This document shows positions 1 to 64,000 of a DNA stretch of 64,000 bases, one piece after another. The stretch is from positions 15,901,811-15,965,810 of the forward strand of contig CM040085.1 of assembly GCA_022496805.1 (NCBI GenBank). Direction: 5' to 3'. Positions within the stretch are counted from its first letter, which is position 1; every line of letters starts with the position of its first letter. The DNA comes from Pohlia nutans. Taxonomy: Eukaryota > Streptophyta > Bryopsida > Bryales > Mniaceae. The notes under the pieces are model-generated. The model was not told where the DNA came from, ran no database searches, and saw only the letters and a list, made by a program, of their open reading frames with translations. Position numbers and translations under genes: made by a program.

Positions 1-1105
1 TATCCCGAAGATCCACACTACCATCTCTCTCTCAAAGCCGCTCCGTCTCCCAACGCACCACATTGTGTAGCTTCTGCTGCAGATTGGTTTCCGATTTGTA
101 CCACTCGTCGGTTATTTTTATTTCTTCCCGATCTTGTTTTTTGGGACAGGATTTCAAGAGACGCTGCTTGCTGGAGGTCCATCAGACTGTGTCTTCTTTT
201 GTTCGTGCACTGTGATTGTAATTGGATCTTGCATAAGCGAGCCCGAATTTTTTCTTCCTCGGTTCATTCTTCAGGCGTTCAATCCTGACTAGGCAAGTGT
301 GCGATTAGGGAGCAGAGTGTGAGATCATCACAAACTCCAAGACGTCATTTCTTTCGCAGATCGTTTCGTTTCCAGGATCCGGTCAAAACCGTGACTCCAA
401 CTGGCCTTGACAAGTTTAGGGTTTCCTATTGTTGGTTAATTCAATAGAGTGTGTCTGCGATAGTGTCCAATCCTCCCAGGATTGGAATCGAAAGGCGTAC
501 TAATCCGAGAGGAAATCTAGATCTACCTGTATGTGATCAATCTTGCCTGTATCGTTTCCTTGCTGTTGTTTCTGTTTGTGGATCTAGTGCATACACTTAA
601 TTCACATCTGGCTAGAGGATTTCTCTTGCACGATTCTAACAATTTCTTTGAATACGAAGCTTTAGTACCATATTGTAATATCGCAATATCATTCTGTTCT
701 ACGGTTGCTCTCATTTATTTTTTGTTTCTTGAGCAACGGTTGCACTCATTCAAGCATCTGCCAATTTTCTATCCGTCCAGGTCAGTTTGCTTCCCGGTAA
801 TTGTCACACTAAATTTTTGCTCTTGTCGTTGAATTCTGTTGGTCTAGTTTTTTGTGCTATTTCATCGTGTATGCTCCGATAGATGTTTCCGAAAATTCAG
901 TCTGTACACGAGAATTGAATTCTCGCAATATATTCATATATTTGATCCATCGCGATCCGTTCGACACTAGGTGAGAATTGAAACTCATCCTGGTCTTGAC
1001 AAGATTAGGGTTTCGTATAGTTGATTCATTTAACAAAGAGCAGGTTGATTACTGTTATTGTGTAGTTGTTGCGTGTGTTTTTGCTTGTTGTAAAATCTTC
1101 GCAGG
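1..1105 (+). promoter_or_regulatory. Promoter / 5' leader region of the giant repeat gene
   Basis: No convincing coding exon is visible here. The stretch has a pyrimidine-rich start (about 22-52) and two telo-box motifs, TAGGGTTT at 417-424 and 1006-1013. Each telo-box sits in a related segment (about 403-447 and 992-1036), which looks like an old direct duplication. The first coding exon is preceded directly by an acceptor-like sequence ending in CAG at about 1104, so at least one intron in the 5' UTR is likely; donor candidates include about 781 (CCAG then GTCAGT) and about 971 (CTAG then GTGAGA). The transcription start cannot be placed. Telo-boxes are known in plants from promoters of translation-related and other genes expressed in dividing cells; their role here is inference. 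Confidence 0.45.
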
Positions 1106-4100
1106 ATGGGGAAAGGAGCCGGCAAAGGAGGAGGCAAATGTGCGAGCCGAGAACGATTCGCACCCTCATTGCGCACTCCTAGACTTCCTGCGCCCCGCCA
1201 TTCTGATTCGTACAAGCCCGCGGAAACATCCAGGCAGGCTGGCCGAGTGGGAGAGTCCTCTCAACCTAGCATCCGGGAGCCGTTCCTCCCCAAGGTACGT
1301 CACATGATAAATCCATACTTAAATACTGTCAATCACTAATTCAAGTGTTTCAATGAATGTCACTTCAAAACATATCGTAGCCAAGTTCTCAAATGCGCAA
1401 TGACGCAAATAACATTATGATCAGCTTTACACGATTGTAATTTTCATAAAGTCCTCGGAATGGATTATCTCCCTTCACAACTAAATTCTTTCACAGCTTT
1501 ACACGAATGTGATGTGCCAAGTCTTGGAGATCATGATGCCATTATCAGAATGTACTCATAGGTTAGCAGTTCTGGTAGTGATACAGACTGTTTAAGAATT
1601 TAAGTCTTGTCGGATACAGTATAGGCTGTCGTCACGAAAAATCAAAGAATCATGACTGTGATTAGGTCATTCTCATGATTGTTCATATTCATAAAGTCTA
1701 GGAATGGGATCGCTCCCTTCACAATTAGATTATTCACAGCTTTACACGAATGTAATATCCCAAGTCTTGCAGATCATGATGCCATTATCAGAATATTCTC
1801 ATAGGTTAGCAGTTCTGGTAGTGATCAGTCGATATGGTAAATTTAAGAATATAAGACTTGTCGGATACAGTATGGCTGTTTCACGAAAAATCAAAGATTC
1901 ATAACTATTATTAGGTCTCATGATTGTGACTTGATCATGATCATGTTCCAAAGAGCCCAGCTCAACTTGAATGTGAATTGATTTCATCGCAGAGAGTGGA
2001 GTCCTCCAAGCCTACCTTTAAGTCTTGTCAGATATCGGCTGTCGTCACGAAAAATCAAAGAATTATGACTGTGATTAGATCGTTCTCACGATTGTGAATT
2101 GATAATGATTGTCTTAACGACATTTGATGCAAAAAGCTCAGCTCAACTTGAATATGAATTGATTTCATCGCAGAGAGTGGAGTCCTCCAAGTCTACCGAA
2201 AAGGACCCATTGAAGGAAGAAGATGATGACCTGGATACGGATGTCATATTTGACCAGCAAGACACGGAATCCGAATCCCGACGCCTGCTACTGGAACGCC
2301 CACCCAGCTCCCACAGGAAGTCTGCGTTGAGTGCACGTGCACCCAAAAACGAAGGACAAAGCAATGCTGCAATGCCACTCGCTGTGCAGGAGGGTACAAC
2401 GAACATATCCAGGCCTGATTCCTCTGGCAGTACAATCATATTTCATGACGAAGAAGCATCTGAAGAATCGCTCCCCATTTCCACTCTATCCAGCACTGAA
2501 CGTGACATCAAGCCTCAACAGCTGTCACAGAGACAAGATATTCAAGCCGACGCTGCACCTCTAGGTAACAACCCTTTCAATCCTTACACTCAATCTCTCT
2601 CATTACCGCATAATTAGGATGCATTTCCAATACCTTTCCTGACTGCAACAACCTTATGCACTTCAACTAACTTATGCACTTCAACCTTCTGCACTTCAAA
2701 AACATATATATTCACACAGAAATACTAAACTTTCTTGAAAACAGAAGACACTCGAAAACTTGACGCCGCCCCATTCACATCTACGGGGCAGAGCAACGAA
2801 GTTAGCCAGAGAGCATTGCCTTTACTTGCACATCCCCCGTCTCAAGAACCGGAACCCCTCACTGAGATCAAGGGAGAACAAGAGACAACACCGACGGCAA
2901 GCTCACAAATACCCACAACTATCAGAATAGCACACGCATCTCCAGGTCACCAAACGCCCCCTAATTTGAGGACCCTAGCGGATAGTTTGGAGACCACAAC
3001 CGCAACAGAACAAGTATCTGATGAAAGTGACTTACCAACTCTTCGGTCCTCAGATACGGCTCAACCTCAAGATGGTGCACTGCCTCAATCAGGGATCCCA
3101 GTTGCTGCGTTGTCAGCAATTACTTCGAAAAGCCCTGAAACATCAATGCAGCACAAGCAAAAAGATATCCTAGAACCAGAGGTCCAGCACACGGAAGTAG
3201 ACACGACTCCATCCTCCGAATCTATCATGGCACTTGGAACACGCAGCTATGTTGAAGAAGCCTCCGTGAATGTCCACACCGACGATATCGACTTTGAAGA
3301 ACCCAGGGCTGTAGAACATCATCCATTCAATTACCCAAACCAAGACCTGACTGGAAACGACCCAGACACAAGTCTCCAACACCCTGTTCCCTTAATCACA
3401 AGCCTTGAAAAAAACAAGCGGTCAGAACAGGAGCTCCCTCCACTCCACGCTACTCAGCTGATTGACGACAAAGCCAAGCTGGCAATTGCAGTGGAGAAGG
3501 TGCCGCCGGTTGATCAGGAGCCTGAATCAACCCCAAGGGAGGCCTTGGTTAACCAGGAGGTTGCTGCTCCGGTGGCGGAGCCTGAGGCTGCACCGGAGGA
3601 GGAAGTGGCGACGCGGGATTTCGAGTTGCCGGTGGAGGACAAGGAGGAAGAGGTGGCTGCTCCGGCGGAGGAGGCCGCCCCGGTGGCTGCGGAGGCACCT
3701 GAAGCTCCTGCAGTTGAGGAGGAGAAGGTTGCTGAGGCGGCACCCGAGGTGGCGGAGGAGGAGGCACCCGCCCCGGCTGCCCCAGTTGTAGAGGAGGAGG
3801 CGGCTCCGGAGGCTGCCCCGGCGGTTGAGGAGGAAGCCAAGGAGGAGGCACCCGCAGCGGTGGAGGAGGCCCCAGTGGCTTTGGCTGCGGCGGAGGAGTC
3901 CCGGGCTGTTGAGGAGGCTGCCCCTGCCCCGGTGGCTGAGGAAGAAGAGAAGGAGGCCCCGGTTGCGGAGGAGGTTGCTGCCCCGGTGGCGGAGCCTGAG
4001 GCTGCACCGGAGGAGGAAGTGGCGACGCGGGATTTCGAGTTGCCGGTGGAGGACAAGGAGGAAGAGGTGGCTGCTCCGGCTGAGGAGGCCGCCCCGGTGG

Positions 4101-7100
4101 CTGCGGAGGCACCTGAAGCTCCTGCAGTTGAGGAGGAGAAGGTTGCTGAGGCGGCACCCGAGGTGGCGGAGGAGGAGGCACCCGCCCCGGCTGCCCCAGT
4201 TGTAGAGGAGGAGGCGGCTCCGGAGGCTGCCCCGGCGGTTGAGGAGGAAGCCAAGGAGGAGGCACCCGCAGCGGTGGAGGAGGCCCCAGTGGCTTTGGCT
4301 GCGGCGGAGGAGTCCCGGGCTGTTGAGGAGGCTGCCCCTGCCCCGGTGGCTGAGGAAGAAGAGAAGGAGGCCCCGGTTGCGGAGGAGGTTGCTGCCCCGG
4401 TGGCGGAGCCTGAGGCTGCACCGGAGGAGGAAGTGGCGACGCGGGATTTCGAGTTGCCGGTGGAGGACAAGGAGGAAGAGGTGGCTGCTCCGGCGGAGGA
4501 GGCCGCCCCGGTGGCTGCGGAGGCACCTGAAGCTCCTGCAGTTGAGGAGGAGAAGGTTGCTGAGGCGGCACCCGAGGTGGCGGAGGAGGAGGCACCCGCC
4601 CCGGCTGCCCCAGTTGTAGAGGAGGAGGCGGCTCCGGAGGCTGCCCCGGCGGTTGAGGAGGAAGCCAAGGAGGAGGCACCCGCAGCGGTGGAGGAGGCCC
4701 CAGTGGCTTTGGCTGCGGCGGAGGAGTCCCGGGCTGTTGAGGAGGCTGCCCCTGCCCCGGTGGCAGAGGAAGAAGAGAAGGAGGCCCCGGTTGCGGAGGA
4801 GGTTGCTGCCCCGGTGGCGGAGCCTGAGGCTGCACCGGAGGAGGAAGTGGCGACGCGGGATTTCGAGTTGCCGGTGGAGGACAAGGAGGAAGAGGTGGCT
4901 GCTCCGGCCGAGGAGGCCGCCCCGGTGGCTGCGGAGGCACCTGAAGCTCCTGCAGTTGAGGAGGAGAAGGTTGCTGAGGCGGCACCCGAGGTGGCGGAGG
5001 AGGAGGCACCCGCCCCGGCTGCCCCAGTTGTAGAGGAGGAGGCGGCTCCGGAGGCTGCCCCGGCGGTTGAGGAGGAAGCCAAGGAGGAGGCACCCGCAGC
5101 GGTGGAGGAGGCCCCAGTGGCTTTGGCTGCGGCGGAGGAGTCCCGGGCTGTTGAGGAGGCTGCCCCTGCCCCGGTGGCAGAGGAAGAAGAGAAGGAGGCC
5201 CCGGTTGCGGAGGAGGTTGCTCCCCCGGTGGCGGAGCCTGAGGCTGCACCGGAGGTGGAAGTGGCGACGCGGGATTTGGAGTTGCCCGTGGAGGACACGG
5301 AGGAAGAGGTGGCTGCTCCGGCTGAGGAGGCCGCCCCGGTGGCTGCGGAGGCACCTGAAGCTCCTGCAGTTGAGGAGGAGAAGGTTGCTGAGGCGGCACC
5401 CGAGGTGGCGGAGGAGGAGGCACCCGCCCCGGCTGCCCCAGTTGTAGAGGAGGAGGCGGCTCCGGAGGCTGCCCCGGCGGTTGAGGAGGAAGCCAAGGAG
5501 GAGGCACCCGCAGCGGTGGAGGAGGCCCCAGTGGCTTTGGCTGCGGCGGAGGAGTCCCGGGCTGTTGAGGAGGCTGCCCCTGCCCCGGTGGCTGAGGAAG
5601 AAGAGAAGGAGGCCCCGGTTGCGGAGGAGGTTGCTGCCCCGGTGGCGGAGCCTGAGGCTGCACCGGAGGAGGAAGTGGCGACGCGGGATTTCGAGTTGCC
5701 GGTGGAGGACAAGGAGGAAGAGGTGGCTGCTCCGGCGGAGGAGGCCGCCCCGGTGGCTGCGGAGGCACCTGAAGCTCCTGCAGTTGAGGAGGAGAAGGTT
5801 GCTGAGGCGGCACCCGAGGTGGCGGAGGAGGAGGCACCCGCCCCGGCTGCCCCAGTTGTAGAGGAGGAGGCGGCTCCGGAGGCTGCCCCGGCGGTTGAGG
5901 AGGAAGCCAAGGAGGAGGCACCCGCAGCGGTGGAGGAGGCCCCAGTGGCTTTGGCTGCGGCGGAGGAGTCCCGGGCTGTTGAGGAGGCTGCCCCTGCCCC
6001 GGTGGCTGAGGAAGAAGAGAAGGAGGCCCCGGTTGCGGAGGAGGTTGCTGCCCCGGTGGCGGAGCCTGAGGCTGCACCGGAGGAGGAAGTGGCGACGCGG
6101 GATTTCGAGTTGCCGGTGGAGGACAAGGAGGAAGAGGTGGCTGCTCCGGCGGAGGAGGCCGCCCCGGTGGCTGCGGAGGCACCTGAAGCTCCTGCAGTTG
6201 AGGAGGAGAAGGTTGCTGAGGCGGCACCCGAGGTGGCGGAGGAGGAGGCACCCGCCCCGGCTGCCCCAGTTGTAGAGGAGGAGGCGGCTCCGGAGGCTGC
6301 CCCGGCGGTTGAGGAGGAAGCCAAGGAGGAGGCACCCGCAGCGGTGGAGGAGGCCCCAGTGGCTTTGGCTGCGGCGGAGGAGTCCCGGGCTGTTGAGGAG
6401 GCTGCCCCTGCCCCGGTGGCTGAGGAAGAAGAGAAGGAGGCCCCGGTTGCGGAGGAGGTTGCTGCCCCGGTGGCGGAGCCTGAGGCTGCACCGGAGGAGG
6501 AAGTGGCGACGCGGGATTTCGAGTTGCCGGTGGAGGACAAGGAGGAAGAGGTGGCTGCTCCGGCGGAGGAGGCCGCCCCGGTGGCTGCGGAGGCACCTGA
6601 AGCTCCTGCAGTTGAGGAGGAGAAGGTTGCTGAGGCGGCACCCGAGGTGGCGGAGGAGGAGGCACCCGCCCCGGCTGCCCCAGTTGTAGAGGAGGAGGCG
6701 GCTCCGGAGGCTGCCCCGGCGGTTGAGGAGGAAGCCAAGGAGGAGGCACCCGCAGCGGTGGAGGAGGCCCCAGTGGCTTTGGCTGCGGCGGAGGAGTCCC
6801 GGGCTGTTGAGGAGGCTGCCCCTGCCCCGGTGGCAGAGGAAGAAGAGAAGGAGGCCCCGGTTGCGGAGGAGGTTGCTGCCCCGGTGGCGGAGCCTGAGGC
6901 TGCACCGGAGGTGGAAGTGGCGACGCGGGATTTCGAGTTGCCGGTGGAGGACAAGGAGGAAGAGGTGGCTGCTCCGGCTGAGGAGGCCGCCCCGGTGGCT
7001 GCGGAGGCACCTGAAGCTCCTGCAGTTGAGGAGGAGAAGGTTGCTGAGGCGGCACCCGAGGTGGCGGAGGAGGAGGCACCCGCCCCGGCTGCCCCAGTTG

Positions 7101-10100
7101 TAGAGGAGGAGGCGGCTCCGGAGGCTGCCCCGGCGGTTGAGGAGGAAGCCAAGGAGGAGGCACCCGCAGCGGTGGAGGAGGCCCCAGTGGCTTTGGCTGC
7201 GGCGGAGGAGTCCCGGGCTGTTGAGGAGGCTGCCCCTGCCCCGGTGGCTGAGGAAGAAGAGAAGGAGGCCCCGGTTGCGGAGGAGGTTGCTGCCCCGGTG
7301 GCGGAGCCTGAGGCTGCACCGGAGGAGGAAGTGGCGACGCGGGATTTCGAGTTGCCGGTGGAGGACAAGGAGGAAGAGGTGGCTGCTCCGGCGGAGGAGG
7401 CCGCCCCGGTGGCTGCGGAGGCACCTGAAGCTCCTGCAGTTGAGGAGGAGAAGGTTGCTGAGGCGGCACCCGAGGTGGCGGAGGAGGAGGCACCCGCCCC
7501 GGCTGCCCCAGTTGTAGAGGAGGAGGCGGCTCCGGAGGCTGCCCCGGCGGTTGAGGAGGAAGCCAAGGAGGAGGCACCCGCAGCGGTGGAGGAGGCCCCA
7601 GTGGCTTTGGCTGCGGCGGAGGAGTCCCGGGCTGTTGAGGAGGCTGCCCCTGCCCCGGTGGCTGAGGAAGAAGAGAAGGAGGCCCCGGTTGCGGAGGAGG
7701 TTGCTGCCCCGGTGGCGGAGCCTGAGGCTGCACCGGAGGAGGAAGTGGCGACGCGGGATTTCGAGTTGCCGGTGGAGGACAAGGAGGAAGAGGTGGCTGC
7801 TCCGGCGGAGGAGTCTGCCCCGGCGGCTGAGGAGGAAGCCAAGGAGGAGGCACCCGCAGCGGTGGAGGAGGCCCCAGTGGCTTTGGCTGCGGCGGAGGAG
7901 TCCCGGGCTGTTGAGGAGGCTGCCCCTGCCCCGGTGGCTGAGGAAGAAGAGAAGGAGGCCCCGGTTGCGGAGGAGGTTGCTGCCCCGGTGGCGGAGCCTG
8001 AGGCTGCACCGGAGGAGGAAGTGGCGACGCGGGATTTCGAGTTGCCGGTGGAGGACAAGGAGGAAGAGGTGGCTGCTCCGGCGGAGGAGGCCGCCCCGGT
8101 GGCTGCGGAGGCACCTGAAGCTCCTGCAGTTGAGGAGGAGAAGGTTGCTGAGGCGGCACCCGAGGTGGCGGAGGAGGAGGCACCCGCCCCGGCTGCCCCA
8201 GTTGTAGAGGAGGAGGCGGCTCCGGAGGCTGCCCCGGCGGTTGAGGAGGAAGCCAAGGAGGAGGCACCCGCAGCGGTGGAGGAGGCCCCAGTGGCTTTGG
8301 CTGCGGCGGAGGAGTCCCGGGCTGTTGAGGAGGCTGCCCCTGCCCCGGTGGCAGAGGAAGAAGAGAAGGAGGCCCCGGTTGCGGAGGAGGTTGCTCCCCC
8401 GGTGGCGGAGCCTGAGGCAGCACCGGAGGTGGAAGTGGCGACGCGGGATTTCGAGTTGCCCGTGGAGGACACGGAGGAAGAGGTGGCTGCTCCGGCTGAG
8501 GAGGCCGCCCCGGTGGCTGCGGAGGCACCTGAAGCTCCTGCAGTTGAGGAGGAGAAGGTTGCTGAGGCGGCACCCGAGGTGGCGGAGGAGGAGGCACCCG
8601 CCCCGGCTGCCCCAGTTGTAGAGGAGGAGGCGGCTCCGGAGGCTGCCCCGGCGGTTGAGGAGGAAGCCAAGGAGGAGGCACCCGCAGCGGTGGAGGAGGC
8701 CCCAGTGGCTTTGGCTGCGGCGGAGGAGTCCCGGGCTGTTGAGGAGGCTGCCCCTGCCCCGGTGGCTGAGGAAGAAGAGAAGGAGGCCCCGGTTGCGGAG
8801 GAGGTTGCTGCCCCGGTGGCGGAGCCTGAGGCTGCACCGGAGGAGGAAGTGGCGACGCGGGATTTCGAGTTGCCGGTGGAGGACAAGGAGGAAGAGGTGG
8901 CTGCTCCGGCGGAGGAGGCCGCCCCGGTGGCTGCGGAGGCACCTGAAGCTCCTGCAGTTGAGGAGGAGAAGGTTGCTGAGGCGGCACCCGAGGTGGCGGA
9001 GGAGGAGGCACCCGCCCCGGCTGCCCCAGTTGTAGAGGAGGAGGCGGCTCCGGAGGCTGCCCCGGCGGTTGAGGAGGAAGCCAAGGAGGAGGCACCCGCA
9101 GCGGTGGAGGAGGCCCCAGTGGCTTTGGCTGCGGCGGAGGAGTCCCGGGCTGTTGAGGAGGCTGCCCCTGCCCCGGTGGCTGAGGAAGAAGAGAAGGAGG
9201 CCCCGGTTGCGGAGGAGGTTGCTGCCCCGGTGGCGGAGCCTGAGGCTGCACCGGAGGAGGAAGTGGCGACGCGGGATTTCGAGTTGCCGGTGGAGGACAA
9301 GGAGGAAGAGGTGGCTGCTCCGGCGGAGGAGGCCGCCCCGGTGGCTGCGGAGGCACCTGAAGCTCCTGCAGTTGAGGAGGAGAAGGTTGCTGAGGCGGCA
9401 CCCGAGGTGGCGGAGGAGGAGGCACCCGCCCCGGCTGCCCCAGTTGTAGAGGAGGAGGCGGCTCCGGAGGCTGCCCCGGCGGTTGAGGAGGAAGCCAAGG
9501 AGGAGGCACCCGCAGCGGTGGAGGAGGCCCCAGTGGCTTTGGCTGCGGCGGAGGAGTCCCGGGCTGTTGAGGAGGCTGCCCCTGCCCCGGTGGCAGAGGA
9601 AGAAGAGAAGGAGGCCCCGGTTGCGGAGGAGGTTGCTGCCCCGGTGGCGGAGCCTGAGGCTGCACCGGAGGTGGAAGTGGCGACGCGGGATTTCGAGTTG
9701 CCCGTGGAGGACAAGGAGGAAGAGGTGGCTGCTCCGGCGGAGGAGGCCGCCCCGGTGGCTGCGGAGGCACCTGAAGCTCCTGCAGTTGAGGAGGAGAAGG
9801 TTGCTGAGGCGGCACCCGAGGTGGCGGAGGAGGAGGCACCCGCCCCGGCTGCCCCAGTTGTAGAGGAGGAGGCGGCTCCGGAGGCTGCCCCGGCGGTTGA
9901 GGAGGAAGCCAAGGAGGAGGCACCCGCAGCGGTGGAGGAGGCCCCAGTGGCTTTGGCTGCGGCGGAGGAGTCCCGGGCTGTTGAGGAGGCTGCCCCTGCC
10001 CCGGTGGCTGAGGAAGAAGAGAAGGAGGCCCCGGTTGCGGAGGAGGTTGCTGCCCCGGTGGCGGAGCCTGAGGCTGCACCGGAGGAGGAAGTGGCGACGC

Positions 10101-13100
10101 GGGATTTCGAGTTGCCGGTGGAGGACAAGGAGGAAGAGGTGGCTGCTCCGGCGGAGGAGGCCGCCCCGGTGGCTGCGGAGGCACCTGAAGCTCCTGCAGT
10201 TGAGGAGGAGAAGGTTGCTGAGGCGGCACCCGAGGTGGCGGAGGAGGAGGCACCCGCCCCGGCTGCCCCAGTTGTAGAGGAGGAGGCGGCTCCGGAGGCT
10301 GCCCCGGCGGTTGAGGAGGAAGCCAAGGAGGAGGCACCCGCAGCGGTGGAGGAGGCCCCAGTGGCTTTGGCTGCGGCGGAGGAGTCCCGGGCTGTTGAGG
10401 AGGCTGCCCCTGCCCCGGTGGCAGAGGAAGAAGAGAAGGAGGCCCCGGTTGCGGAGGAGGTTGCTGCCCCGGTGGCGGAGCCTGAGGCTGCACCGGAGGT
10501 GGAAGTGGCGACGCGGGATTTCGAGTTGCCGGTGGAGGACAAGGAGGAAGAGGTGGCTGCTCCGGCTGAGGAGGCCGCCCCGGTGGCTGCGGAGGCACCT
10601 GAAGCTCCTGCAGTTGAGGAGGAGAAGGTTGCTGAGGCGGCACCCGAGGTGGCGGAGGAGGAGGCACCCGCCCCGGCTGCCCCAGTTGTAGAGGAGGAGG
10701 CGGCTCCGGAGGCTGCCCCGGCGGTTGAGGAGGAAGCCAAGGAGGAGGCACCCGCAGCGGTGGAGGAGGCCCCAGTGGCTTTGGCTGCGGCGGAGGAGTC
10801 CCGGGCTGTTGAGGAGGCTGCCCCTGCCCCGGTGGCTGAGGAAGAAGAGAAGGAGGCCCGGGTTGCGGAGGAGGTTGCTGCCCCGGTGGCGGAGCCTGAG
10901 GCTGCACCGGAGGAGGAAGTGGCGACGCGGGATTTCGAGTTGCCGGTGGAGGACAAGGAGGAAGAGGTGGCTGCTCCGGCGGAGGAGGCCGCCCCGGTGG
11001 CTGCGGAGGCACCTGAAGCTCCTGCAGTTGAGGAGGAGAAGGTTGCTGAGGCGGCACCCGAGGTGGCGGAGGAGGAGGCACCCGCCCCGGCTGCCCCAGT
11101 TGTAGAGGAGGAGGCGGCTCCGGAGGCTGCCCCGGCGGTTGAGGAGGAAGCCAAGGAGGAGGCACCCGCAGCGGTGGAGGAGGCCCCAGTGGCTTTGGCT
11201 GCGGCGGAGGAGTCCCGGGCTGTTGAGGAGGCTGCCCCTGCCCCGGTGGCTGAGGAAGAAGAGAAGGAGGCCCCGGTTGCGGAGGAGGTTGCTGCCCCGG
11301 TGGCGGAGCCTGAGGCTGCACCGGAGGAGGAAGTGGCGACGCGGGATTTCGAGTTGCCGGTGGAGGACAAGGAGGAAGAGGTGGCTGCTCCGGCGGAGGA
11401 GGCCGCCCCGGTGGCTGCGGAGGCACCTGAAGCTCCTGCAGTTGAGGAGGAGAAGGTTGCTGAGGCGGCACCCGAGGTGGCGGAGGAGGAGGCACCCGCC
11501 CCGGCTGCCCCAGTTGTAGAGGAGGAGGCGGCTCCGGAGGCTGCCCCGGCGGTTGAGGAGGAAGCCAAGGAGGAGGCACCCGCAGCGGTGGAGGAGGCCC
11601 CAGTGGCTTTGGCTGCGGCGGAGGAGTCCCGGGCTGTTGAGGAGGCTGCCCCTGCCCCGGTGGCTGAGGAAGAAGAGAAGGAGGCCCCGGTTGCGGAGGA
11701 GGTTGCTGCCCCGGTGGCGGAGCCTGAGGCTGCACCGGAGGAGGAAGTGGCGACGCGGGATTTCGAGTTGCCGGTGGAGGACAAGGAGGAAGAGGTGGCT
11801 GCTCCGGCGGAGGAGTCTGCCCCGGCGGCTGAGGAGGAAGCCAAGGAGGAGGCACCCGCAGCGGTGGAGGAGGCCCCAGTGGCTTTGGCTGCGGCGGAGG
11901 AGTCCCGGGCTGTTGAGGAGGCTGCCCCTGCCCCGGTGGCTGAGGAAGAAGAGAAGGAGGCCCCGGTTGCGGAGGAGGTTGCTGCCCCGGTGGCGGAGCC
12001 TGAGGCTGCACCGGAGGAGGAAGTGGCGACGCGGGATTTCGAGTTGCCGGTGGAGGACAAGGAGGAAGAGGTGGCTGCTCCGGCGGAGGAGGCCGCCCCG
12101 GTGGCTGCGGAGGCACCTGAAGCTCCTGCAGTTGAGGAGGAGAAGGTTGCTGAGGCGGCACCCGAGGTGGCGGAGGAGGAGGCACCCGCCCCGGCTGCCC
12201 CAGTTGTAGAGGAGGAGGCGGCTCCGGAGGCTGCCCCGGCGGTTGAGGAGGAAGCCAAGGAGGAGGCACCCGCAGCGGTGGAGGAGGCCCCAGTGGCTTT
12301 GGCTGCGGCGGAGGAGTCCCGGGCTGTTGAGGAGGCTGCCCCTGCCCCGGTGGCAGAGGAAGAAGAGAAGGAGGCCCCGGTTGCGGAGGAGGTTGCTCCC
12401 CCGGTGGCGGAGCCTGAGGCAGCACCGGAGGTGGAAGTGGCGACGCGGGATTTCGAGTTGCCCGTGGAGGACACGGAGGAAGAGGTGGCTGCTCCGGCTG
12501 AGGAGGCCGCCCCGGTGGCTGCGGAGGCACCTGAAGCTCCTGCAGTTGAGGAGGAGAAGGTTGCTGAGGCGGCACCCGAGGTGGCGGAGGAGGAGGCACC
12601 CGCCCCGGCTGCCCCAGTTGTAGAGGAGGAGGCGGCTCCGGAGGCTGCCCCGGCGGTTGAGGAGGAAGCCAAGGAGGAGGCACCCGCAGCGGTGGAGGAG
12701 GCCCCAGTGGCTTTGGCTGCGGCGGAGGAGTCCCGGGCTGTTGAGGAGGCTGCCCCTGCCCCGGTGGCTGAGGAAGAAGAGAAGGAGGCCCCGGTTGCGG
12801 AGGAGGTTGCTGCCCCGGTGGCGGAGCCTGAGGCTGCACCGGAGGAGGAAGTGGCGACGCGGGATTTCGAGTTGCCGGTGGAGGACAAGGAGGAAGAGGT
12901 GGCTGCTCCGGCCGAGGAGGCCGCCCCGGTGGCTGCGGAGGCACCTGAAGCTCCTGCAGTTGAGGAGGAGAAGGTTGCTGAGGCGGCACCCGAGGTGGCG
13001 GAGGAGGAGGCACCCGCCCCGGCTGCCCCAGTTGTAGAGGAGGAGGCGGCTCCGGAGGCTGCCCCGGCGGTTGAGGAGGAAGCCAAGGAGGAGGCACCCG

Positions 13101-16100
13101 CAGCGGTGGAGGAGGCCCCAGTGGCTTTGGCTGCGGCGGAGGAGTCCCGGGCTGTTGAGGAGGCTGCCCCTGCCCCGGTGGCTGAGGAAGAAGAGAAGGA
13201 GGCCCCGGTTGCGGAGGAGGTTGCTGCCCCGGTGGCGGAGCCTGAGGCTGCACCGGAGGAGGAAGTGGCGACGCGGGATTTCGAGTTGCCGGTGGAGGAC
13301 AAGGAGGAAGAGGTGGCTGCTCCGGCGGAGGAGGCCGCCCCGGTGGCTGCGGAGGCACCTGAAGCTCCTGCAGTTGAGGAGGAGAAGGTTGCTGAGGCGG
13401 CACCCGAGGTGGCGGAGGAGGAGGCACCCGCCCCGGCTGCCCCAGTTGTAGAGGAGGAGGCGGCTCCGGAGGCTGCCCCGGCGGTTGAGGAGGAAGCCAA
13501 GGAGGAGGCACCCGCAGCGGTGGAGGAGGCCCCAGTGGCTTTGGCTGCGGCGGAGGAGTCCCGGGCTGTTGAGGAGGCTGCCCCTGCCCCGGTGGCTGAG
13601 GAAGAAGAGAAGGAGGCCCCGGTTGCGGAGGAGGTTGCTGCCCCGGTGGCGGAGCCTGAGGCTGCACCGGAGGAGGAAGTGGCGACGCGGGATTTCGAGT
13701 TGCCGGTGGAGGACAAGGAGGAAGAGGTGGCTGCTCCGGCGGAGGAGGCCGCCCCGGTGGCTGCGGAGGCACCTGAAGCTCCTGCAGTTGAGGAGGAGAA
13801 GGTTGCTGAGGCGGCACCCGAGGTGGCGGAGGAGGAGGCACCCGCCCCGGCTGCCCCAGTTGTAGAGGAGGAGGCGGCTCCGGAGGCTGCCCCGGCGGTT
13901 GAGGAGGAAGCCAAGGAGGAGGCACCCGCAGCGGTGGAGGAGGCCCCAGTGGCTTTGGCTGCGGCGGAGGAGTCCCGGGCTGTTGAGGAGGCTGCCCCTG
14001 CCCCGGTGGCAGAGGAAGAAGAGAAGGAGGCCCCGGTTGCGGAGGAGGTTGCTGCCCCGGTGGCGGAGCCTGAGGCTGCACCGGAGGTGGAAGTGGCGAC
14101 GCGGGATTTCGAGTTGCCGGTGGAGGACAAGGAGGAAGAGGTGGCTGCTCCGGCTGAGGAGGCCGCCCCGGTGGCTGCGGAGGCACCTGAAGCTCCTGCA
14201 GTTGAGGAGGAGAAGGTTGCTGAGGCGGCACCCGAGGTGGCGGAGGAGGAGGCACCCGCCCCGGCTGCCCCAGTTGTAGAGGAGGAGGCGGCTCCGGAGG
14301 CTGCCCCGGCGGTTGAGGAGGAAGCCAAGGAGGAGGCACCCGCAGCGGTGGAGGAGGCCCCAGTGGCTTTGGCTGCGGCGGAGGAGTCCCGGGCTGTTGA
14401 GGAGGCTGCCCCTGCCCCGGTGGCTGAGGAAGAAGAGAAGGAGGCCCCGGTTGCGGAGGAGGTTGCTGCCCCGGTGGCGGAGCCTGAGGCTGCACCGGAG
14501 GAGGAAGTGGCGACGCGGGATTTCGAGTTGCCGGTGGAGGACAAGGAGGAAGAGGTGGCTGCTCCGGCGGAGGAGGCCGCCCCGGTGGCTGCGGAGGCAC
14601 CTGAAGCTCCTGCAGTTGAGGAGGAGAAGGTTGCTGAGGCGGCACCCGAGGTGGCGGAGGAGGAGGCACCCGCCCCGGCTGCCCCAGTTGTAGAGGAGGA
14701 GGCGGCTCCGGAGGCTGCCCCGGCGGTTGAGGAGGAAGCCAAGGAGGAGGCACCCGCAGCGGTGGAGGAGGCCCCAGTGGCTTTGGCTGCGGCGGAGGAG
14801 TCCCGGGCTGTTGAGGAGGCTGCCCCTGCCCCGGTGGCTGAGGAAGAAGAGAAGGAGGCCCCGGTTGCGGAGGAGGTTGCTGCCCCGGTGGCGGAGCCTG
14901 AGGCTGCACCGGAGGAGGAAGTGGCGACGCGGGATTTCGAGTTGCCGGTGGAGGACAAGGAGGAAGAGGTGGCTGCTCCGGCGGAGGAGTCTGCCCCGGC
15001 GGCTGAGGAGGAAGCCAAGGAGGAGGCACCCGCAGCGGTGGAGGAGGCCCCAGTGGCTTTGGCTGCGGCGGAGGAGTCCCGGGCTGTTGAGGAGGCTGCC
15101 CCTGCCCCGGTGGCTGAGGAAGAAGAGAAGGAGGCCCCGGTTGCGGAGGAGGTTGCTGCCCCGGTGGCGGAGCCTGAGGCTGCACCGGAGGAGGAAGTGG
15201 CGACGCGGGATTTCGAGTTGCCGGTGGAGGACAAGGAGGAAGAGGTGGCTGCTCCGGCGGAGGAGGCCGCCCCGGTGGCTGCGGAGGCACCTGAAGCTCC
15301 TGCAGTTGAGGAGGAGAAGGTTGCTGAGGCGGCACCCGAGGTGGCGGAGGAGGAGGCACCCGCCCCGGCTGCCCCAGTTGTAGAGGAGGAGGCGGCTCCG
15401 GAGGCTGCCCCGGCGGTTGAGGAGGAAGCCAAGGAGGAGGCACCCGCAGCGGTGGAGGAGGCCCCAGTGGCTTTGGCTGCGGCGGAGGAGTCCCGGGCTG
15501 TTGAGGAGGCTGCCCCTGCCCCGGTGGCAGAGGAAGAAGAGAAGGAGGCCCCGGTTGCGGAGGAGGTTGCTCCCCCGGTGGCGGAGCCTGAGGCAGCACC
15601 GGAGGTGGAAGTGGCGACGCGGGATTTCGAGTTGCCCGTGGAGGACACGGAGGAAGAGGTGGCTGCTCCGGCTGAGGAGGCCGCCCCGGTGGCTGCGGAG
15701 GCACCTGAAGCTCCTGCAGTTGAGGAGGAGAAGGTTGCTGAGGCGGCACCCGAGGTGGCGGAGGAGGAGGCACCCGCCCCGGCTGCCCCAGTTGTAGAGG
15801 AGGAGGCGGCTCCGGAGGCTGCCCCGGCGGTTGAGGAGGAAGCCAAGGAGGAGGCACCCGCAGCGGTGGAGGAGGCCCCAGTGGCTTTGGCTGCGGCGGA
15901 GGAGTCCCGGGCTGTTGAGGAGGCTGCCCCTGCCCCGGTGGCTGAGGAAGAAGAGAAGGAGGCCCCGGTTGCGGAGGAGGTTGCTGCCCCGGTGGCGGAG
16001 CCTGAGGCTGCACCGGAGGAGGAAGTGGCGACGCGGGATTTCGAGTTGCCGGTGGAGGACAAGGAGGAAGAGGTGGCTGCTCCGGCGGAGGAGGCCGCCC

Positions 16101-19100
16101 CGGTGGCTGCGGAGGCACCTGAAGCTCCTGCAGTTGAGGAGGAGAAGGTTGCTGAGGCGGCACCCGAGGTGGCGGAGGAGGAGGCACCCGCCCCGGCTGC
16201 CCCAGTTGTAGAGGAGGAGGCGGCTCCGGAGGCTGCCCCGGCGGTTGAGGAGGAAGCCAAGGAGGAGGCACCCGCAGCGGTGGAGGAGGCCCCAGTGGCT
16301 TTGGCTGCGGCGGAGGAGTCCCGGGCTGTTGAGGAGGCTGCCCCTGCCCCGGTGGCTGAGGAAGAAGAGAAGGAGGCCCCGGTTGCGGAGGAGGTTGCTG
16401 CCCCGGTGGCGGAGCCTGAGGCTGCACCGGAGGAGGAAGTGGCGACGCGGGATTTCGAGTTGCCGGTGGAGGACAAGGAGGAAGAGGTGGCTGCTCCGGC
16501 GGAGGAGGCCGCCCCGGTGGCTGCGGAGGCACCTGAAGCTCCTGCAGTTGAGGAGGAGAAGGTTGCTGAGGCGGCACCCGAGGTGGCGGAGGAGGAGGCA
16601 CCCGCCCCGGCTGCCCCAGTTGTAGAGGAGGAGGCGGCTCCGGAGGCTGCCCCGGCGGTTGAGGAGGAAGCCAAGGAGGAGGCACCCGCAGCGGTGGAGG
16701 AGGCCCCAGTGGCTTTGGCTGCGGCGGAGGAGTCCCGGGCTGTTGAGGAGGCTGCCCCTGCCCCGGTGGCAGAGGAAGAAGAGAAGGAGGCCCCGGTTGC
16801 GGAGGAGGTTGCTGCCCCGGTGGCGGAGCCTGAGGCTGCACCGGAGGTGGAAGTGGCGACGCGGGATTTCGAGTTGCCCGTGGAGGACAAGGAGGAAGAG
16901 GTGGCTGCTCCGGCGGAGGAGGCCGCCCCGGTGGCTGCGGAGGCACCTGAAGCTCCTGCAGTTGAGGAGGAGAAGGTTGCTGAGGCGGCACCCGAGGTGG
17001 CGGAGGAGGAGGCACCCGCCCCGGCTGCCCCAGTTGTAGAGGAGGAGGCGGCTCCGGAGGCTGCCCCGGCGGTTGAGGAGGAAGCCAAGGAGGAGGCACC
17101 CGCAGCGGTGGAGGAGGCCCCAGTGGCTTTGGCTGCGGCGGAGGAGTCCCGGGCTGTTGAGGAGGCTGCCCCTGCCCCGGTGGCTGAGGAAGAAGAGAAG
17201 GAGGCCCCGGTTGCGGAGGAGGTTGCTGCCCCGGTGGCGGAGCCTGAGGCTGCACCGGAGGAGGAAGTGGCGACGCGGGATTTCGAGTTGCCGGTGGAGG
17301 ACAAGGAGGAAGAGGTGGCTGCTCCGGCGGAGGAGGCCGCCCCGGTGGCTGCGGAGGCACCTGAAGCTCCTGCAGTTGAGGAGGAGAAGGTTGCTGAGGC
17401 GGCACCCGAGGTGGCGGAGGAGGAGGCACCCGCCCCGGCTGCCCCAGTTGTAGAGGAGGAGGCGGCTCCGGAGGCTGCCCCGGCGGTTGAGGAGGAAGCC
17501 AAGGAGGAGGCACCCGCAGCGGTGGAGGAGGCCCCAGTGGCTTTGGCTGCGGCGGAGGAGTCCCGGGCTGTTGAGGAGGCTGCCCCTGCCCCGGTGGCAG
17601 AGGAAGAAGAGAAGGAGGCCCCGGTTGCGGAGGAGGTTGCTGCCCCGGTGGCGGAGCCTGAGGCTGCACCGGAGGTGGAAGTGGCGACGCGGGATTTCGA
17701 GTTGCCCGTGGAGGACAAGGAGGAAGAGGTGGCTGCTCCGGCGGAGGAGGCCGCCCCGGTGGCTGCGGAGGCACCTGAAGCTCCTGCAGTTGAGGAGGAG
17801 AAGGTTGCTGAGGCGGCACCCGAGGTGGCGGAGGAGGAGGCACCCGCCCCGGCTGCCCCAGTTGTAGAGGAGGAGGCGGCTCCGGAGGCTGCCCCGGCGG
17901 TTGAGGAGGAAGCCAAGGAGGAGGCACCCGCAGCGGTGGAGGAGGCCCCAGTGGCTTTGGCTGCGGCGGAGGAGTCCCGGGCTGTTGAGGAGGCTGCCCC
18001 TGCCCCGGTGGCTGAGGAAGAAGAGAAGGAGGCCCCGGTTGCGGAGGAGGTTGCTGCCCCGGTGGCGGAGCCTGAGGCTGCACCGGAGGAGGAAGTGGCG
18101 ACGCGGGATTTCGAGTTGCCGGTGGAGGACAAGGAGGAAGAGGTGGCTGCTCCGGCGGAGGAGGCCGCCCCGGTGGCTGCGGAGGCACCTGAAGCTCCTG
18201 CAGTTGAGGAGGAGAAGGTTGCTGAGGCGGCACCCGAGGTGGCGGAGGAGGAGGCACCCGCCCCGGCTGCCCCAGTTGTAGAGGAGGAGGCGGCTCCGGA
18301 GGCTGCCCCGGCGGTTGAGGAGGAAGCCAAGGAGGAGGCACCCGCAGCGGTGGAGGAGGCCCCAGTGGCTTTGGCTGCGGCGGAGGAGTCCCGGGCTGTT
18401 GAGGAGGCTGCCCCTGCCCCGGTGGCAGAGGAAGAAGAGAAGGAGGCCCCGGTTGCGGAGGAGGTTGCTGCCCCGGTGGCGGAGCCTGAGGCTGCACCGG
18501 AGGTGGAAGTGGCGACGCGGGATTTCGAGTTGCCCGTGGAGGACAAGGAGGAAGAGGTGGCTGCTCCGGCGGAGGAGGCCGCCCCGGTGGCTGCGGAGGC
18601 ACCTGAAGCTCCTGCAGTTGAGGAGGAGAAGGTTGCTGAGGCGGCACCCGAGGTGGCGGAGGAGGAGGCACCCGCCCCGGCTGCCCCAGTTGTAGAGGAG
18701 GAGGCGGCTCCGGAGGCTGCCCCGGCGGTTGAGGAGGAAGCCAAGGAGGAGGCACCCGCAGCGGTGGAGGAGGCCCCAGTGGCTTTGGCTGCGGCGGAGG
18801 AGTCCCGGGCTGTTGAGGAGGCTGCCCCTGCCCCGGTGGCTGAGGAAGAAGAGAAGGAGGCCCCGGTTGCGGAGGAGGTTGCTGCCCCGGTGGCGGAGCC
18901 TGAGGCTGCACCGGAGGAGGAAGTGGCGACGCGGGATTTCGAGTTGCCGGTGGAGGACAAGGAGGAAGAGGTGGCTGCTCCGGCGGAGGAGGCCGCCCCG
19001 GTGGCTGCGGAGGCACCTGAAGCTCCTGCAGTTGAGGAGGAGAAGGTTGCTGAGGCGGCACCCGAGGTGGCGGAGGAGGAGGCACCCGCCCCGGCTGCCC

Positions 19101-22100
19101 CAGTTGTAGAGGAGGAGGCGGCTCCGGAGGCTGCCCCGGCGGTTGAGGAGGAAGCCAAGGAGGAGGCACCCGCAGCGGTGGAGGAGGCCCCAGTGGCTTT
19201 GGCTGCGGCGGAGGAGTCCCGGGCTGTTGAGGAGGCTGCCCCTGCCCCGGTGGCAGAGGAAGAAGAGAAGGAGGCCCCGGTTGCGGAGGAGGTTGCTGCC
19301 CCGGTGGCGGAGCCTGAGGCTGCACCGGAGGTGGAAGTGGCGACGCGGGATTTCGAGTTGCCGGTGGAGGACAAGGAGGAAGAGGTGGCTGCTCCGGCTG
19401 AGGAGGCCGCCCCGGTGGCTGCGGAGGCACCTGAAGCTCCTGCAGTTGAGGAGGAGAAGGTTGCTGAGGCGGCACCCGAGGTGGCGGAGGAGGAGGCACC
19501 CGCCCCGGCTGCCCCAGTTGTAGAGGAGGAGGCGGCTCCGGAGGCTGCCCCGGCGGTTGAGGAGGAAGCCAAGGAGGAGGCACCCGCAGCGGTGGAGGAG
19601 GCCCCAGTGGCTTTGGCTGCGGCGGAGGAGTCCCGGGCTGTTGAGGAGGCTGCCCCTGCCCCGGTGGCTGAGGAAGAAGAGAAGGAGGCCCGGGTTGCGG
19701 AGGAGGTTGCTGCCCCGGTGGCGGAGCCTGAGGCTGCACCGGAGGAGGAAGTGGCGACGCGGGATTTCGAGTTGCCGGTGGAGGACAAGGAGGAAGAGGT
19801 GGCTGCTCCGGCGGAGGAGGCCGCCCCGGTGGCTGCGGAGGCACCTGAAGCTCCTGCAGTTGAGGAGGAGAAGGTTGCTGAGGCGGCACCCGAGGTGGCG
19901 GAGGAGGAGGCACCCGCCCCGGCTGCCCCAGTTGTAGAGGAGGAGGCGGCTCCGGAGGCTGCCCCGGCGGTTGAGGAGGAAGCCAAGGAGGAGGCACCCG
20001 CAGCGGTGGAGGAGGCCCCAGTGGCTTTGGCTGCGGCGGAGGAGTCCCGGGCTGTTGAGGAGGCTGCCCCTGCCCCGGTGGCTGAGGAAGAAGAGAAGGA
20101 GGCCCCGGTTGCGGAGGAGGTTGCTGCCCCGGTGGCGGAGCCTGAGGCTGCACCGGAGGAGGAAGTGGCGACGCGGGATTTCGAGTTGCCGGTGGAGGAC
20201 AAGGAGGAAGAGGTGGCTGCTCCGGCGGAGGAGGCCGCCCCGGTGGCTGCGGAGGCACCTGAAGCTCCTGCAGTTGAGGAGGAGAAGGTTGCTGAGGCGG
20301 CACCCGAGGTGGCGGAGGAGGAGGCACCCGCCCCGGCTGCCCCAGTTGTAGAGGAGGAGGCGGCTCCGGAGGCTGCCCCGGCGGTTGAGGAGGAAGCCAA
20401 GGAGGAGGCACCCGCAGCGGTGGAGGAGGCCCCAGTGGCTTTGGCTGCGGCGGAGGAGTCCCGGGCTGTTGAGGAGGCTGCCCCTGCCCCGGTGGCTGAG
20501 GAAGAAGAGAAGGAGGCCCCGGTTGCGGAGGAGGTTGCTGCCCCGGTGGCGGAGCCTGAGGCTGCACCGGAGGAGGAAGTGGCGACGCGGGATTTCGAGT
20601 TGCCGGTGGAGGACAAGGAGGAAGAGGTGGCTGCTCCGGCGGAGGAGTCTGCCCCGGCGGCTGAGGAGGAAGCCAAGGAGGAGGCACCCGCAGCGGTGGA
20701 GGAGGCCCCAGTGGCTTTGGCTGCGGCGGAGGAGTCCCGGGCTGTTGAGGAGGCTGCCCCTGCCCCGGTGGCTGAGGAAGAAGAGAAGGAGGCCCCGGTT
20801 GCGGAGGAGGTTGCTGCCCCGGTGGCGGAGCCTGAGGCTGCACCGGAGGAGGAAGTGGCGACGCGGGATTTCGAGTTGCCGGTGGAGGACAAGGAGGAAG
20901 AGGTGGCTGCTCCGGCGGAGGAGGCCGCCCCGGTGGCTGCGGAGGCACCTGAAGCTCCTGCAGTTGAGGAGGAGAAGGTTGCTGAGGCGGCACCCGAGGT
21001 GGCGGAGGAGGAGGCACCCGCCCCGGCTGCCCCAGTTGTAGAGGAGGAGGCGGCTCCGGAGGCTGCCCCGGCGGTTGAGGAGGAAGCCAAGGAGGAGGCA
21101 CCCGCAGCGGTGGAGGAGGCCCCAGTGGCTTTGGCTGCGGCGGAGGAGTCCCGGGCTGTTGAGGAGGCTGCCCCTGCCCCGGTGGCTGAGGAAGAAGAGA
21201 AGGAGGCCCCGGTTGCGGAGGAGGTTGCTGCCCCGGTGGCGGAGCCTGAGGCTGCACCGGAGGAGGAAGTGGCGACGCGGGATTTCGAGTTGCCGGTGGA
21301 GGACAAGGAGGAAGAGGTGGCTGCTCCGGCTGAGGAGGCCGCCCCGGTGGCTGCGGAGGCACCTGAAGCTCCTGCAGTTGAGGAGGAGAAGGTTGCTGAG
21401 GCGGCACCCGAGGTGGCGGAGGAGGAGGCACCCGCCCCGGCTGCCCCAGTTGTAGAGGAGGAGGCGGCTCCGGAGGCTGCCCCGGCGGTTGAGGAGGAAG
21501 CCAAGGAGGAGGCACCCGCAGCGGTGGAGGAGGCCCCAGTGGCTTTGGCTGCGGCGGAGGAGTCCCGGGCTGTTGAGGAGGCTGCCCCTGCCCCGGTGGC
21601 TGAGGAAGAAGAGAAGGAGGCCCCGGTTGCGGAGGAGGTTGCTGCCCCGGTGGCGGAGCCTGAGGCTGCACCGGAGGAGGAAGTGGCGACGCGGGATTTC
21701 GAGTTGCCGGTGGAGGACAAGGAGGAAGAGGTGGCTGCTCCGGCGGAGGAGGCCGCCCCGGTGGCTGCGGAGGCACCTGAAGCTCCTGCAGTTGAGGAGG
21801 AGAAGGTTGCTGAGGCGGCACCCGAGGTGGCGGAGGAGGAGGCACCCGCCCCGGCTGCCCCAGTTGTAGAGGAGGAGGCGGCTCCGGAGGCTGCCCCGGC
21901 GGTTGAGGAGGAAGCCAAGGAGGAGGCACCCGCAGCGGTGGAGGAGGCCCCAGTGGCTTTGGCTGCGGCGGAGGAGTCCCGGGCTGTTGAGGAGGCTGCC
22001 CCTGCCCCGGTGGCTGAGGAAGAAGAGAAGGAGGCCCGGGTTGCGGAGGAGGTTGCTGCCCCGGTGGCGGAGCCTGAGGCTGCACCGGAGGAGGAAGTGG

Positions 22101-25100
22101 CGACGCGGGATTTCGAGTTGCCGGTGGAGGACAAGGAGGAAGAGGTGGCTGCTCCGGCGGAGGAGGCCGCCCTGGTGGCTGCGGAGGCACCTGAAGCTCC
22201 TGCAGTTGAGGAGGAGAAGGTTGCTGAGGCGGCACCCGAGGTGGCGGAGGAGGAGGCACCCGCCCCGGCTGCCCCAGTTGTAGAGGAGGAGGCGGCTCCG
22301 GAGGCTGCCCCGGCGGTTGAGGAGGAAGCCAAGGAGGAGGCACCCGCAGCGGTGGAGGAGGCCCCAGTGGCTTTGGCTGCGGCGGAGGAGTCCCGGGCTG
22401 TTGAGGAGGCTGCCCCTGCCCCGGTGGCTGAGGAAGAAGAGAAGGAGGCCCCGGTTGCGGAGGAGGTTGCTGCCCCGGTGGCGGAGCCTGAGGCTGCACC
22501 GGAGGAGGAAGTGGCGACGCGGGATTTCGAGTTGCCGGTGGAGGACAAGGAGGAAGAGGTGGCTGCTCCGGCGGAGGAGGCCGCCCCGGTGGCTGCGGAG
22601 GCACCTGAAGCTCCTGCAGTTGAGGAGGAGAAGGTTGCTGAGGCGGCACCCGAGGTGGCGGAGGAGGAGGCACCCGCCCCGGCTGCCCCAGTTGTAGAGG
22701 AGGAGGCGGCTCCGGAGGCTGCCCCGGCGGTTGAGGAGGAAGCCAAGGAGGAGGCACCCGCAGCGGTGGAGGAGGCCCCAGTGGCTTTGGCTGCGGCGGA
22801 GGAGTCCTGGGCTGTTGAGGAGGCTGCCCCTGCCCCGGTGGCTGAGGAAGAAGAGAAGGAGGCCCCGGTTGCGGAGGAGGTTGCTGCCCCGGTGGCGGAG
22901 CCTGAGGCTGCACCGGAGGAGGAAGTGGCGACGCGGGATTTCGAGTTGCCGGTGGAGGACAAGGAGGAAGAGGTGGCTGCTCCGGCGGAGGAGGCCGCCC
23001 CGGTGGCTGCGGAGGCACCTGAAGCTCCTGCAGTTGAGGAGGAGAAGGTTGCTGAGGCGGCACCCGAGGTGGCGGAGGAGGAGGCACCCGCCCCGGCTGC
23101 CCCAGTTGTAGAGGAGGAGGCGGCTCCGGAGGCTGCCCCGGCGGTTGAGGAGGAAGCCAAGGAGGAGGCACCCGCAGCGGTGGAGGAGGCCCCAGTGGCT
23201 TTGGCTGCGGCGGAGGAGTCCTGGGCTGTTGAGGAGGCTGCCCCTGCCCCGGTGGCTGAGGAAGAAGAGAAGGAGGCCCCGGTTGCGGAGGAGGTTGCTG
23301 CCCCGGTGGCGGAGCCTGAGGCTGCACCGGAGGAGGAAGTGGCGACGCGGGATTTCGAGTTGCCGGTGGAGGACAAGGAGGAAGAGGTGGCTGCTCCGGC
23401 GGAGGAGGCCGCCCCGGTGGCTGCGGAGGCACCTGAAGCTCCTGCAGTTGAGGAGGAGAAGGTTGCTGAGGCGGCACCCGAGGTGGCGGAGGAGGAGGCA
23501 CCCGCCCCGGCTGCCCCAGTTGTAGAGGAGGAGGCGGCTCCGGAGGCTGCCCCGGCGGTTGAGGAGGAAGCCAAGGAGGAGGCACCCGCAGCGGTGGAGG
23601 AGGCCCCAGTGGCTTTGGCTGCGGCGGAGGAGTCCCGGGCTGTTGAGGAGGCTGCCCCTGCCCCGGTGGCTGAGGAAGAAGAGAAGGAGGCCCGGGTTGC
23701 GGAGGAGGTTGCTGCCCCGGTGGCGGAGCCTGAGGCTGCACCGGAGGAGGAAGTGGCGACGCGGGATTTCGAGTTGCCGGTGGAGGACAAGGAGGAAGAG
23801 GTGGCTGCTCCGGCGGAGGAGGCCGCCCTGGTGGCTGCGGAGGCACCTGAAGCTCCTGCAGTTGAGGAGGAGAAGGTTGCTGAGGCGGCACCCGAGGTGG
23901 CGGAGGAGGAGGCACCCGCCCCGGCTGCCCCAGTTGTAGAGGAGGAGGCGGCTCCGGAGGCTGCCCCGGCGGTTGAGGAGGAAGCCAAGGAGGAGGCACC
24001 CGCAGCGGTGGAGGAGGCCCCAGTGGCTTTGGCTGCGGCGGAGGAGTCCCGGGCTGTTGAGGAGGCTGCCCCTGCCCCGGCGGCTGAGGAAGAAGAGAAG
24101 GAGGCCCCGGTTGCGGAGGAGGTTGCTGCCCCGGTGGCGGAGCCTGAGGCTGCACCGGAGGAGGAAGTGGCGACGCGGGATTTCGAGTTGCCGGTGGAGG
24201 ACAAGGAGGAAGAGGTGGCTGCTCCGGCGGAGGAGGCCGCCCCGGTGGCTGCGGAGGCACCTGAAGCTCCTGCAGTTGAGGAGGAGAAGGTTGCTGAGGC
24301 GGCACCCGAGGTGGCGGAGGAGGAGGCACCCGCCCCGGCTGCCCCAGTTGTAGAGGAGGAGGCGGCTCCGGAGGCTGCCCCGGCGGTTGAGGAGGAAGCC
24401 AAGGAGGAGGCACCCGCAGCGGTGGAGGAGGCCCCAGTGGCTTTGGCTGCGGCGGAGGAGTCCTGGGCTGTTGAGGAGGCTGCCCCTGCCCCGGTGGCTG
24501 AGGAAGAAGAGAAGGAGGCCCCGGTTGCGGAGGAGGTTGCTGCCCCGGTGGCGGAGCCTGAGGCTGCACCGGAGGAGGAAGTGGCGACGCGGGATTTCGA
24601 GTTGCCGGTGGAGGACAAGGAGGAAGAGGTGGCTGCTCCGGCGGAGGAGGCCGCCCCGGTGGCTGCGGAGGCACCTGAAGCTCCTGCAGTTGAGGAGGAG
24701 AAGGTTGCTGAGGCGGCACCCGAGGTGGCGGAGGAGGAGGCACCCGCCCCGGCTGCCCCAGTTGTAGAGGAGGAGGCGGCTCCGGAGGCTGCCCCGGCGG
24801 TTGAGGAGGAAGCCAAGGAGGAGGCACCCGCAGCGGTGGAGGAGGCCCCAGTGGCTTTGGCTGCGGCGGAGGAGTCCTGGGCTGTTGAGGAGGCTGCCCC
24901 TGCCCCGGTGGCTGAGGAAGAAGAGAAGGAGGCCCCGGTTGCGGAGGAGGTTGCTGCCCCGGTGGCGGAGCCTGAGGCTGCACCGGAGGAGGAAGTGGCG
25001 ACGCGGGATTTCGAGTTGCCGGTGGAGGACAAGGAGGAAGAGGTGGCTGCTCCGGCGGAGGAGGCCGCCCCGGTGGCTGCGGAGGCACCTGAAGCTCCTG

Positions 25101-28100
25101 CAGTTGAGGAGGAGAAGGTTGCTGAGGCGGCACCCGAGGTGGCGGAGGAGGAGGCACCCGCCCCGGCTGCCCCAGTTGTAGAGGAGGAGGCGGCTCCGGA
25201 GGCTGCCCCGGCGGTTGAGGAGGAAGCCAAGGAGGAGGCACCCGCAGCGGTGGAGGAGGCCCCAGTGGCTTTGGCTGCGGCGGAGGAGTCCTGGGCTGTT
25301 GAGGAGGCTGCCCCTGCCCCGGTGGCTGAGGAAGAAGAGAAGGAGGCCCCGGTTGCGGAGGAGGTTGCTGCCCCGGTGGCGGAGCCTGAGGCAGCACCGG
25401 AGGTGGAAGTGGCGACGCGGGATTTCGAGTTGCCCGTGGAGGACACGGAGGAAGAGGTGGCTGCTCCGGCTGAGGAGGCCGCCCCGGTGGCTGCGGAGGC
25501 ACCTGAAGCTCCTGCAGTTGAGGAGGAGAAGGTTGCTGAGGCGGCACCCGAGGTGGCGGAGGAGGAGGCACCCGCCCCGGCTGCCCCAGTTGTAGAGGAG
25601 GAGGCGGCTCCGGAGGCTGCCCCGGCGGTTGAGGAGGAAGCCAAGGAGGAGGCACCCGCAGCGGTGGAGGAGGCCCCAGTGGCTTTGGCTGCGGCGGAGG
25701 AGTCCCGGGCTGTTGAGGAGGCTGCCCCTGCCCCGGTGGCTGAGGAAGAAGAGAAGGAGGCCCCGGTTGCGGAGGAGGTTGCTGCCCCGGTGGCGGAGCC
25801 TGAGGCTGCACCGGAGGAGGAAGTGGCGACGCGGGATTTCGAGTTGCCGGTGGAGGACAAGGAGGAAGAGGTGGCTGCTCCGGCTGAGGAGGCCCCCCGG
25901 TGGCTGCGGAGGCACCTGAAGCTCCTGCAGTTGAGGAGGAGAAGGTTGCTGAGGCGGCACCCGAGGTGGCGGAGGAGGAGGCACCCGCCCCGGCTGCCCC
26001 AGTTGTAGAGGAGGAGGCGGCTCCGGAGGCTGCCCCGGCGGTTGAGGAGGAAGCCAAGGAGGAGGCACCCGCAGCGGTGGAGGAGGCCCCAGTGGCTTTG
26101 GCTGCGGCGGAGGAGTCCCGGGCTGTTGAGGAGGCTGCCCCTGCCCCGGTGGCTGAGGAAGAAGAGAAGGAGGCCCCGGTTGCGGAGGAGGTTGCTGCCC
26201 CGGTGGCGGAGCCTGAGGCTGCACCGGAGGAGGAAGTGGCGACGCGGGATTTCGAGTTGCCGGTGGAGGACAAGGAGGAAGAGGTGGCTGCTCCGGCGGA
26301 GGAGGCCGCGCCGGTGGCTGCGGAGGCACCTGAAGCTCCTGCAGTTGAGGAGGAGAAGGTTGCTGAGGCGGCACCCGAGGTGGCGGAGGAGGAGGCACCC
26401 GCCCCGGCTGCCCCAGTTGTAGAGGAGGAGGCGGCTCCGGAGGCTGCCCCGGCGGTTGAGGAGGAAGCCAAGGAGGAGGCACCCGCAGTGGTGGAGGAGG
26501 CCCCAGTGGCTTTGGCTGCGGCGGAGGAGTCCCGGGCTGTTGAGGAGGCTGCCCCTGCCCCGGTGGCTGAGGAAGAAGAGAAGGAGGCCCCGGTTGCGGA
26601 GGAGGTTGCTGCCCCGGTGGCGGAGGAGGTTGCTGCCCCGGTGGCGGAGCCTGAGGCTGCACCGGAGGAGGAAGTGGCGACGCGGGATTTCGAGTTGCCG
26701 GTGGAGGACAAGGAGGAAGAGGTGGCTGCTCCGGCGGAGGAGGCCGCCCCGGTGGCTGCGGAGGCACCTGAAGCTCCTGCAGTTGAGGAGGAGAAGGTTG
26801 CTGAGGCGGCACCCGAGGTGGCGGAGGAGGAGGCACCCGCCCCGGCTGCCCCAGTTGTAGAGGAGGAGGCGGCTCCGGAGGCTGCCCCGGCGGTTGAGGA
26901 GGAAGCCAAGGAGGAGGCACCCGCAGCGGTGGAGGAGGCCCCAGTGGCTGTGACTGGGCCTACCCCATTTGGCGGGGAAGTGGCTCCAGAGTTGAATGTT
27001 AATTCCTGGAGATTATTCAAGAAGGAAATTGATAGGGAGGGAGTCCTTGCTTTGGAGTCGGCTCCCTTACCTGTACCAGTTGTTGGTTCGGGTGAGTCGG
27101 CCACGACTGTTGAAGGGGAGGAGTTGCCATCGGCCATCAGTGTGGAGTTGGCGCCCCCTGTTTCGGTAGCTGATCAGGTGGCCTTCGTGTCACCTGGGTC
27201 TGAGGAGGCGGTGGCACCTGAGGCGGCTCGGGGTTCGAATGTTTCTGAAGCCCATGATTCTGGTACTGGTGGTGGCAGGAGCTATGTTGATGATTCTGCT
27301 GTTAATGTCCATAGTTTGGATGGAGAGTTTGATCATGTTGATCCTGGGAGTGCTGATGTGAGTGTGGGGGATAGTGAACCGGATGCGGCTGTGGTGTTGA
27401 AGGGGAATGATAATGTATCTGCTGATTTGAGTTTGGTTGCGGGGGATGAGGGTGACGCTGTATCACCTGGTTATGTGAATGTTGATCATGTTTCTTCGGA
27501 TGAATGGGAACTTGTTGCAGAAGATTCGGATGCTGTTGGTGAGTCTGCTTCTTCGGTCACCCCTGCTTTGTGTGATCGTTCTCTAGATGGAGGAGTATCT
27601 AGTTCTGATGCTCATGATTCCTCTTCCGCTGATTTTGTTGCGGTTCCTTCGGGACTTACGTCGATTTCGAGATTATCAGAATGGGAGATTGTGAGGAGTG
27701 GAGGTTTTTCGTCAGTGAGAGGTGACGGTTCAACGGTGGATGGTGTGAGTAGTGGATGTGGTTCTTCTGCGATAGGTATCAGTTCCTCGGAGTATGATGT
27801 GCGAAGTGGAAGTGGTTCGTCAGTGAAAGATGGCAGTTCTTCGGATGATGATGTGGTAGTGAAGCACTCTGCTGTTTTATCTGATGTAGAAGCTGTTGAA
27901 GTTCGGCAATCTGGTGTGGACGATTCCATTCTTCCTACGGGTACCGACGTCCATAGTCGGGATTTTTCTCCGGCTGTACAGAATGTCATCGCTGAGCCTG
28001 ATGTTCGGTGTGAAGTAGTTGCTGAACCCAAGTCAACTGATGCCGACGAGGTTGTGAATGTTTGGAACCTGAAGTACTTCAAGAAAAGACCTCTGACGGT

Positions 28101-28618
28101 TGTTGCGAAGAATCCAGATGAATCAGTTCAGCCTGTGAGAGAAGTGTATCACAAGGTTGTGGGGGGTCGCTGGCCTCCGTCGCCAATGGGTGTACCAAGT
28201 CTGGAGAGTGTCGATGCTGGTGAATCTTCTGTTAAAATTGATGAGCCTAGCAAGAATATCAGCGTTGAGGAGGTGCAAGTGAACGAACCTGTGGCGGAGG
28301 AAGCAGGTATGCGGTTGGTTTTGAACTCCTTTAGTTGTTTGCAACACAATGTGTGGATGTGTATGGAATGTACCTGAGTTGATGCATTAATGAAGGCTTA
28401 CGTTTCGGTAGTGCACTTTTGCAGGAGAGGAAGAGATCTTAAGTATTGAAGTTGATGAGCCGGTTTTCAGCCAGTCTGACAAAGACTCCGTTCTGATTTC
28501 AGGAGAAAAGAAGGACATGGCCAGCGTCATTCAGTCTCTGGAGAATGGTTCAGGCGGGCTGATTAGTGGTCTGTTGCTGGAGGGTGGAGAAGAATCCGCT
28601 GCAGCTGCTTCTGCTTAA
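1106..28618 (+). CDS. Giant acidic repeat protein, four coding exons (about 8,778 residues with one missing base allowed for)
   Basis: The exons are 1106-1294, 2174-2564, 2745-28306 and 28425-28618. All three introns are GT-AG and the phases agree (0, 1, 1), ending in TAA at 28616-28618. The start MGKGAGKGGGK is the first ATG in frame and lies just after a probable leader-intron acceptor. Residues 1-464 are unique, polar and acidic. Residues 465-8262 are about 57 copies of a 138-residue repeat; a unit has about 44 Glu, 45 Ala and a net charge near -40, with one aromatic residue (in RDFELP). The last 516 residues are unique and Ser/Asp/Val-rich, with two SEWE[LI]V-type motifs. No signal peptide, membrane segment or catalytic domain is visible. 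A single-base deletion near 25,895 would truncate the product at 26,008 (about 7,947 residues) unless it is a consensus error. I do not recognise the family. A disordered scaffold, spacer or charge polymer is inference only. Confidence 0.8.
1495..2197 (+). repeat. Partial tandem duplications inside intron 1, copying the exon 2 acceptor
   Basis: Segments at about 1,483-1,680 and 1,706-1,930 repeat each other (shared landmarks: TTACACGAATGT, GATGCCATTATCAG, GGTTAGCAGTTCTGG, then a CACGAAAAATCAAAG block). Part of the same block recurs at about 2,022-2,100. In addition 1,950-2,016 duplicates the real exon 2 boundary at 2,140-2,197, including the acceptor TTTCATCGCAG and the first 24 exon bases with one change. 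The duplicate acceptor ends at 1992. Reading from 1993 in the exon frame reaches TGA after about 34 codons, so its use would give a short product. Confidence 0.75.
7814..7827 (+). repeat. Short repeat unit 1 (276 bp), deletion junction
   Basis: The unit lacks 138 bp (46 residues). The usual AEEAAPVAAEA...APEAAPAVEEE stretch is replaced by the junction AEESAPAAEEE, with a diagnostic TCT serine codon at 7814-7816. The deletion keeps the reading frame. The same junction occurs three more times downstream. Confidence 0.9.
11816..11829 (+). repeat. Short repeat unit 2 (276 bp), deletion junction
   Basis: Same 138-bp in-frame deletion and same serine codon as at 7814, 4,002 bp further on (nine full units plus one short unit). 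It is followed two units later by the Val/Thr variant unit, as after the first short unit. Confidence 0.9.
14990..15003 (+). repeat. Short repeat unit 3 (276 bp), deletion junction
   Basis: Identical junction, 3,174 bp after the second one (seven full units plus one short). It again precedes one standard unit and then the VAPPVAEPEAAPEVEV / EDTEEE variant unit at about 15,570-15,660. Confidence 0.9.
16245..19142 (+). repeat. Two-unit (828-bp) higher-order repeat inside the array
   Basis: Standard units alternate with units carrying both PEVEV (Val) and the CCC proline codon before VEDKE, at about 16,850, 17,680 and 18,500. The Val variant recurs once more at about 19,330 with the CCG codon. 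The regular 828-bp alternation indicates that pairs of units were duplicated together. Confidence 0.75.
20648..20661 (+). repeat. Short repeat unit 4 (276 bp), deletion junction
   Basis: Identical junction, 5,658 bp after the third (13 full units plus one short). The units before it (Val variant at about 19,330, EARVAEE variant at about 19,690, two standard units) match those before the second short unit. The units after it do not carry the Val/Thr variant, so the block boundary lies here. Confidence 0.9.
21903..25214 (+). repeat. Four-unit (1,656-bp) higher-order repeat near the 3' end of the array
   Basis: The block at 21,903-23,558 is repeated at 23,559-25,214. In each, the first unit has EARVAEE plus EAALVAAEA (leucine in place of proline), the second has arginine in EESRA, and the third and fourth have EESWA. 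A further EESWA unit follows at about 25,290. The shared private variants show a recent block duplication. Confidence 0.8.
25891..25900 (+). other. Single-base deletion causing a frameshift in the repeat array
   Basis: All other units read GGCCGCCCCGG here. This one reads GGCCCCCCGG, a loss of one G that leaves a run of six C. Downstream the repeat frame is intact for more than 1 kb and joins the C-terminal region and last exon in phase. Either it is a consensus error in a repetitive homopolymer-like context, or a real mutation that replaces the tail with a short Arg-rich sequence ending at 26,008. The sequence alone cannot decide. Confidence 0.9.
26599..26646 (+). repeat. 24-bp in-frame tandem duplication in the last full unit
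   Basis: Two adjacent copies of a 24-base segment encode EEVAAPVA twice (26599-26622 and 26623-26646). The duplication keeps the frame and explains the only 438-bp spacing in the array. Confidence 0.9.
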
Positions 28619-29073
28619 CGAGCTGTTTGGCAAATATTGCTTGGAGTCTATAGGCCTGGATTGGAGTACTTTTTATTGTGTCTTACTTTCTCTTTTGTCA
28701 ATCTCACGTTTTACATATATACTGAAGCTATCTGAGGCTGGAACTTCAAGGAGCTCCTTTGTTGTTCCTTCTCTAGTTTTGCATTGAGTCACATACAATA
28801 CTTTTTGGGCCAGTTTGTGGAATCACATACTTTGTAGTTCATGTATTAGATCGATCAAAGTAATGACATTTATGTCTTTGTGAATAAAGTATGGAGATGT
28901 TACACAATTTGCAATTTGATATTGTTTCATTTCTTTTGGTATTTTCATATTGAAGCCCTTAGCTTATATTGTGCATCTCTGTTTCCACAATCACACGAAC
29001 TGTAGACAGAGCTCTGTTTATTTCCAATTCCATTTACTTTCAGTTCCATGATAGAGTATGGTGTTTGTGTATG
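28619..29073 (+). promoter_or_regulatory. 3' UTR and polyadenylation signal of the giant gene
   Basis: Non-coding sequence after the TAA at 28,616. A canonical AATAAA lies at 28883-28888, about 265 bases after the stop, in a T-rich context suited to a plant 3' end. The exact cleavage site is not visible. No further exon is needed, because the last exon closes in phase. Confidence 0.5.
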
Positions 29074-29075
29074 TA

Positions 29076-29686
29076 CAGTCGGGTACAAGATGGTTACGAG
29101 TTTTGGATCCAGTTGAGATTTGTGGGAACTTTGGAAGGCAATCTGGTATGCTCAAAAATGAACGGAATTTCAAATTTTAATTTGCATTGGAATCACACTA
29201 AAGTCTACTTTATCATCATTACAAATACACATATGTAATTGAAAATCATACAAAAAATCTGATGTTTTCTATATACTATCTACCATTTAGTGCTACCACC
29301 ATTTGTGAAAATTACAACTTGTATTTAATGGTACATATTATAAATGAACCTTCACAATTGCTTTAGAGATACTTGATCCCACACCACTTGAACTATTTGT
29401 ATGGTTGATTACTTGTTCTTTACCTTAATGCAAAAAAACTTAGACTATCTTCCACAGGTTCACTATGAAATGATAGATAGTGCATAAAAGAAATCCAAAT
29501 TGTTGTCTTATTTTAAATAATTCTTTTTTCACTTATTATGAAGTTGAAGCACACTTCATTGCAATTCCAATGCAATTTGTGGTTTCAAAATCGGTTCATT
29601 TTTGAGCATGCTAGAGTTTCCTAAAAATTGTTGAACTTTCTAATGAAAACTGATTGAAAAATTCGTAAGCATGTTGTACCCGACTG
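29076..29686. mobile_element. TA-flanked foldback element (611 bp), Tc1/mariner-like non-autonomous
   Basis: The ends are CAGTCGGGTACAA and its reverse complement, each bordered by TA (29074-29075 and 29687-29688). The inverted arms stay similar for about 140 bp (for example the shared GCTCAAAAATGAAC segment near 29,152 and, inverted, near 29,605). There is no credible coding capacity. TA duplication and CAGT-type termini fit the Tc1/mariner superfamily; the assignment is inference from the ends only. Confidence 0.75.
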
Positions 29687-29688
29687 TA

Positions 29689-32600
29689 CTGTCACTTTCT
29701 TCTGAAATGTTTCTTTTACCAGTTCCATTGTCCCAGGTGCATAATGAGCCTAGCTCATAGTAATCCCTTTACAATGTTTAGAATACCAACTTATTTACTT
29801 GTTCACATTGCCAAAGGCCTGATTGTTCACCTTACATAATGAGTCTTTGGCTGAAGGTAGTATGTAAATGTGTGAAGTTTTCAATATTGTGTTTGATCCC
29901 TAAAATTTTGGAATCAAATATTGATTCGTTTTTTGACAGGTTGTGGGAAGAATTCTTTTGTTTGTTTCTTTTTTCATATGCAAGTTGTTATTATCATTTC
30001 CTTTCTATTAATCAAGATAGTTAGATAGAGACTTTGGTCCTCTTTCGAGACCAGTGGGAATGAAGTGTTCGTCTTGACAATGAGCCAATGTCCACGGGGC
30101 AAAGGACGGATCATAGGTGCAAGACTACTCTCCCCTTTTGAGAATAGATGCTCTAGTGACAAGTAACCTATAACAAAAAAAAAAAATAACCATATTTCAA
30201 ATAGTTGGGCAAATATTAGTACAAGTCTTTTAGGCAAGGGTGTGGTATTTGTGTAAGTTCACATTTTCTGTGATGGTTGTCGACAAGTCATGAGCTCTGC
30301 AGTTGGTTGTTGGAGGTTGTATCACAATTATGTGGTCCGGTTTCGATTCTTGGTGGTTGTGTTTAAGCAATGGTGTGATATACATGTCCTGGTGCTGCTA
30401 GTGCCCTAACTCTAAATCCCACCTCTAAACTTGTCAACTTCTAATTTTAGATGTAAAAGTTTTGAATAGAAGTTGCCCATAGGTTGATGGAAGGGGGATA
30501 TAAAATAAGTTGTATCCATAGGATGTTAATAATTTCACTTTTTGAAGTCTTTTTTTATTTAATTTTAATTTAATTTAATGTTGTTACATAATATACTCTT
30601 ATTGTAATTGTTTCAATTTATACTTGTAATCGTTATGATAATTTGCAAGTTCTACACAATTTGATTTTTGAATGAACAGCCCCTTTTGGTAAATAACTTG
30701 TAGCACAATCATACTTGAGAGTGTAAATTGAGCCATGTATGGTTTTTAGGTTTTCACAATTAATTATTATTTTTGTTTATATCAGAACCTTGATCATTTT
30801 GTTCAGAAATATCTATCAAAATTTAGACGTTATGATTTTGTACAAAATGAGTTTGGATTCATTTTGTATGAGTGTTGAGGTACCTTTTCAAGAATGTTCT
30901 CCAACACTTGTTTTTCATATGGCATTTGATTTAATTTTGCTAATCAGTATGCACCTTATGTGGTGAAGGACTGATACCTATTTTCCTTTACTCTTTTAGA
31001 GCCCCTTTAAGGATACAAAGAATATGGTTGTAGATTATCGTACTTATGTAGAAAATATTGATGGTGATTGTAGCATGAAATCATGTTTTAATGAATGAAT
31101 CAATTATCAATTTAAATGATAGATAAACATGAATTCAAGATTTTAATGGTAATGGATCTTGATAGAAACTTGACCTCCAACTATATTTATGGATTTAAAC
31201 TAATTTCATTAATATTTATCAAATCTCAATTGTCTACCGTAAAGTGATTTGTTATTCCTCTTATTTTTAATTGTTTTTGGTTTTTGTTTACTTGGATTTC
31301 ATAATACAAATCTTATAAGATTTTAATTATTGCATTAATTCGTTGCACGATTAATTTTCAATCTTCATACAAGTAAATTTTTTATTTACATGAATGTATA
31401 TCATCTACAATTTGAATTCTTAATAATACTTTAATAATTATAATAGTAAATCCAAAACTTGTGTCGTTTTATACCAAGTATTAAGTGCAAGAGACTTGTA
31501 TGTATAGCATATTGTATATATTATATATATATATAGAGAGAGAGAGAGAGATACACTCATTTTTTTAGCATATCAAATTTGGACCATGATAAAGCACCAA
31601 TGCTATTCAGGCTCTTCAAGCATGCTTAGACAAACTACTTGCAATGGACTCTTTAATTTTGACGGCCTCTAGGTCAACATTAAAACCTGTATATTTAGAC
31701 AATGATAAAAGTTCCAAAAATTTATAAAAAATAAGAGGTGGATGCATTAAAGCATTGTTTGAAACATTATGATAGTATGTATCATAATTTGTGTGACCTA
31801 GATCACGCTCAACAATTTGTTGATAAGTTATTAACAGATTTCTAATTGAGGTATCGATTGCAGTTCATAAGTCAAATTAAATTTTGAGTTTAATAAAGAA
31901 ACTTTTAATGCCATGTAACTTATGTAACTAACAAACATCTTTGTTAAAATTGTTGATGTTTAAATAATTCTTTTTAATCTTCTATATTCAAGTTTAAACT
32001 ATTTAAACTACAAGTTTAATCTCTTTAGTTGTATTTATTAGTTTTGAATGTGATTCTTTAGATTTCTTGATAGTTAGATAGCTTTTATGAAAATTGTATC
32101 TTTCAGATCTATTCACAAAATAATTATTTGGAGAAAATTGTTAGAGGTTAGAAGAGTATTGAAAAAATAAATCATTATATAATCCTTTTTAATGACACAT
32201 GCCACTCGTATAAACAAATGTAAAATCCAAGACTATTTAAAGAAGGTTGTTTCATCTATAACCATGAAAATTTATAGGACTCTTGAAATCTAGCCATTGA
32301 CGGTTCATTTCTTTCTCTAGAAATTGGAAGAATCACAAGGAACAATACTAAGTCAATGTTTTTGGAAAATCTATGTATTTGTAAAAATTTCTTAAAGTAA
32401 CAATGGTAGAGCCCTATACATTTATTGAGATTGCTTCACAACTAACCAAAATTTGAGTCATAATAAGGTTAAAACTAGTCCTTTGCCAAACGCAAAAACT
32501 CCAAAACCTAGTATGCAATAATATCTTTTACGGAAATAGACCAATATCCTCATACCCAAAAAATTCCAAAATTTTGAGATGGCATCATTAAATTTTTCAA

Positions 32601-32886
32601 TATTATACATATATTTTAGGTCACAGTGATGTTACAACTAAGTATGCCTTTTTGGGTTCCAAATCCAATACCACCAAAGGTACAAATTACTCACAGCAAC
32701 CATTCTAGACATAGTTAGATGTATTTTTTTTCCCTCAATATGTGTACACGCAACAATTGTTATGAAGTCTTTTCCAAAGTGTTTGATTGAGGCATAAATA
32801 AACTAATTGAAAACAAGGAGTTAGGAAAAAATTAACATCATTTGAGGAGATTTTTATTTAATATAAATAATATAAAATGGACAAGC
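29689..32886. other. AT-rich intergenic DNA without recognisable genes
   Basis: I see no exon series, RNA gene or clear transposon in this stretch. Short open frames are AT-driven and lack codon structure or protein-like motifs. The only clear feature is a compound TA/GA microsatellite at about 31,514-31,551. Confidence 0.6.
31514..31551. repeat. Compound (TA)n(GA)n microsatellite
   Basis: An alternating TA run passes directly into seven or eight GA dinucleotides. Confidence 0.85.
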
Positions 32887-33151
32887 CCCATGGAAGTCAC
32901 TGTCAAAAATTTAGATAACTATAAGAGAACAAATATAGGGTGTCTTTTATTCATTTGAGATAAAATTTATAAATTTTTAGAAGTAATATAGGGTGTGTTT
33001 AAACCAATTTGAAAATATTCCTAAAATATATCATGAATAAACCATAAACATACTATAAATAATAGAATATTCCAATTATTTCATAGCCCCCCATTAAATA
33101 TCCTGTGTTTGCTCATGTATACCAAAATTTACACTAAGTGACTTTCCCGAG
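32887..33151 (-). mobile_element. MITE of the CTCGGGGAGGTCACT family, copy 4 (inverted)
   Basis: A 265-bp element between perfect 8-bp direct repeats GGACAAGC (32879-32886 and 33152-33159). Its right end, read in reverse, is CTCGGGAAAGTCACT, close to the family terminus; the left end is more decayed (11 of 15 match). Internal landmarks such as CACCCTATATTA match the copies at 39-41 kb in reverse orientation. The 8-bp target duplication suggests a hAT-like origin. Confidence 0.7.
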
Positions 33152-33159
33152 GGACAAGC

Positions 33160-34587
33160 CCATGCTTTAGAGCTCAAGTTGTTTCTTCCATTTGCGCTAA
33201 TATTACTTCCAGACTGTCATCTTCAATGTATTGAGGAAAAGTGATTATTATGTATATTTTTTTAAATCAAACCATAAATTCTTACACTAGATCTCGGAGA
33301 GGTCACTCCCCCTTATGTCATTTAACCACGTGGATATAAAAGATATTTTTATAAGAGCTATTTACCTCCTCCTTTTGATTGTAGGGCACCCTTTAAGTAG
33401 AAAAAAGTTTACTTGACCATAATATACAACACCCCATATGATATTATAAATGAAAGCCCAAACTATTTTAATTGATTCTAAATTACTTTTAAATTTTTTA
33501 TTTACTGATCTTTACAAAGGCAAACTTAAAATTCTGATCTAGCATGTCGTATACCTACATTCCTATGTACTAGTAAAAGAAGAATATGCACATATAAAAG
33601 AAGAATAGTTTGGAATATTGGTAGAATCTTTTTAAAATCTATTTACACGTTGCAGTGTATCAATTAGTAATATTACATATTTCAATCCTAATGCTAATAT
33701 TTAAAAATTTGAAATAACTCATATCAAAAGTTTTGAAACTGTTTGATAAAATTCTTAAACTCCTTATGTAAAAAATATTTTTTAATAGATGCTAGAATAT
33801 TATGAATGCCCAAAAACCTTAAAGTTTGAAGCTGTAACTATATATTTTGGCCGACCTAGTGTGTAAATGCCCATGCTTAGAGCATGCGATGCATCTAAGG
33901 TAAATGTGGGTTTAGGATTTTGTAACCTAAAGGCTAAGTCTACAAACAATGCTAATAAAATGAAGTCGATGACAAGAACAAGAACATGATGAATGAACAT
34001 GGTACAAATACGATATGATCACAAAGTCAACATGAATAAATTTCAAGAAAATTGAACCAAAAGTTCAGTCACAAAGTTCAGTCAATAAAACACAAAGAAA
34101 ATGTACATTCTACTGAATTTCTAGCAGCCCTATACTAAAATGCTAGTTTCGTCCATAATTCAACAATGCGCTAGAAAATGAACATTTTCGTCAATTTAGC
34201 ATGTTATACTCATTTTATTTATTTTTTAAATCCTCTATTTTTTTCCATAATAATGTTTTTCTACTTCAAATCTAAAGTGGGGTTTTTTTACTCTGAATAG
34301 GTGTATTAAAGGAACCAAACGATCAGGACTTACCATGTAATGATACCTTCATGGACAACAAAAATACTATGTAGCAAAAAAATGTAAAAATTGTAATTGT
34401 CTGACTATTTGGGTCAAAATAAATAAATAAATAATTACTGTGTTTATAAACAATAATGGTAAATATTTATATAATGCTCGGGACATATTTGCCCGGGATA
34501 CATTATTAATTTGAGGAAAAATCCTAGGTTGAATAGGCCAGTAGTTACTCTTGGACTAGGGCTAGACAGTCCCAGCACCAAGGCCTT
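33160..34587. other. AT-rich intergenic DNA, possible decayed MITE copy 5
   Basis: No gene is supported. A family-like terminus CTCGGAGAGGTCACT starts near 33,292 and an internal CACCCCATATNATA segment follows at about 33,430, suggesting a fifth, 3'-eroded member of the 8-bp-TSD family. No matching right end or target duplication is found. Confidence 0.35.
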
Positions 34588-34870
34588 ATCATGAATCTAG
34601 AACCTCACTGATTTTTAAGGATTTCCATGCGACATCCGATATTTCACGGGTTCGTAAATTTTTTGTATGGATTCTGCACGGATTTCACACTAGTTCTACA
34701 TTGAATCCACACGACTTCTACATTCATTTCTTCGTTATCTAACAAAATGCAATAACAGTGCAAAATTAGTGCAAAATCCGTGTAGAATCCGTGCGAAAAA
34801 TATACAAACCCATGAAATATCGGATGTCGCACGGAATCGTTTAAAATCCATGGGGTCCTAATTTCATGAT
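34588..34870. mobile_element. Foldback element A (283 bp)
   Basis: A long imperfect palindrome. The left arm (ATCATGAATCTAGAACC, then GCGACATCCGATATTTCA) is repeated in reverse at the right end (TGAAATATCGGATGTCGC, then GGTCCTAATTTCATGAT). A second copy of the same family lies about 600 bp downstream. There is no coding capacity and no unambiguous target duplication. Confidence 0.75.
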
Positions 34871-35191
34871 GTACATACGGGCCATGGAATAGAGCTTCAC
34901 CATTGCGGTTTGCCAATGGAATCCTCACCTGCCTATGCACATGCAATGACACTCCACCATTTGTTGAAAGCTATTCTTTGTGCTAGGTTAAATATTTTGG
35001 TGTTAGACCTAGGTTGCCTCCTTATATCATTGATCCTTTGCTCATTTGTATTTAGTACACTTTTTCTCATTCTTCTTCTGTTATTTCTATTTCTTAATTC
35101 AATCTAGACTTTTGTTCTATTGCTTTCGGATACCACTCACTTGTCATAATAACTGATTTGCTATAATCAACTATGGGGTCCCATCTTCTTT

Positions 35192-35465
35192 CATCAGGAA
35201 TTTAGGACCTCACTGATTTTTAACGATTTCAGTGCGACATCCGATATTTCATGGGTTCGTACATTTTTCGCACGGATTTTGCACAGATTTTGTGCTAATT
35301 CTGAACTGAATCCACACAGCTTCTACATTCACTCTTTTTGTTATCAACAAGTGCGAAATCTGTGCGAAATTGGCGCGAAATCCGTGCAAAATCTATACGA
35401 ACCTATGAAATATCGGATGTCGCACGGAAATCGTTTAAAATCCGTGGGGTCCTAAATTCCTAATG
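35192..35465. mobile_element. Foldback element B (274 bp)
   Basis: Same family as element A: arms begin CATCAGGAATTTAGGACC and end, inverted, GGTCCTAAATTCCTAATG. The internal GCGACATCCGATATTTCA and its inverse are conserved, and the central loop segments (TGAATCCACAC...CTTCTACATTCA) also match element A. Two copies this close suggest local transposition. Confidence 0.75.
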
Positions 35466-37149
35466 TTGTTTTTGAGTAGGTTCAATCACCTTTGATAACT
35501 TAAAGAAATTGCAAGGTGGCTACTTGGCTCCAAGGTAAGAGCTAGTGATAGCCAAACAGCTTCATCGTTACTATCGCAACTTCTGTGGCCTTCACCCATA
35601 GCACTTATGGATCCGAAAAAGTGATTTTTGACTGATGGCTAGGAGTCCAGGTTCAAATCCCTTTTGATCTCTGCAAAGCCAACATCATAGTCAAGCAAAC
35701 AAGCATCGTCTTCATCCTCAATGTCTTGGTCTAGATTTGTCCTCCTTTCGTCTTCTCCATTCGTATGTCCTCTTCTATATCAACCATCCTTTAGAAGTTC
35801 TCATTGTCAACGTTGTTTTGTTTTTCAAGCACATCAGATATACTAATTACGGGATTTTCTATTGCACATCCCTAATCCCATTTGGTTTATAATAGCATTA
35901 TGATTGAAGGACCAAATTCCGGTGGTCCTTTTATAACGTTTGGTGGTGTTAGATCCCTCTTTAGCCCCAATGCTACCCATTGAGTAACTATTCGTAACAT
36001 AGATTAGCATAGGAGATGAAATCAGGTCTCAAACAATAATAACATCCTCAACCTTATGCATCAACAAAAAAAACATAAACACTTGATATTAAATATTTAA
36101 ATGCAATGGGTCACGAACATGATTTAACCTCTACTAAAAACTCCTATTCACAATTGAAAAGAAAAAATTTACTAGGCAAAATTATGATATTGATTCTTTT
36201 GGTGAGAAGAAATTTTTCAACGTACATTCTTAGAATCTCTCCATTGACTGAGAAGGTAAACGGTTTCAGTTTCTCTGCAATGACAATATGTGAACCACCA
36301 CTTTTTTTTGGGAACATCTGGAGTTGGTTTCTAAAGTTGTTAACGTGAATAGGCGTACAACTGATACAAAGAGATTTTTTGTGCTAATAATGGTCTAACG
36401 TATTTAGAAATGATTGCGTGAAGGTTTGTTCAAACAGTATCAAAGCTAGTCACCGTAGTATCAAAACTAGTATCAAAGCTAGTCACTATTCTATGACTAA
36501 TTTTTAGTTCCCACAGTACAGACTTGAAGGTCCGTTGCTCTGTACTACTCCATCATAATTTTGGTTGGATACTGGCGAAGATTAAAAAATCGAGTTACTC
36601 GTTTAAATAGATTACAGATTCGTATATTTTTTCGACCGATTAGACATAAGCTATGAAGCAAGATGTAGTGATACTCAAAGTAGTCAAAGTGGGAAATACA
36701 AAAAGAATCAAGGCGGTTCTTGGCCTAATTTTGATGGCAAAATTGTGTTTACGTAACACGGTGTGGTGTCATTAGCATTCTCTCATGTTGTATTACAAAG
36801 TGAACTATCAGGTGACCTACATCCTAACAGATCCAAACACTTTCGTTTTGCACTATTGTGACATAATGTGTTTTGATATCTTTGAAAGGCAAGTAATTTG
36901 TGAATCCTGAGACACACTTCGGGTGGGTTTGACTGACTTGTTCACTTTATATCACCGGTACATTAAATCTTCATTCACAAATTGCTGAATAATTAGCTCC
37001 CACCATTTATAGAAAAAACTGGCCTCGGAGACGGAACCAAAATGAAGCAACGTAAAGCTTTTTCCTTAATAACCTGTATTGATTAACTAATTTTATAAAC
37101 TGATAATAGTTTATAAACTTATTTTCAACTAAACATGGACCCAGGAATG
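35466..37149. other. Intergenic DNA without recognisable genes
   Basis: No supported gene. Near 35,525 and 35,656 there are isolated tRNA-like box A and box B resemblances that do not fold into a tRNA. A short direct repeat (AGTATCAAAGCTAGTCAC) occurs at about 36,437-36,488. Confidence 0.5.
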
Positions 37150-37466
37150 CATTAGGGGAGATTTGGGGCCTCAAAAAGGCCCGTACTTTGGATGACCTGA
37201 ATTCAACTGGCCATGATTTAAAAAATTATATAATTCTTTTACAAAAAAATAATTAAAAAATTAACAAAATTAAAAAATCGCAGTCTGACGTGGCAGAGCA
37301 TCTGCCACGTTAAACTACGATTTTTTAAATTTTAATTTTTTTAATTTTTTTTAAAATTTAAACTTAAATTTTTTTTAATTTTTAGATTGGTTGTTGTTGG
37401 TTCACTGCTAATGAGCAGTTTGACAAAGGGAAGGGACCTACTGAAGGTCCGAATTCTCTCCTAATG
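37150..37466. mobile_element. Foldback MITE (317 bp) with central hairpin
   Basis: The outer inverted arms are CATTAGGGGAGATTTGG at the left and, read in reverse at the right, CATTAGGAGAGAATTCGG. The centre is a strong hairpin with arms ACGTGGCAGA and TCTGCCACGT around 37,288-37,310, extended by AAAAAATCG on the left and CGATTTTTT on the right. No coding capacity; target duplication unclear. Confidence 0.65.
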
Positions 37467-38970
37467 ATTCAAGAAAACAACCAAATCACTCACAAAGTTG
37501 GGTTCTTCACGGACTACAAGACCCTGACACAATTTGCACGTCGAGCAAAATACTAGTCACACTCTCATAAGTACCATATAGTAGTAAGCGGTACATCTCT
37601 ATTTATTGGTGAAAGATATAGAATATTGCCAACTCATGATTGAATGCAATCTTAGCATGTAAAAGAGATTGAAGAAGATGAGTAACTTGTGGGGAAAACA
37701 TAAGTAGGCTTTAGAACTTGTTCTTAGCATACACCCCCTTCTCCTTATCAATCAAACTAACTGGACCACTACTTACCATTTTTATAAGTATTTTGGATAG
37801 GGTAAGAAACTTTACTAAATGAATGGTAATTGACCTACTAACTAATAGCAAATGTGATAAGCCTAGGTATAAGGAAGGAGCTAAAGACATGTAACGACTA
37901 ACTAAAGTAGAGAAAAATTACATGGTTACAATGCCAACAAGTGTGCCTACAACCAACAAAACAAAAGTCTTCTCTTAAGCACAAAGTTATACCAGCAAAA
38001 ATTAATTTTGAATTAGTTTCAACTATAAATAAATAGAATGTAAATCTGTAAGCTCCTTTTTGACAGATCATGCATGTTTGCAAGAGACAGAGTATCAACT
38101 CTAGGATACATCAAGTTTTGATAAATTGATTGAAATGATACATACTCATTATCTGTCTTGTTTACTAGGATGAGTACCACAAATCTTTTCAAAGAGAATC
38201 AATCTGAAATCCAACACCTTCTACTAAGCTACCCACATCTTCTTCATGGGTTTGAGATGTTTAATAGAGAGGAAATTAGAAAAAGGAAGATGATTGATGA
38301 CCCGGAAATCTTGATTCTAGTCATACAATACCTTATGTTTTTGCTCCACATTCGCGCCAATGGCCATTCTTTGTGCATTGTCCTCAACCTTTTATGTGGC
38401 TCAGTAACTTCTGATTCAAAGACATTCAATACACCAGTAAAATAATCAATTATAGTAGGGAACGTTGGCTTTAGTCTTAAATTAGTACATACACTTTTAT
38501 TGATATTGTTTTGAAATTGTCCCAATATCATGTTTTAAATTTTGGCGGATCTAAGATAGTATATAAGATATTCATGTACAATAGTATCTTATTTTTAGAT
38601 TCAAGATTTTACAATAAACGGAGATCCTAGAAAGTTTTGATTTAAGTTATACAATTTGCGCTTCTTGCTTGTGCTAGACTATTAGTGTGTTGGAGTCGGA
38701 CTCTTCACCTGCAATACCCTTTTCATAAAGGGATGAAGAAGACACAAGTACATTTGAATGTTGTAGAACAGAAAGAAGGTGACGGATTTTTCCCTGGCCT
38801 TCTTTCCCCAACCCTAGAGTTTGGCAAAATTCCAACAACTGTTTGGATTTTTTGGCGCAAGAAGGTTTGTTACATGTGTTTCCGTTAAGATTTGTCGTAT
38901 AGACTTTTGCTTCCAGTAACTTACATTCAATTTGTTATAGTGTTCTTGAGGTTATATACACGGGTGCATT
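37467..38970. other. Intergenic DNA without recognisable genes
   Basis: Several short open frames (for example 38,158-38,445) exist on either strand, but none shows a domain, a splice partner or non-random composition. Nothing else is seen. Confidence 0.5.
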
Positions 38971-39128
38971 TCTCACCCTCCATGGAAAAACTAAAATGGC
39001 TAAAATAGAATTTGGGGTGATTTTTCTAAATCGCTCAAAAATTGAGTTTTATTGTTTTACTGCATTTGATAATATAGGGTCCAGAATAACTATTTTTAAC
39101 CAGTTTAGTTTTTCCACAGAGGGTGAGA
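38971..39128. mobile_element. Small MITE (158 bp) with long TIRs
   Basis: About 38-bp terminal inverted repeats starting TCTCACCCTC, then GGAAAAACTAAA and a TAAAATAG-like segment; the right arm reads the same in reverse with a few mismatches. The central loop is about 80 bp. No clear target duplication. Confidence 0.7.
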
Positions 39129-39360
39129 TTAGGGTTTCTTTGTTCTCGTATGGGGTGAAGATTACCCGGGAGATTACCTTATGGGTAACATAGGAGGAGA
39201 CGGCGGAACCGGAGTGGTTCGTCGAGATCATTGTGCAAGGAGCAACAACTTTTGCATCGATGAGGCTACGAATTGAGGTAAATGAATCACTGGAGTAACC
39301 TTTTGAGTTTGGGATGTAGAGGATTAGAGGCAGTGTTAACAGGATTTCCACCATGACATC

Positions 39361-39835
39361 CTCTACATGACAATGTCTCTACAAGACAATACCTTAGCTG
39401 GACAATGACTGTAGGACAATACCTCTGCAAGACAATGATTGTATAGGACCTCGGGGAGGTCACTCTTTGAATTTTTTGCAAATCACATGTGAAAATGGTA
39501 TTTAAAAGTACCCTTAAAAATTAAAATAATTTTCACTATAATTAGTAATAATTCAAGAATATTCTCATATTTATTCTTAAAATCAATTTTGAGCATCCTA
39601 TATTAATGTAATTCATTTATAAGAATTACCGTCCAAGATTTATTTGGACCCTATATTTTTTTTGCACTCCATTTGTAATTTTTTGGACCCTATATTTTTT
39701 TTGCACGCCATTTGTAACTTTTTGGAAGTAAACTCCCCGAGTGTAGGACAATACCTCAGCAAAAAAAGGACAATACTTATGCAGGACAATGAGTGTAGGA
39801 CAATATCTCTGCAAGAGTGCAAGACAAGGATTATA
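39361..39835. repeat. GACAAT-type minisatellite interrupted by a MITE
   Basis: Short degenerate repeats around the core GACAATACCTCTGCAAGACAA occur at 39,361-39,449 and resume at 39,742-39,835. The MITE at 39,450-39,741 is inserted between them, so the minisatellite predates the insertion. Confidence 0.6.
39450..39741 (+). mobile_element. MITE of the CTCGGGGAGGTCACT family, copy 1
   Basis: A 292-bp element with TIRs CTCGGGGAGGTCACT and, at the right end in reverse, CTCGGGGAGTTTACT. Flanks TATAGGAC and TGTAGGAC form an 8-bp target duplication with one mismatch. A 37-bp internal segment near 39,650-39,720 (TTGGACCCTATA...) is tandemly doubled, which explains the extra length. Confidence 0.8.
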
Positions 39836-40120
39836 TGGGATGAACAAAGTTAGGATGAAGGCTAGAGTTAGTTGGTGGCGACTAGATTTAGGTGGTGGCG
39901 GCTAGGATTAGGTGCCAACTGCTTCAAGAGGGTTATTTGGGGTTTTCAATCCTTGTTCCCTCTTTGTCATTTTCTTGTTTGTGTATTGTGTTAGGAGAGA
40001 GAATCATAGGATTGTATGTTTTCGACTTGGAATAAAGAGATTTTTAACATTTTTTTGTACAAGAGTTCCCTTTCACATGTGGATGAGAAGAAAGTTGAAG
40101 AGAGTGAACGGCATATCCAC

Positions 40121-40381
40121 CTCGGGGAAGTCACTCTATGTATTTTTTAGGTACCACTTGTGATAAACAAGTATTTAAAGGTACTCTAAAAAATAAAGGT
40201 GATTCTTACAATTATAAGGTTTGATCATGATTATTCTCATTTTAATTCTTGAAATCAATTATGAGCACCCCATATTAATGTAATTCATTTATAAAAATTA
40301 CATTCAAAGATTTATTTGCATACTATATTTTTTTGCACGCCGATTGTAATTTTTTGGAAATGACTAAATGACTTCCCCGAG
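40121..40381 (+). mobile_element. MITE of the CTCGGGGAGGTCACT family, copy 2
   Basis: A 261-bp copy, starting CTCGGGGAAGTCACT and ending in the inverse of CTCGGGGAAGTCA. The interior aligns with copies 1 and 3 (landmark CATATTAATGTAATTCATTT). Flanks ATATCCAC and ATAAGCAC match at six of eight positions, an eroded target duplication. Confidence 0.75.
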
Positions 40382-40956
40382 ATAAGCACGGCTGCCTGCA
40401 TCATACGTGTTGAGAATGGAGATTATCATTTGCATGAGAGATTTAGGATGGAGCTTGATAGATTGTTTGTAGTGGATGGAGAAGTTCTTGCCAAATCTAT
40501 TGACGACTTTGGCTTCATCGGGGAGAATGGTTGCTTTGAAGCTCTAGATCCCTTAGGGTCTTCTAGGGTTAGTGACAACAAAGAGATAGGGGAAGAGAGG
40601 GGATTGGAGATCCCTTGCTGTCGACCCTTCTTTGGAATGACTCGATGACATAGTGATACACTAAGTTGTAGACAAGTTGCGAGGGGTACTAGGTAGTAAC
40701 GGTCCTAATCCCTGAGCGTCTCCAATGTATGTTGATGCATGAACTTGATATAACTAAACTCATTATCCTTTATAAAACCTTGTTGGATGGTTGGCAAACC
40801 GAAGTGCATGTCCACAAAGGCAAATGGACAGGAACACAACTCCTTCATATTGGTAATCCCTTCACTGCGCTTCTAGGCCACAAGGTGACTTCCCCTGAAC
40901 CTAATCTTCTGAACCCTACTCTTGTCACTTTATAATTTATTGTTCAATAGTATAGT

Positions 40957-41209
40957 CTTGGGGAGGTCACTCTTTGTATCTTTTGAGTACCACATGTGAA
41001 CAAAGGGTATTTAAAAGTATTCTAAAAAATAAAAGTAATTTTTACTATAATTAGTAATACTTGAGAATATTTCCATTTTTATTCTTGTAATTAACTTTGG
41101 ACATCCTATATTAATGTAATTTATTTATAAAATTTACCTTCAAAAATTTATTTGAACCCTATCTTTGTTTGCACGTTGTTACGTAATATTTGGAAGTGAT
41201 CTCCCCAAG
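40957..41209 (+). mobile_element. MITE of the CTCGGGGAGGTCACT family, copy 3
   Basis: A 253-bp copy with perfect 8-bp direct repeats AGTATAGT (40949-40956 and 41210-41217). TIRs are CTTGGGGAGGTCACT and, in reverse, CTTGGGGAGATCACT. This copy defines the family boundaries best. The 8-bp duplication is typical of hAT elements. Confidence 0.85.
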
Positions 41210-41217
41210 AGTATAGT

Positions 41218-41905
41218 TCTTTGTATTTAGTGGTTAGAGAAATCCTAGCTAATTTTGTATTTTTTTATTTACATGTTTGGACAGGTCCAAGGGTTCGAAG
41301 TTGGACCCGTGTCGAACTTAGAGATTCACTCTTAGAATTGAAATTAAAGAAGGCACAAAATTTTAAGAGGAATGTGATTATGAATCCCTTTTATCTGCAT
41401 ATTAATTTGCTAGGTAGAGTTCTGTGGCAATTGTGGATTTGTTTTGTGTGTTGCATCCAAGAAAGTTTTGATTTAAGCGGAGAACAAAGAATTTACTTCA
41501 CATTATTCTAATTTGAAAGACAAGAATCCTTATAATGACAGAATTTTAAAAATTGTGATCAACAAAATTTGAATCTTTTTGTAGAAAACGCATGAATGGA
41601 CGTGGAAATTAGTTTAAATTTAGGTTTAGGACTCTATCAGCGTGTAATTTGAATAATTATAAATAATTCTATAAGCAAATATCTTGTTGGGGGACTCCAA
41701 CATCAGAAAAGAACTTAAGGCCCTTATATTACAGAAGGTTATGAGCACATTGACCGTTGCCGGTCAAAATGTTATATGTCCGGCCGAGGGTGGGTGTGTA
41801 CAAATATTCCAAGCAATGAACTCCTTTTTATCTAGGCAATTATGTGGGAAAATTCTAAGCTCAAATGGCAAAAAACTAGACAAATTGGTCAAATCGGGGT
41901 TGTGT
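41218..41905. other. Intergenic DNA without recognisable genes
   Basis: No supported coding or RNA feature. The sequence near 41,675 (TGTTGGGGGACTCCAACA) is a small palindrome that might mark a transposon edge, but no partner end was found. Confidence 0.4.
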
Positions 41906-42380
41906 ATGAAAATTACAGCACACCCAAGGATTACAAATGGCAATCAACTAACACCCTAACACCCCACAAACCTCCACCAATTACACTGGGCACTTATTGC
42001 CCTAAAATAAGCTTAAATTGGGGATTAAAACCCTCTAATTAGGGTTTTGGGACTTAACCACAAAAATTACAGCACATTCACAAGTGCTCTAATGAACAAC
42101 AATAAATACCAAATTGCTCCCAAATGCTCCATCAGTCCCCCTTATGCACCACCTGCCATAAAAATGGGCCAATTTAGTGAATTAAACCCTTAAATTAGGG
42201 TTTTGGCTCTCATGGGTAGAAATTACAGCACAATTACAAGGAGTCTCAAAGGCATCAAAATCCCATGTTTGGGAGGTTTCTTGATTCCTAAGCCTTGCAA
42301 GAGACACCCTAAACCCTATAATTACCTTTGTACTTTAGACAACCAACTTCCAAACCATTAGGGTTTCTTGGGAAAAATTG
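41906..42380 (+). repeat. Three degenerate tandem modules ending in a telo-box-like motif
   Basis: Modules starting near 41,911, 42,061 and 42,221 each open with AAATTACAGCACA. The first two close with TAATTAGGGTTTTGG or AAATTAGGGTTTTGG, and the third with CATTAGGGTTTCTTGG. Module length is about 150-160 bp and sequence between the landmarks is only loosely conserved. It may be part of an unrecognised transposon leader. Confidence 0.5.
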
Positions 42381-42503
42381 GGCAACGCTTCCGCGTCGTG
42401 CCCAATAACCCTAAATTTAAACCCTAAAATCACACAAAAAAATCCAATTGGTCCGGTGAAAATCGGGCAGCGTTTCCGCGCTAGAACCCTCACCGAACCA
42501 ATT
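42377..42503. other. Pair of hairpins presenting the same loop motif
   Basis: Hairpin 1 has arms ATTGGGCA (42377-42384) and TGCCCAAT (42399-42406). Hairpin 2 has arms AATTGGTCCGGTGA (42446-42459) and TCACCGAACCAATT (42490-42503), one mismatch. Both loops contain CG[CT]TTCCGCG. No known RNA family is recognised. Confidence 0.5.
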
Positions 42504-42719
42504 TTACACAAAAATCACCACAATACAACAAGGCACGTGCAAAACACCAACATTCAACAATAAGTGAGAAAGAATAGAAAAAATACACACGAATATGTTG
42601 AGGCAATCACAATTACCAATTTTAAGTGCAACAAGTTTTCTCTATTCTTTCTAGCAATTACTAGGCCTAGATTATTTAAACAAGCTTAAAATTTGGACTA
42701 AAGAAGGGGAAGGAGGGCT

Positions 42720-43640
42720 CTCCTTCCGTAATATCACTCTGACTCTGTAATATCACCCTGTCTTGGGTGAGGGCTTCGATGGTGGTTCTGGACAGGGGCG
42801 ATCGGAGTGCCGTCGCCGTGAGCCACCCTCTGGTTGCGCCGTGGTCGCCGTAAATCTTCAGCCTGGTCGTCTTCTTCTGCTAATTCGTCGTGGCGCCCTG
42901 GAGCTCCACTGCTGTCGTGAGTTCGCTCGTCCTGCACTGGGTCTTCACGATACCGCCGCTCCTTGCTCCGCCTGCAGCCACGTCGGTGTGAATCTCGCCG
43001 CTGTTGATGAATCCGGTCCGCTGGAGATCGCCTCCTCCGTCGCTGGTGCCTCGGTCTCTTGATCGCCGCTCAGTCGCCTTCTCCGCCGCAGCTGCCGATT
43101 TGAGGTCGCCGCCCTTGACCTTCCGAAGCCGCTGCAGCTCCTGATCTTCGTTGTATCTAAATCCGCCGTTGTTGCGTCGTTGCTGATCTTGGACTCCTAC
43201 GAGGCTTCAGCAGGTCGCCTCCTTGCTCCAATCGCTCGCCGTCCTTCCCTGTCGCGATCGCTCCTCCTCGTCGTCTTGTTGCTGTCGTGGTCGCCGGAGT
43301 TTCCGCCGCCGCTCCCTGATCGCGCTTGATTCAGCTACCCTCCTGCTCGCTGTTCGTCTCCGTGATCTTTCCGTCGCCCTCGTTGTCTTGCGTTCCCTGC
43401 TGCTCACGAATGCCGCACCCTGGTCGCTCCGCTGCAGCGAACTCTTCTCCGTCACGGGAGCCTTGTATGATCTCCAGCCCTGCAACTACTCTGTGCCTTC
43501 TTGCTGGATCTTCCGTCGATGCCCTTGTTCAACCGGTGCACGGCATTCAGCCGCCAGAATTGCCTACCTGCTCGTCACAATCAAGGGCCAGGCATCGCCA
43601 ACTTCCAACCAACAGAAATCCTCACTCCACCAATTCAGAG
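42720..43640. other. GC-rich island without a supported gene
   Basis: A roughly 0.9-kb patch rich in TCGCCG, CCGCTG and CTCGTC runs stands out from AT-rich flanks. Open frames exist on both strands (for example 43,223-43,774 + and 43,207-43,485 -), but they are low-complexity Arg/Ser/Leu-rich and overlap each other, as expected from composition. It could be a decayed gene or transposon leader; no domain is visible. Confidence 0.4.
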
Positions 43641-44089
43641 AACAACGCATAAAAATAATCCCCACTTCAACCTCAATAACCTCTACACTAATCTTTCTTT
43701 GTTTTCCACCACTATCTTTCACTAAAGAAACAATAATATATTTTCTCCCTAGATTTTTCTACATACACAACTAGAAAATCTTCCTTCACTTCCCCAATTC
43801 TCACACCAAAAAACCTCAATACAAAGTTCTAGATCTAGATCTAGAAATTCTAACGTCTCTCTCTCCACAAGCTCATACACACTAACTAACTGGCTCACAA
43901 CTCATCAACAGGGGTGGGATTCAAAATCCCACCCCAAAGCTACATCCATCCAATTAGCGAAATTCATCCACCAATTGTCATCCATGGAACCCTAGTTCCA
44001 TCACCCACGAAACTCCATCTTTGCCCAAGGAATACAAAGAGTCTACCCTAACTTGCAAAGAGAGTAACAAGCCCACTTAGACCACGGAC

Positions 44090-44790
44090 TTACAATAATA
44101 AGCTAAACAAATCAATCCAAATAATAAACTAAAGAATAACCTAAACAACTAGACTCTCATAATAGGTCAAAATAATAACTAGAATAATAGTCTAAAATAC
44201 TAGTCTAAAATAATAGGCTAGATAATAAACCAAATTGATAGGCTAAAATAATAGGCAAATAATCAACTAAAATAATAACCAAAAGAATAGAATAAGGATT
44301 AGGCTAAAAAAGATAGAATAAATAGTAGGCTAAATCAATAGAATAAATAAAGGGATAAAATGATAGAATAAATCGTAGACTAAAAGGATAGAATAAATAG
44401 TAGGCTAAAAGAGTGGAATAATTAATAGGCTAGAAAAATAGGATAAATAATAGAATAAATAATCGGCTAAAAAGATAGAATAAAAGGATAGAATAGAATA
44501 ATAGAATAAAGCAAATAGACCAAGGAATAGATCAACGAATAGGCTAAAAGGATAACTCGAATAATAAACTAAATTAGCAAACTAAATAGTACGCTAAATC
44601 ATATACGAAAATAATAGACCGAAGTAATAAGCTAAAACAATAGACTAAAACAATAGGCAAATAATAAACTAAATTAATAATCCAAAAGAATAGAGCGAAA
44701 TAAACTAATGGACTAATAAATTAGACTAAAGGAATGGATTAGAATAATAGGCCACAATAATAGATCCAAACAATAGAATAAAATAATAGG
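44090..44790 (+). repeat. Degenerate short tandem array, core AATAGGCTAAAATA
   Basis: About 700 bp of loosely repeated 12-20 bp words, mostly AATAGGCTAAA, AATAATAGAATAAA and AATAAACTAAA, very poor in G and C. Spacing is irregular, so it is an old or slippage-driven minisatellite rather than a clean array. Confidence 0.7.
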
Positions 44791-46274
44791 GCAAATGGCT
44801 CAAACGTCCAAAATCCCACGGTTAAATAGTTAGGAATAAATAAATACCCAAAATTACCTAGACAAAAGGGAATCCTAAAATTGGGCAATCAAAACCAAAT
44901 CAAATGCACACAAAACCGGGAATTAGTCTAATCGGCTAAAATATCCCGGTTAGAACAATATAAAATACAAAATACATCATAATCATAGCGGTAACGGTTT
45001 ACCACTAAAGTGGACCGTCTCGACGGTTCACAAAGGTAGAGGCTATTTGTAGCTCACATTTACTGTTTAGAAAACATTAGTATTCTTTTCATTTTGTTGC
45101 ATTTGAAAAGAAAGTCTACAAGTGAAGAATCATGTGCAAAGGATCTAGTAGAGATGGTTCTAGCTCCTATATTATGACACCTTAAATAAGAAACTTCAAA
45201 ATTCATAACTAATTCATATGGTGTCCATAAAATACAAATGAAAGTAAGGTAATCATCATCAAATAAACATTGTGACAAGCTAATTTCCAATTTATCACTT
45301 CTGAGTCTATTTAGATTAATTTTTTAATCTTAATTGAGCCTTCCTCGAGTCATGGGCTGGAGTGACTATAACAAGCTAAGTTCCAATAAAAATGCAGAAT
45401 TTGCAATAGACCCTATATCAATGCATGCTAAAAAGACTCTGATTTTTGAAGAAATAGTTGCAGTATTAGAACTGTTAGCAACCTAAAAACCATAAATGAA
45501 CAACAACTCATCTTTGAAGGCAATGTACCATAGTCTCAAAAAAAATGAAACATTGACTTTGCATAATTACACAAGACAATGCCAAGATGAATACGCGGTT
45601 TTTAATGAATTCATAAGTGAAAGTATTACAAGGTGATCCGCTTATACATGCAAAATTGTAAGTTCTATGGAGTCAGTCGATGCTCCCTACCCCTACATCA
45701 CAGCCCTATAGACAAACAAGCTCGCGTCCGAGAATCAACCAAGGGCAAAGCAACTAAAGGGAATGTTAAAGCAAGGTCAAAGATTGAAGATTTTTTAAAG
45801 AGAAAAACCTATAGGAAATGAGTTGAACTACCATGAATCATGTTGAAAGTGAAAAAAAAAAAAACTAGATCCGTACTTTAGCTTGGAGTTGCAAAGGTGT
45901 GACCAAAATCACAATTTGGAAAGCAAAACCAATCCAATGTTAACAAAACTCATTCAACTATGAATTGTCGTCATCCCAAAATAAGACACAAGGTTGAACA
46001 AAAATTAATATCCACTAATTTCTCAAGTATCTATCAAGTGGATGATGAATGTTCAAGAAAGTACACTTCATCCAATCAATATTCATTAAAGAAGCTTCAA
46101 TGAGGATTATGTAATATATTAATAAGACCACCTTAGGTCCCAACTATTTCAGTATGAAAAGCACATAGTGTGAATGTGTGACAAGTGTGATGCACTTAAT
46201 GATAGTGTCACAAGTCTGTAGGATATTCTAGAATGTCATTGTAGAAAGGATCATTATAAAGAGTTTCAATGTAC
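44791..46274. other. Intergenic DNA without recognisable genes
   Basis: No gene is supported. A small hairpin is present (arms AACCGGGA at 44914-44921 and TCCCGGTT at 44944-44951). Confidence 0.5.
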
Positions 46275-46284
46275 ATAAATCAAT

Positions 46285-46598
46285 CCCGGGGAGTGCACTC
46301 TTCAAGTACTGTAATTATACACGTGCGTGCACAATATGGGGAATTATTTAGAACAAGCATGTACAAAATGTATGTATTGGAGACATATTTCAATCGAGCG
46401 GAAAGTAGATATATATGGGACTTGGAGTTAAATTCCTCATTTTTAGCCCATGTGTACATAAGGAAATGTATTTTGAGGCTGTGAGATTTGTACATATATT
46501 GCTTAATTTTGGCCAAAAATAAAATGTATACATGGGTGTTTTAATAATAGGGGATGCACGCACGTGATTCCTGGCTTTATTGAATAGTGCATTCCCTG
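46285..46598. mobile_element. Foldback element (314 bp) with 10-bp target duplication
   Basis: Direct repeats ATAAATCAAT flank it at 46275-46284 and 46599-46608. The arms are inverted and imperfect over about 100 bp: CGGGGAGTGCACT and a CACGTGCGTGCA segment at the left recur in reverse at the right (CAGGGAATGCACT, CACGTGCGTGCA). A 9-11 bp duplication is more like Mutator than hAT. Its right target duplication ends 4 bp before the Tc1-like element. Confidence 0.75.
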
Positions 46599-46612
46599 AT
46601 AAATCAATGGTA

Positions 46613-48234
46613 CAGTGACTGACAAACCTGAGTACGAACACAACATACTGAAATTCAACAAACAATGTAGGAAAATTAGATGCACCAAAAATGAAACCAT
46701 AAATTGCACAGGATTACCATTGCAATGAGTCATATATCCATGGGCATTAAGGTCTATTACACACAAATATGCATGTACATAAGAAATTAAATTGAAGTTC
46801 AGTCTAAAATTCAATTTTTCTCACACTAGCCAAAATTTGTACACTACCCTTAGCAGCTATAACAGCTGCAATGCGCTTAGGCATGCTTCTATACAAGTTC
46901 TTACACTCATTGGGAGTAATTGAAGCCCAACAATCCTCAACACGCTCCCACAATTCCAACATTCCTTTGGGAGGTCTCTCATATTGGTTCAATGGACGTT
47001 TTAATGTTGCCCACAAGTGTTCGATCGGATTCAAAGTCTGGAGATTGCGCCAGCCTCTTCAAAAGAGTGAATTCTTGCGAATTCAACCAACGGCGCACAT
47101 CCTTGCATGTATGCTTTGGGTCATTATCTTGTTGAAAAATCAAATTGGCAAGACCTAAATTGTATGCATGTAGTGTATGAATCAATTCTCGCTCTAAAAT
47201 TTCTGTATACATGTACTGATCCATTCTTCCCTCAATCCTACACATCATACGAGGGCCACTTGGAGTCATGCAACCCCACATCATCACTCCCCCACCTCCA
47301 AACTTGACAGTTTGATACACCATTCCAACACTTCTACTCTGCCCATCAGAGTAACTAACACCAACTGCGACTATTAGAGCAAAATTGGTTGATTTTTGTT
47401 CCATCACAGAATACTACACAATCCCAATCATCATCAGGCCAATGGCAATGACATCTAGCAAATTCTAATCGTTCCTTAATTTAAAGAAGTGCGAGCTTTG
47501 GTTTCTTCTGCTTCACTTTACATTTCAAACCTGCTTTTCATAACACTCTCCTCACAGTACTATCACTCATACCAACATGAAGCTCTTCTCTCAAGTAATT
47601 TCCAAGTTTGTGTGCAGTTTCTAAGCCACCTACAGTGATTTCTCTCACACAAGCCCTGCGATCAGCTGCACTCTACACCTGTGGCTTGCTACCAAAACTG
47701 CAATTTACATCATTCAACTCAGTCAAATATTGCTTACAAAATTGTGCAATCCAACTTTGGGATACTTTGTAAGTCTCTAGCAACATTTCTAGTACTTTCA
47801 CCCCTCCTCAACTTCTCTAAAGTAGCTTCTTCTGTCTGCTTTTTATCAACAACAGAGAGACCTTAATGAAACCATTTTGCTCAATTTGCATACATAATGT
47901 GCACTGAATAGGGACACAATTATAAATGTGAAGGCCATGAACACGCCCATCCAAAAAATCAGACCTAGAAAACCTCTTGTGTATGTCAGATTTGTAGCAT
48001 TCATTGCGTAATCCAAGTGTGAGCATAACTAAGTTTTAGAGCTAATTTACTTTAATTTATCTATATCTTTCTCAAATTATTTTGCATTGCTAGACTTGTA
48101 ATTTGGTAGCCACATCATTTACTTGAATGTATACTTGAGTCGTCAACTGATTTGGCATTAAATGCAGTAAATTATAAAATATAAATGGCTAAAGGTAGAC
48201 TAAGCTATTTCGTACTCAGTTTTGGCAGTCACTG
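46613..48234 (-). mobile_element. Tc1-like (DD34E) DNA transposon, 1,622 bp, inactivated
   Basis: The terminal inverted repeats are 26 bp with two mismatches (46613-46638 and 48209-48234), starting CAGTGACTG and ending, inward, CTGAGTACGAA. A TA target duplication lies on both sides (46611-46612 and 48235-48236). The element carries one transposase reading frame on the minus strand, broken by several stops and frameshifts. Size, CAGTG terminus, TA duplication and transposase type all agree with Tc1/mariner, Tc1 branch. Intact-looking ends suggest a fairly recent insertion followed by coding decay; mobilisation in trans by an intact relative is possible in principle. Confidence 0.93.
46804..47862 (-). 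pseudogene. Tc1-like transposase pseudogene
   Basis: Reading down the minus strand from 47,862, the helix-turn-helix part appears first (GLSVVDKKQTEEATLEKL, then VSQSWIAQFCKQYL). A linker follows (SAADRRACVREITVGG), and then the DDE domain. The first Asp is in VVFCDGTKIN, where the usual SDE has become CDG; the second is in FQQDNDPKH; the Glu is in NPIEHLW. With the frame restored only for counting, 34 residues separate the last two, which defines DD34E. Lesions: a frameshift near 47,783, stops near 47,680, 47,540 and 47,480, another frameshift near 47,370, and one extra T near 47,029 between PD and LNPIEHLW. It is clearly non-functional. The KIN and DRR/KAG motifs resemble fungal-type Tc1 transposases from memory of the family; this is weak evidence of origin. 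Confidence 0.9.
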
Positions 48235-48236
48235 TA

Positions 48237-49946
48237 TAAACATTCAAAAAGACCTTACTACCCTAATCCTAGAAGCCTAGCTAATTGAATTACCGCCAAC
48301 ACATTCTTTATTTGCAATGGTCACTGGACATGTGATTGTTGATATGAAGAAATATCTATTATTTATTACGATATTTTTAGTTAGATCTTACTATATTTGG
48401 TTTGAAAACTTGAATTCAATCTTACAATTCTTAAAGCCATCTCTTTCAGCCCAAAATGGACACATGGATTTCCAATTGAAGGTTGGCTACATTGTATTTG
48501 ACATTTGGGGGTATCACAGTTTGAGCGTTGGGCGTGAGAATTCAATTTTACTTTCTAAATCACAATACCGCAAAGTCTGAAACCAACACTAACCACAAGA
48601 TTTGAGTCTCGTTTCCAAATCGCATCCTCTGGAAGGACAGAAATTGCAAAATCTGACACCCCTATAAATTACACTTTTGGCTGCATTATCTCGCAATTGG
48701 ATAGGATATCAATAATGGGTTGTTTGCCTGAGCTGTAAAATCCCTGTTCCATGTTGAACCTTTCCAAAATTCAATGAATCCTTGTGATACTACACTTTGA
48801 CCCCCTTTATATGACAACCTCTAATATGGCATGTTCCATATTGTGACAAGATTCTTGGGAACGGATGTCCCCAGTCAAAAACTCACCTTGTAGTGTGACT
48901 ATCACACTTTCTAATGTGATTAGAATACATAAAGGGATGTGATAAGTGGCTAGAGCGTATATGTTTTACTTTCACTTCTGGTGTGCATCGCTATTACTTT
49001 TTCAATTGTACGACTTAGTTGAAAAAAAAAATAGTCTACTTTTACAGCTTCAGGAAGCATCGAAATTGTAATCATTGGTCTTCGCAATTTGTCACTCTTA
49101 CTCTGTCCTAAACTCTTCCACATTGCCACAGTTTCTCTTGTAAGTCAGCGCATGACACCAGCTGGTCAAACAAAAATTAACTAAATCAAAAACATTGATG
49201 AAGACAAGGTACAGTACCAGACTGGGCATTGTCAGCATCGTTCCAACGTAGTACCAGAAAACCGAAGACCCACGGGTGATCATAAGAGCTCGATATACAC
49301 TCTGCTATGATGTCACCTTGATCTCACTAAGCATCTACAGAAGGCCATGATTCAGACCCAACTTGTTAAATAAAGTTGGCGAGTCCACTAGCCAAAATTT
49401 TGAGTAGTCTTACATGGAAATTGGCAAGGTCAGTCTCATCAAAATCCAATGCTTGACAAAATGGAATTCCGTAACAGCACCGTCTGGCTTTGCGGAATTT
49501 AATCTTCACCTGGAGAGAGAACAAGGAATAATGTTAGTGGAAACCATAAGAACGCACGTATCACAGTTAAAGAAAGCCTTGCTCAGAGAAACTAGACTTG
49601 AAACGACACAACAACCATGATAGTATAAAAAAATGAGCTGAATTGTTCATAAGCTATTTGTTTGATTTGTTCAAGAGCTACTATATCCAAGCAAATGGAT
49701 TCAAAAATCTCAAAGAACTAGCTGGAATTTAGGATGACATACTCAAATCTATTGAAAAACAAGAAGTTAAGGCGGCTGGCTTACAAGCATCGATAGTCAT
49801 AGTTTGTCGTATCCTCAAGCCGTCACTGTTCGGAAGCACGATCAGCAGTACCGCTAGCCATTAAGGACTAAGGGACTGTCCAGCATGAGGTGCAATTCTT
49901 GGCAATGAATAGCCCTGATCTTTGCCTCATGTGAGGCAATCCTCTG
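48237..49946. other. Intergenic DNA downstream of TGS1
   Basis: No gene is supported. Short open frames at 48,317-48,580 (+) and 49,098-49,283 (-) show no domain or conservation cue. The part nearest 49,946 must include the TGS1 3' UTR, but no clear polyadenylation hexamer could be assigned. Confidence 0.5.
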
Positions 49947-54109
<4,163 letters not shown>

Positions 54110-54192
54110 GGCAGGCACGGCATGATCACAGCGAAGACCCCTCACACACACAAACGGAGAGATTATTGATTTGGAAAACAGAGAGACAAGAG

Positions 54193-54218
54193 TAGGGTTT
54201 AAGCTTCCTCTAGGGTTT
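54193..54218 (-). promoter_or_regulatory. Double telo-box upstream of TGS1
   Basis: Two TAGGGTTT motifs on the + strand (54193-54200 and 54211-54218; AAACCCTA in the gene's orientation) lie about 85-110 bp upstream of the chosen ATG, separated by 10 bp. Telo-boxes are common near transcription starts of plant genes for translation and RNA metabolism, which fits TGS1. Whether they lie in the promoter or the 5' leader is not visible. Confidence 0.55.
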
Positions 54219-54249
54219 AAGGCCCTTCTCTCTACCGACACCATCAACT

Positions 54250-55435
54250 ACACTAATTATCCCGTTTAGTGAGGGAGGGTTTATAATGCCTGTGGGAAAT
54301 TAGTCGGAAGGCGATATCACGCTAATTATGATGTATCATACGTATGCCACTTACCATGCGCAGCCACTTACCGTGCACTTTTACAAAACCTAAAACCGTA
54401 CATCCAGCTACAGCGTTGTTTCTAGTATGGTGTATCGTATGCATGTCACTCCACACTATAGCCACTCCCCAAAATCACATTGTGTTTGTTTTAAAATCAT
54501 TGCGTAGTGAACAGAGTAGGAAATCGTGAAAGAATTGTTAAAACCCTTTCACTTCATGTACAGAAACAAGCCACATTTATTGCTCTTTTAGTGAAACCTG
54601 AGATGCACAGTTAGTTGCTCGGATGATGATGATAGAGGGACATATACAAGTCTAAACTGAATCTTAGAAAGATTGCAACTTTTGATTTGGAAATGCCATT
54701 TCATTTTTTCACATCAATCCCATCTACTCACTAATGACAATTTTAAGAAAAAATTAGTAATCATGATGTACCCATTTGTTGTAATATACTACTAAACCCA
54801 AATATGCACGGTAAGTGGCATGCATACGATATGATATGAGATTTCAGTTACTCAGTAAAAATTTCAGGCCTCAGTAAAAATTTTGAGATTTGGCAAAATA
54901 GTGCATGTCTTAGGAATTAGTATCACATGCACTAAATGGGATAATAGAGTACTTTACAAGCAAGTTAACTACAACAATAAAGCCAATAACTCCTTAGTAC
55001 CTGAACTAAAAATAGAAAGGGTACAATATTTCACCAATCTATTTTTATTATTCCCACATAATCAAAATCGAAAAGAAATGAAGGCAAAAAATAGAATTAT
55101 GTTTTTAGCGTTTGAACTAAAAATAGATAGCAAAGAACACTAATGCAACTTGTAAATTGTAATTCACCACTTTCTTTTTACTTTTTTGCTTTGTTGATAT
55201 GACACGTTGTCGGGTAGAGAGGGTTTTGCTCTGGGAAAACGCGGGGTTTCTAGCTGCAACTAGTTTGAATTCAAGGTATGGGGAAATATGATAGTGTAAT
55301 TTATTGTTTATACCATTAAAAACCCAAATCTATGTTTTATTTTGCAAAATAGCAAACCGTGTAAAGGCTTAAACCTTTAAAAACACTGTCAGCATTCAAA
55401 TGAATGCCACAGACACATACTTGCTCCAAATCAAG
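54250..55435. other. Intergenic DNA upstream of TGS1
   Basis: No gene is supported. A word related to ATCGTATGCATGCCACTTACC occurs three times: about 54,331-54,377 (partly doubled), about 54,430-54,460 (diverged), and inverted at 54,805-54,830. This may be the remnant ends of a small inverted-repeat element. Confidence 0.4.
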
Positions 55436-56060
55436 TGTGCTATAACTTTCTGGAAAGCTAACACAAAGCTACACAATCTGTAAAAATTTCAAGAGAAAAT
55501 GATTTACCATTCAATATTTATAGCGTGCTGAAGTTGAGACTCCAAATATTCACGGCAGCTGTACATCTCTCCACTTCGGGACGCATATCATCTTCATAAA
55601 AGCTCCAAATACATGATGCCATAATTTTTTAGAAAGCTAACATCACCATCTACGTTGCCTGTAAATCTTAGCTTAAAATATCATACTGTCCGTTTTCTAT
55701 ACTTCGTCAAAAATGGAACTTCTATATTGAGCGGCAGTTTCACACCCTCAAACTTCTACAAGCATAACTTTCACGTCCTAACTCCAAAACAAGAGTTTAA
55801 TAGCTTTTTAGAAAGCTATCAACATAACACATGTGCTCACAAAATTTCAAAACTAATCGATCATTATACAAATTTCTACAAGAGTTTAAAGCGACTGCCT
55901 TTGAATTTCGACGGCATTAAACCCTCTTTCACTTCTCAAGGCATAACTTTCTCATACTAACTCCAAATGACAAGCGCCACACACCATTGGAATCACAACA
56001 AGAAGAGGAACGTGCTCTCAAAATTTCATTGAAATCCGAGCTATACACAGTAAGTCACTT
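55436..56060 (+). repeat. Degenerate tandem modules with ATAACTTTCT and AGAAAGCTA words
   Basis: Four loosely conserved modules of roughly 120-180 bp contain ATAACTTTCT (or a variant), then AGAAAGCTAACA-like words and a TTTCAAAA or AAATTTC stretch. Examples start near 55,441, 55,619, 55,764 and 55,941. They look like a dispersed plant repeat of unknown class; no coding capacity. Confidence 0.4.
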
Positions 56061-57487
56061 GTCCTCAAACACACGGCACAAAACTAGAAAACTAAAACAT
56101 GAACACAAGAAGAATGAGGTTCGGGAGAAGAAGGCCCCCCTTATCAAGCCACAAGGGGGAACACATCAGCCCATACCTAGCCACATGGGCACCCTAAAAC
56201 TAATTGGGTGACCCAAAAGTCTCCCATACCTCTATCCATTCGCTTATTTTAATGATAAACTCACAAAAAACTAAAAGAAAGGTAAAACAATCTTCACCTT
56301 TCTTTTCAACAACTATCAAAACTCAAATTAAATATCAAAACTCATTCTAAGAAGATAAATGTAAAGTTTGACTCTTATTAGTCAAAACACAAGGCAATTA
56401 AAACCTTGTAGAGATTATGAATCAATTCATAATCTTTCTCAAATATTCCCTATTCATTTCTTCTTTAAATGAGATATCTTAAAACTCATCAAAATAACAA
56501 TACTATAAGTTTTTACACTATATGCGCATTTGCATCGCGACAACGTTAAGCTTTTATGGTTGAAATGCTTTCAAGAACGTTTCCCTTGGATTCAAAAGTG
56601 TTTTTCAACATCCGGGGCAAAACCATCATATTAATTACAATCAAACAAACAAGCAATTATGAAGGAAGAGTATAGATTATTAATTGATAAAATTGTTTTT
56701 TCATACATTATCCAAATCGTGTATTATTTTATGGGTTGGAATCATCATTCATTTACCACCAAAAAAAACACAAAATTGACCAACTTCAATAGTATATATG
56801 TTCATTTTAGGGTTCATTATAGTCAACAAAAATGCATCAACACTTAATCATATATGTAATGAAAAAAATTTAAATTACCGTAGCTTCCTAGCCGCTTTGC
56901 CAGCTTTCTGCCTAATAATTAATTAAAGTGCAAAAAACAGTTAGGCAGCACAAAAAATAATATATTAAAATTGGACGGTAACATATTAAAAAAATATTAA
57001 AACTATTGACCTTTTAATATTTTTATTTATTTTTGGCAAGCTAGGTCACTAATTTCCCATAAATTTAAGCACCCTTATAATTATTTATTTTCTAACCAAA
57101 TTGCTAAGAAGCTATGGTACATACTTTGCCACAAAGTTTCACATGCACCATTTCACCATGATTACTATTTGCACCATCTACACCTCTCTACTCATAACCA
57201 CTAAACACACAAGAATGACATTAACTCCACATCTCACTCTACAAGGAATGTGCCAATTACACCCTTGCTCCTTTCCCCTAATTAACGTTGGAGTAGCACA
57301 CAAAGACTCAAAGGAGCATGAAAAATTGAAACAAATAATTCAAATGAAGTTTCTTAGATTTGCGTGAAGTGAGACGATAGAAAGAAAAAAGATACGATAA
57401 ATGAAAACATTTTGGAAGGACTAGACATGTTCTATGGTGGAACAATCGTGGAGAGCATGCATGGGTGTACCCAATCTTTTTTATATA
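56061..57487. other. Intergenic DNA without recognisable genes
   Basis: AT-rich, with no exon series, RNA gene or clear transposon ends seen. Confidence 0.5.
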
Positions 57488-57670
57488 GTAGACTAGGTTG
57501 GTCTATGCTAAAGTCCGGCACAACTATTCAACTAGCAAAATTGTCCTCATGTGCATGTAGACGCATGTCCACACTATGTATTGATTAATTATACTAGACT
57601 AGGTTAGCCCATACCAGAGTTCAACACGACAGTTCCAAGAGCGGAAACATCCTTACGTGCATGCTTGCAC
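57488..57670 (+). repeat. Diverged direct duplication, about 80-bp unit
   Basis: TAGACTAGGTTGGTCTATGC at 57,488 and TAGACTAGGTTAGCCCATAC at 57,595 open two related segments. Both continue through a CAACA/ACACGAC word to a CATGTGCATG or TACGTGCATG word. Confidence 0.55.
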
Positions 57671-58089
57671 AATCTTTGATAGATAGGGAAAATTTTAAGG
57701 TTTTCAATCTTATGCTACTTGCTTACGTTTTTTTCAGCAACTTCTACCTCTTTCTCTTTCCGCTCAACTTTTAGCTCTTTACAAGTATTTATAGTTAGTC
57801 TTTGATAACCCTTGAGAAAATGCTTAGGATCCATATCTTCTAATGCAACTTCTTTTGTAAGAAAGAGTCGCTCTACACGATATTGAATCTTGGTCCTTGA
57901 GGGATTAAAGACTCTCTTGAAAGGCTAGGTTAAATCATAAAAAGGATACATTATAGAAAATCCTAAAATGTCGACTGCTTGCCGATTCACTTACAAACCC
58001 TACAACCATTGAAAAGCCACAAGTGAAACTTATAGACGTCATGGAACTTAAACACTTCAAAATACTTAAATACAAAATACAAAAATTTC

Positions 58090-58440
58090 TCCAAACTTCA
58101 AACTTACAATAACATGCTCCATAAGCCAATAAAACACTTAGACGCTCAAAAGACACAAAAAATTTAGCCATTCATGAGCCAAAAAACTTCTCTGCTCATG
58201 AGACACAATTCACTTAGTCGCTCATGAGCCACAAACCACTCACATTCAATAACATGTTCCATGAGTCACAAAATATTTCAATGCTCATGAAACACAAAAC
58301 ACTTATGCGCTCATGAGACACAAAATATTTAACACTCATAGAACACAATTCACTTAGCCACTCATAAGACAGGAAAAAACTTAGCCGATCAAGTACACAA
58401 TGCACATGAGCCACAAAACACTGAGACGATTATGAACCAA
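58090..58440. repeat. Degenerate minisatellite, core CTCATGAGACACAAAACACTTAG
   Basis: About ten irregular copies of a 25-35 bp word (CTCATGAGCCACAAA, then ACACTTAG) lie just downstream (in gene orientation) of the RING pseudogene. A shorter stretch of the same word at about 60,310-60,410 lies downstream of the intact RING copy, so the minisatellite was part of the duplicated unit. Confidence 0.7.
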
Positions 58441-58602
58441 AGTTCTTTGAAGGACTTGGTTGAGTTTCAAACCCTTCACGCTCCCACAAATAGACCCTTG
58501 CTAGTGAAGAAACTCAGCACCCTATGATCTTCAAAGAGGCGTAGAAGGTCAGGATTCATCGTAGCCCTCTGCAAGTACTCAACACGAGTAGCGCATTGTC
58601 CC

Positions 58603-59041
58603 CTACTGACGCGGACATCCTCCTCGAAATGGCGCCCAAGACAAGCGGACTTCCTCCTCGATATGCGCCCTACGACCGCGGAGATCCTCCTGCAATGCCG
58701 CTAGCATTGCTTCAAGCCGTTCACGGTTTACTTCAGGATGCTGCGGTTGGAATTGAGGGTACCGGAACTGAGTGAGTGTGCTACGACACAGTGGACATGT
58801 TCTAGCTGACCGCCAAGATGCTCCCTGAGTCTGGAACCAATTGCTCATGTACGGCTCACAGAATCGGTGGTTGCACGTGGTCACTTGTGGCTGGGCCAGA
58901 ACACCCAAGCAAATGCTGCAAATTATTGCTTCTGGAGTAGCAGGTCCCGCTGCTTGGCCATCTCCTTCACAAGATTTCCATATTCTTCTATTGCATAATT
59001 TGGTGAATCCATAAGAATGTTTTCAAAAAAGAAGCAATGAT
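58603..59041 (-). pseudogene. RING-finger gene copy 1, decayed
   Basis: It is homologous to the intact gene at 60,547-61,023 but carries several lesions. The start ATG has become ATC (59,039-59,041). An 18-bp-scale deletion and a 4-bp length change upstream of the RING put the N-terminus out of frame, with a TGA and no ATG in the RING frame. A zinc ligand is lost (FCEPC has become FCEPY). The C-terminus differs after SWAPF. The copy also lacks the TATA-like TATTTAAA found upstream of copy 2. Most of the RING remains readable (ICSICLG, CNHRFC, CPLCRSTLTQF), so decay is recent. An alternative start through splicing cannot be fully excluded. Confidence 0.8.
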
Positions 59042-60546
59042 GAGAAAACCAAACTTGCTGTCTAGCTAGTCTCTTGACAAACTAAAATTACGATCAACTT
59101 CTGGCACACAAAATTGAAACATACAGCAGAGAGAGTACGTATAATATAACCGTAATCCACCTAGACTCAAGAAATTAAACTTAATGAGCTAGCTGATCCG
59201 TCGTGCAACTAGAGACTTGATTGAATGATCGAACAGTACCCGAGTCTAAGGAAAGTAAGTCAACTACCTGTCGAAGCGCGTACGTATACAGCAGAGATTA
59301 TAATTAATCCGACCATAATCCACCCCTGCAATAAATAGAATCTACTGCACCTTCCTCCAGCTATAGAATTGAAAAGTGTCCACTGAACAACCAATAAAAG
59401 TGCCCAAGTATAGAGTAGTACATCATCAACTGACTTTTCTAGCAATTGCACACCTAGCTGAGAGAAACTTACAGTGGACTGATGAAGAGTATCCTGAAAG
59501 AAAAGGAAGCTAAATCTCCGGCTATAATTGCAAGCTACATGCCTGAGATCTAGAAAATGTTGACAACTACTGCGAACCCCTGACAGCTAGGCATGCAAAT
59601 GCTTTGGGAAAGGATGGAAGAGGGTTTGCCCTTGAATTGCCTCTGGGTGAAGCCTCGGAAGTGTGTAAGTTTTTAAAAAATATAAATAAAAACCAGGTCT
59701 GGTTTCTCTAGACCAGTGGTGCATGAAGCTTCGTCTGCTGTCTGAACGTGGCTACATACGGGAGTGAACTCTTGCGTTAAATCATATGGCCGGGCAAGTT
59801 TCTGATATGGGATCCAAAAAGGACTGTCACAGTAAAATCATGTCATTTTATAACTCATTAATGTGCCCTGAAAAATTATATATTTTCTAGTGTTAGTGTA
59901 TTACTATATATATTTCCTTAGTTTTGAGAACTTTTAAAAATCACACAATTTAAAAGGACTATGAGATCATAACATCTTCGTCCTAAAACCATATGATATA
60001 CTTAAATACAACTTAATAAAGTATTGGACTGTTTGTTTTAATATAAAACCTTAACTACGTAGTCCTTTCACTACAATAATGTGACCAGGTGCTAAATATG
60101 TTAAATTAGGGAAATATTCAATTTTAGAATTTGACCTATATAAAACATGATTGTTGTGAACCAACATGTCGTTCATAACACCATGTATTTTTTGTAATTT
60201 TCCAATATTTTTTTCATTCCCAAAAAGACATTTTCCTACAGTCCGGAAAATTCGGGAAGGGTAACCTATATCATACCATTGCCCGACACTCATGATCCAA
60301 AAAACAATCCTGAGGCACTCATAAGACACAATTCAATTAGTTGTTCATGAGACTCAATTCACTTAGTCGCTCATGAACCACAAAATACCCAAACGCTCAT
60401 CAGCCAAACTTCTTGGAAGGACTTCCCTCTTTCTAAGACTCCTGAGCATCCTCGGCTACGTTCCTAAACCCTTAACCCTCCCACAGATGGACCCTTGCGG
60501 GGGGAGGAAACCCTACACCCTCCGATCTCCAAAGAGGCGTAGAAGG

Positions 60547-61023
60547 TCAGGATTCATCCCCCCCATCTGTCGAGTCCGTAGCCCATCCCCCCCATCTGTC
60601 GTGCACATCCTCCTCAAACTGCTCCCAAGAGACGCGGAGTTCCTCCTCGTACTGCGCACTAATATCGCGGATATCCTCCTGGAATGCCGCTTGCAATGCT
60701 TCATGCCGGCTTACTTCACGTCGCTCCGGTTGGAACTGCGTGAGTGTGGTACGACACAGCGGACATGTTCCAGCGGACCGCTCAGATGCTTGCTGAGTCC
60801 GGACCCAACTGCTCAAGCACGGCTCACAGAATCGGTGGTTGCACACGGTCACTTGTGGCTGGGCCGGAACACCCAAGCAAATGCTGCAAATTATCACTTC
60901 TGCAGTAGCACGTCCGGCTGCTTGGCCATCTCCTTCACAATCCATGCGGTTTGACTCTTCTATTGCATAATATGGTGAATCCCTAGCTGGGTTTGAAAAG
61001 AATGTTTCCAATAAAGCAATCAT
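60547..61023 (-). CDS. Small RING-finger (C3HC4) protein, probable E3 ubiquitin ligase
   Basis: A single coding exon of 158 residues. The RING has all eight ligands: C46-x2-C49, C61-x-H63, C66-x2-C69 and C87-x2-C90 (ICSICL, CNHRFCEPC, CPLC). RING domains of this type bind E2 enzymes and promote ubiquitin transfer; the substrate is unknown. The C-terminal part (about 100-145) is Glu-rich and likely helical (EEELRVSWEQFEEDV). No membrane segment is seen. A 5' UTR intron is likely: donor CTCAG/GTGTGC at about 61,545 and acceptor near 61,050, with a conserved leader upstream and a TATA-like TATTTAAA at 61,723-61,730. The N-terminal 27 residues are weakly supported; M27 (MDCEGDGQ) is an alternative start. 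It is the intact member of a tandem pair. Confidence 0.8.
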   Translation of the reverse strand: MIALLETFFSNPARDSPYYAIEESNRMDCEGDGQAAGRATAEVIICSICLGVPAQPQVTVCNHRFCEPCLSSWVRTQQASERSAGTCPLCRTTLTQFQPERREVSRHEALQAAFQEDIRDISAQYEEELRVSWEQFEEDVHDRWGGWATDSTDGGDES

Positions 61024-61722
61024 GAGAAAAATTGGTATTACAATTCACTGCTGTTTTAAAAAGCAAGTTTTGCAAGTGATTACTAAGAATCTACCATCTT
61101 TCTTGTACCGGTAATATGGTCAGGGTTCCTTTCATGTCTAGCAATGTACTTCATTCCCTAGTCTCTTGACTAACGAATATCACAATCGATTTCTGGCACA
61201 CAAAAATGAAACACACAACAGAGAGAGTACGTATAATATGACCGTAATCCACTTAGACTCAAGCAATTAAACTTAACGAGCCGGTCCGTCGTGCAGCTAG
61301 AAAATTGATGGAATGATCGAACAGTACCTGAGCCTGAGGGAAGTAAGTCAACTAGCTGTAGAAGCGTGTATAAAGCAGAGATTATAATCAATCTGACGGT
61401 CATAATCCACCCCTGCCAAAAATAGAATCCTCTGCACCTTCCTCCAGCCATGGAATTGAAAAACATGCACAGATCAGCGAACAAAAGTGCCCCAAGTATA
61501 GAGTTGGACATCATCTTCTGACTTTTCTAGCAATTAATTGCACACCTGAGAAACTTGCAGTGGACTGATGAAGAGTATCCTGAAAGAAAAGCAAAAGCTA
61601 CAATTGCAAGCTAGCTGCATGCCTGAGATCTAGAAAAGGTTGACAACAACTACTGCGAACCCCTGACAGCTAGGAATTCAAATAACTAAATGCTTCGGAA
61701 AAAGATGAAAGAGGGATTGCCC

Positions 61723-61730
61723 TTTAAATA
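61723..61730 (-). promoter_or_regulatory. TATA-like element of the intact RING gene
   Basis: TATTTAAA in gene orientation, about 30-40 bp upstream of the leader segment shared by both RING copies. The corresponding position of copy 1 lacks these bases, which fits its silencing. Confidence 0.45.
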
Positions 61731-61910
61731 ATACATTGCCCCTGGGTGAATTGAAGCCTCGGAAGGGTGTTACATTGTAGCAAGTTTAAAAAATAAAAAT
61801 AAATCCAGGTCTGGTTTGTCTCGACCGGTGGTGCAGGAAGCTTTGTCCGCTATCTGGACGTGCATGGCTGCGGGAGTTTAACTCAGATTGCGTTAAATCA
61901 TGTGGCGGAG

Positions 61911-64000
61911 AAGTTGAGAAGGACGCCTAGGAGCAGGGTCGTCATGTTTGACACTATTTTCCAACTTGAAATCATATTATTTTGTAAGCATTGGTCATTT
62001 TTCAAATTAATTTGATCATATATCACTTTTGTGGTACACTTTGTTGTATTTGCTCCTCTTGTTGGAATACATTCTTTCCGTGCTTGATTTCCAAATCGGA
62101 TTCTCAGACCTCTGTCTTTAAACTTCGTTTGTGTTGATTATGATCCACTCATTGTATTCACTTCTTTGCAACTTCAAAGTCAAGGTTATACAAGATGTTG
62201 TGAAAGCTTTTTTTAGGTTATTTTGTTTGTTGTCAAGTTATCAAGTATTTGGTAATTTTAATTGTTGTTCATTGAAGTTAATAGAAGATGTTTTTGGCTC
62301 TTGCCACCAATAAAGGTGCATATTGAATACTAATCTCTCAATAATCACCCATGTTATAAGCTAGCTTTAAAAAGATGACGTCAACTTCAGCTTCAATTTT
62401 ATGTACTACTCAGTATTAATACTCTAATTAGGATTGTGTTGTGATAACGCATGTAACTTTTATTCTAAAATTTATACACTCATATTTAACATGATTGTAA
62501 TATTAGTTTCAAATGTGCTCCACATGAGTAGAGCATAGCTAAACCGTAGTCGGGTCTATGGCAAGCTTGGTGAATCTTGACCTTGTATGTCTTCTTATTA
62601 GTGTGTAGAGTAAATTCTACATGTCAAGGGTTGATTTGTAGGGAGTATGTGGGGTTTGGAAAATCACCCAATAGTGAATGAACAAGGATCCTACGAAGGA
62701 GGGACTTCAAGGAAGTTTGCGTCATAAGCACCAAAAACATTGGATTAACTATCTTAAAAGAGGCAGTTTAAACACTTTGTTCATACCTGATTGTTTGGGA
62801 ATCCATATTCATGGACAACAATCTCACAACTTGCTAGAGTGGAGATATGTTGGACATTTTATCCGGTCAACTGAGAGATCCATGACAATTGACGTAGATG
62901 GAATTATTGAACTTGGCATGTGAAGTTTTGGAGTCAACTCACTTCAAGTCAGCGAATGCCAATAACATTGTTTTCATTAAAATGAGAGAATTCTCTAATA
63001 ATGAGTTCAAATAGTGAACTCCTATTCCAAATTGGGGCACAAACGATCATGGATATAGGCAAAATCAATATAGCATGGGCATACAAAAGTGAGAGTTGAC
63101 TTTTAAATATAGGTGAAAGCATGGTAAACTGAACCACTTGTGATCCCTGTGAAGAAGCGACAATGCAAGGTCCAAAAATCCATTAAACTTTTATTTTTTG
63201 TGAAATTCTTTTAATGGATAAAATAAAAGATACAATGTTTAACAAAGTCTAACCAAAAAAATTGAAAAAATCATGTTCAATAAGTATTTATGTGTGTTAT
63301 AGTAAGGTTAAAGCGGTTAAAATTGGAAAAGTAATTCTGACCGAATTAAAAAGTAGATATTAAACATGTTGAAATTGCATTAAATATTTATTTTTTCAAG
63401 AATTTTTTCTTTGGAGCCCTCAAATGCACAATGAACTTATAGAATATATAATTTATATTCATATTTAACATGATTCAATTCATTAGATTTGCTCCCGAAA
63501 TTTGTTTTAGACATCTATTTTCAAGCTTTACTTTTAGTAACCTTTTTTTAATATTTTAATTTGAAACTTTGGATTGAAGTACCTAATAGAACTATGGAGG
63601 GCTTTATCAAATTAGAACTTAAATATATGAATTTTTAGTTGTAATTTATGGCCTTTGACCAAGTAAATTGTAATTTCAGCACTAAAAATGACTTTAATGG
63701 TTCAGTTTACCGTGCTTTCACCCTACAAAATAGTAAAAAATGGTTACAAAATAGACATATGTTTATTAGAAATATACAAAGACTAATTTTTTGTGTTTTA
63801 CTGCTGTGGATCGAGAATAAGAACACGATAATGTCTCTAAATTCCATAAACATGATTCACTCCAGCCTAAAATTCTATGTGAAAAATTTAGCATAATTAT
63901 TCATGTTGTTGTGATTCACCAAAAATTTCTGAGATTTTAGTTCAAAATAGTTCAAAAGTGATCATGAAAAAGTCAACTCATAAAATTAAGCAACCAAAAA
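61911..64000. other. Intergenic DNA without recognisable genes
   Basis: AT-rich sequence to the end of the window. Open frames at 62,678-62,923 and 63,648-63,896 have no recognisable domain and no splice partners. No transposon ends are seen. Confidence 0.5.

Follow-up and report, generated by a model that had tools for sequence, protein, structure and literature searches.

The PEVK segment of titin is an entropic-spring region that is very long, rich in Glu, Pro and Val, and expected to be unfolded. The window, a 64,000-nucleotide stretch of DNA from the moss Pohlia nutans analysed here, encodes an array that is likewise very long, E/P/V-rich and expected to be unfolded in a giant protein. 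However, the moss unit has few lysines (4 of 138 residues), a net charge of -40 and nearly identical DNA copies in one exon. A titin-like elastic protein was rejected; immunoglobulin and fibronectin domains were not found, and neither the unit nor the N or C part matched any Pfam family at E<=1. The PRDM9 zinc-finger array, as described, is a coding minisatellite subject to concerted evolution. The two arrays share an in-frame unit, rapid turnover and homogenised copies. They differ in that the moss array has 57 units of 414 bp, a probably disordered product and signs of unit exchange between different chromosome pairs.

A protein that exceeds 7,000 residues and consists largely of a single near-identical acidic unit would be among the largest in land plants. 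The four genes, which include an intact homeologue and an older pair, make the evolution of such arrays measurable. The earlier note knew of no family with this unit. That stands for the databases, with no match in the parts tried: besides Pfam, NCBIfam gave 0 families for three parts, and PDB searches with the C part (E<=1) and with two units (E<=0.01) returned 0 matches. It does not stand for the genome itself, where three relatives share the unit. No paper on the window gene was among the literature matches listed, which is not proof of absence.

A four-exon gene and its array

All coordinates refer to the forward strand. Exon 1 (1106..1294) is coding, begins MGKGAGKGGGKCASRER and specifies a basic N-terminus. 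Exon 2 (2174..2564) is also coding. Exon 3 (2745..28306) comprises a unique N part, the array and a unique C part, with the frame broken once, at 25894/5. Exon 4 (28425..28618) is coding, ends with TAA and has the same counterpart in C2, the homeologue of the window gene (C1). The introns are GT..AG and the four-exon layout is identical in C2, in keeping with the unique ends and clean splicing described previously. Exon 1 has a dN/dS of 0.08 against the homeologue, a value resting on five changes, and two further relatives, C15 and C16, carry a related exon 1. The C2 counterpart of exon 3 is open throughout.

The array (3557..26949) has 57 periods of 414 bp, or 138 residues, in one exon, as the earlier note had reported. 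Period analysis places its start at 3555/3557 and its end at ~26950. The parse gave 43 units of 414 bp, four of 276 bp, one of 413 bp and one of 438 bp, together with four pairs of 828 bp that correspond to eight units with a point-changed anchor. Beyond the 57 periods there is a partial unit at each end, of 21 bp (5') and ~303 bp (3'). The short unit at 7718..7993 (276 bp) has a 138-bp internal deletion. Further short units, at 11720-11995, 14894-15169 and 20552-20827, have the same differences, which is a mark of block duplication. The 438-bp unit (26209..26646) contains a 24-bp in-frame duplication. Each unit has 44 Glu, 45 Ala, 19 Pro, 17 Val and one aromatic residue (Phe); this count and the charge of -40 agree with the previous description. 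The charge of the whole array, put earlier near -2,000, computes to about -2,255 (-2,154 before the frameshift and about -101 after it).

Exact repeats within the C1 array reach 4,793 bp at most, and the mean HiFi read given for the published assembly is 13.73 kb (PMC9247546). Because even the longest repeat is shorter than the mean read, a false array length is disfavoured. We consider the length credible, though unproven.

The earlier note had the array in a single frame for about 7,800 residues. This fails: 7,445 residues are in frame (3557-25893), followed by a one-base deletion in unit 52 (25894..25895), where GAGGCCGCCCCGG reads GAGGCCCCCCGG. Another frame (25888-28374) takes in the unique C part and the final ~350 residues of the array. 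Should the frameshift be genuine, translation stops at 26006..26008 and the unique C-terminus is cut off. As read, the window protein ends after 7,947 aa. The deletion may be a genuine lesion or an assembly error. A possible reading, which we hold in some doubt, is that the deletion is real and the window copy a recent pseudogene of an active family, with its message degraded or its product lacking the C-terminus. The stop does fall 2.3 kb ahead of the last exon junction, and the homeologue could cover the function if the window copy were lost. However, the lesion is single in about 7,950 codons, the downstream frame is open into exon 4 and islands 3' of the frameshift are conserved with C2. 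Furthermore, the HiFi assembly and short-read polishing described for this genome could leave or create an error in a near-identical array (PMC9247546).

Homogenisation and frame conservation in four genes

C2 lies in a block syntenic with C1 that includes a TGS1-like neighbour. It is intact: its four exons are spliced in the same pattern and encode 7,474 aa up to a single terminal stop, with a protein charge of -1,817. C15 and C16 are an older pair with degenerate copies of the 414-bp unit; their exon-3 stop-to-stop frames span 2,957 and 3,144 aa, respectively. Genome-wide, with 150 of 183 candidates scored, there were 147 unit matches (E<=0.001), all inside the four genes. Regarding a bacterial origin, no relative of the unit was confirmed in the genome contigs searched; regarding a viral one, no relative of the C part was confirmed in the viral contigs searched.

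Identity to the consensus is 98.8-100% in C1 (mean 99.7%; 43 exact-length units of 57), and those 43 units represent 13 distinct sequences. The mean in C2 is 99.3% (31 exact-length units). Full-length C2 units share 86-90% amino-acid identity with the C1 unit. As in other coding minisatellites, the unit is a multiple of three, is in frame and is more alike within than between loci. Copies are alike even at synonymous sites, as noted before, and this agreement points to recent homogenisation. The duplication behind the homeologues is dated, in the published account (PMC9247546), to about 6 million years, and the arrays have been homogenised separately since then. The units are far younger than the split of the gene pairs, and this suggests exchange of units between loci.

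Gaps fall mostly in multiples of three when the C1 and C2 arrays (112/117), C15 and C16 exon 3 (115/155), or C15 exon 3 and C1 units (84/105) are aligned. The comparison values are 33/120 in the mostly noncoding C1/C2 right flank, and 5/28 and 2/8 in the C15/C16 flanks. Noncoding satellite DNA is rejected by this bias and by C2, which is open for 7,474 codons. The proposal of a real gene, as opposed to satellite DNA, is thus upheld by the intact homeologue with the same exons and by indels mostly in multiples of three. The sequences look like a fast-evolving real gene family and not junk DNA. The 40 of 155 C15/C16 gaps that are not multiples of three are probably alignment artefacts.

Constraint on the unique flanks is weak, with dN/dS of 0.64-0.84 in C1/C2 and 0.55-0.76 in C15/C16. 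Variants within the C1 array (4 synonymous, 8 nonsynonymous) and the C2 array (12 and 26) look neutral. Every unit carries a motif, VATRDFELPVEDKEEE, with its first copy at 3605..3652 and 58 copies counted in the window gene; it takes the form PEVATREFELPVEDKEEE in the older arrays and VATREFGWPVEEAKEEE in C2. Among 19 C15/C16 units, pN/pS is 0.23 in the motif block versus 0.36-0.59 in the three following blocks, and 1.83 in the block directly preceding it. By position, 3/8 nonsynonymous variants of C1 (E8V, F15L, K22T) and 6/26 of C2 are inside the motif, with P16L alone in 7/31 units. The motif is therefore not spared in the young C1/C2 arrays, and constraint on it is mixed.

These ratios bear on the view of the array as passive filler, in which a disordered linker tolerates a neutral coding minisatellite. 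Length and sequence would then be irrelevant, and the frame would be kept only because frameshifts would lose the C-terminus. We regard this as possible without favouring it. The array variants are near the neutral ratio, motif included, exon-3 frames in one gene pair are roughly 2.5 times as long as in the other, and motif spacing in C15 is unlike that in C16. Against this, the motif block has a lower pN/pS in the older arrays, and long, acidic arrays are kept by all four genes.

Divergence beside the array

In published work on repeat-associated mutagenesis, substitutions are concentrated around repeats, within hundreds of bases, and error-prone synthesis has been proposed (PMC3114760, PMC3681665). 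The moss locus resembles these cases, with the difference that the pattern is deduced from how far two homeologues have diverged beside coding arrays of 19 and 23 kb. Synonymous divergence between C1 and C2 is five- to six-fold higher beside the array, on both sides. In the left flank (3057..3556) dS is 0.52 in the 54 array-adjoining codons; in the right flank (26957..27456) it is 0.66, again in 54 codons. The mutation spectrum near the array is not distinctive within the gene: transitions make up 47/109 and 40/111 changes near the array, 77/183 and 55/135 farther away, and 89/160 in the TGS1 block. C15/C16 have no matching gradient on the left side. On their right side no gradient is clear: a single 100-bp bin is divergent, and the alignment is lost past the gene.

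We think it unlikely that the raised flank divergence reflects conversion with a diverged donor locus instead of local mutation. Over about 160 bases at the right border, C1 matches C16 (72.0%) slightly better than it does C2 (68.5%), as conversion would have it. However, the left border shows the same gradient, and no counterpart of it was seen by eye in the C15/C16 translations. Moreover, the similarity of the border block to C15/C16 is only 63-72%, and a recent donor would be near-identical. A G-quadruplex driver was also rejected, with 6 two-tetrad starts per unit, where 300 codon-order shuffles averaged 5.2.

Short motifs and possible roles

The unique ends contain several short motifs. 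Ahead of the array, the translation reads RSYVEEASVNVH (3242..3277), for which C2 has RSYVEEASVNVD. Past the array, RSYVDDSAVNVH (27277..27312) is a close copy of it. NSWRLFKKEI lies at the array border (27001..27030), and NSW[RT]SF motifs occur three times each in C15 and C16. DEWELV (27499..27516) and SEWEIV (27676..27693) are LIR/AIM-like and conserved in the homeologue; the corresponding cores in C15/C16 are DNWEMV, EWISV/EWVSV and DYVLL. All have the [W/F/Y]-x-x-[L/I/V] core in an acidic context, a pattern so short that chance produces it too. In post hoc tests, W-core motifs number 2 in the C1 C part versus 0.23 expected from shuffles (P 0.02) and 2 in the C15 N part versus 0.10 (P 0.0035). 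For the broader [W/F/Y] pattern, P is 0.019 and 0.10, respectively, and the C1 N part has no such motif. The frameshift, if real, would remove the C-terminal motifs from the window copy.

Described LIR/AIM proteins have W-x-x-[L/I/V] cores with acidic neighbours, and those of TECPR2 (DLEDEWEVI), JMY (ESDWVAVRP) and PLEKHM1 (EDEWVNV), as given in the source, resemble the cores here; EWISV/EWVSV fits the GIM form (PMC5538626). The moss cores differ in being post hoc sequence matches in a protein whose remainder is not known to be related.

Our preferred reading, held tentatively, is a coding minisatellite whose product, a giant disordered polyanion, serves as an extended scaffold or spacer, with the frame selected and copies exchanged within and between loci. 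The window gene is one of four genes of a moss family, whose giant repeat proteins are probably disordered. Unequal exchange and gene conversion would keep copies nearly identical within a locus, units would have been carried between loci at some time, and selection would maintain the reading frame. If expressed, the protein is most likely a very long, extended Glu/Ala/Pro/Val polyelectrolyte. It may present the per-unit motif many times, while the unique ends would supply short aromatic docking motifs (LIR/AIM-like W-x-x-V and NSWxxFKxEI). The W-x-x-V motifs could perhaps bind ATG8. AlphaFold, run without an alignment, returned a mean pLDDT of 42.5 and one short helix per unit, weak evidence that the protein would be disordered in the cell. 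The charge-polymer or spacer role suggested at the outset remains the plain reading.

An electrostatic brush or stress-protective polyanion, acting in hydration or in the buffering of ions or basic proteins, whose repeated motif would have no part in docking, is a less likely account. The E/A/P/V make-up, the charge of each unit and that of the C2 protein would suit it, as would the host, probably an Antarctic moss according to the assembly paper (PMC9247546). Such a brush would not on its own lead one to expect the conserved aromatic islands that the ends contain. It is improbable that the array is a selfish coding satellite that spreads between paralogous genes through ectopic exchange, homogenises itself and makes the gene ends beside it mutate faster, the host using the polyanion as a multivalent ATG8-binding scaffold.

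No RNA families or tRNAs were found within the window at the thresholds used. Three antisense frames are also open in the window gene. Antisense genes were rejected, and these frames are unremarkable because codon make-up suffices to yield them: when the codon order of the unit was shuffled 2,000 times, 33% of the outcomes had no antisense stop.

Array structure and a frame break in the C1 gene as assembled

The genome analysed comprises 697.8 Mb in 332 contigs, and the window corresponds to C1:15901811-15965810. The assembly paper gives 698.20 Mb, 22 chromosomes and a scaffold number of 313, elsewhere 362; hifiasm assembly of HiFi reads (mean 13.73 kb) was followed by Pilon polishing (PMC9247546).

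A tandem array with a 414-bp period spans 3557-26949. The earlier note had described 57 coding periods, and our parse of unit lengths bears this out: 43 periods of 414 bp, four of 276 bp, eight in four 828-bp pairs, and single periods of 413 and 438 bp. Partial copies lie at each end. The 43 exact-length units average 99.7% identity to their own consensus and represent 13 distinct sequences. All four 276-bp units carry an identical set of differences, and the same pair of variant units follows three of them. Hence, multi-unit blocks have been duplicated within the array.

The C1 gene model has four exons, with the array in exon 3. The single unbroken frame previously proposed fails on a single nucleotide, a G missing from unit 52 at 25894/5. 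As read, the protein ends after 7,947 residues. A different frame, open over 25888-28374, encodes the final ~350 residues of the array together with the unique C-terminal part of exon 3 (the C part). The premature stop lies ~2.3 kb upstream of the last exon junction, a distance at which nonsense-mediated decay would be expected.

Intron 1 contains diverged direct repeats (1408-2197). Among these, a 73-nt copy (1944-2016) of the exon-2 acceptor region (like 2125-2197) could serve as a decoy splice site. The motif RSYVxxxxVNVH occurs once per array side (3242-3277 and 27277-27312), as if the two bordering ends had arisen by duplication of one sequence.

A four-gene family and its coding status

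Searching the genome with the unique part of exon 3 preceding the array (the N part) identified a homeologue on C2, two distant relatives on C15 and C16, and three further matches with E >2. The C part matched C1, C2 and, weakly, C16 (two matches). A C15 exon-2 stretch matched C15, C16 and one stop-containing sequence (E 0.7). All 147 unit matches, a lower bound with 150 of 183 candidates scored, fall within these four genes. C2 is intact, encoding 7,474 residues with a charge of -1,817 and one terminal stop; its exons lie at 5156-5344, 6233-6626, 6790-28440 and 28556-28746 of the C2 stretch analysed, and its repeat unit is 396 bp. Stop-to-stop frames of exon 3 are 2,957 (C15) and 3,144 (C16) residues. 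C1/C2 synteny extends past the gene. The assembly paper describes a recent whole-genome duplication (Ks 0.11, 5.85 Ma) and synteny between most adjacent chromosomes (PMC9247546).

Gap lengths are multiples of three in 112 of 117 cases when the C1 array is compared with that of C2 (cases that are not independent, the units being copies), in 115 of 155 for exon 3 of C15 against that of C16, and in 84 of 105 for C15 exon 3 against units of C1. The counts are 33 of 120 in the mostly noncoding C1/C2 right flank, and 5/28 and 2/8 in the C15/C16 flanks. Taken jointly, the four-gene family and its coding status are very probably correct.

Overall constraint is weak. In C1 against C2, exon 1 has a dN/dS of 0.08, based on five changes; exon 2 has 0.84, and the unique exon-3 parts have 0.74 and 0.64. 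The C15/C16 values are 0.55-0.76. Amid this, DEWELVAE, SRLSEWEIVRSG and LKYFKKRPLTVVAKNP are islands conserved entire. In the young C1 and C2 arrays, synonymous sites make up ~1/4 of all sites. Variants are 4 synonymous and 8 nonsynonymous in the C1 array, and 12 and 26 in C2; variation within these young arrays looks neutral.

Evidence on the motif recurring in each unit is mixed, and selection on it is possible. Across 19 units of the degenerate C15/C16 arrays, pN/pS is 0.23 in the PEVATREFELPVEDKEEE motif block, 0.36-0.59 in the three following blocks, and 1.83, with few synonymous changes, in the preceding block. Against selection, motif variants in the C1 and C2 arrays are not rarer than elsewhere; by our own count, 3 of 8 (C1) and 6 of 26 (C2) nonsynonymous variants fall inside, one of which, P16L, is carried by 7 of 31 C2 units. 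The C2 consensus form, moreover, is VATREFGWPVEEAKEEE.

Divergence beside the array and unit age

Between C1 and C2, dS in the 54 codons adjoining the array is 0.52 (left) and 0.66 (right), falling to 0.08 and 0.07 at ~220 codons. Values farther right are scattered (0.03, 0.22, 0.20, 0.32), and the TGS1-like exon gives 0.10. Nucleotide divergence is 26-34% adjoining the array, ~7-18% in the remaining gene from intron 1 onward, and 3.6% (160/4,464) in the syntenic TGS1 block. Fourfold sites differ at 25 of 69 positions within 108 codons of the array versus 18 of 250 in farther codons plus exons 1-2 (Fisher P 1.5e-8, omitting middle bins of 5/18 and 11/47). This gradient resembles substitution clusters near repeats, as described in two reports (PMC3114760; PMC3681665). 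No comparable rise was found left of the array in C15/C16, whose arrays are less homogenised. At the right border, where C16 is slightly closer to C1 than C2 is, conversion by a diverged donor locus competes with this explanation.

Units of C1 are separated from those of C2 by dS 0.12, near the duplication peak published in PMC9247546. C1 units differ from those of C16 by 0.17-0.20 (four units) and of C15 by 0.20-0.29 (five units). Exon 1 is near saturation between C1 and C16 (dS 2.7, pS 0.73), and the border block adjoining the array gives 0.72. Hence, the split between the gene pairs appears to be far older than the units. This suggests ectopic unit exchange between loci, predating the last genome duplication. 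Alternatively, synonymous sites of the unit may be under constraint.

Possible function and neighbouring features

Pfam and NCBIfam returned no family for the parts tried, and neither the C part nor a stretch of two units has a PDB match. In AlphaFold models made without an alignment, mean pLDDT was 42.5 for two units, each of which forms one short helix, and 34.9 for the C part; such values fit disorder, for which they are weak evidence. W-x-x-V motifs in the unique ends exceed shuffles, in a test set up after the motifs had been noticed, and are similar to known LIR (ATG8-binding) peptides (PMC5538626). Taken alone, an extended polyanionic scaffold or spacer is the likeliest role, proposed tentatively.

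An inverted-repeat element (29077-29684; two pairs of arms, 83 and 42 nt long) is absent at the matching C2 place, where the flanks join with ~5 bp overlap. It is a MITE-like insertion, probably later than the homeologue split, and possibly linked to a DDE_3 (Tc1/mariner-type) transposase-like fragment (46982-47413, minus strand; E 2.3e-05, below the Pfam cut-off). A TGS1-like gene (51262-53356, minus strand), syntenic on C2, contains an exon for a WW domain and the beginning of an RNA cap guanine-N2 methyltransferase; neither reaches its Pfam cut-off. Two RING-finger genes (58606-59022 and 60550-61044, minus strand) have similar genes on C2. At 42737-43771, where GC content is higher, frames overlap on both strands; next comes a tandem repeat with an AT-rich 13-bp unit (44119-44789).
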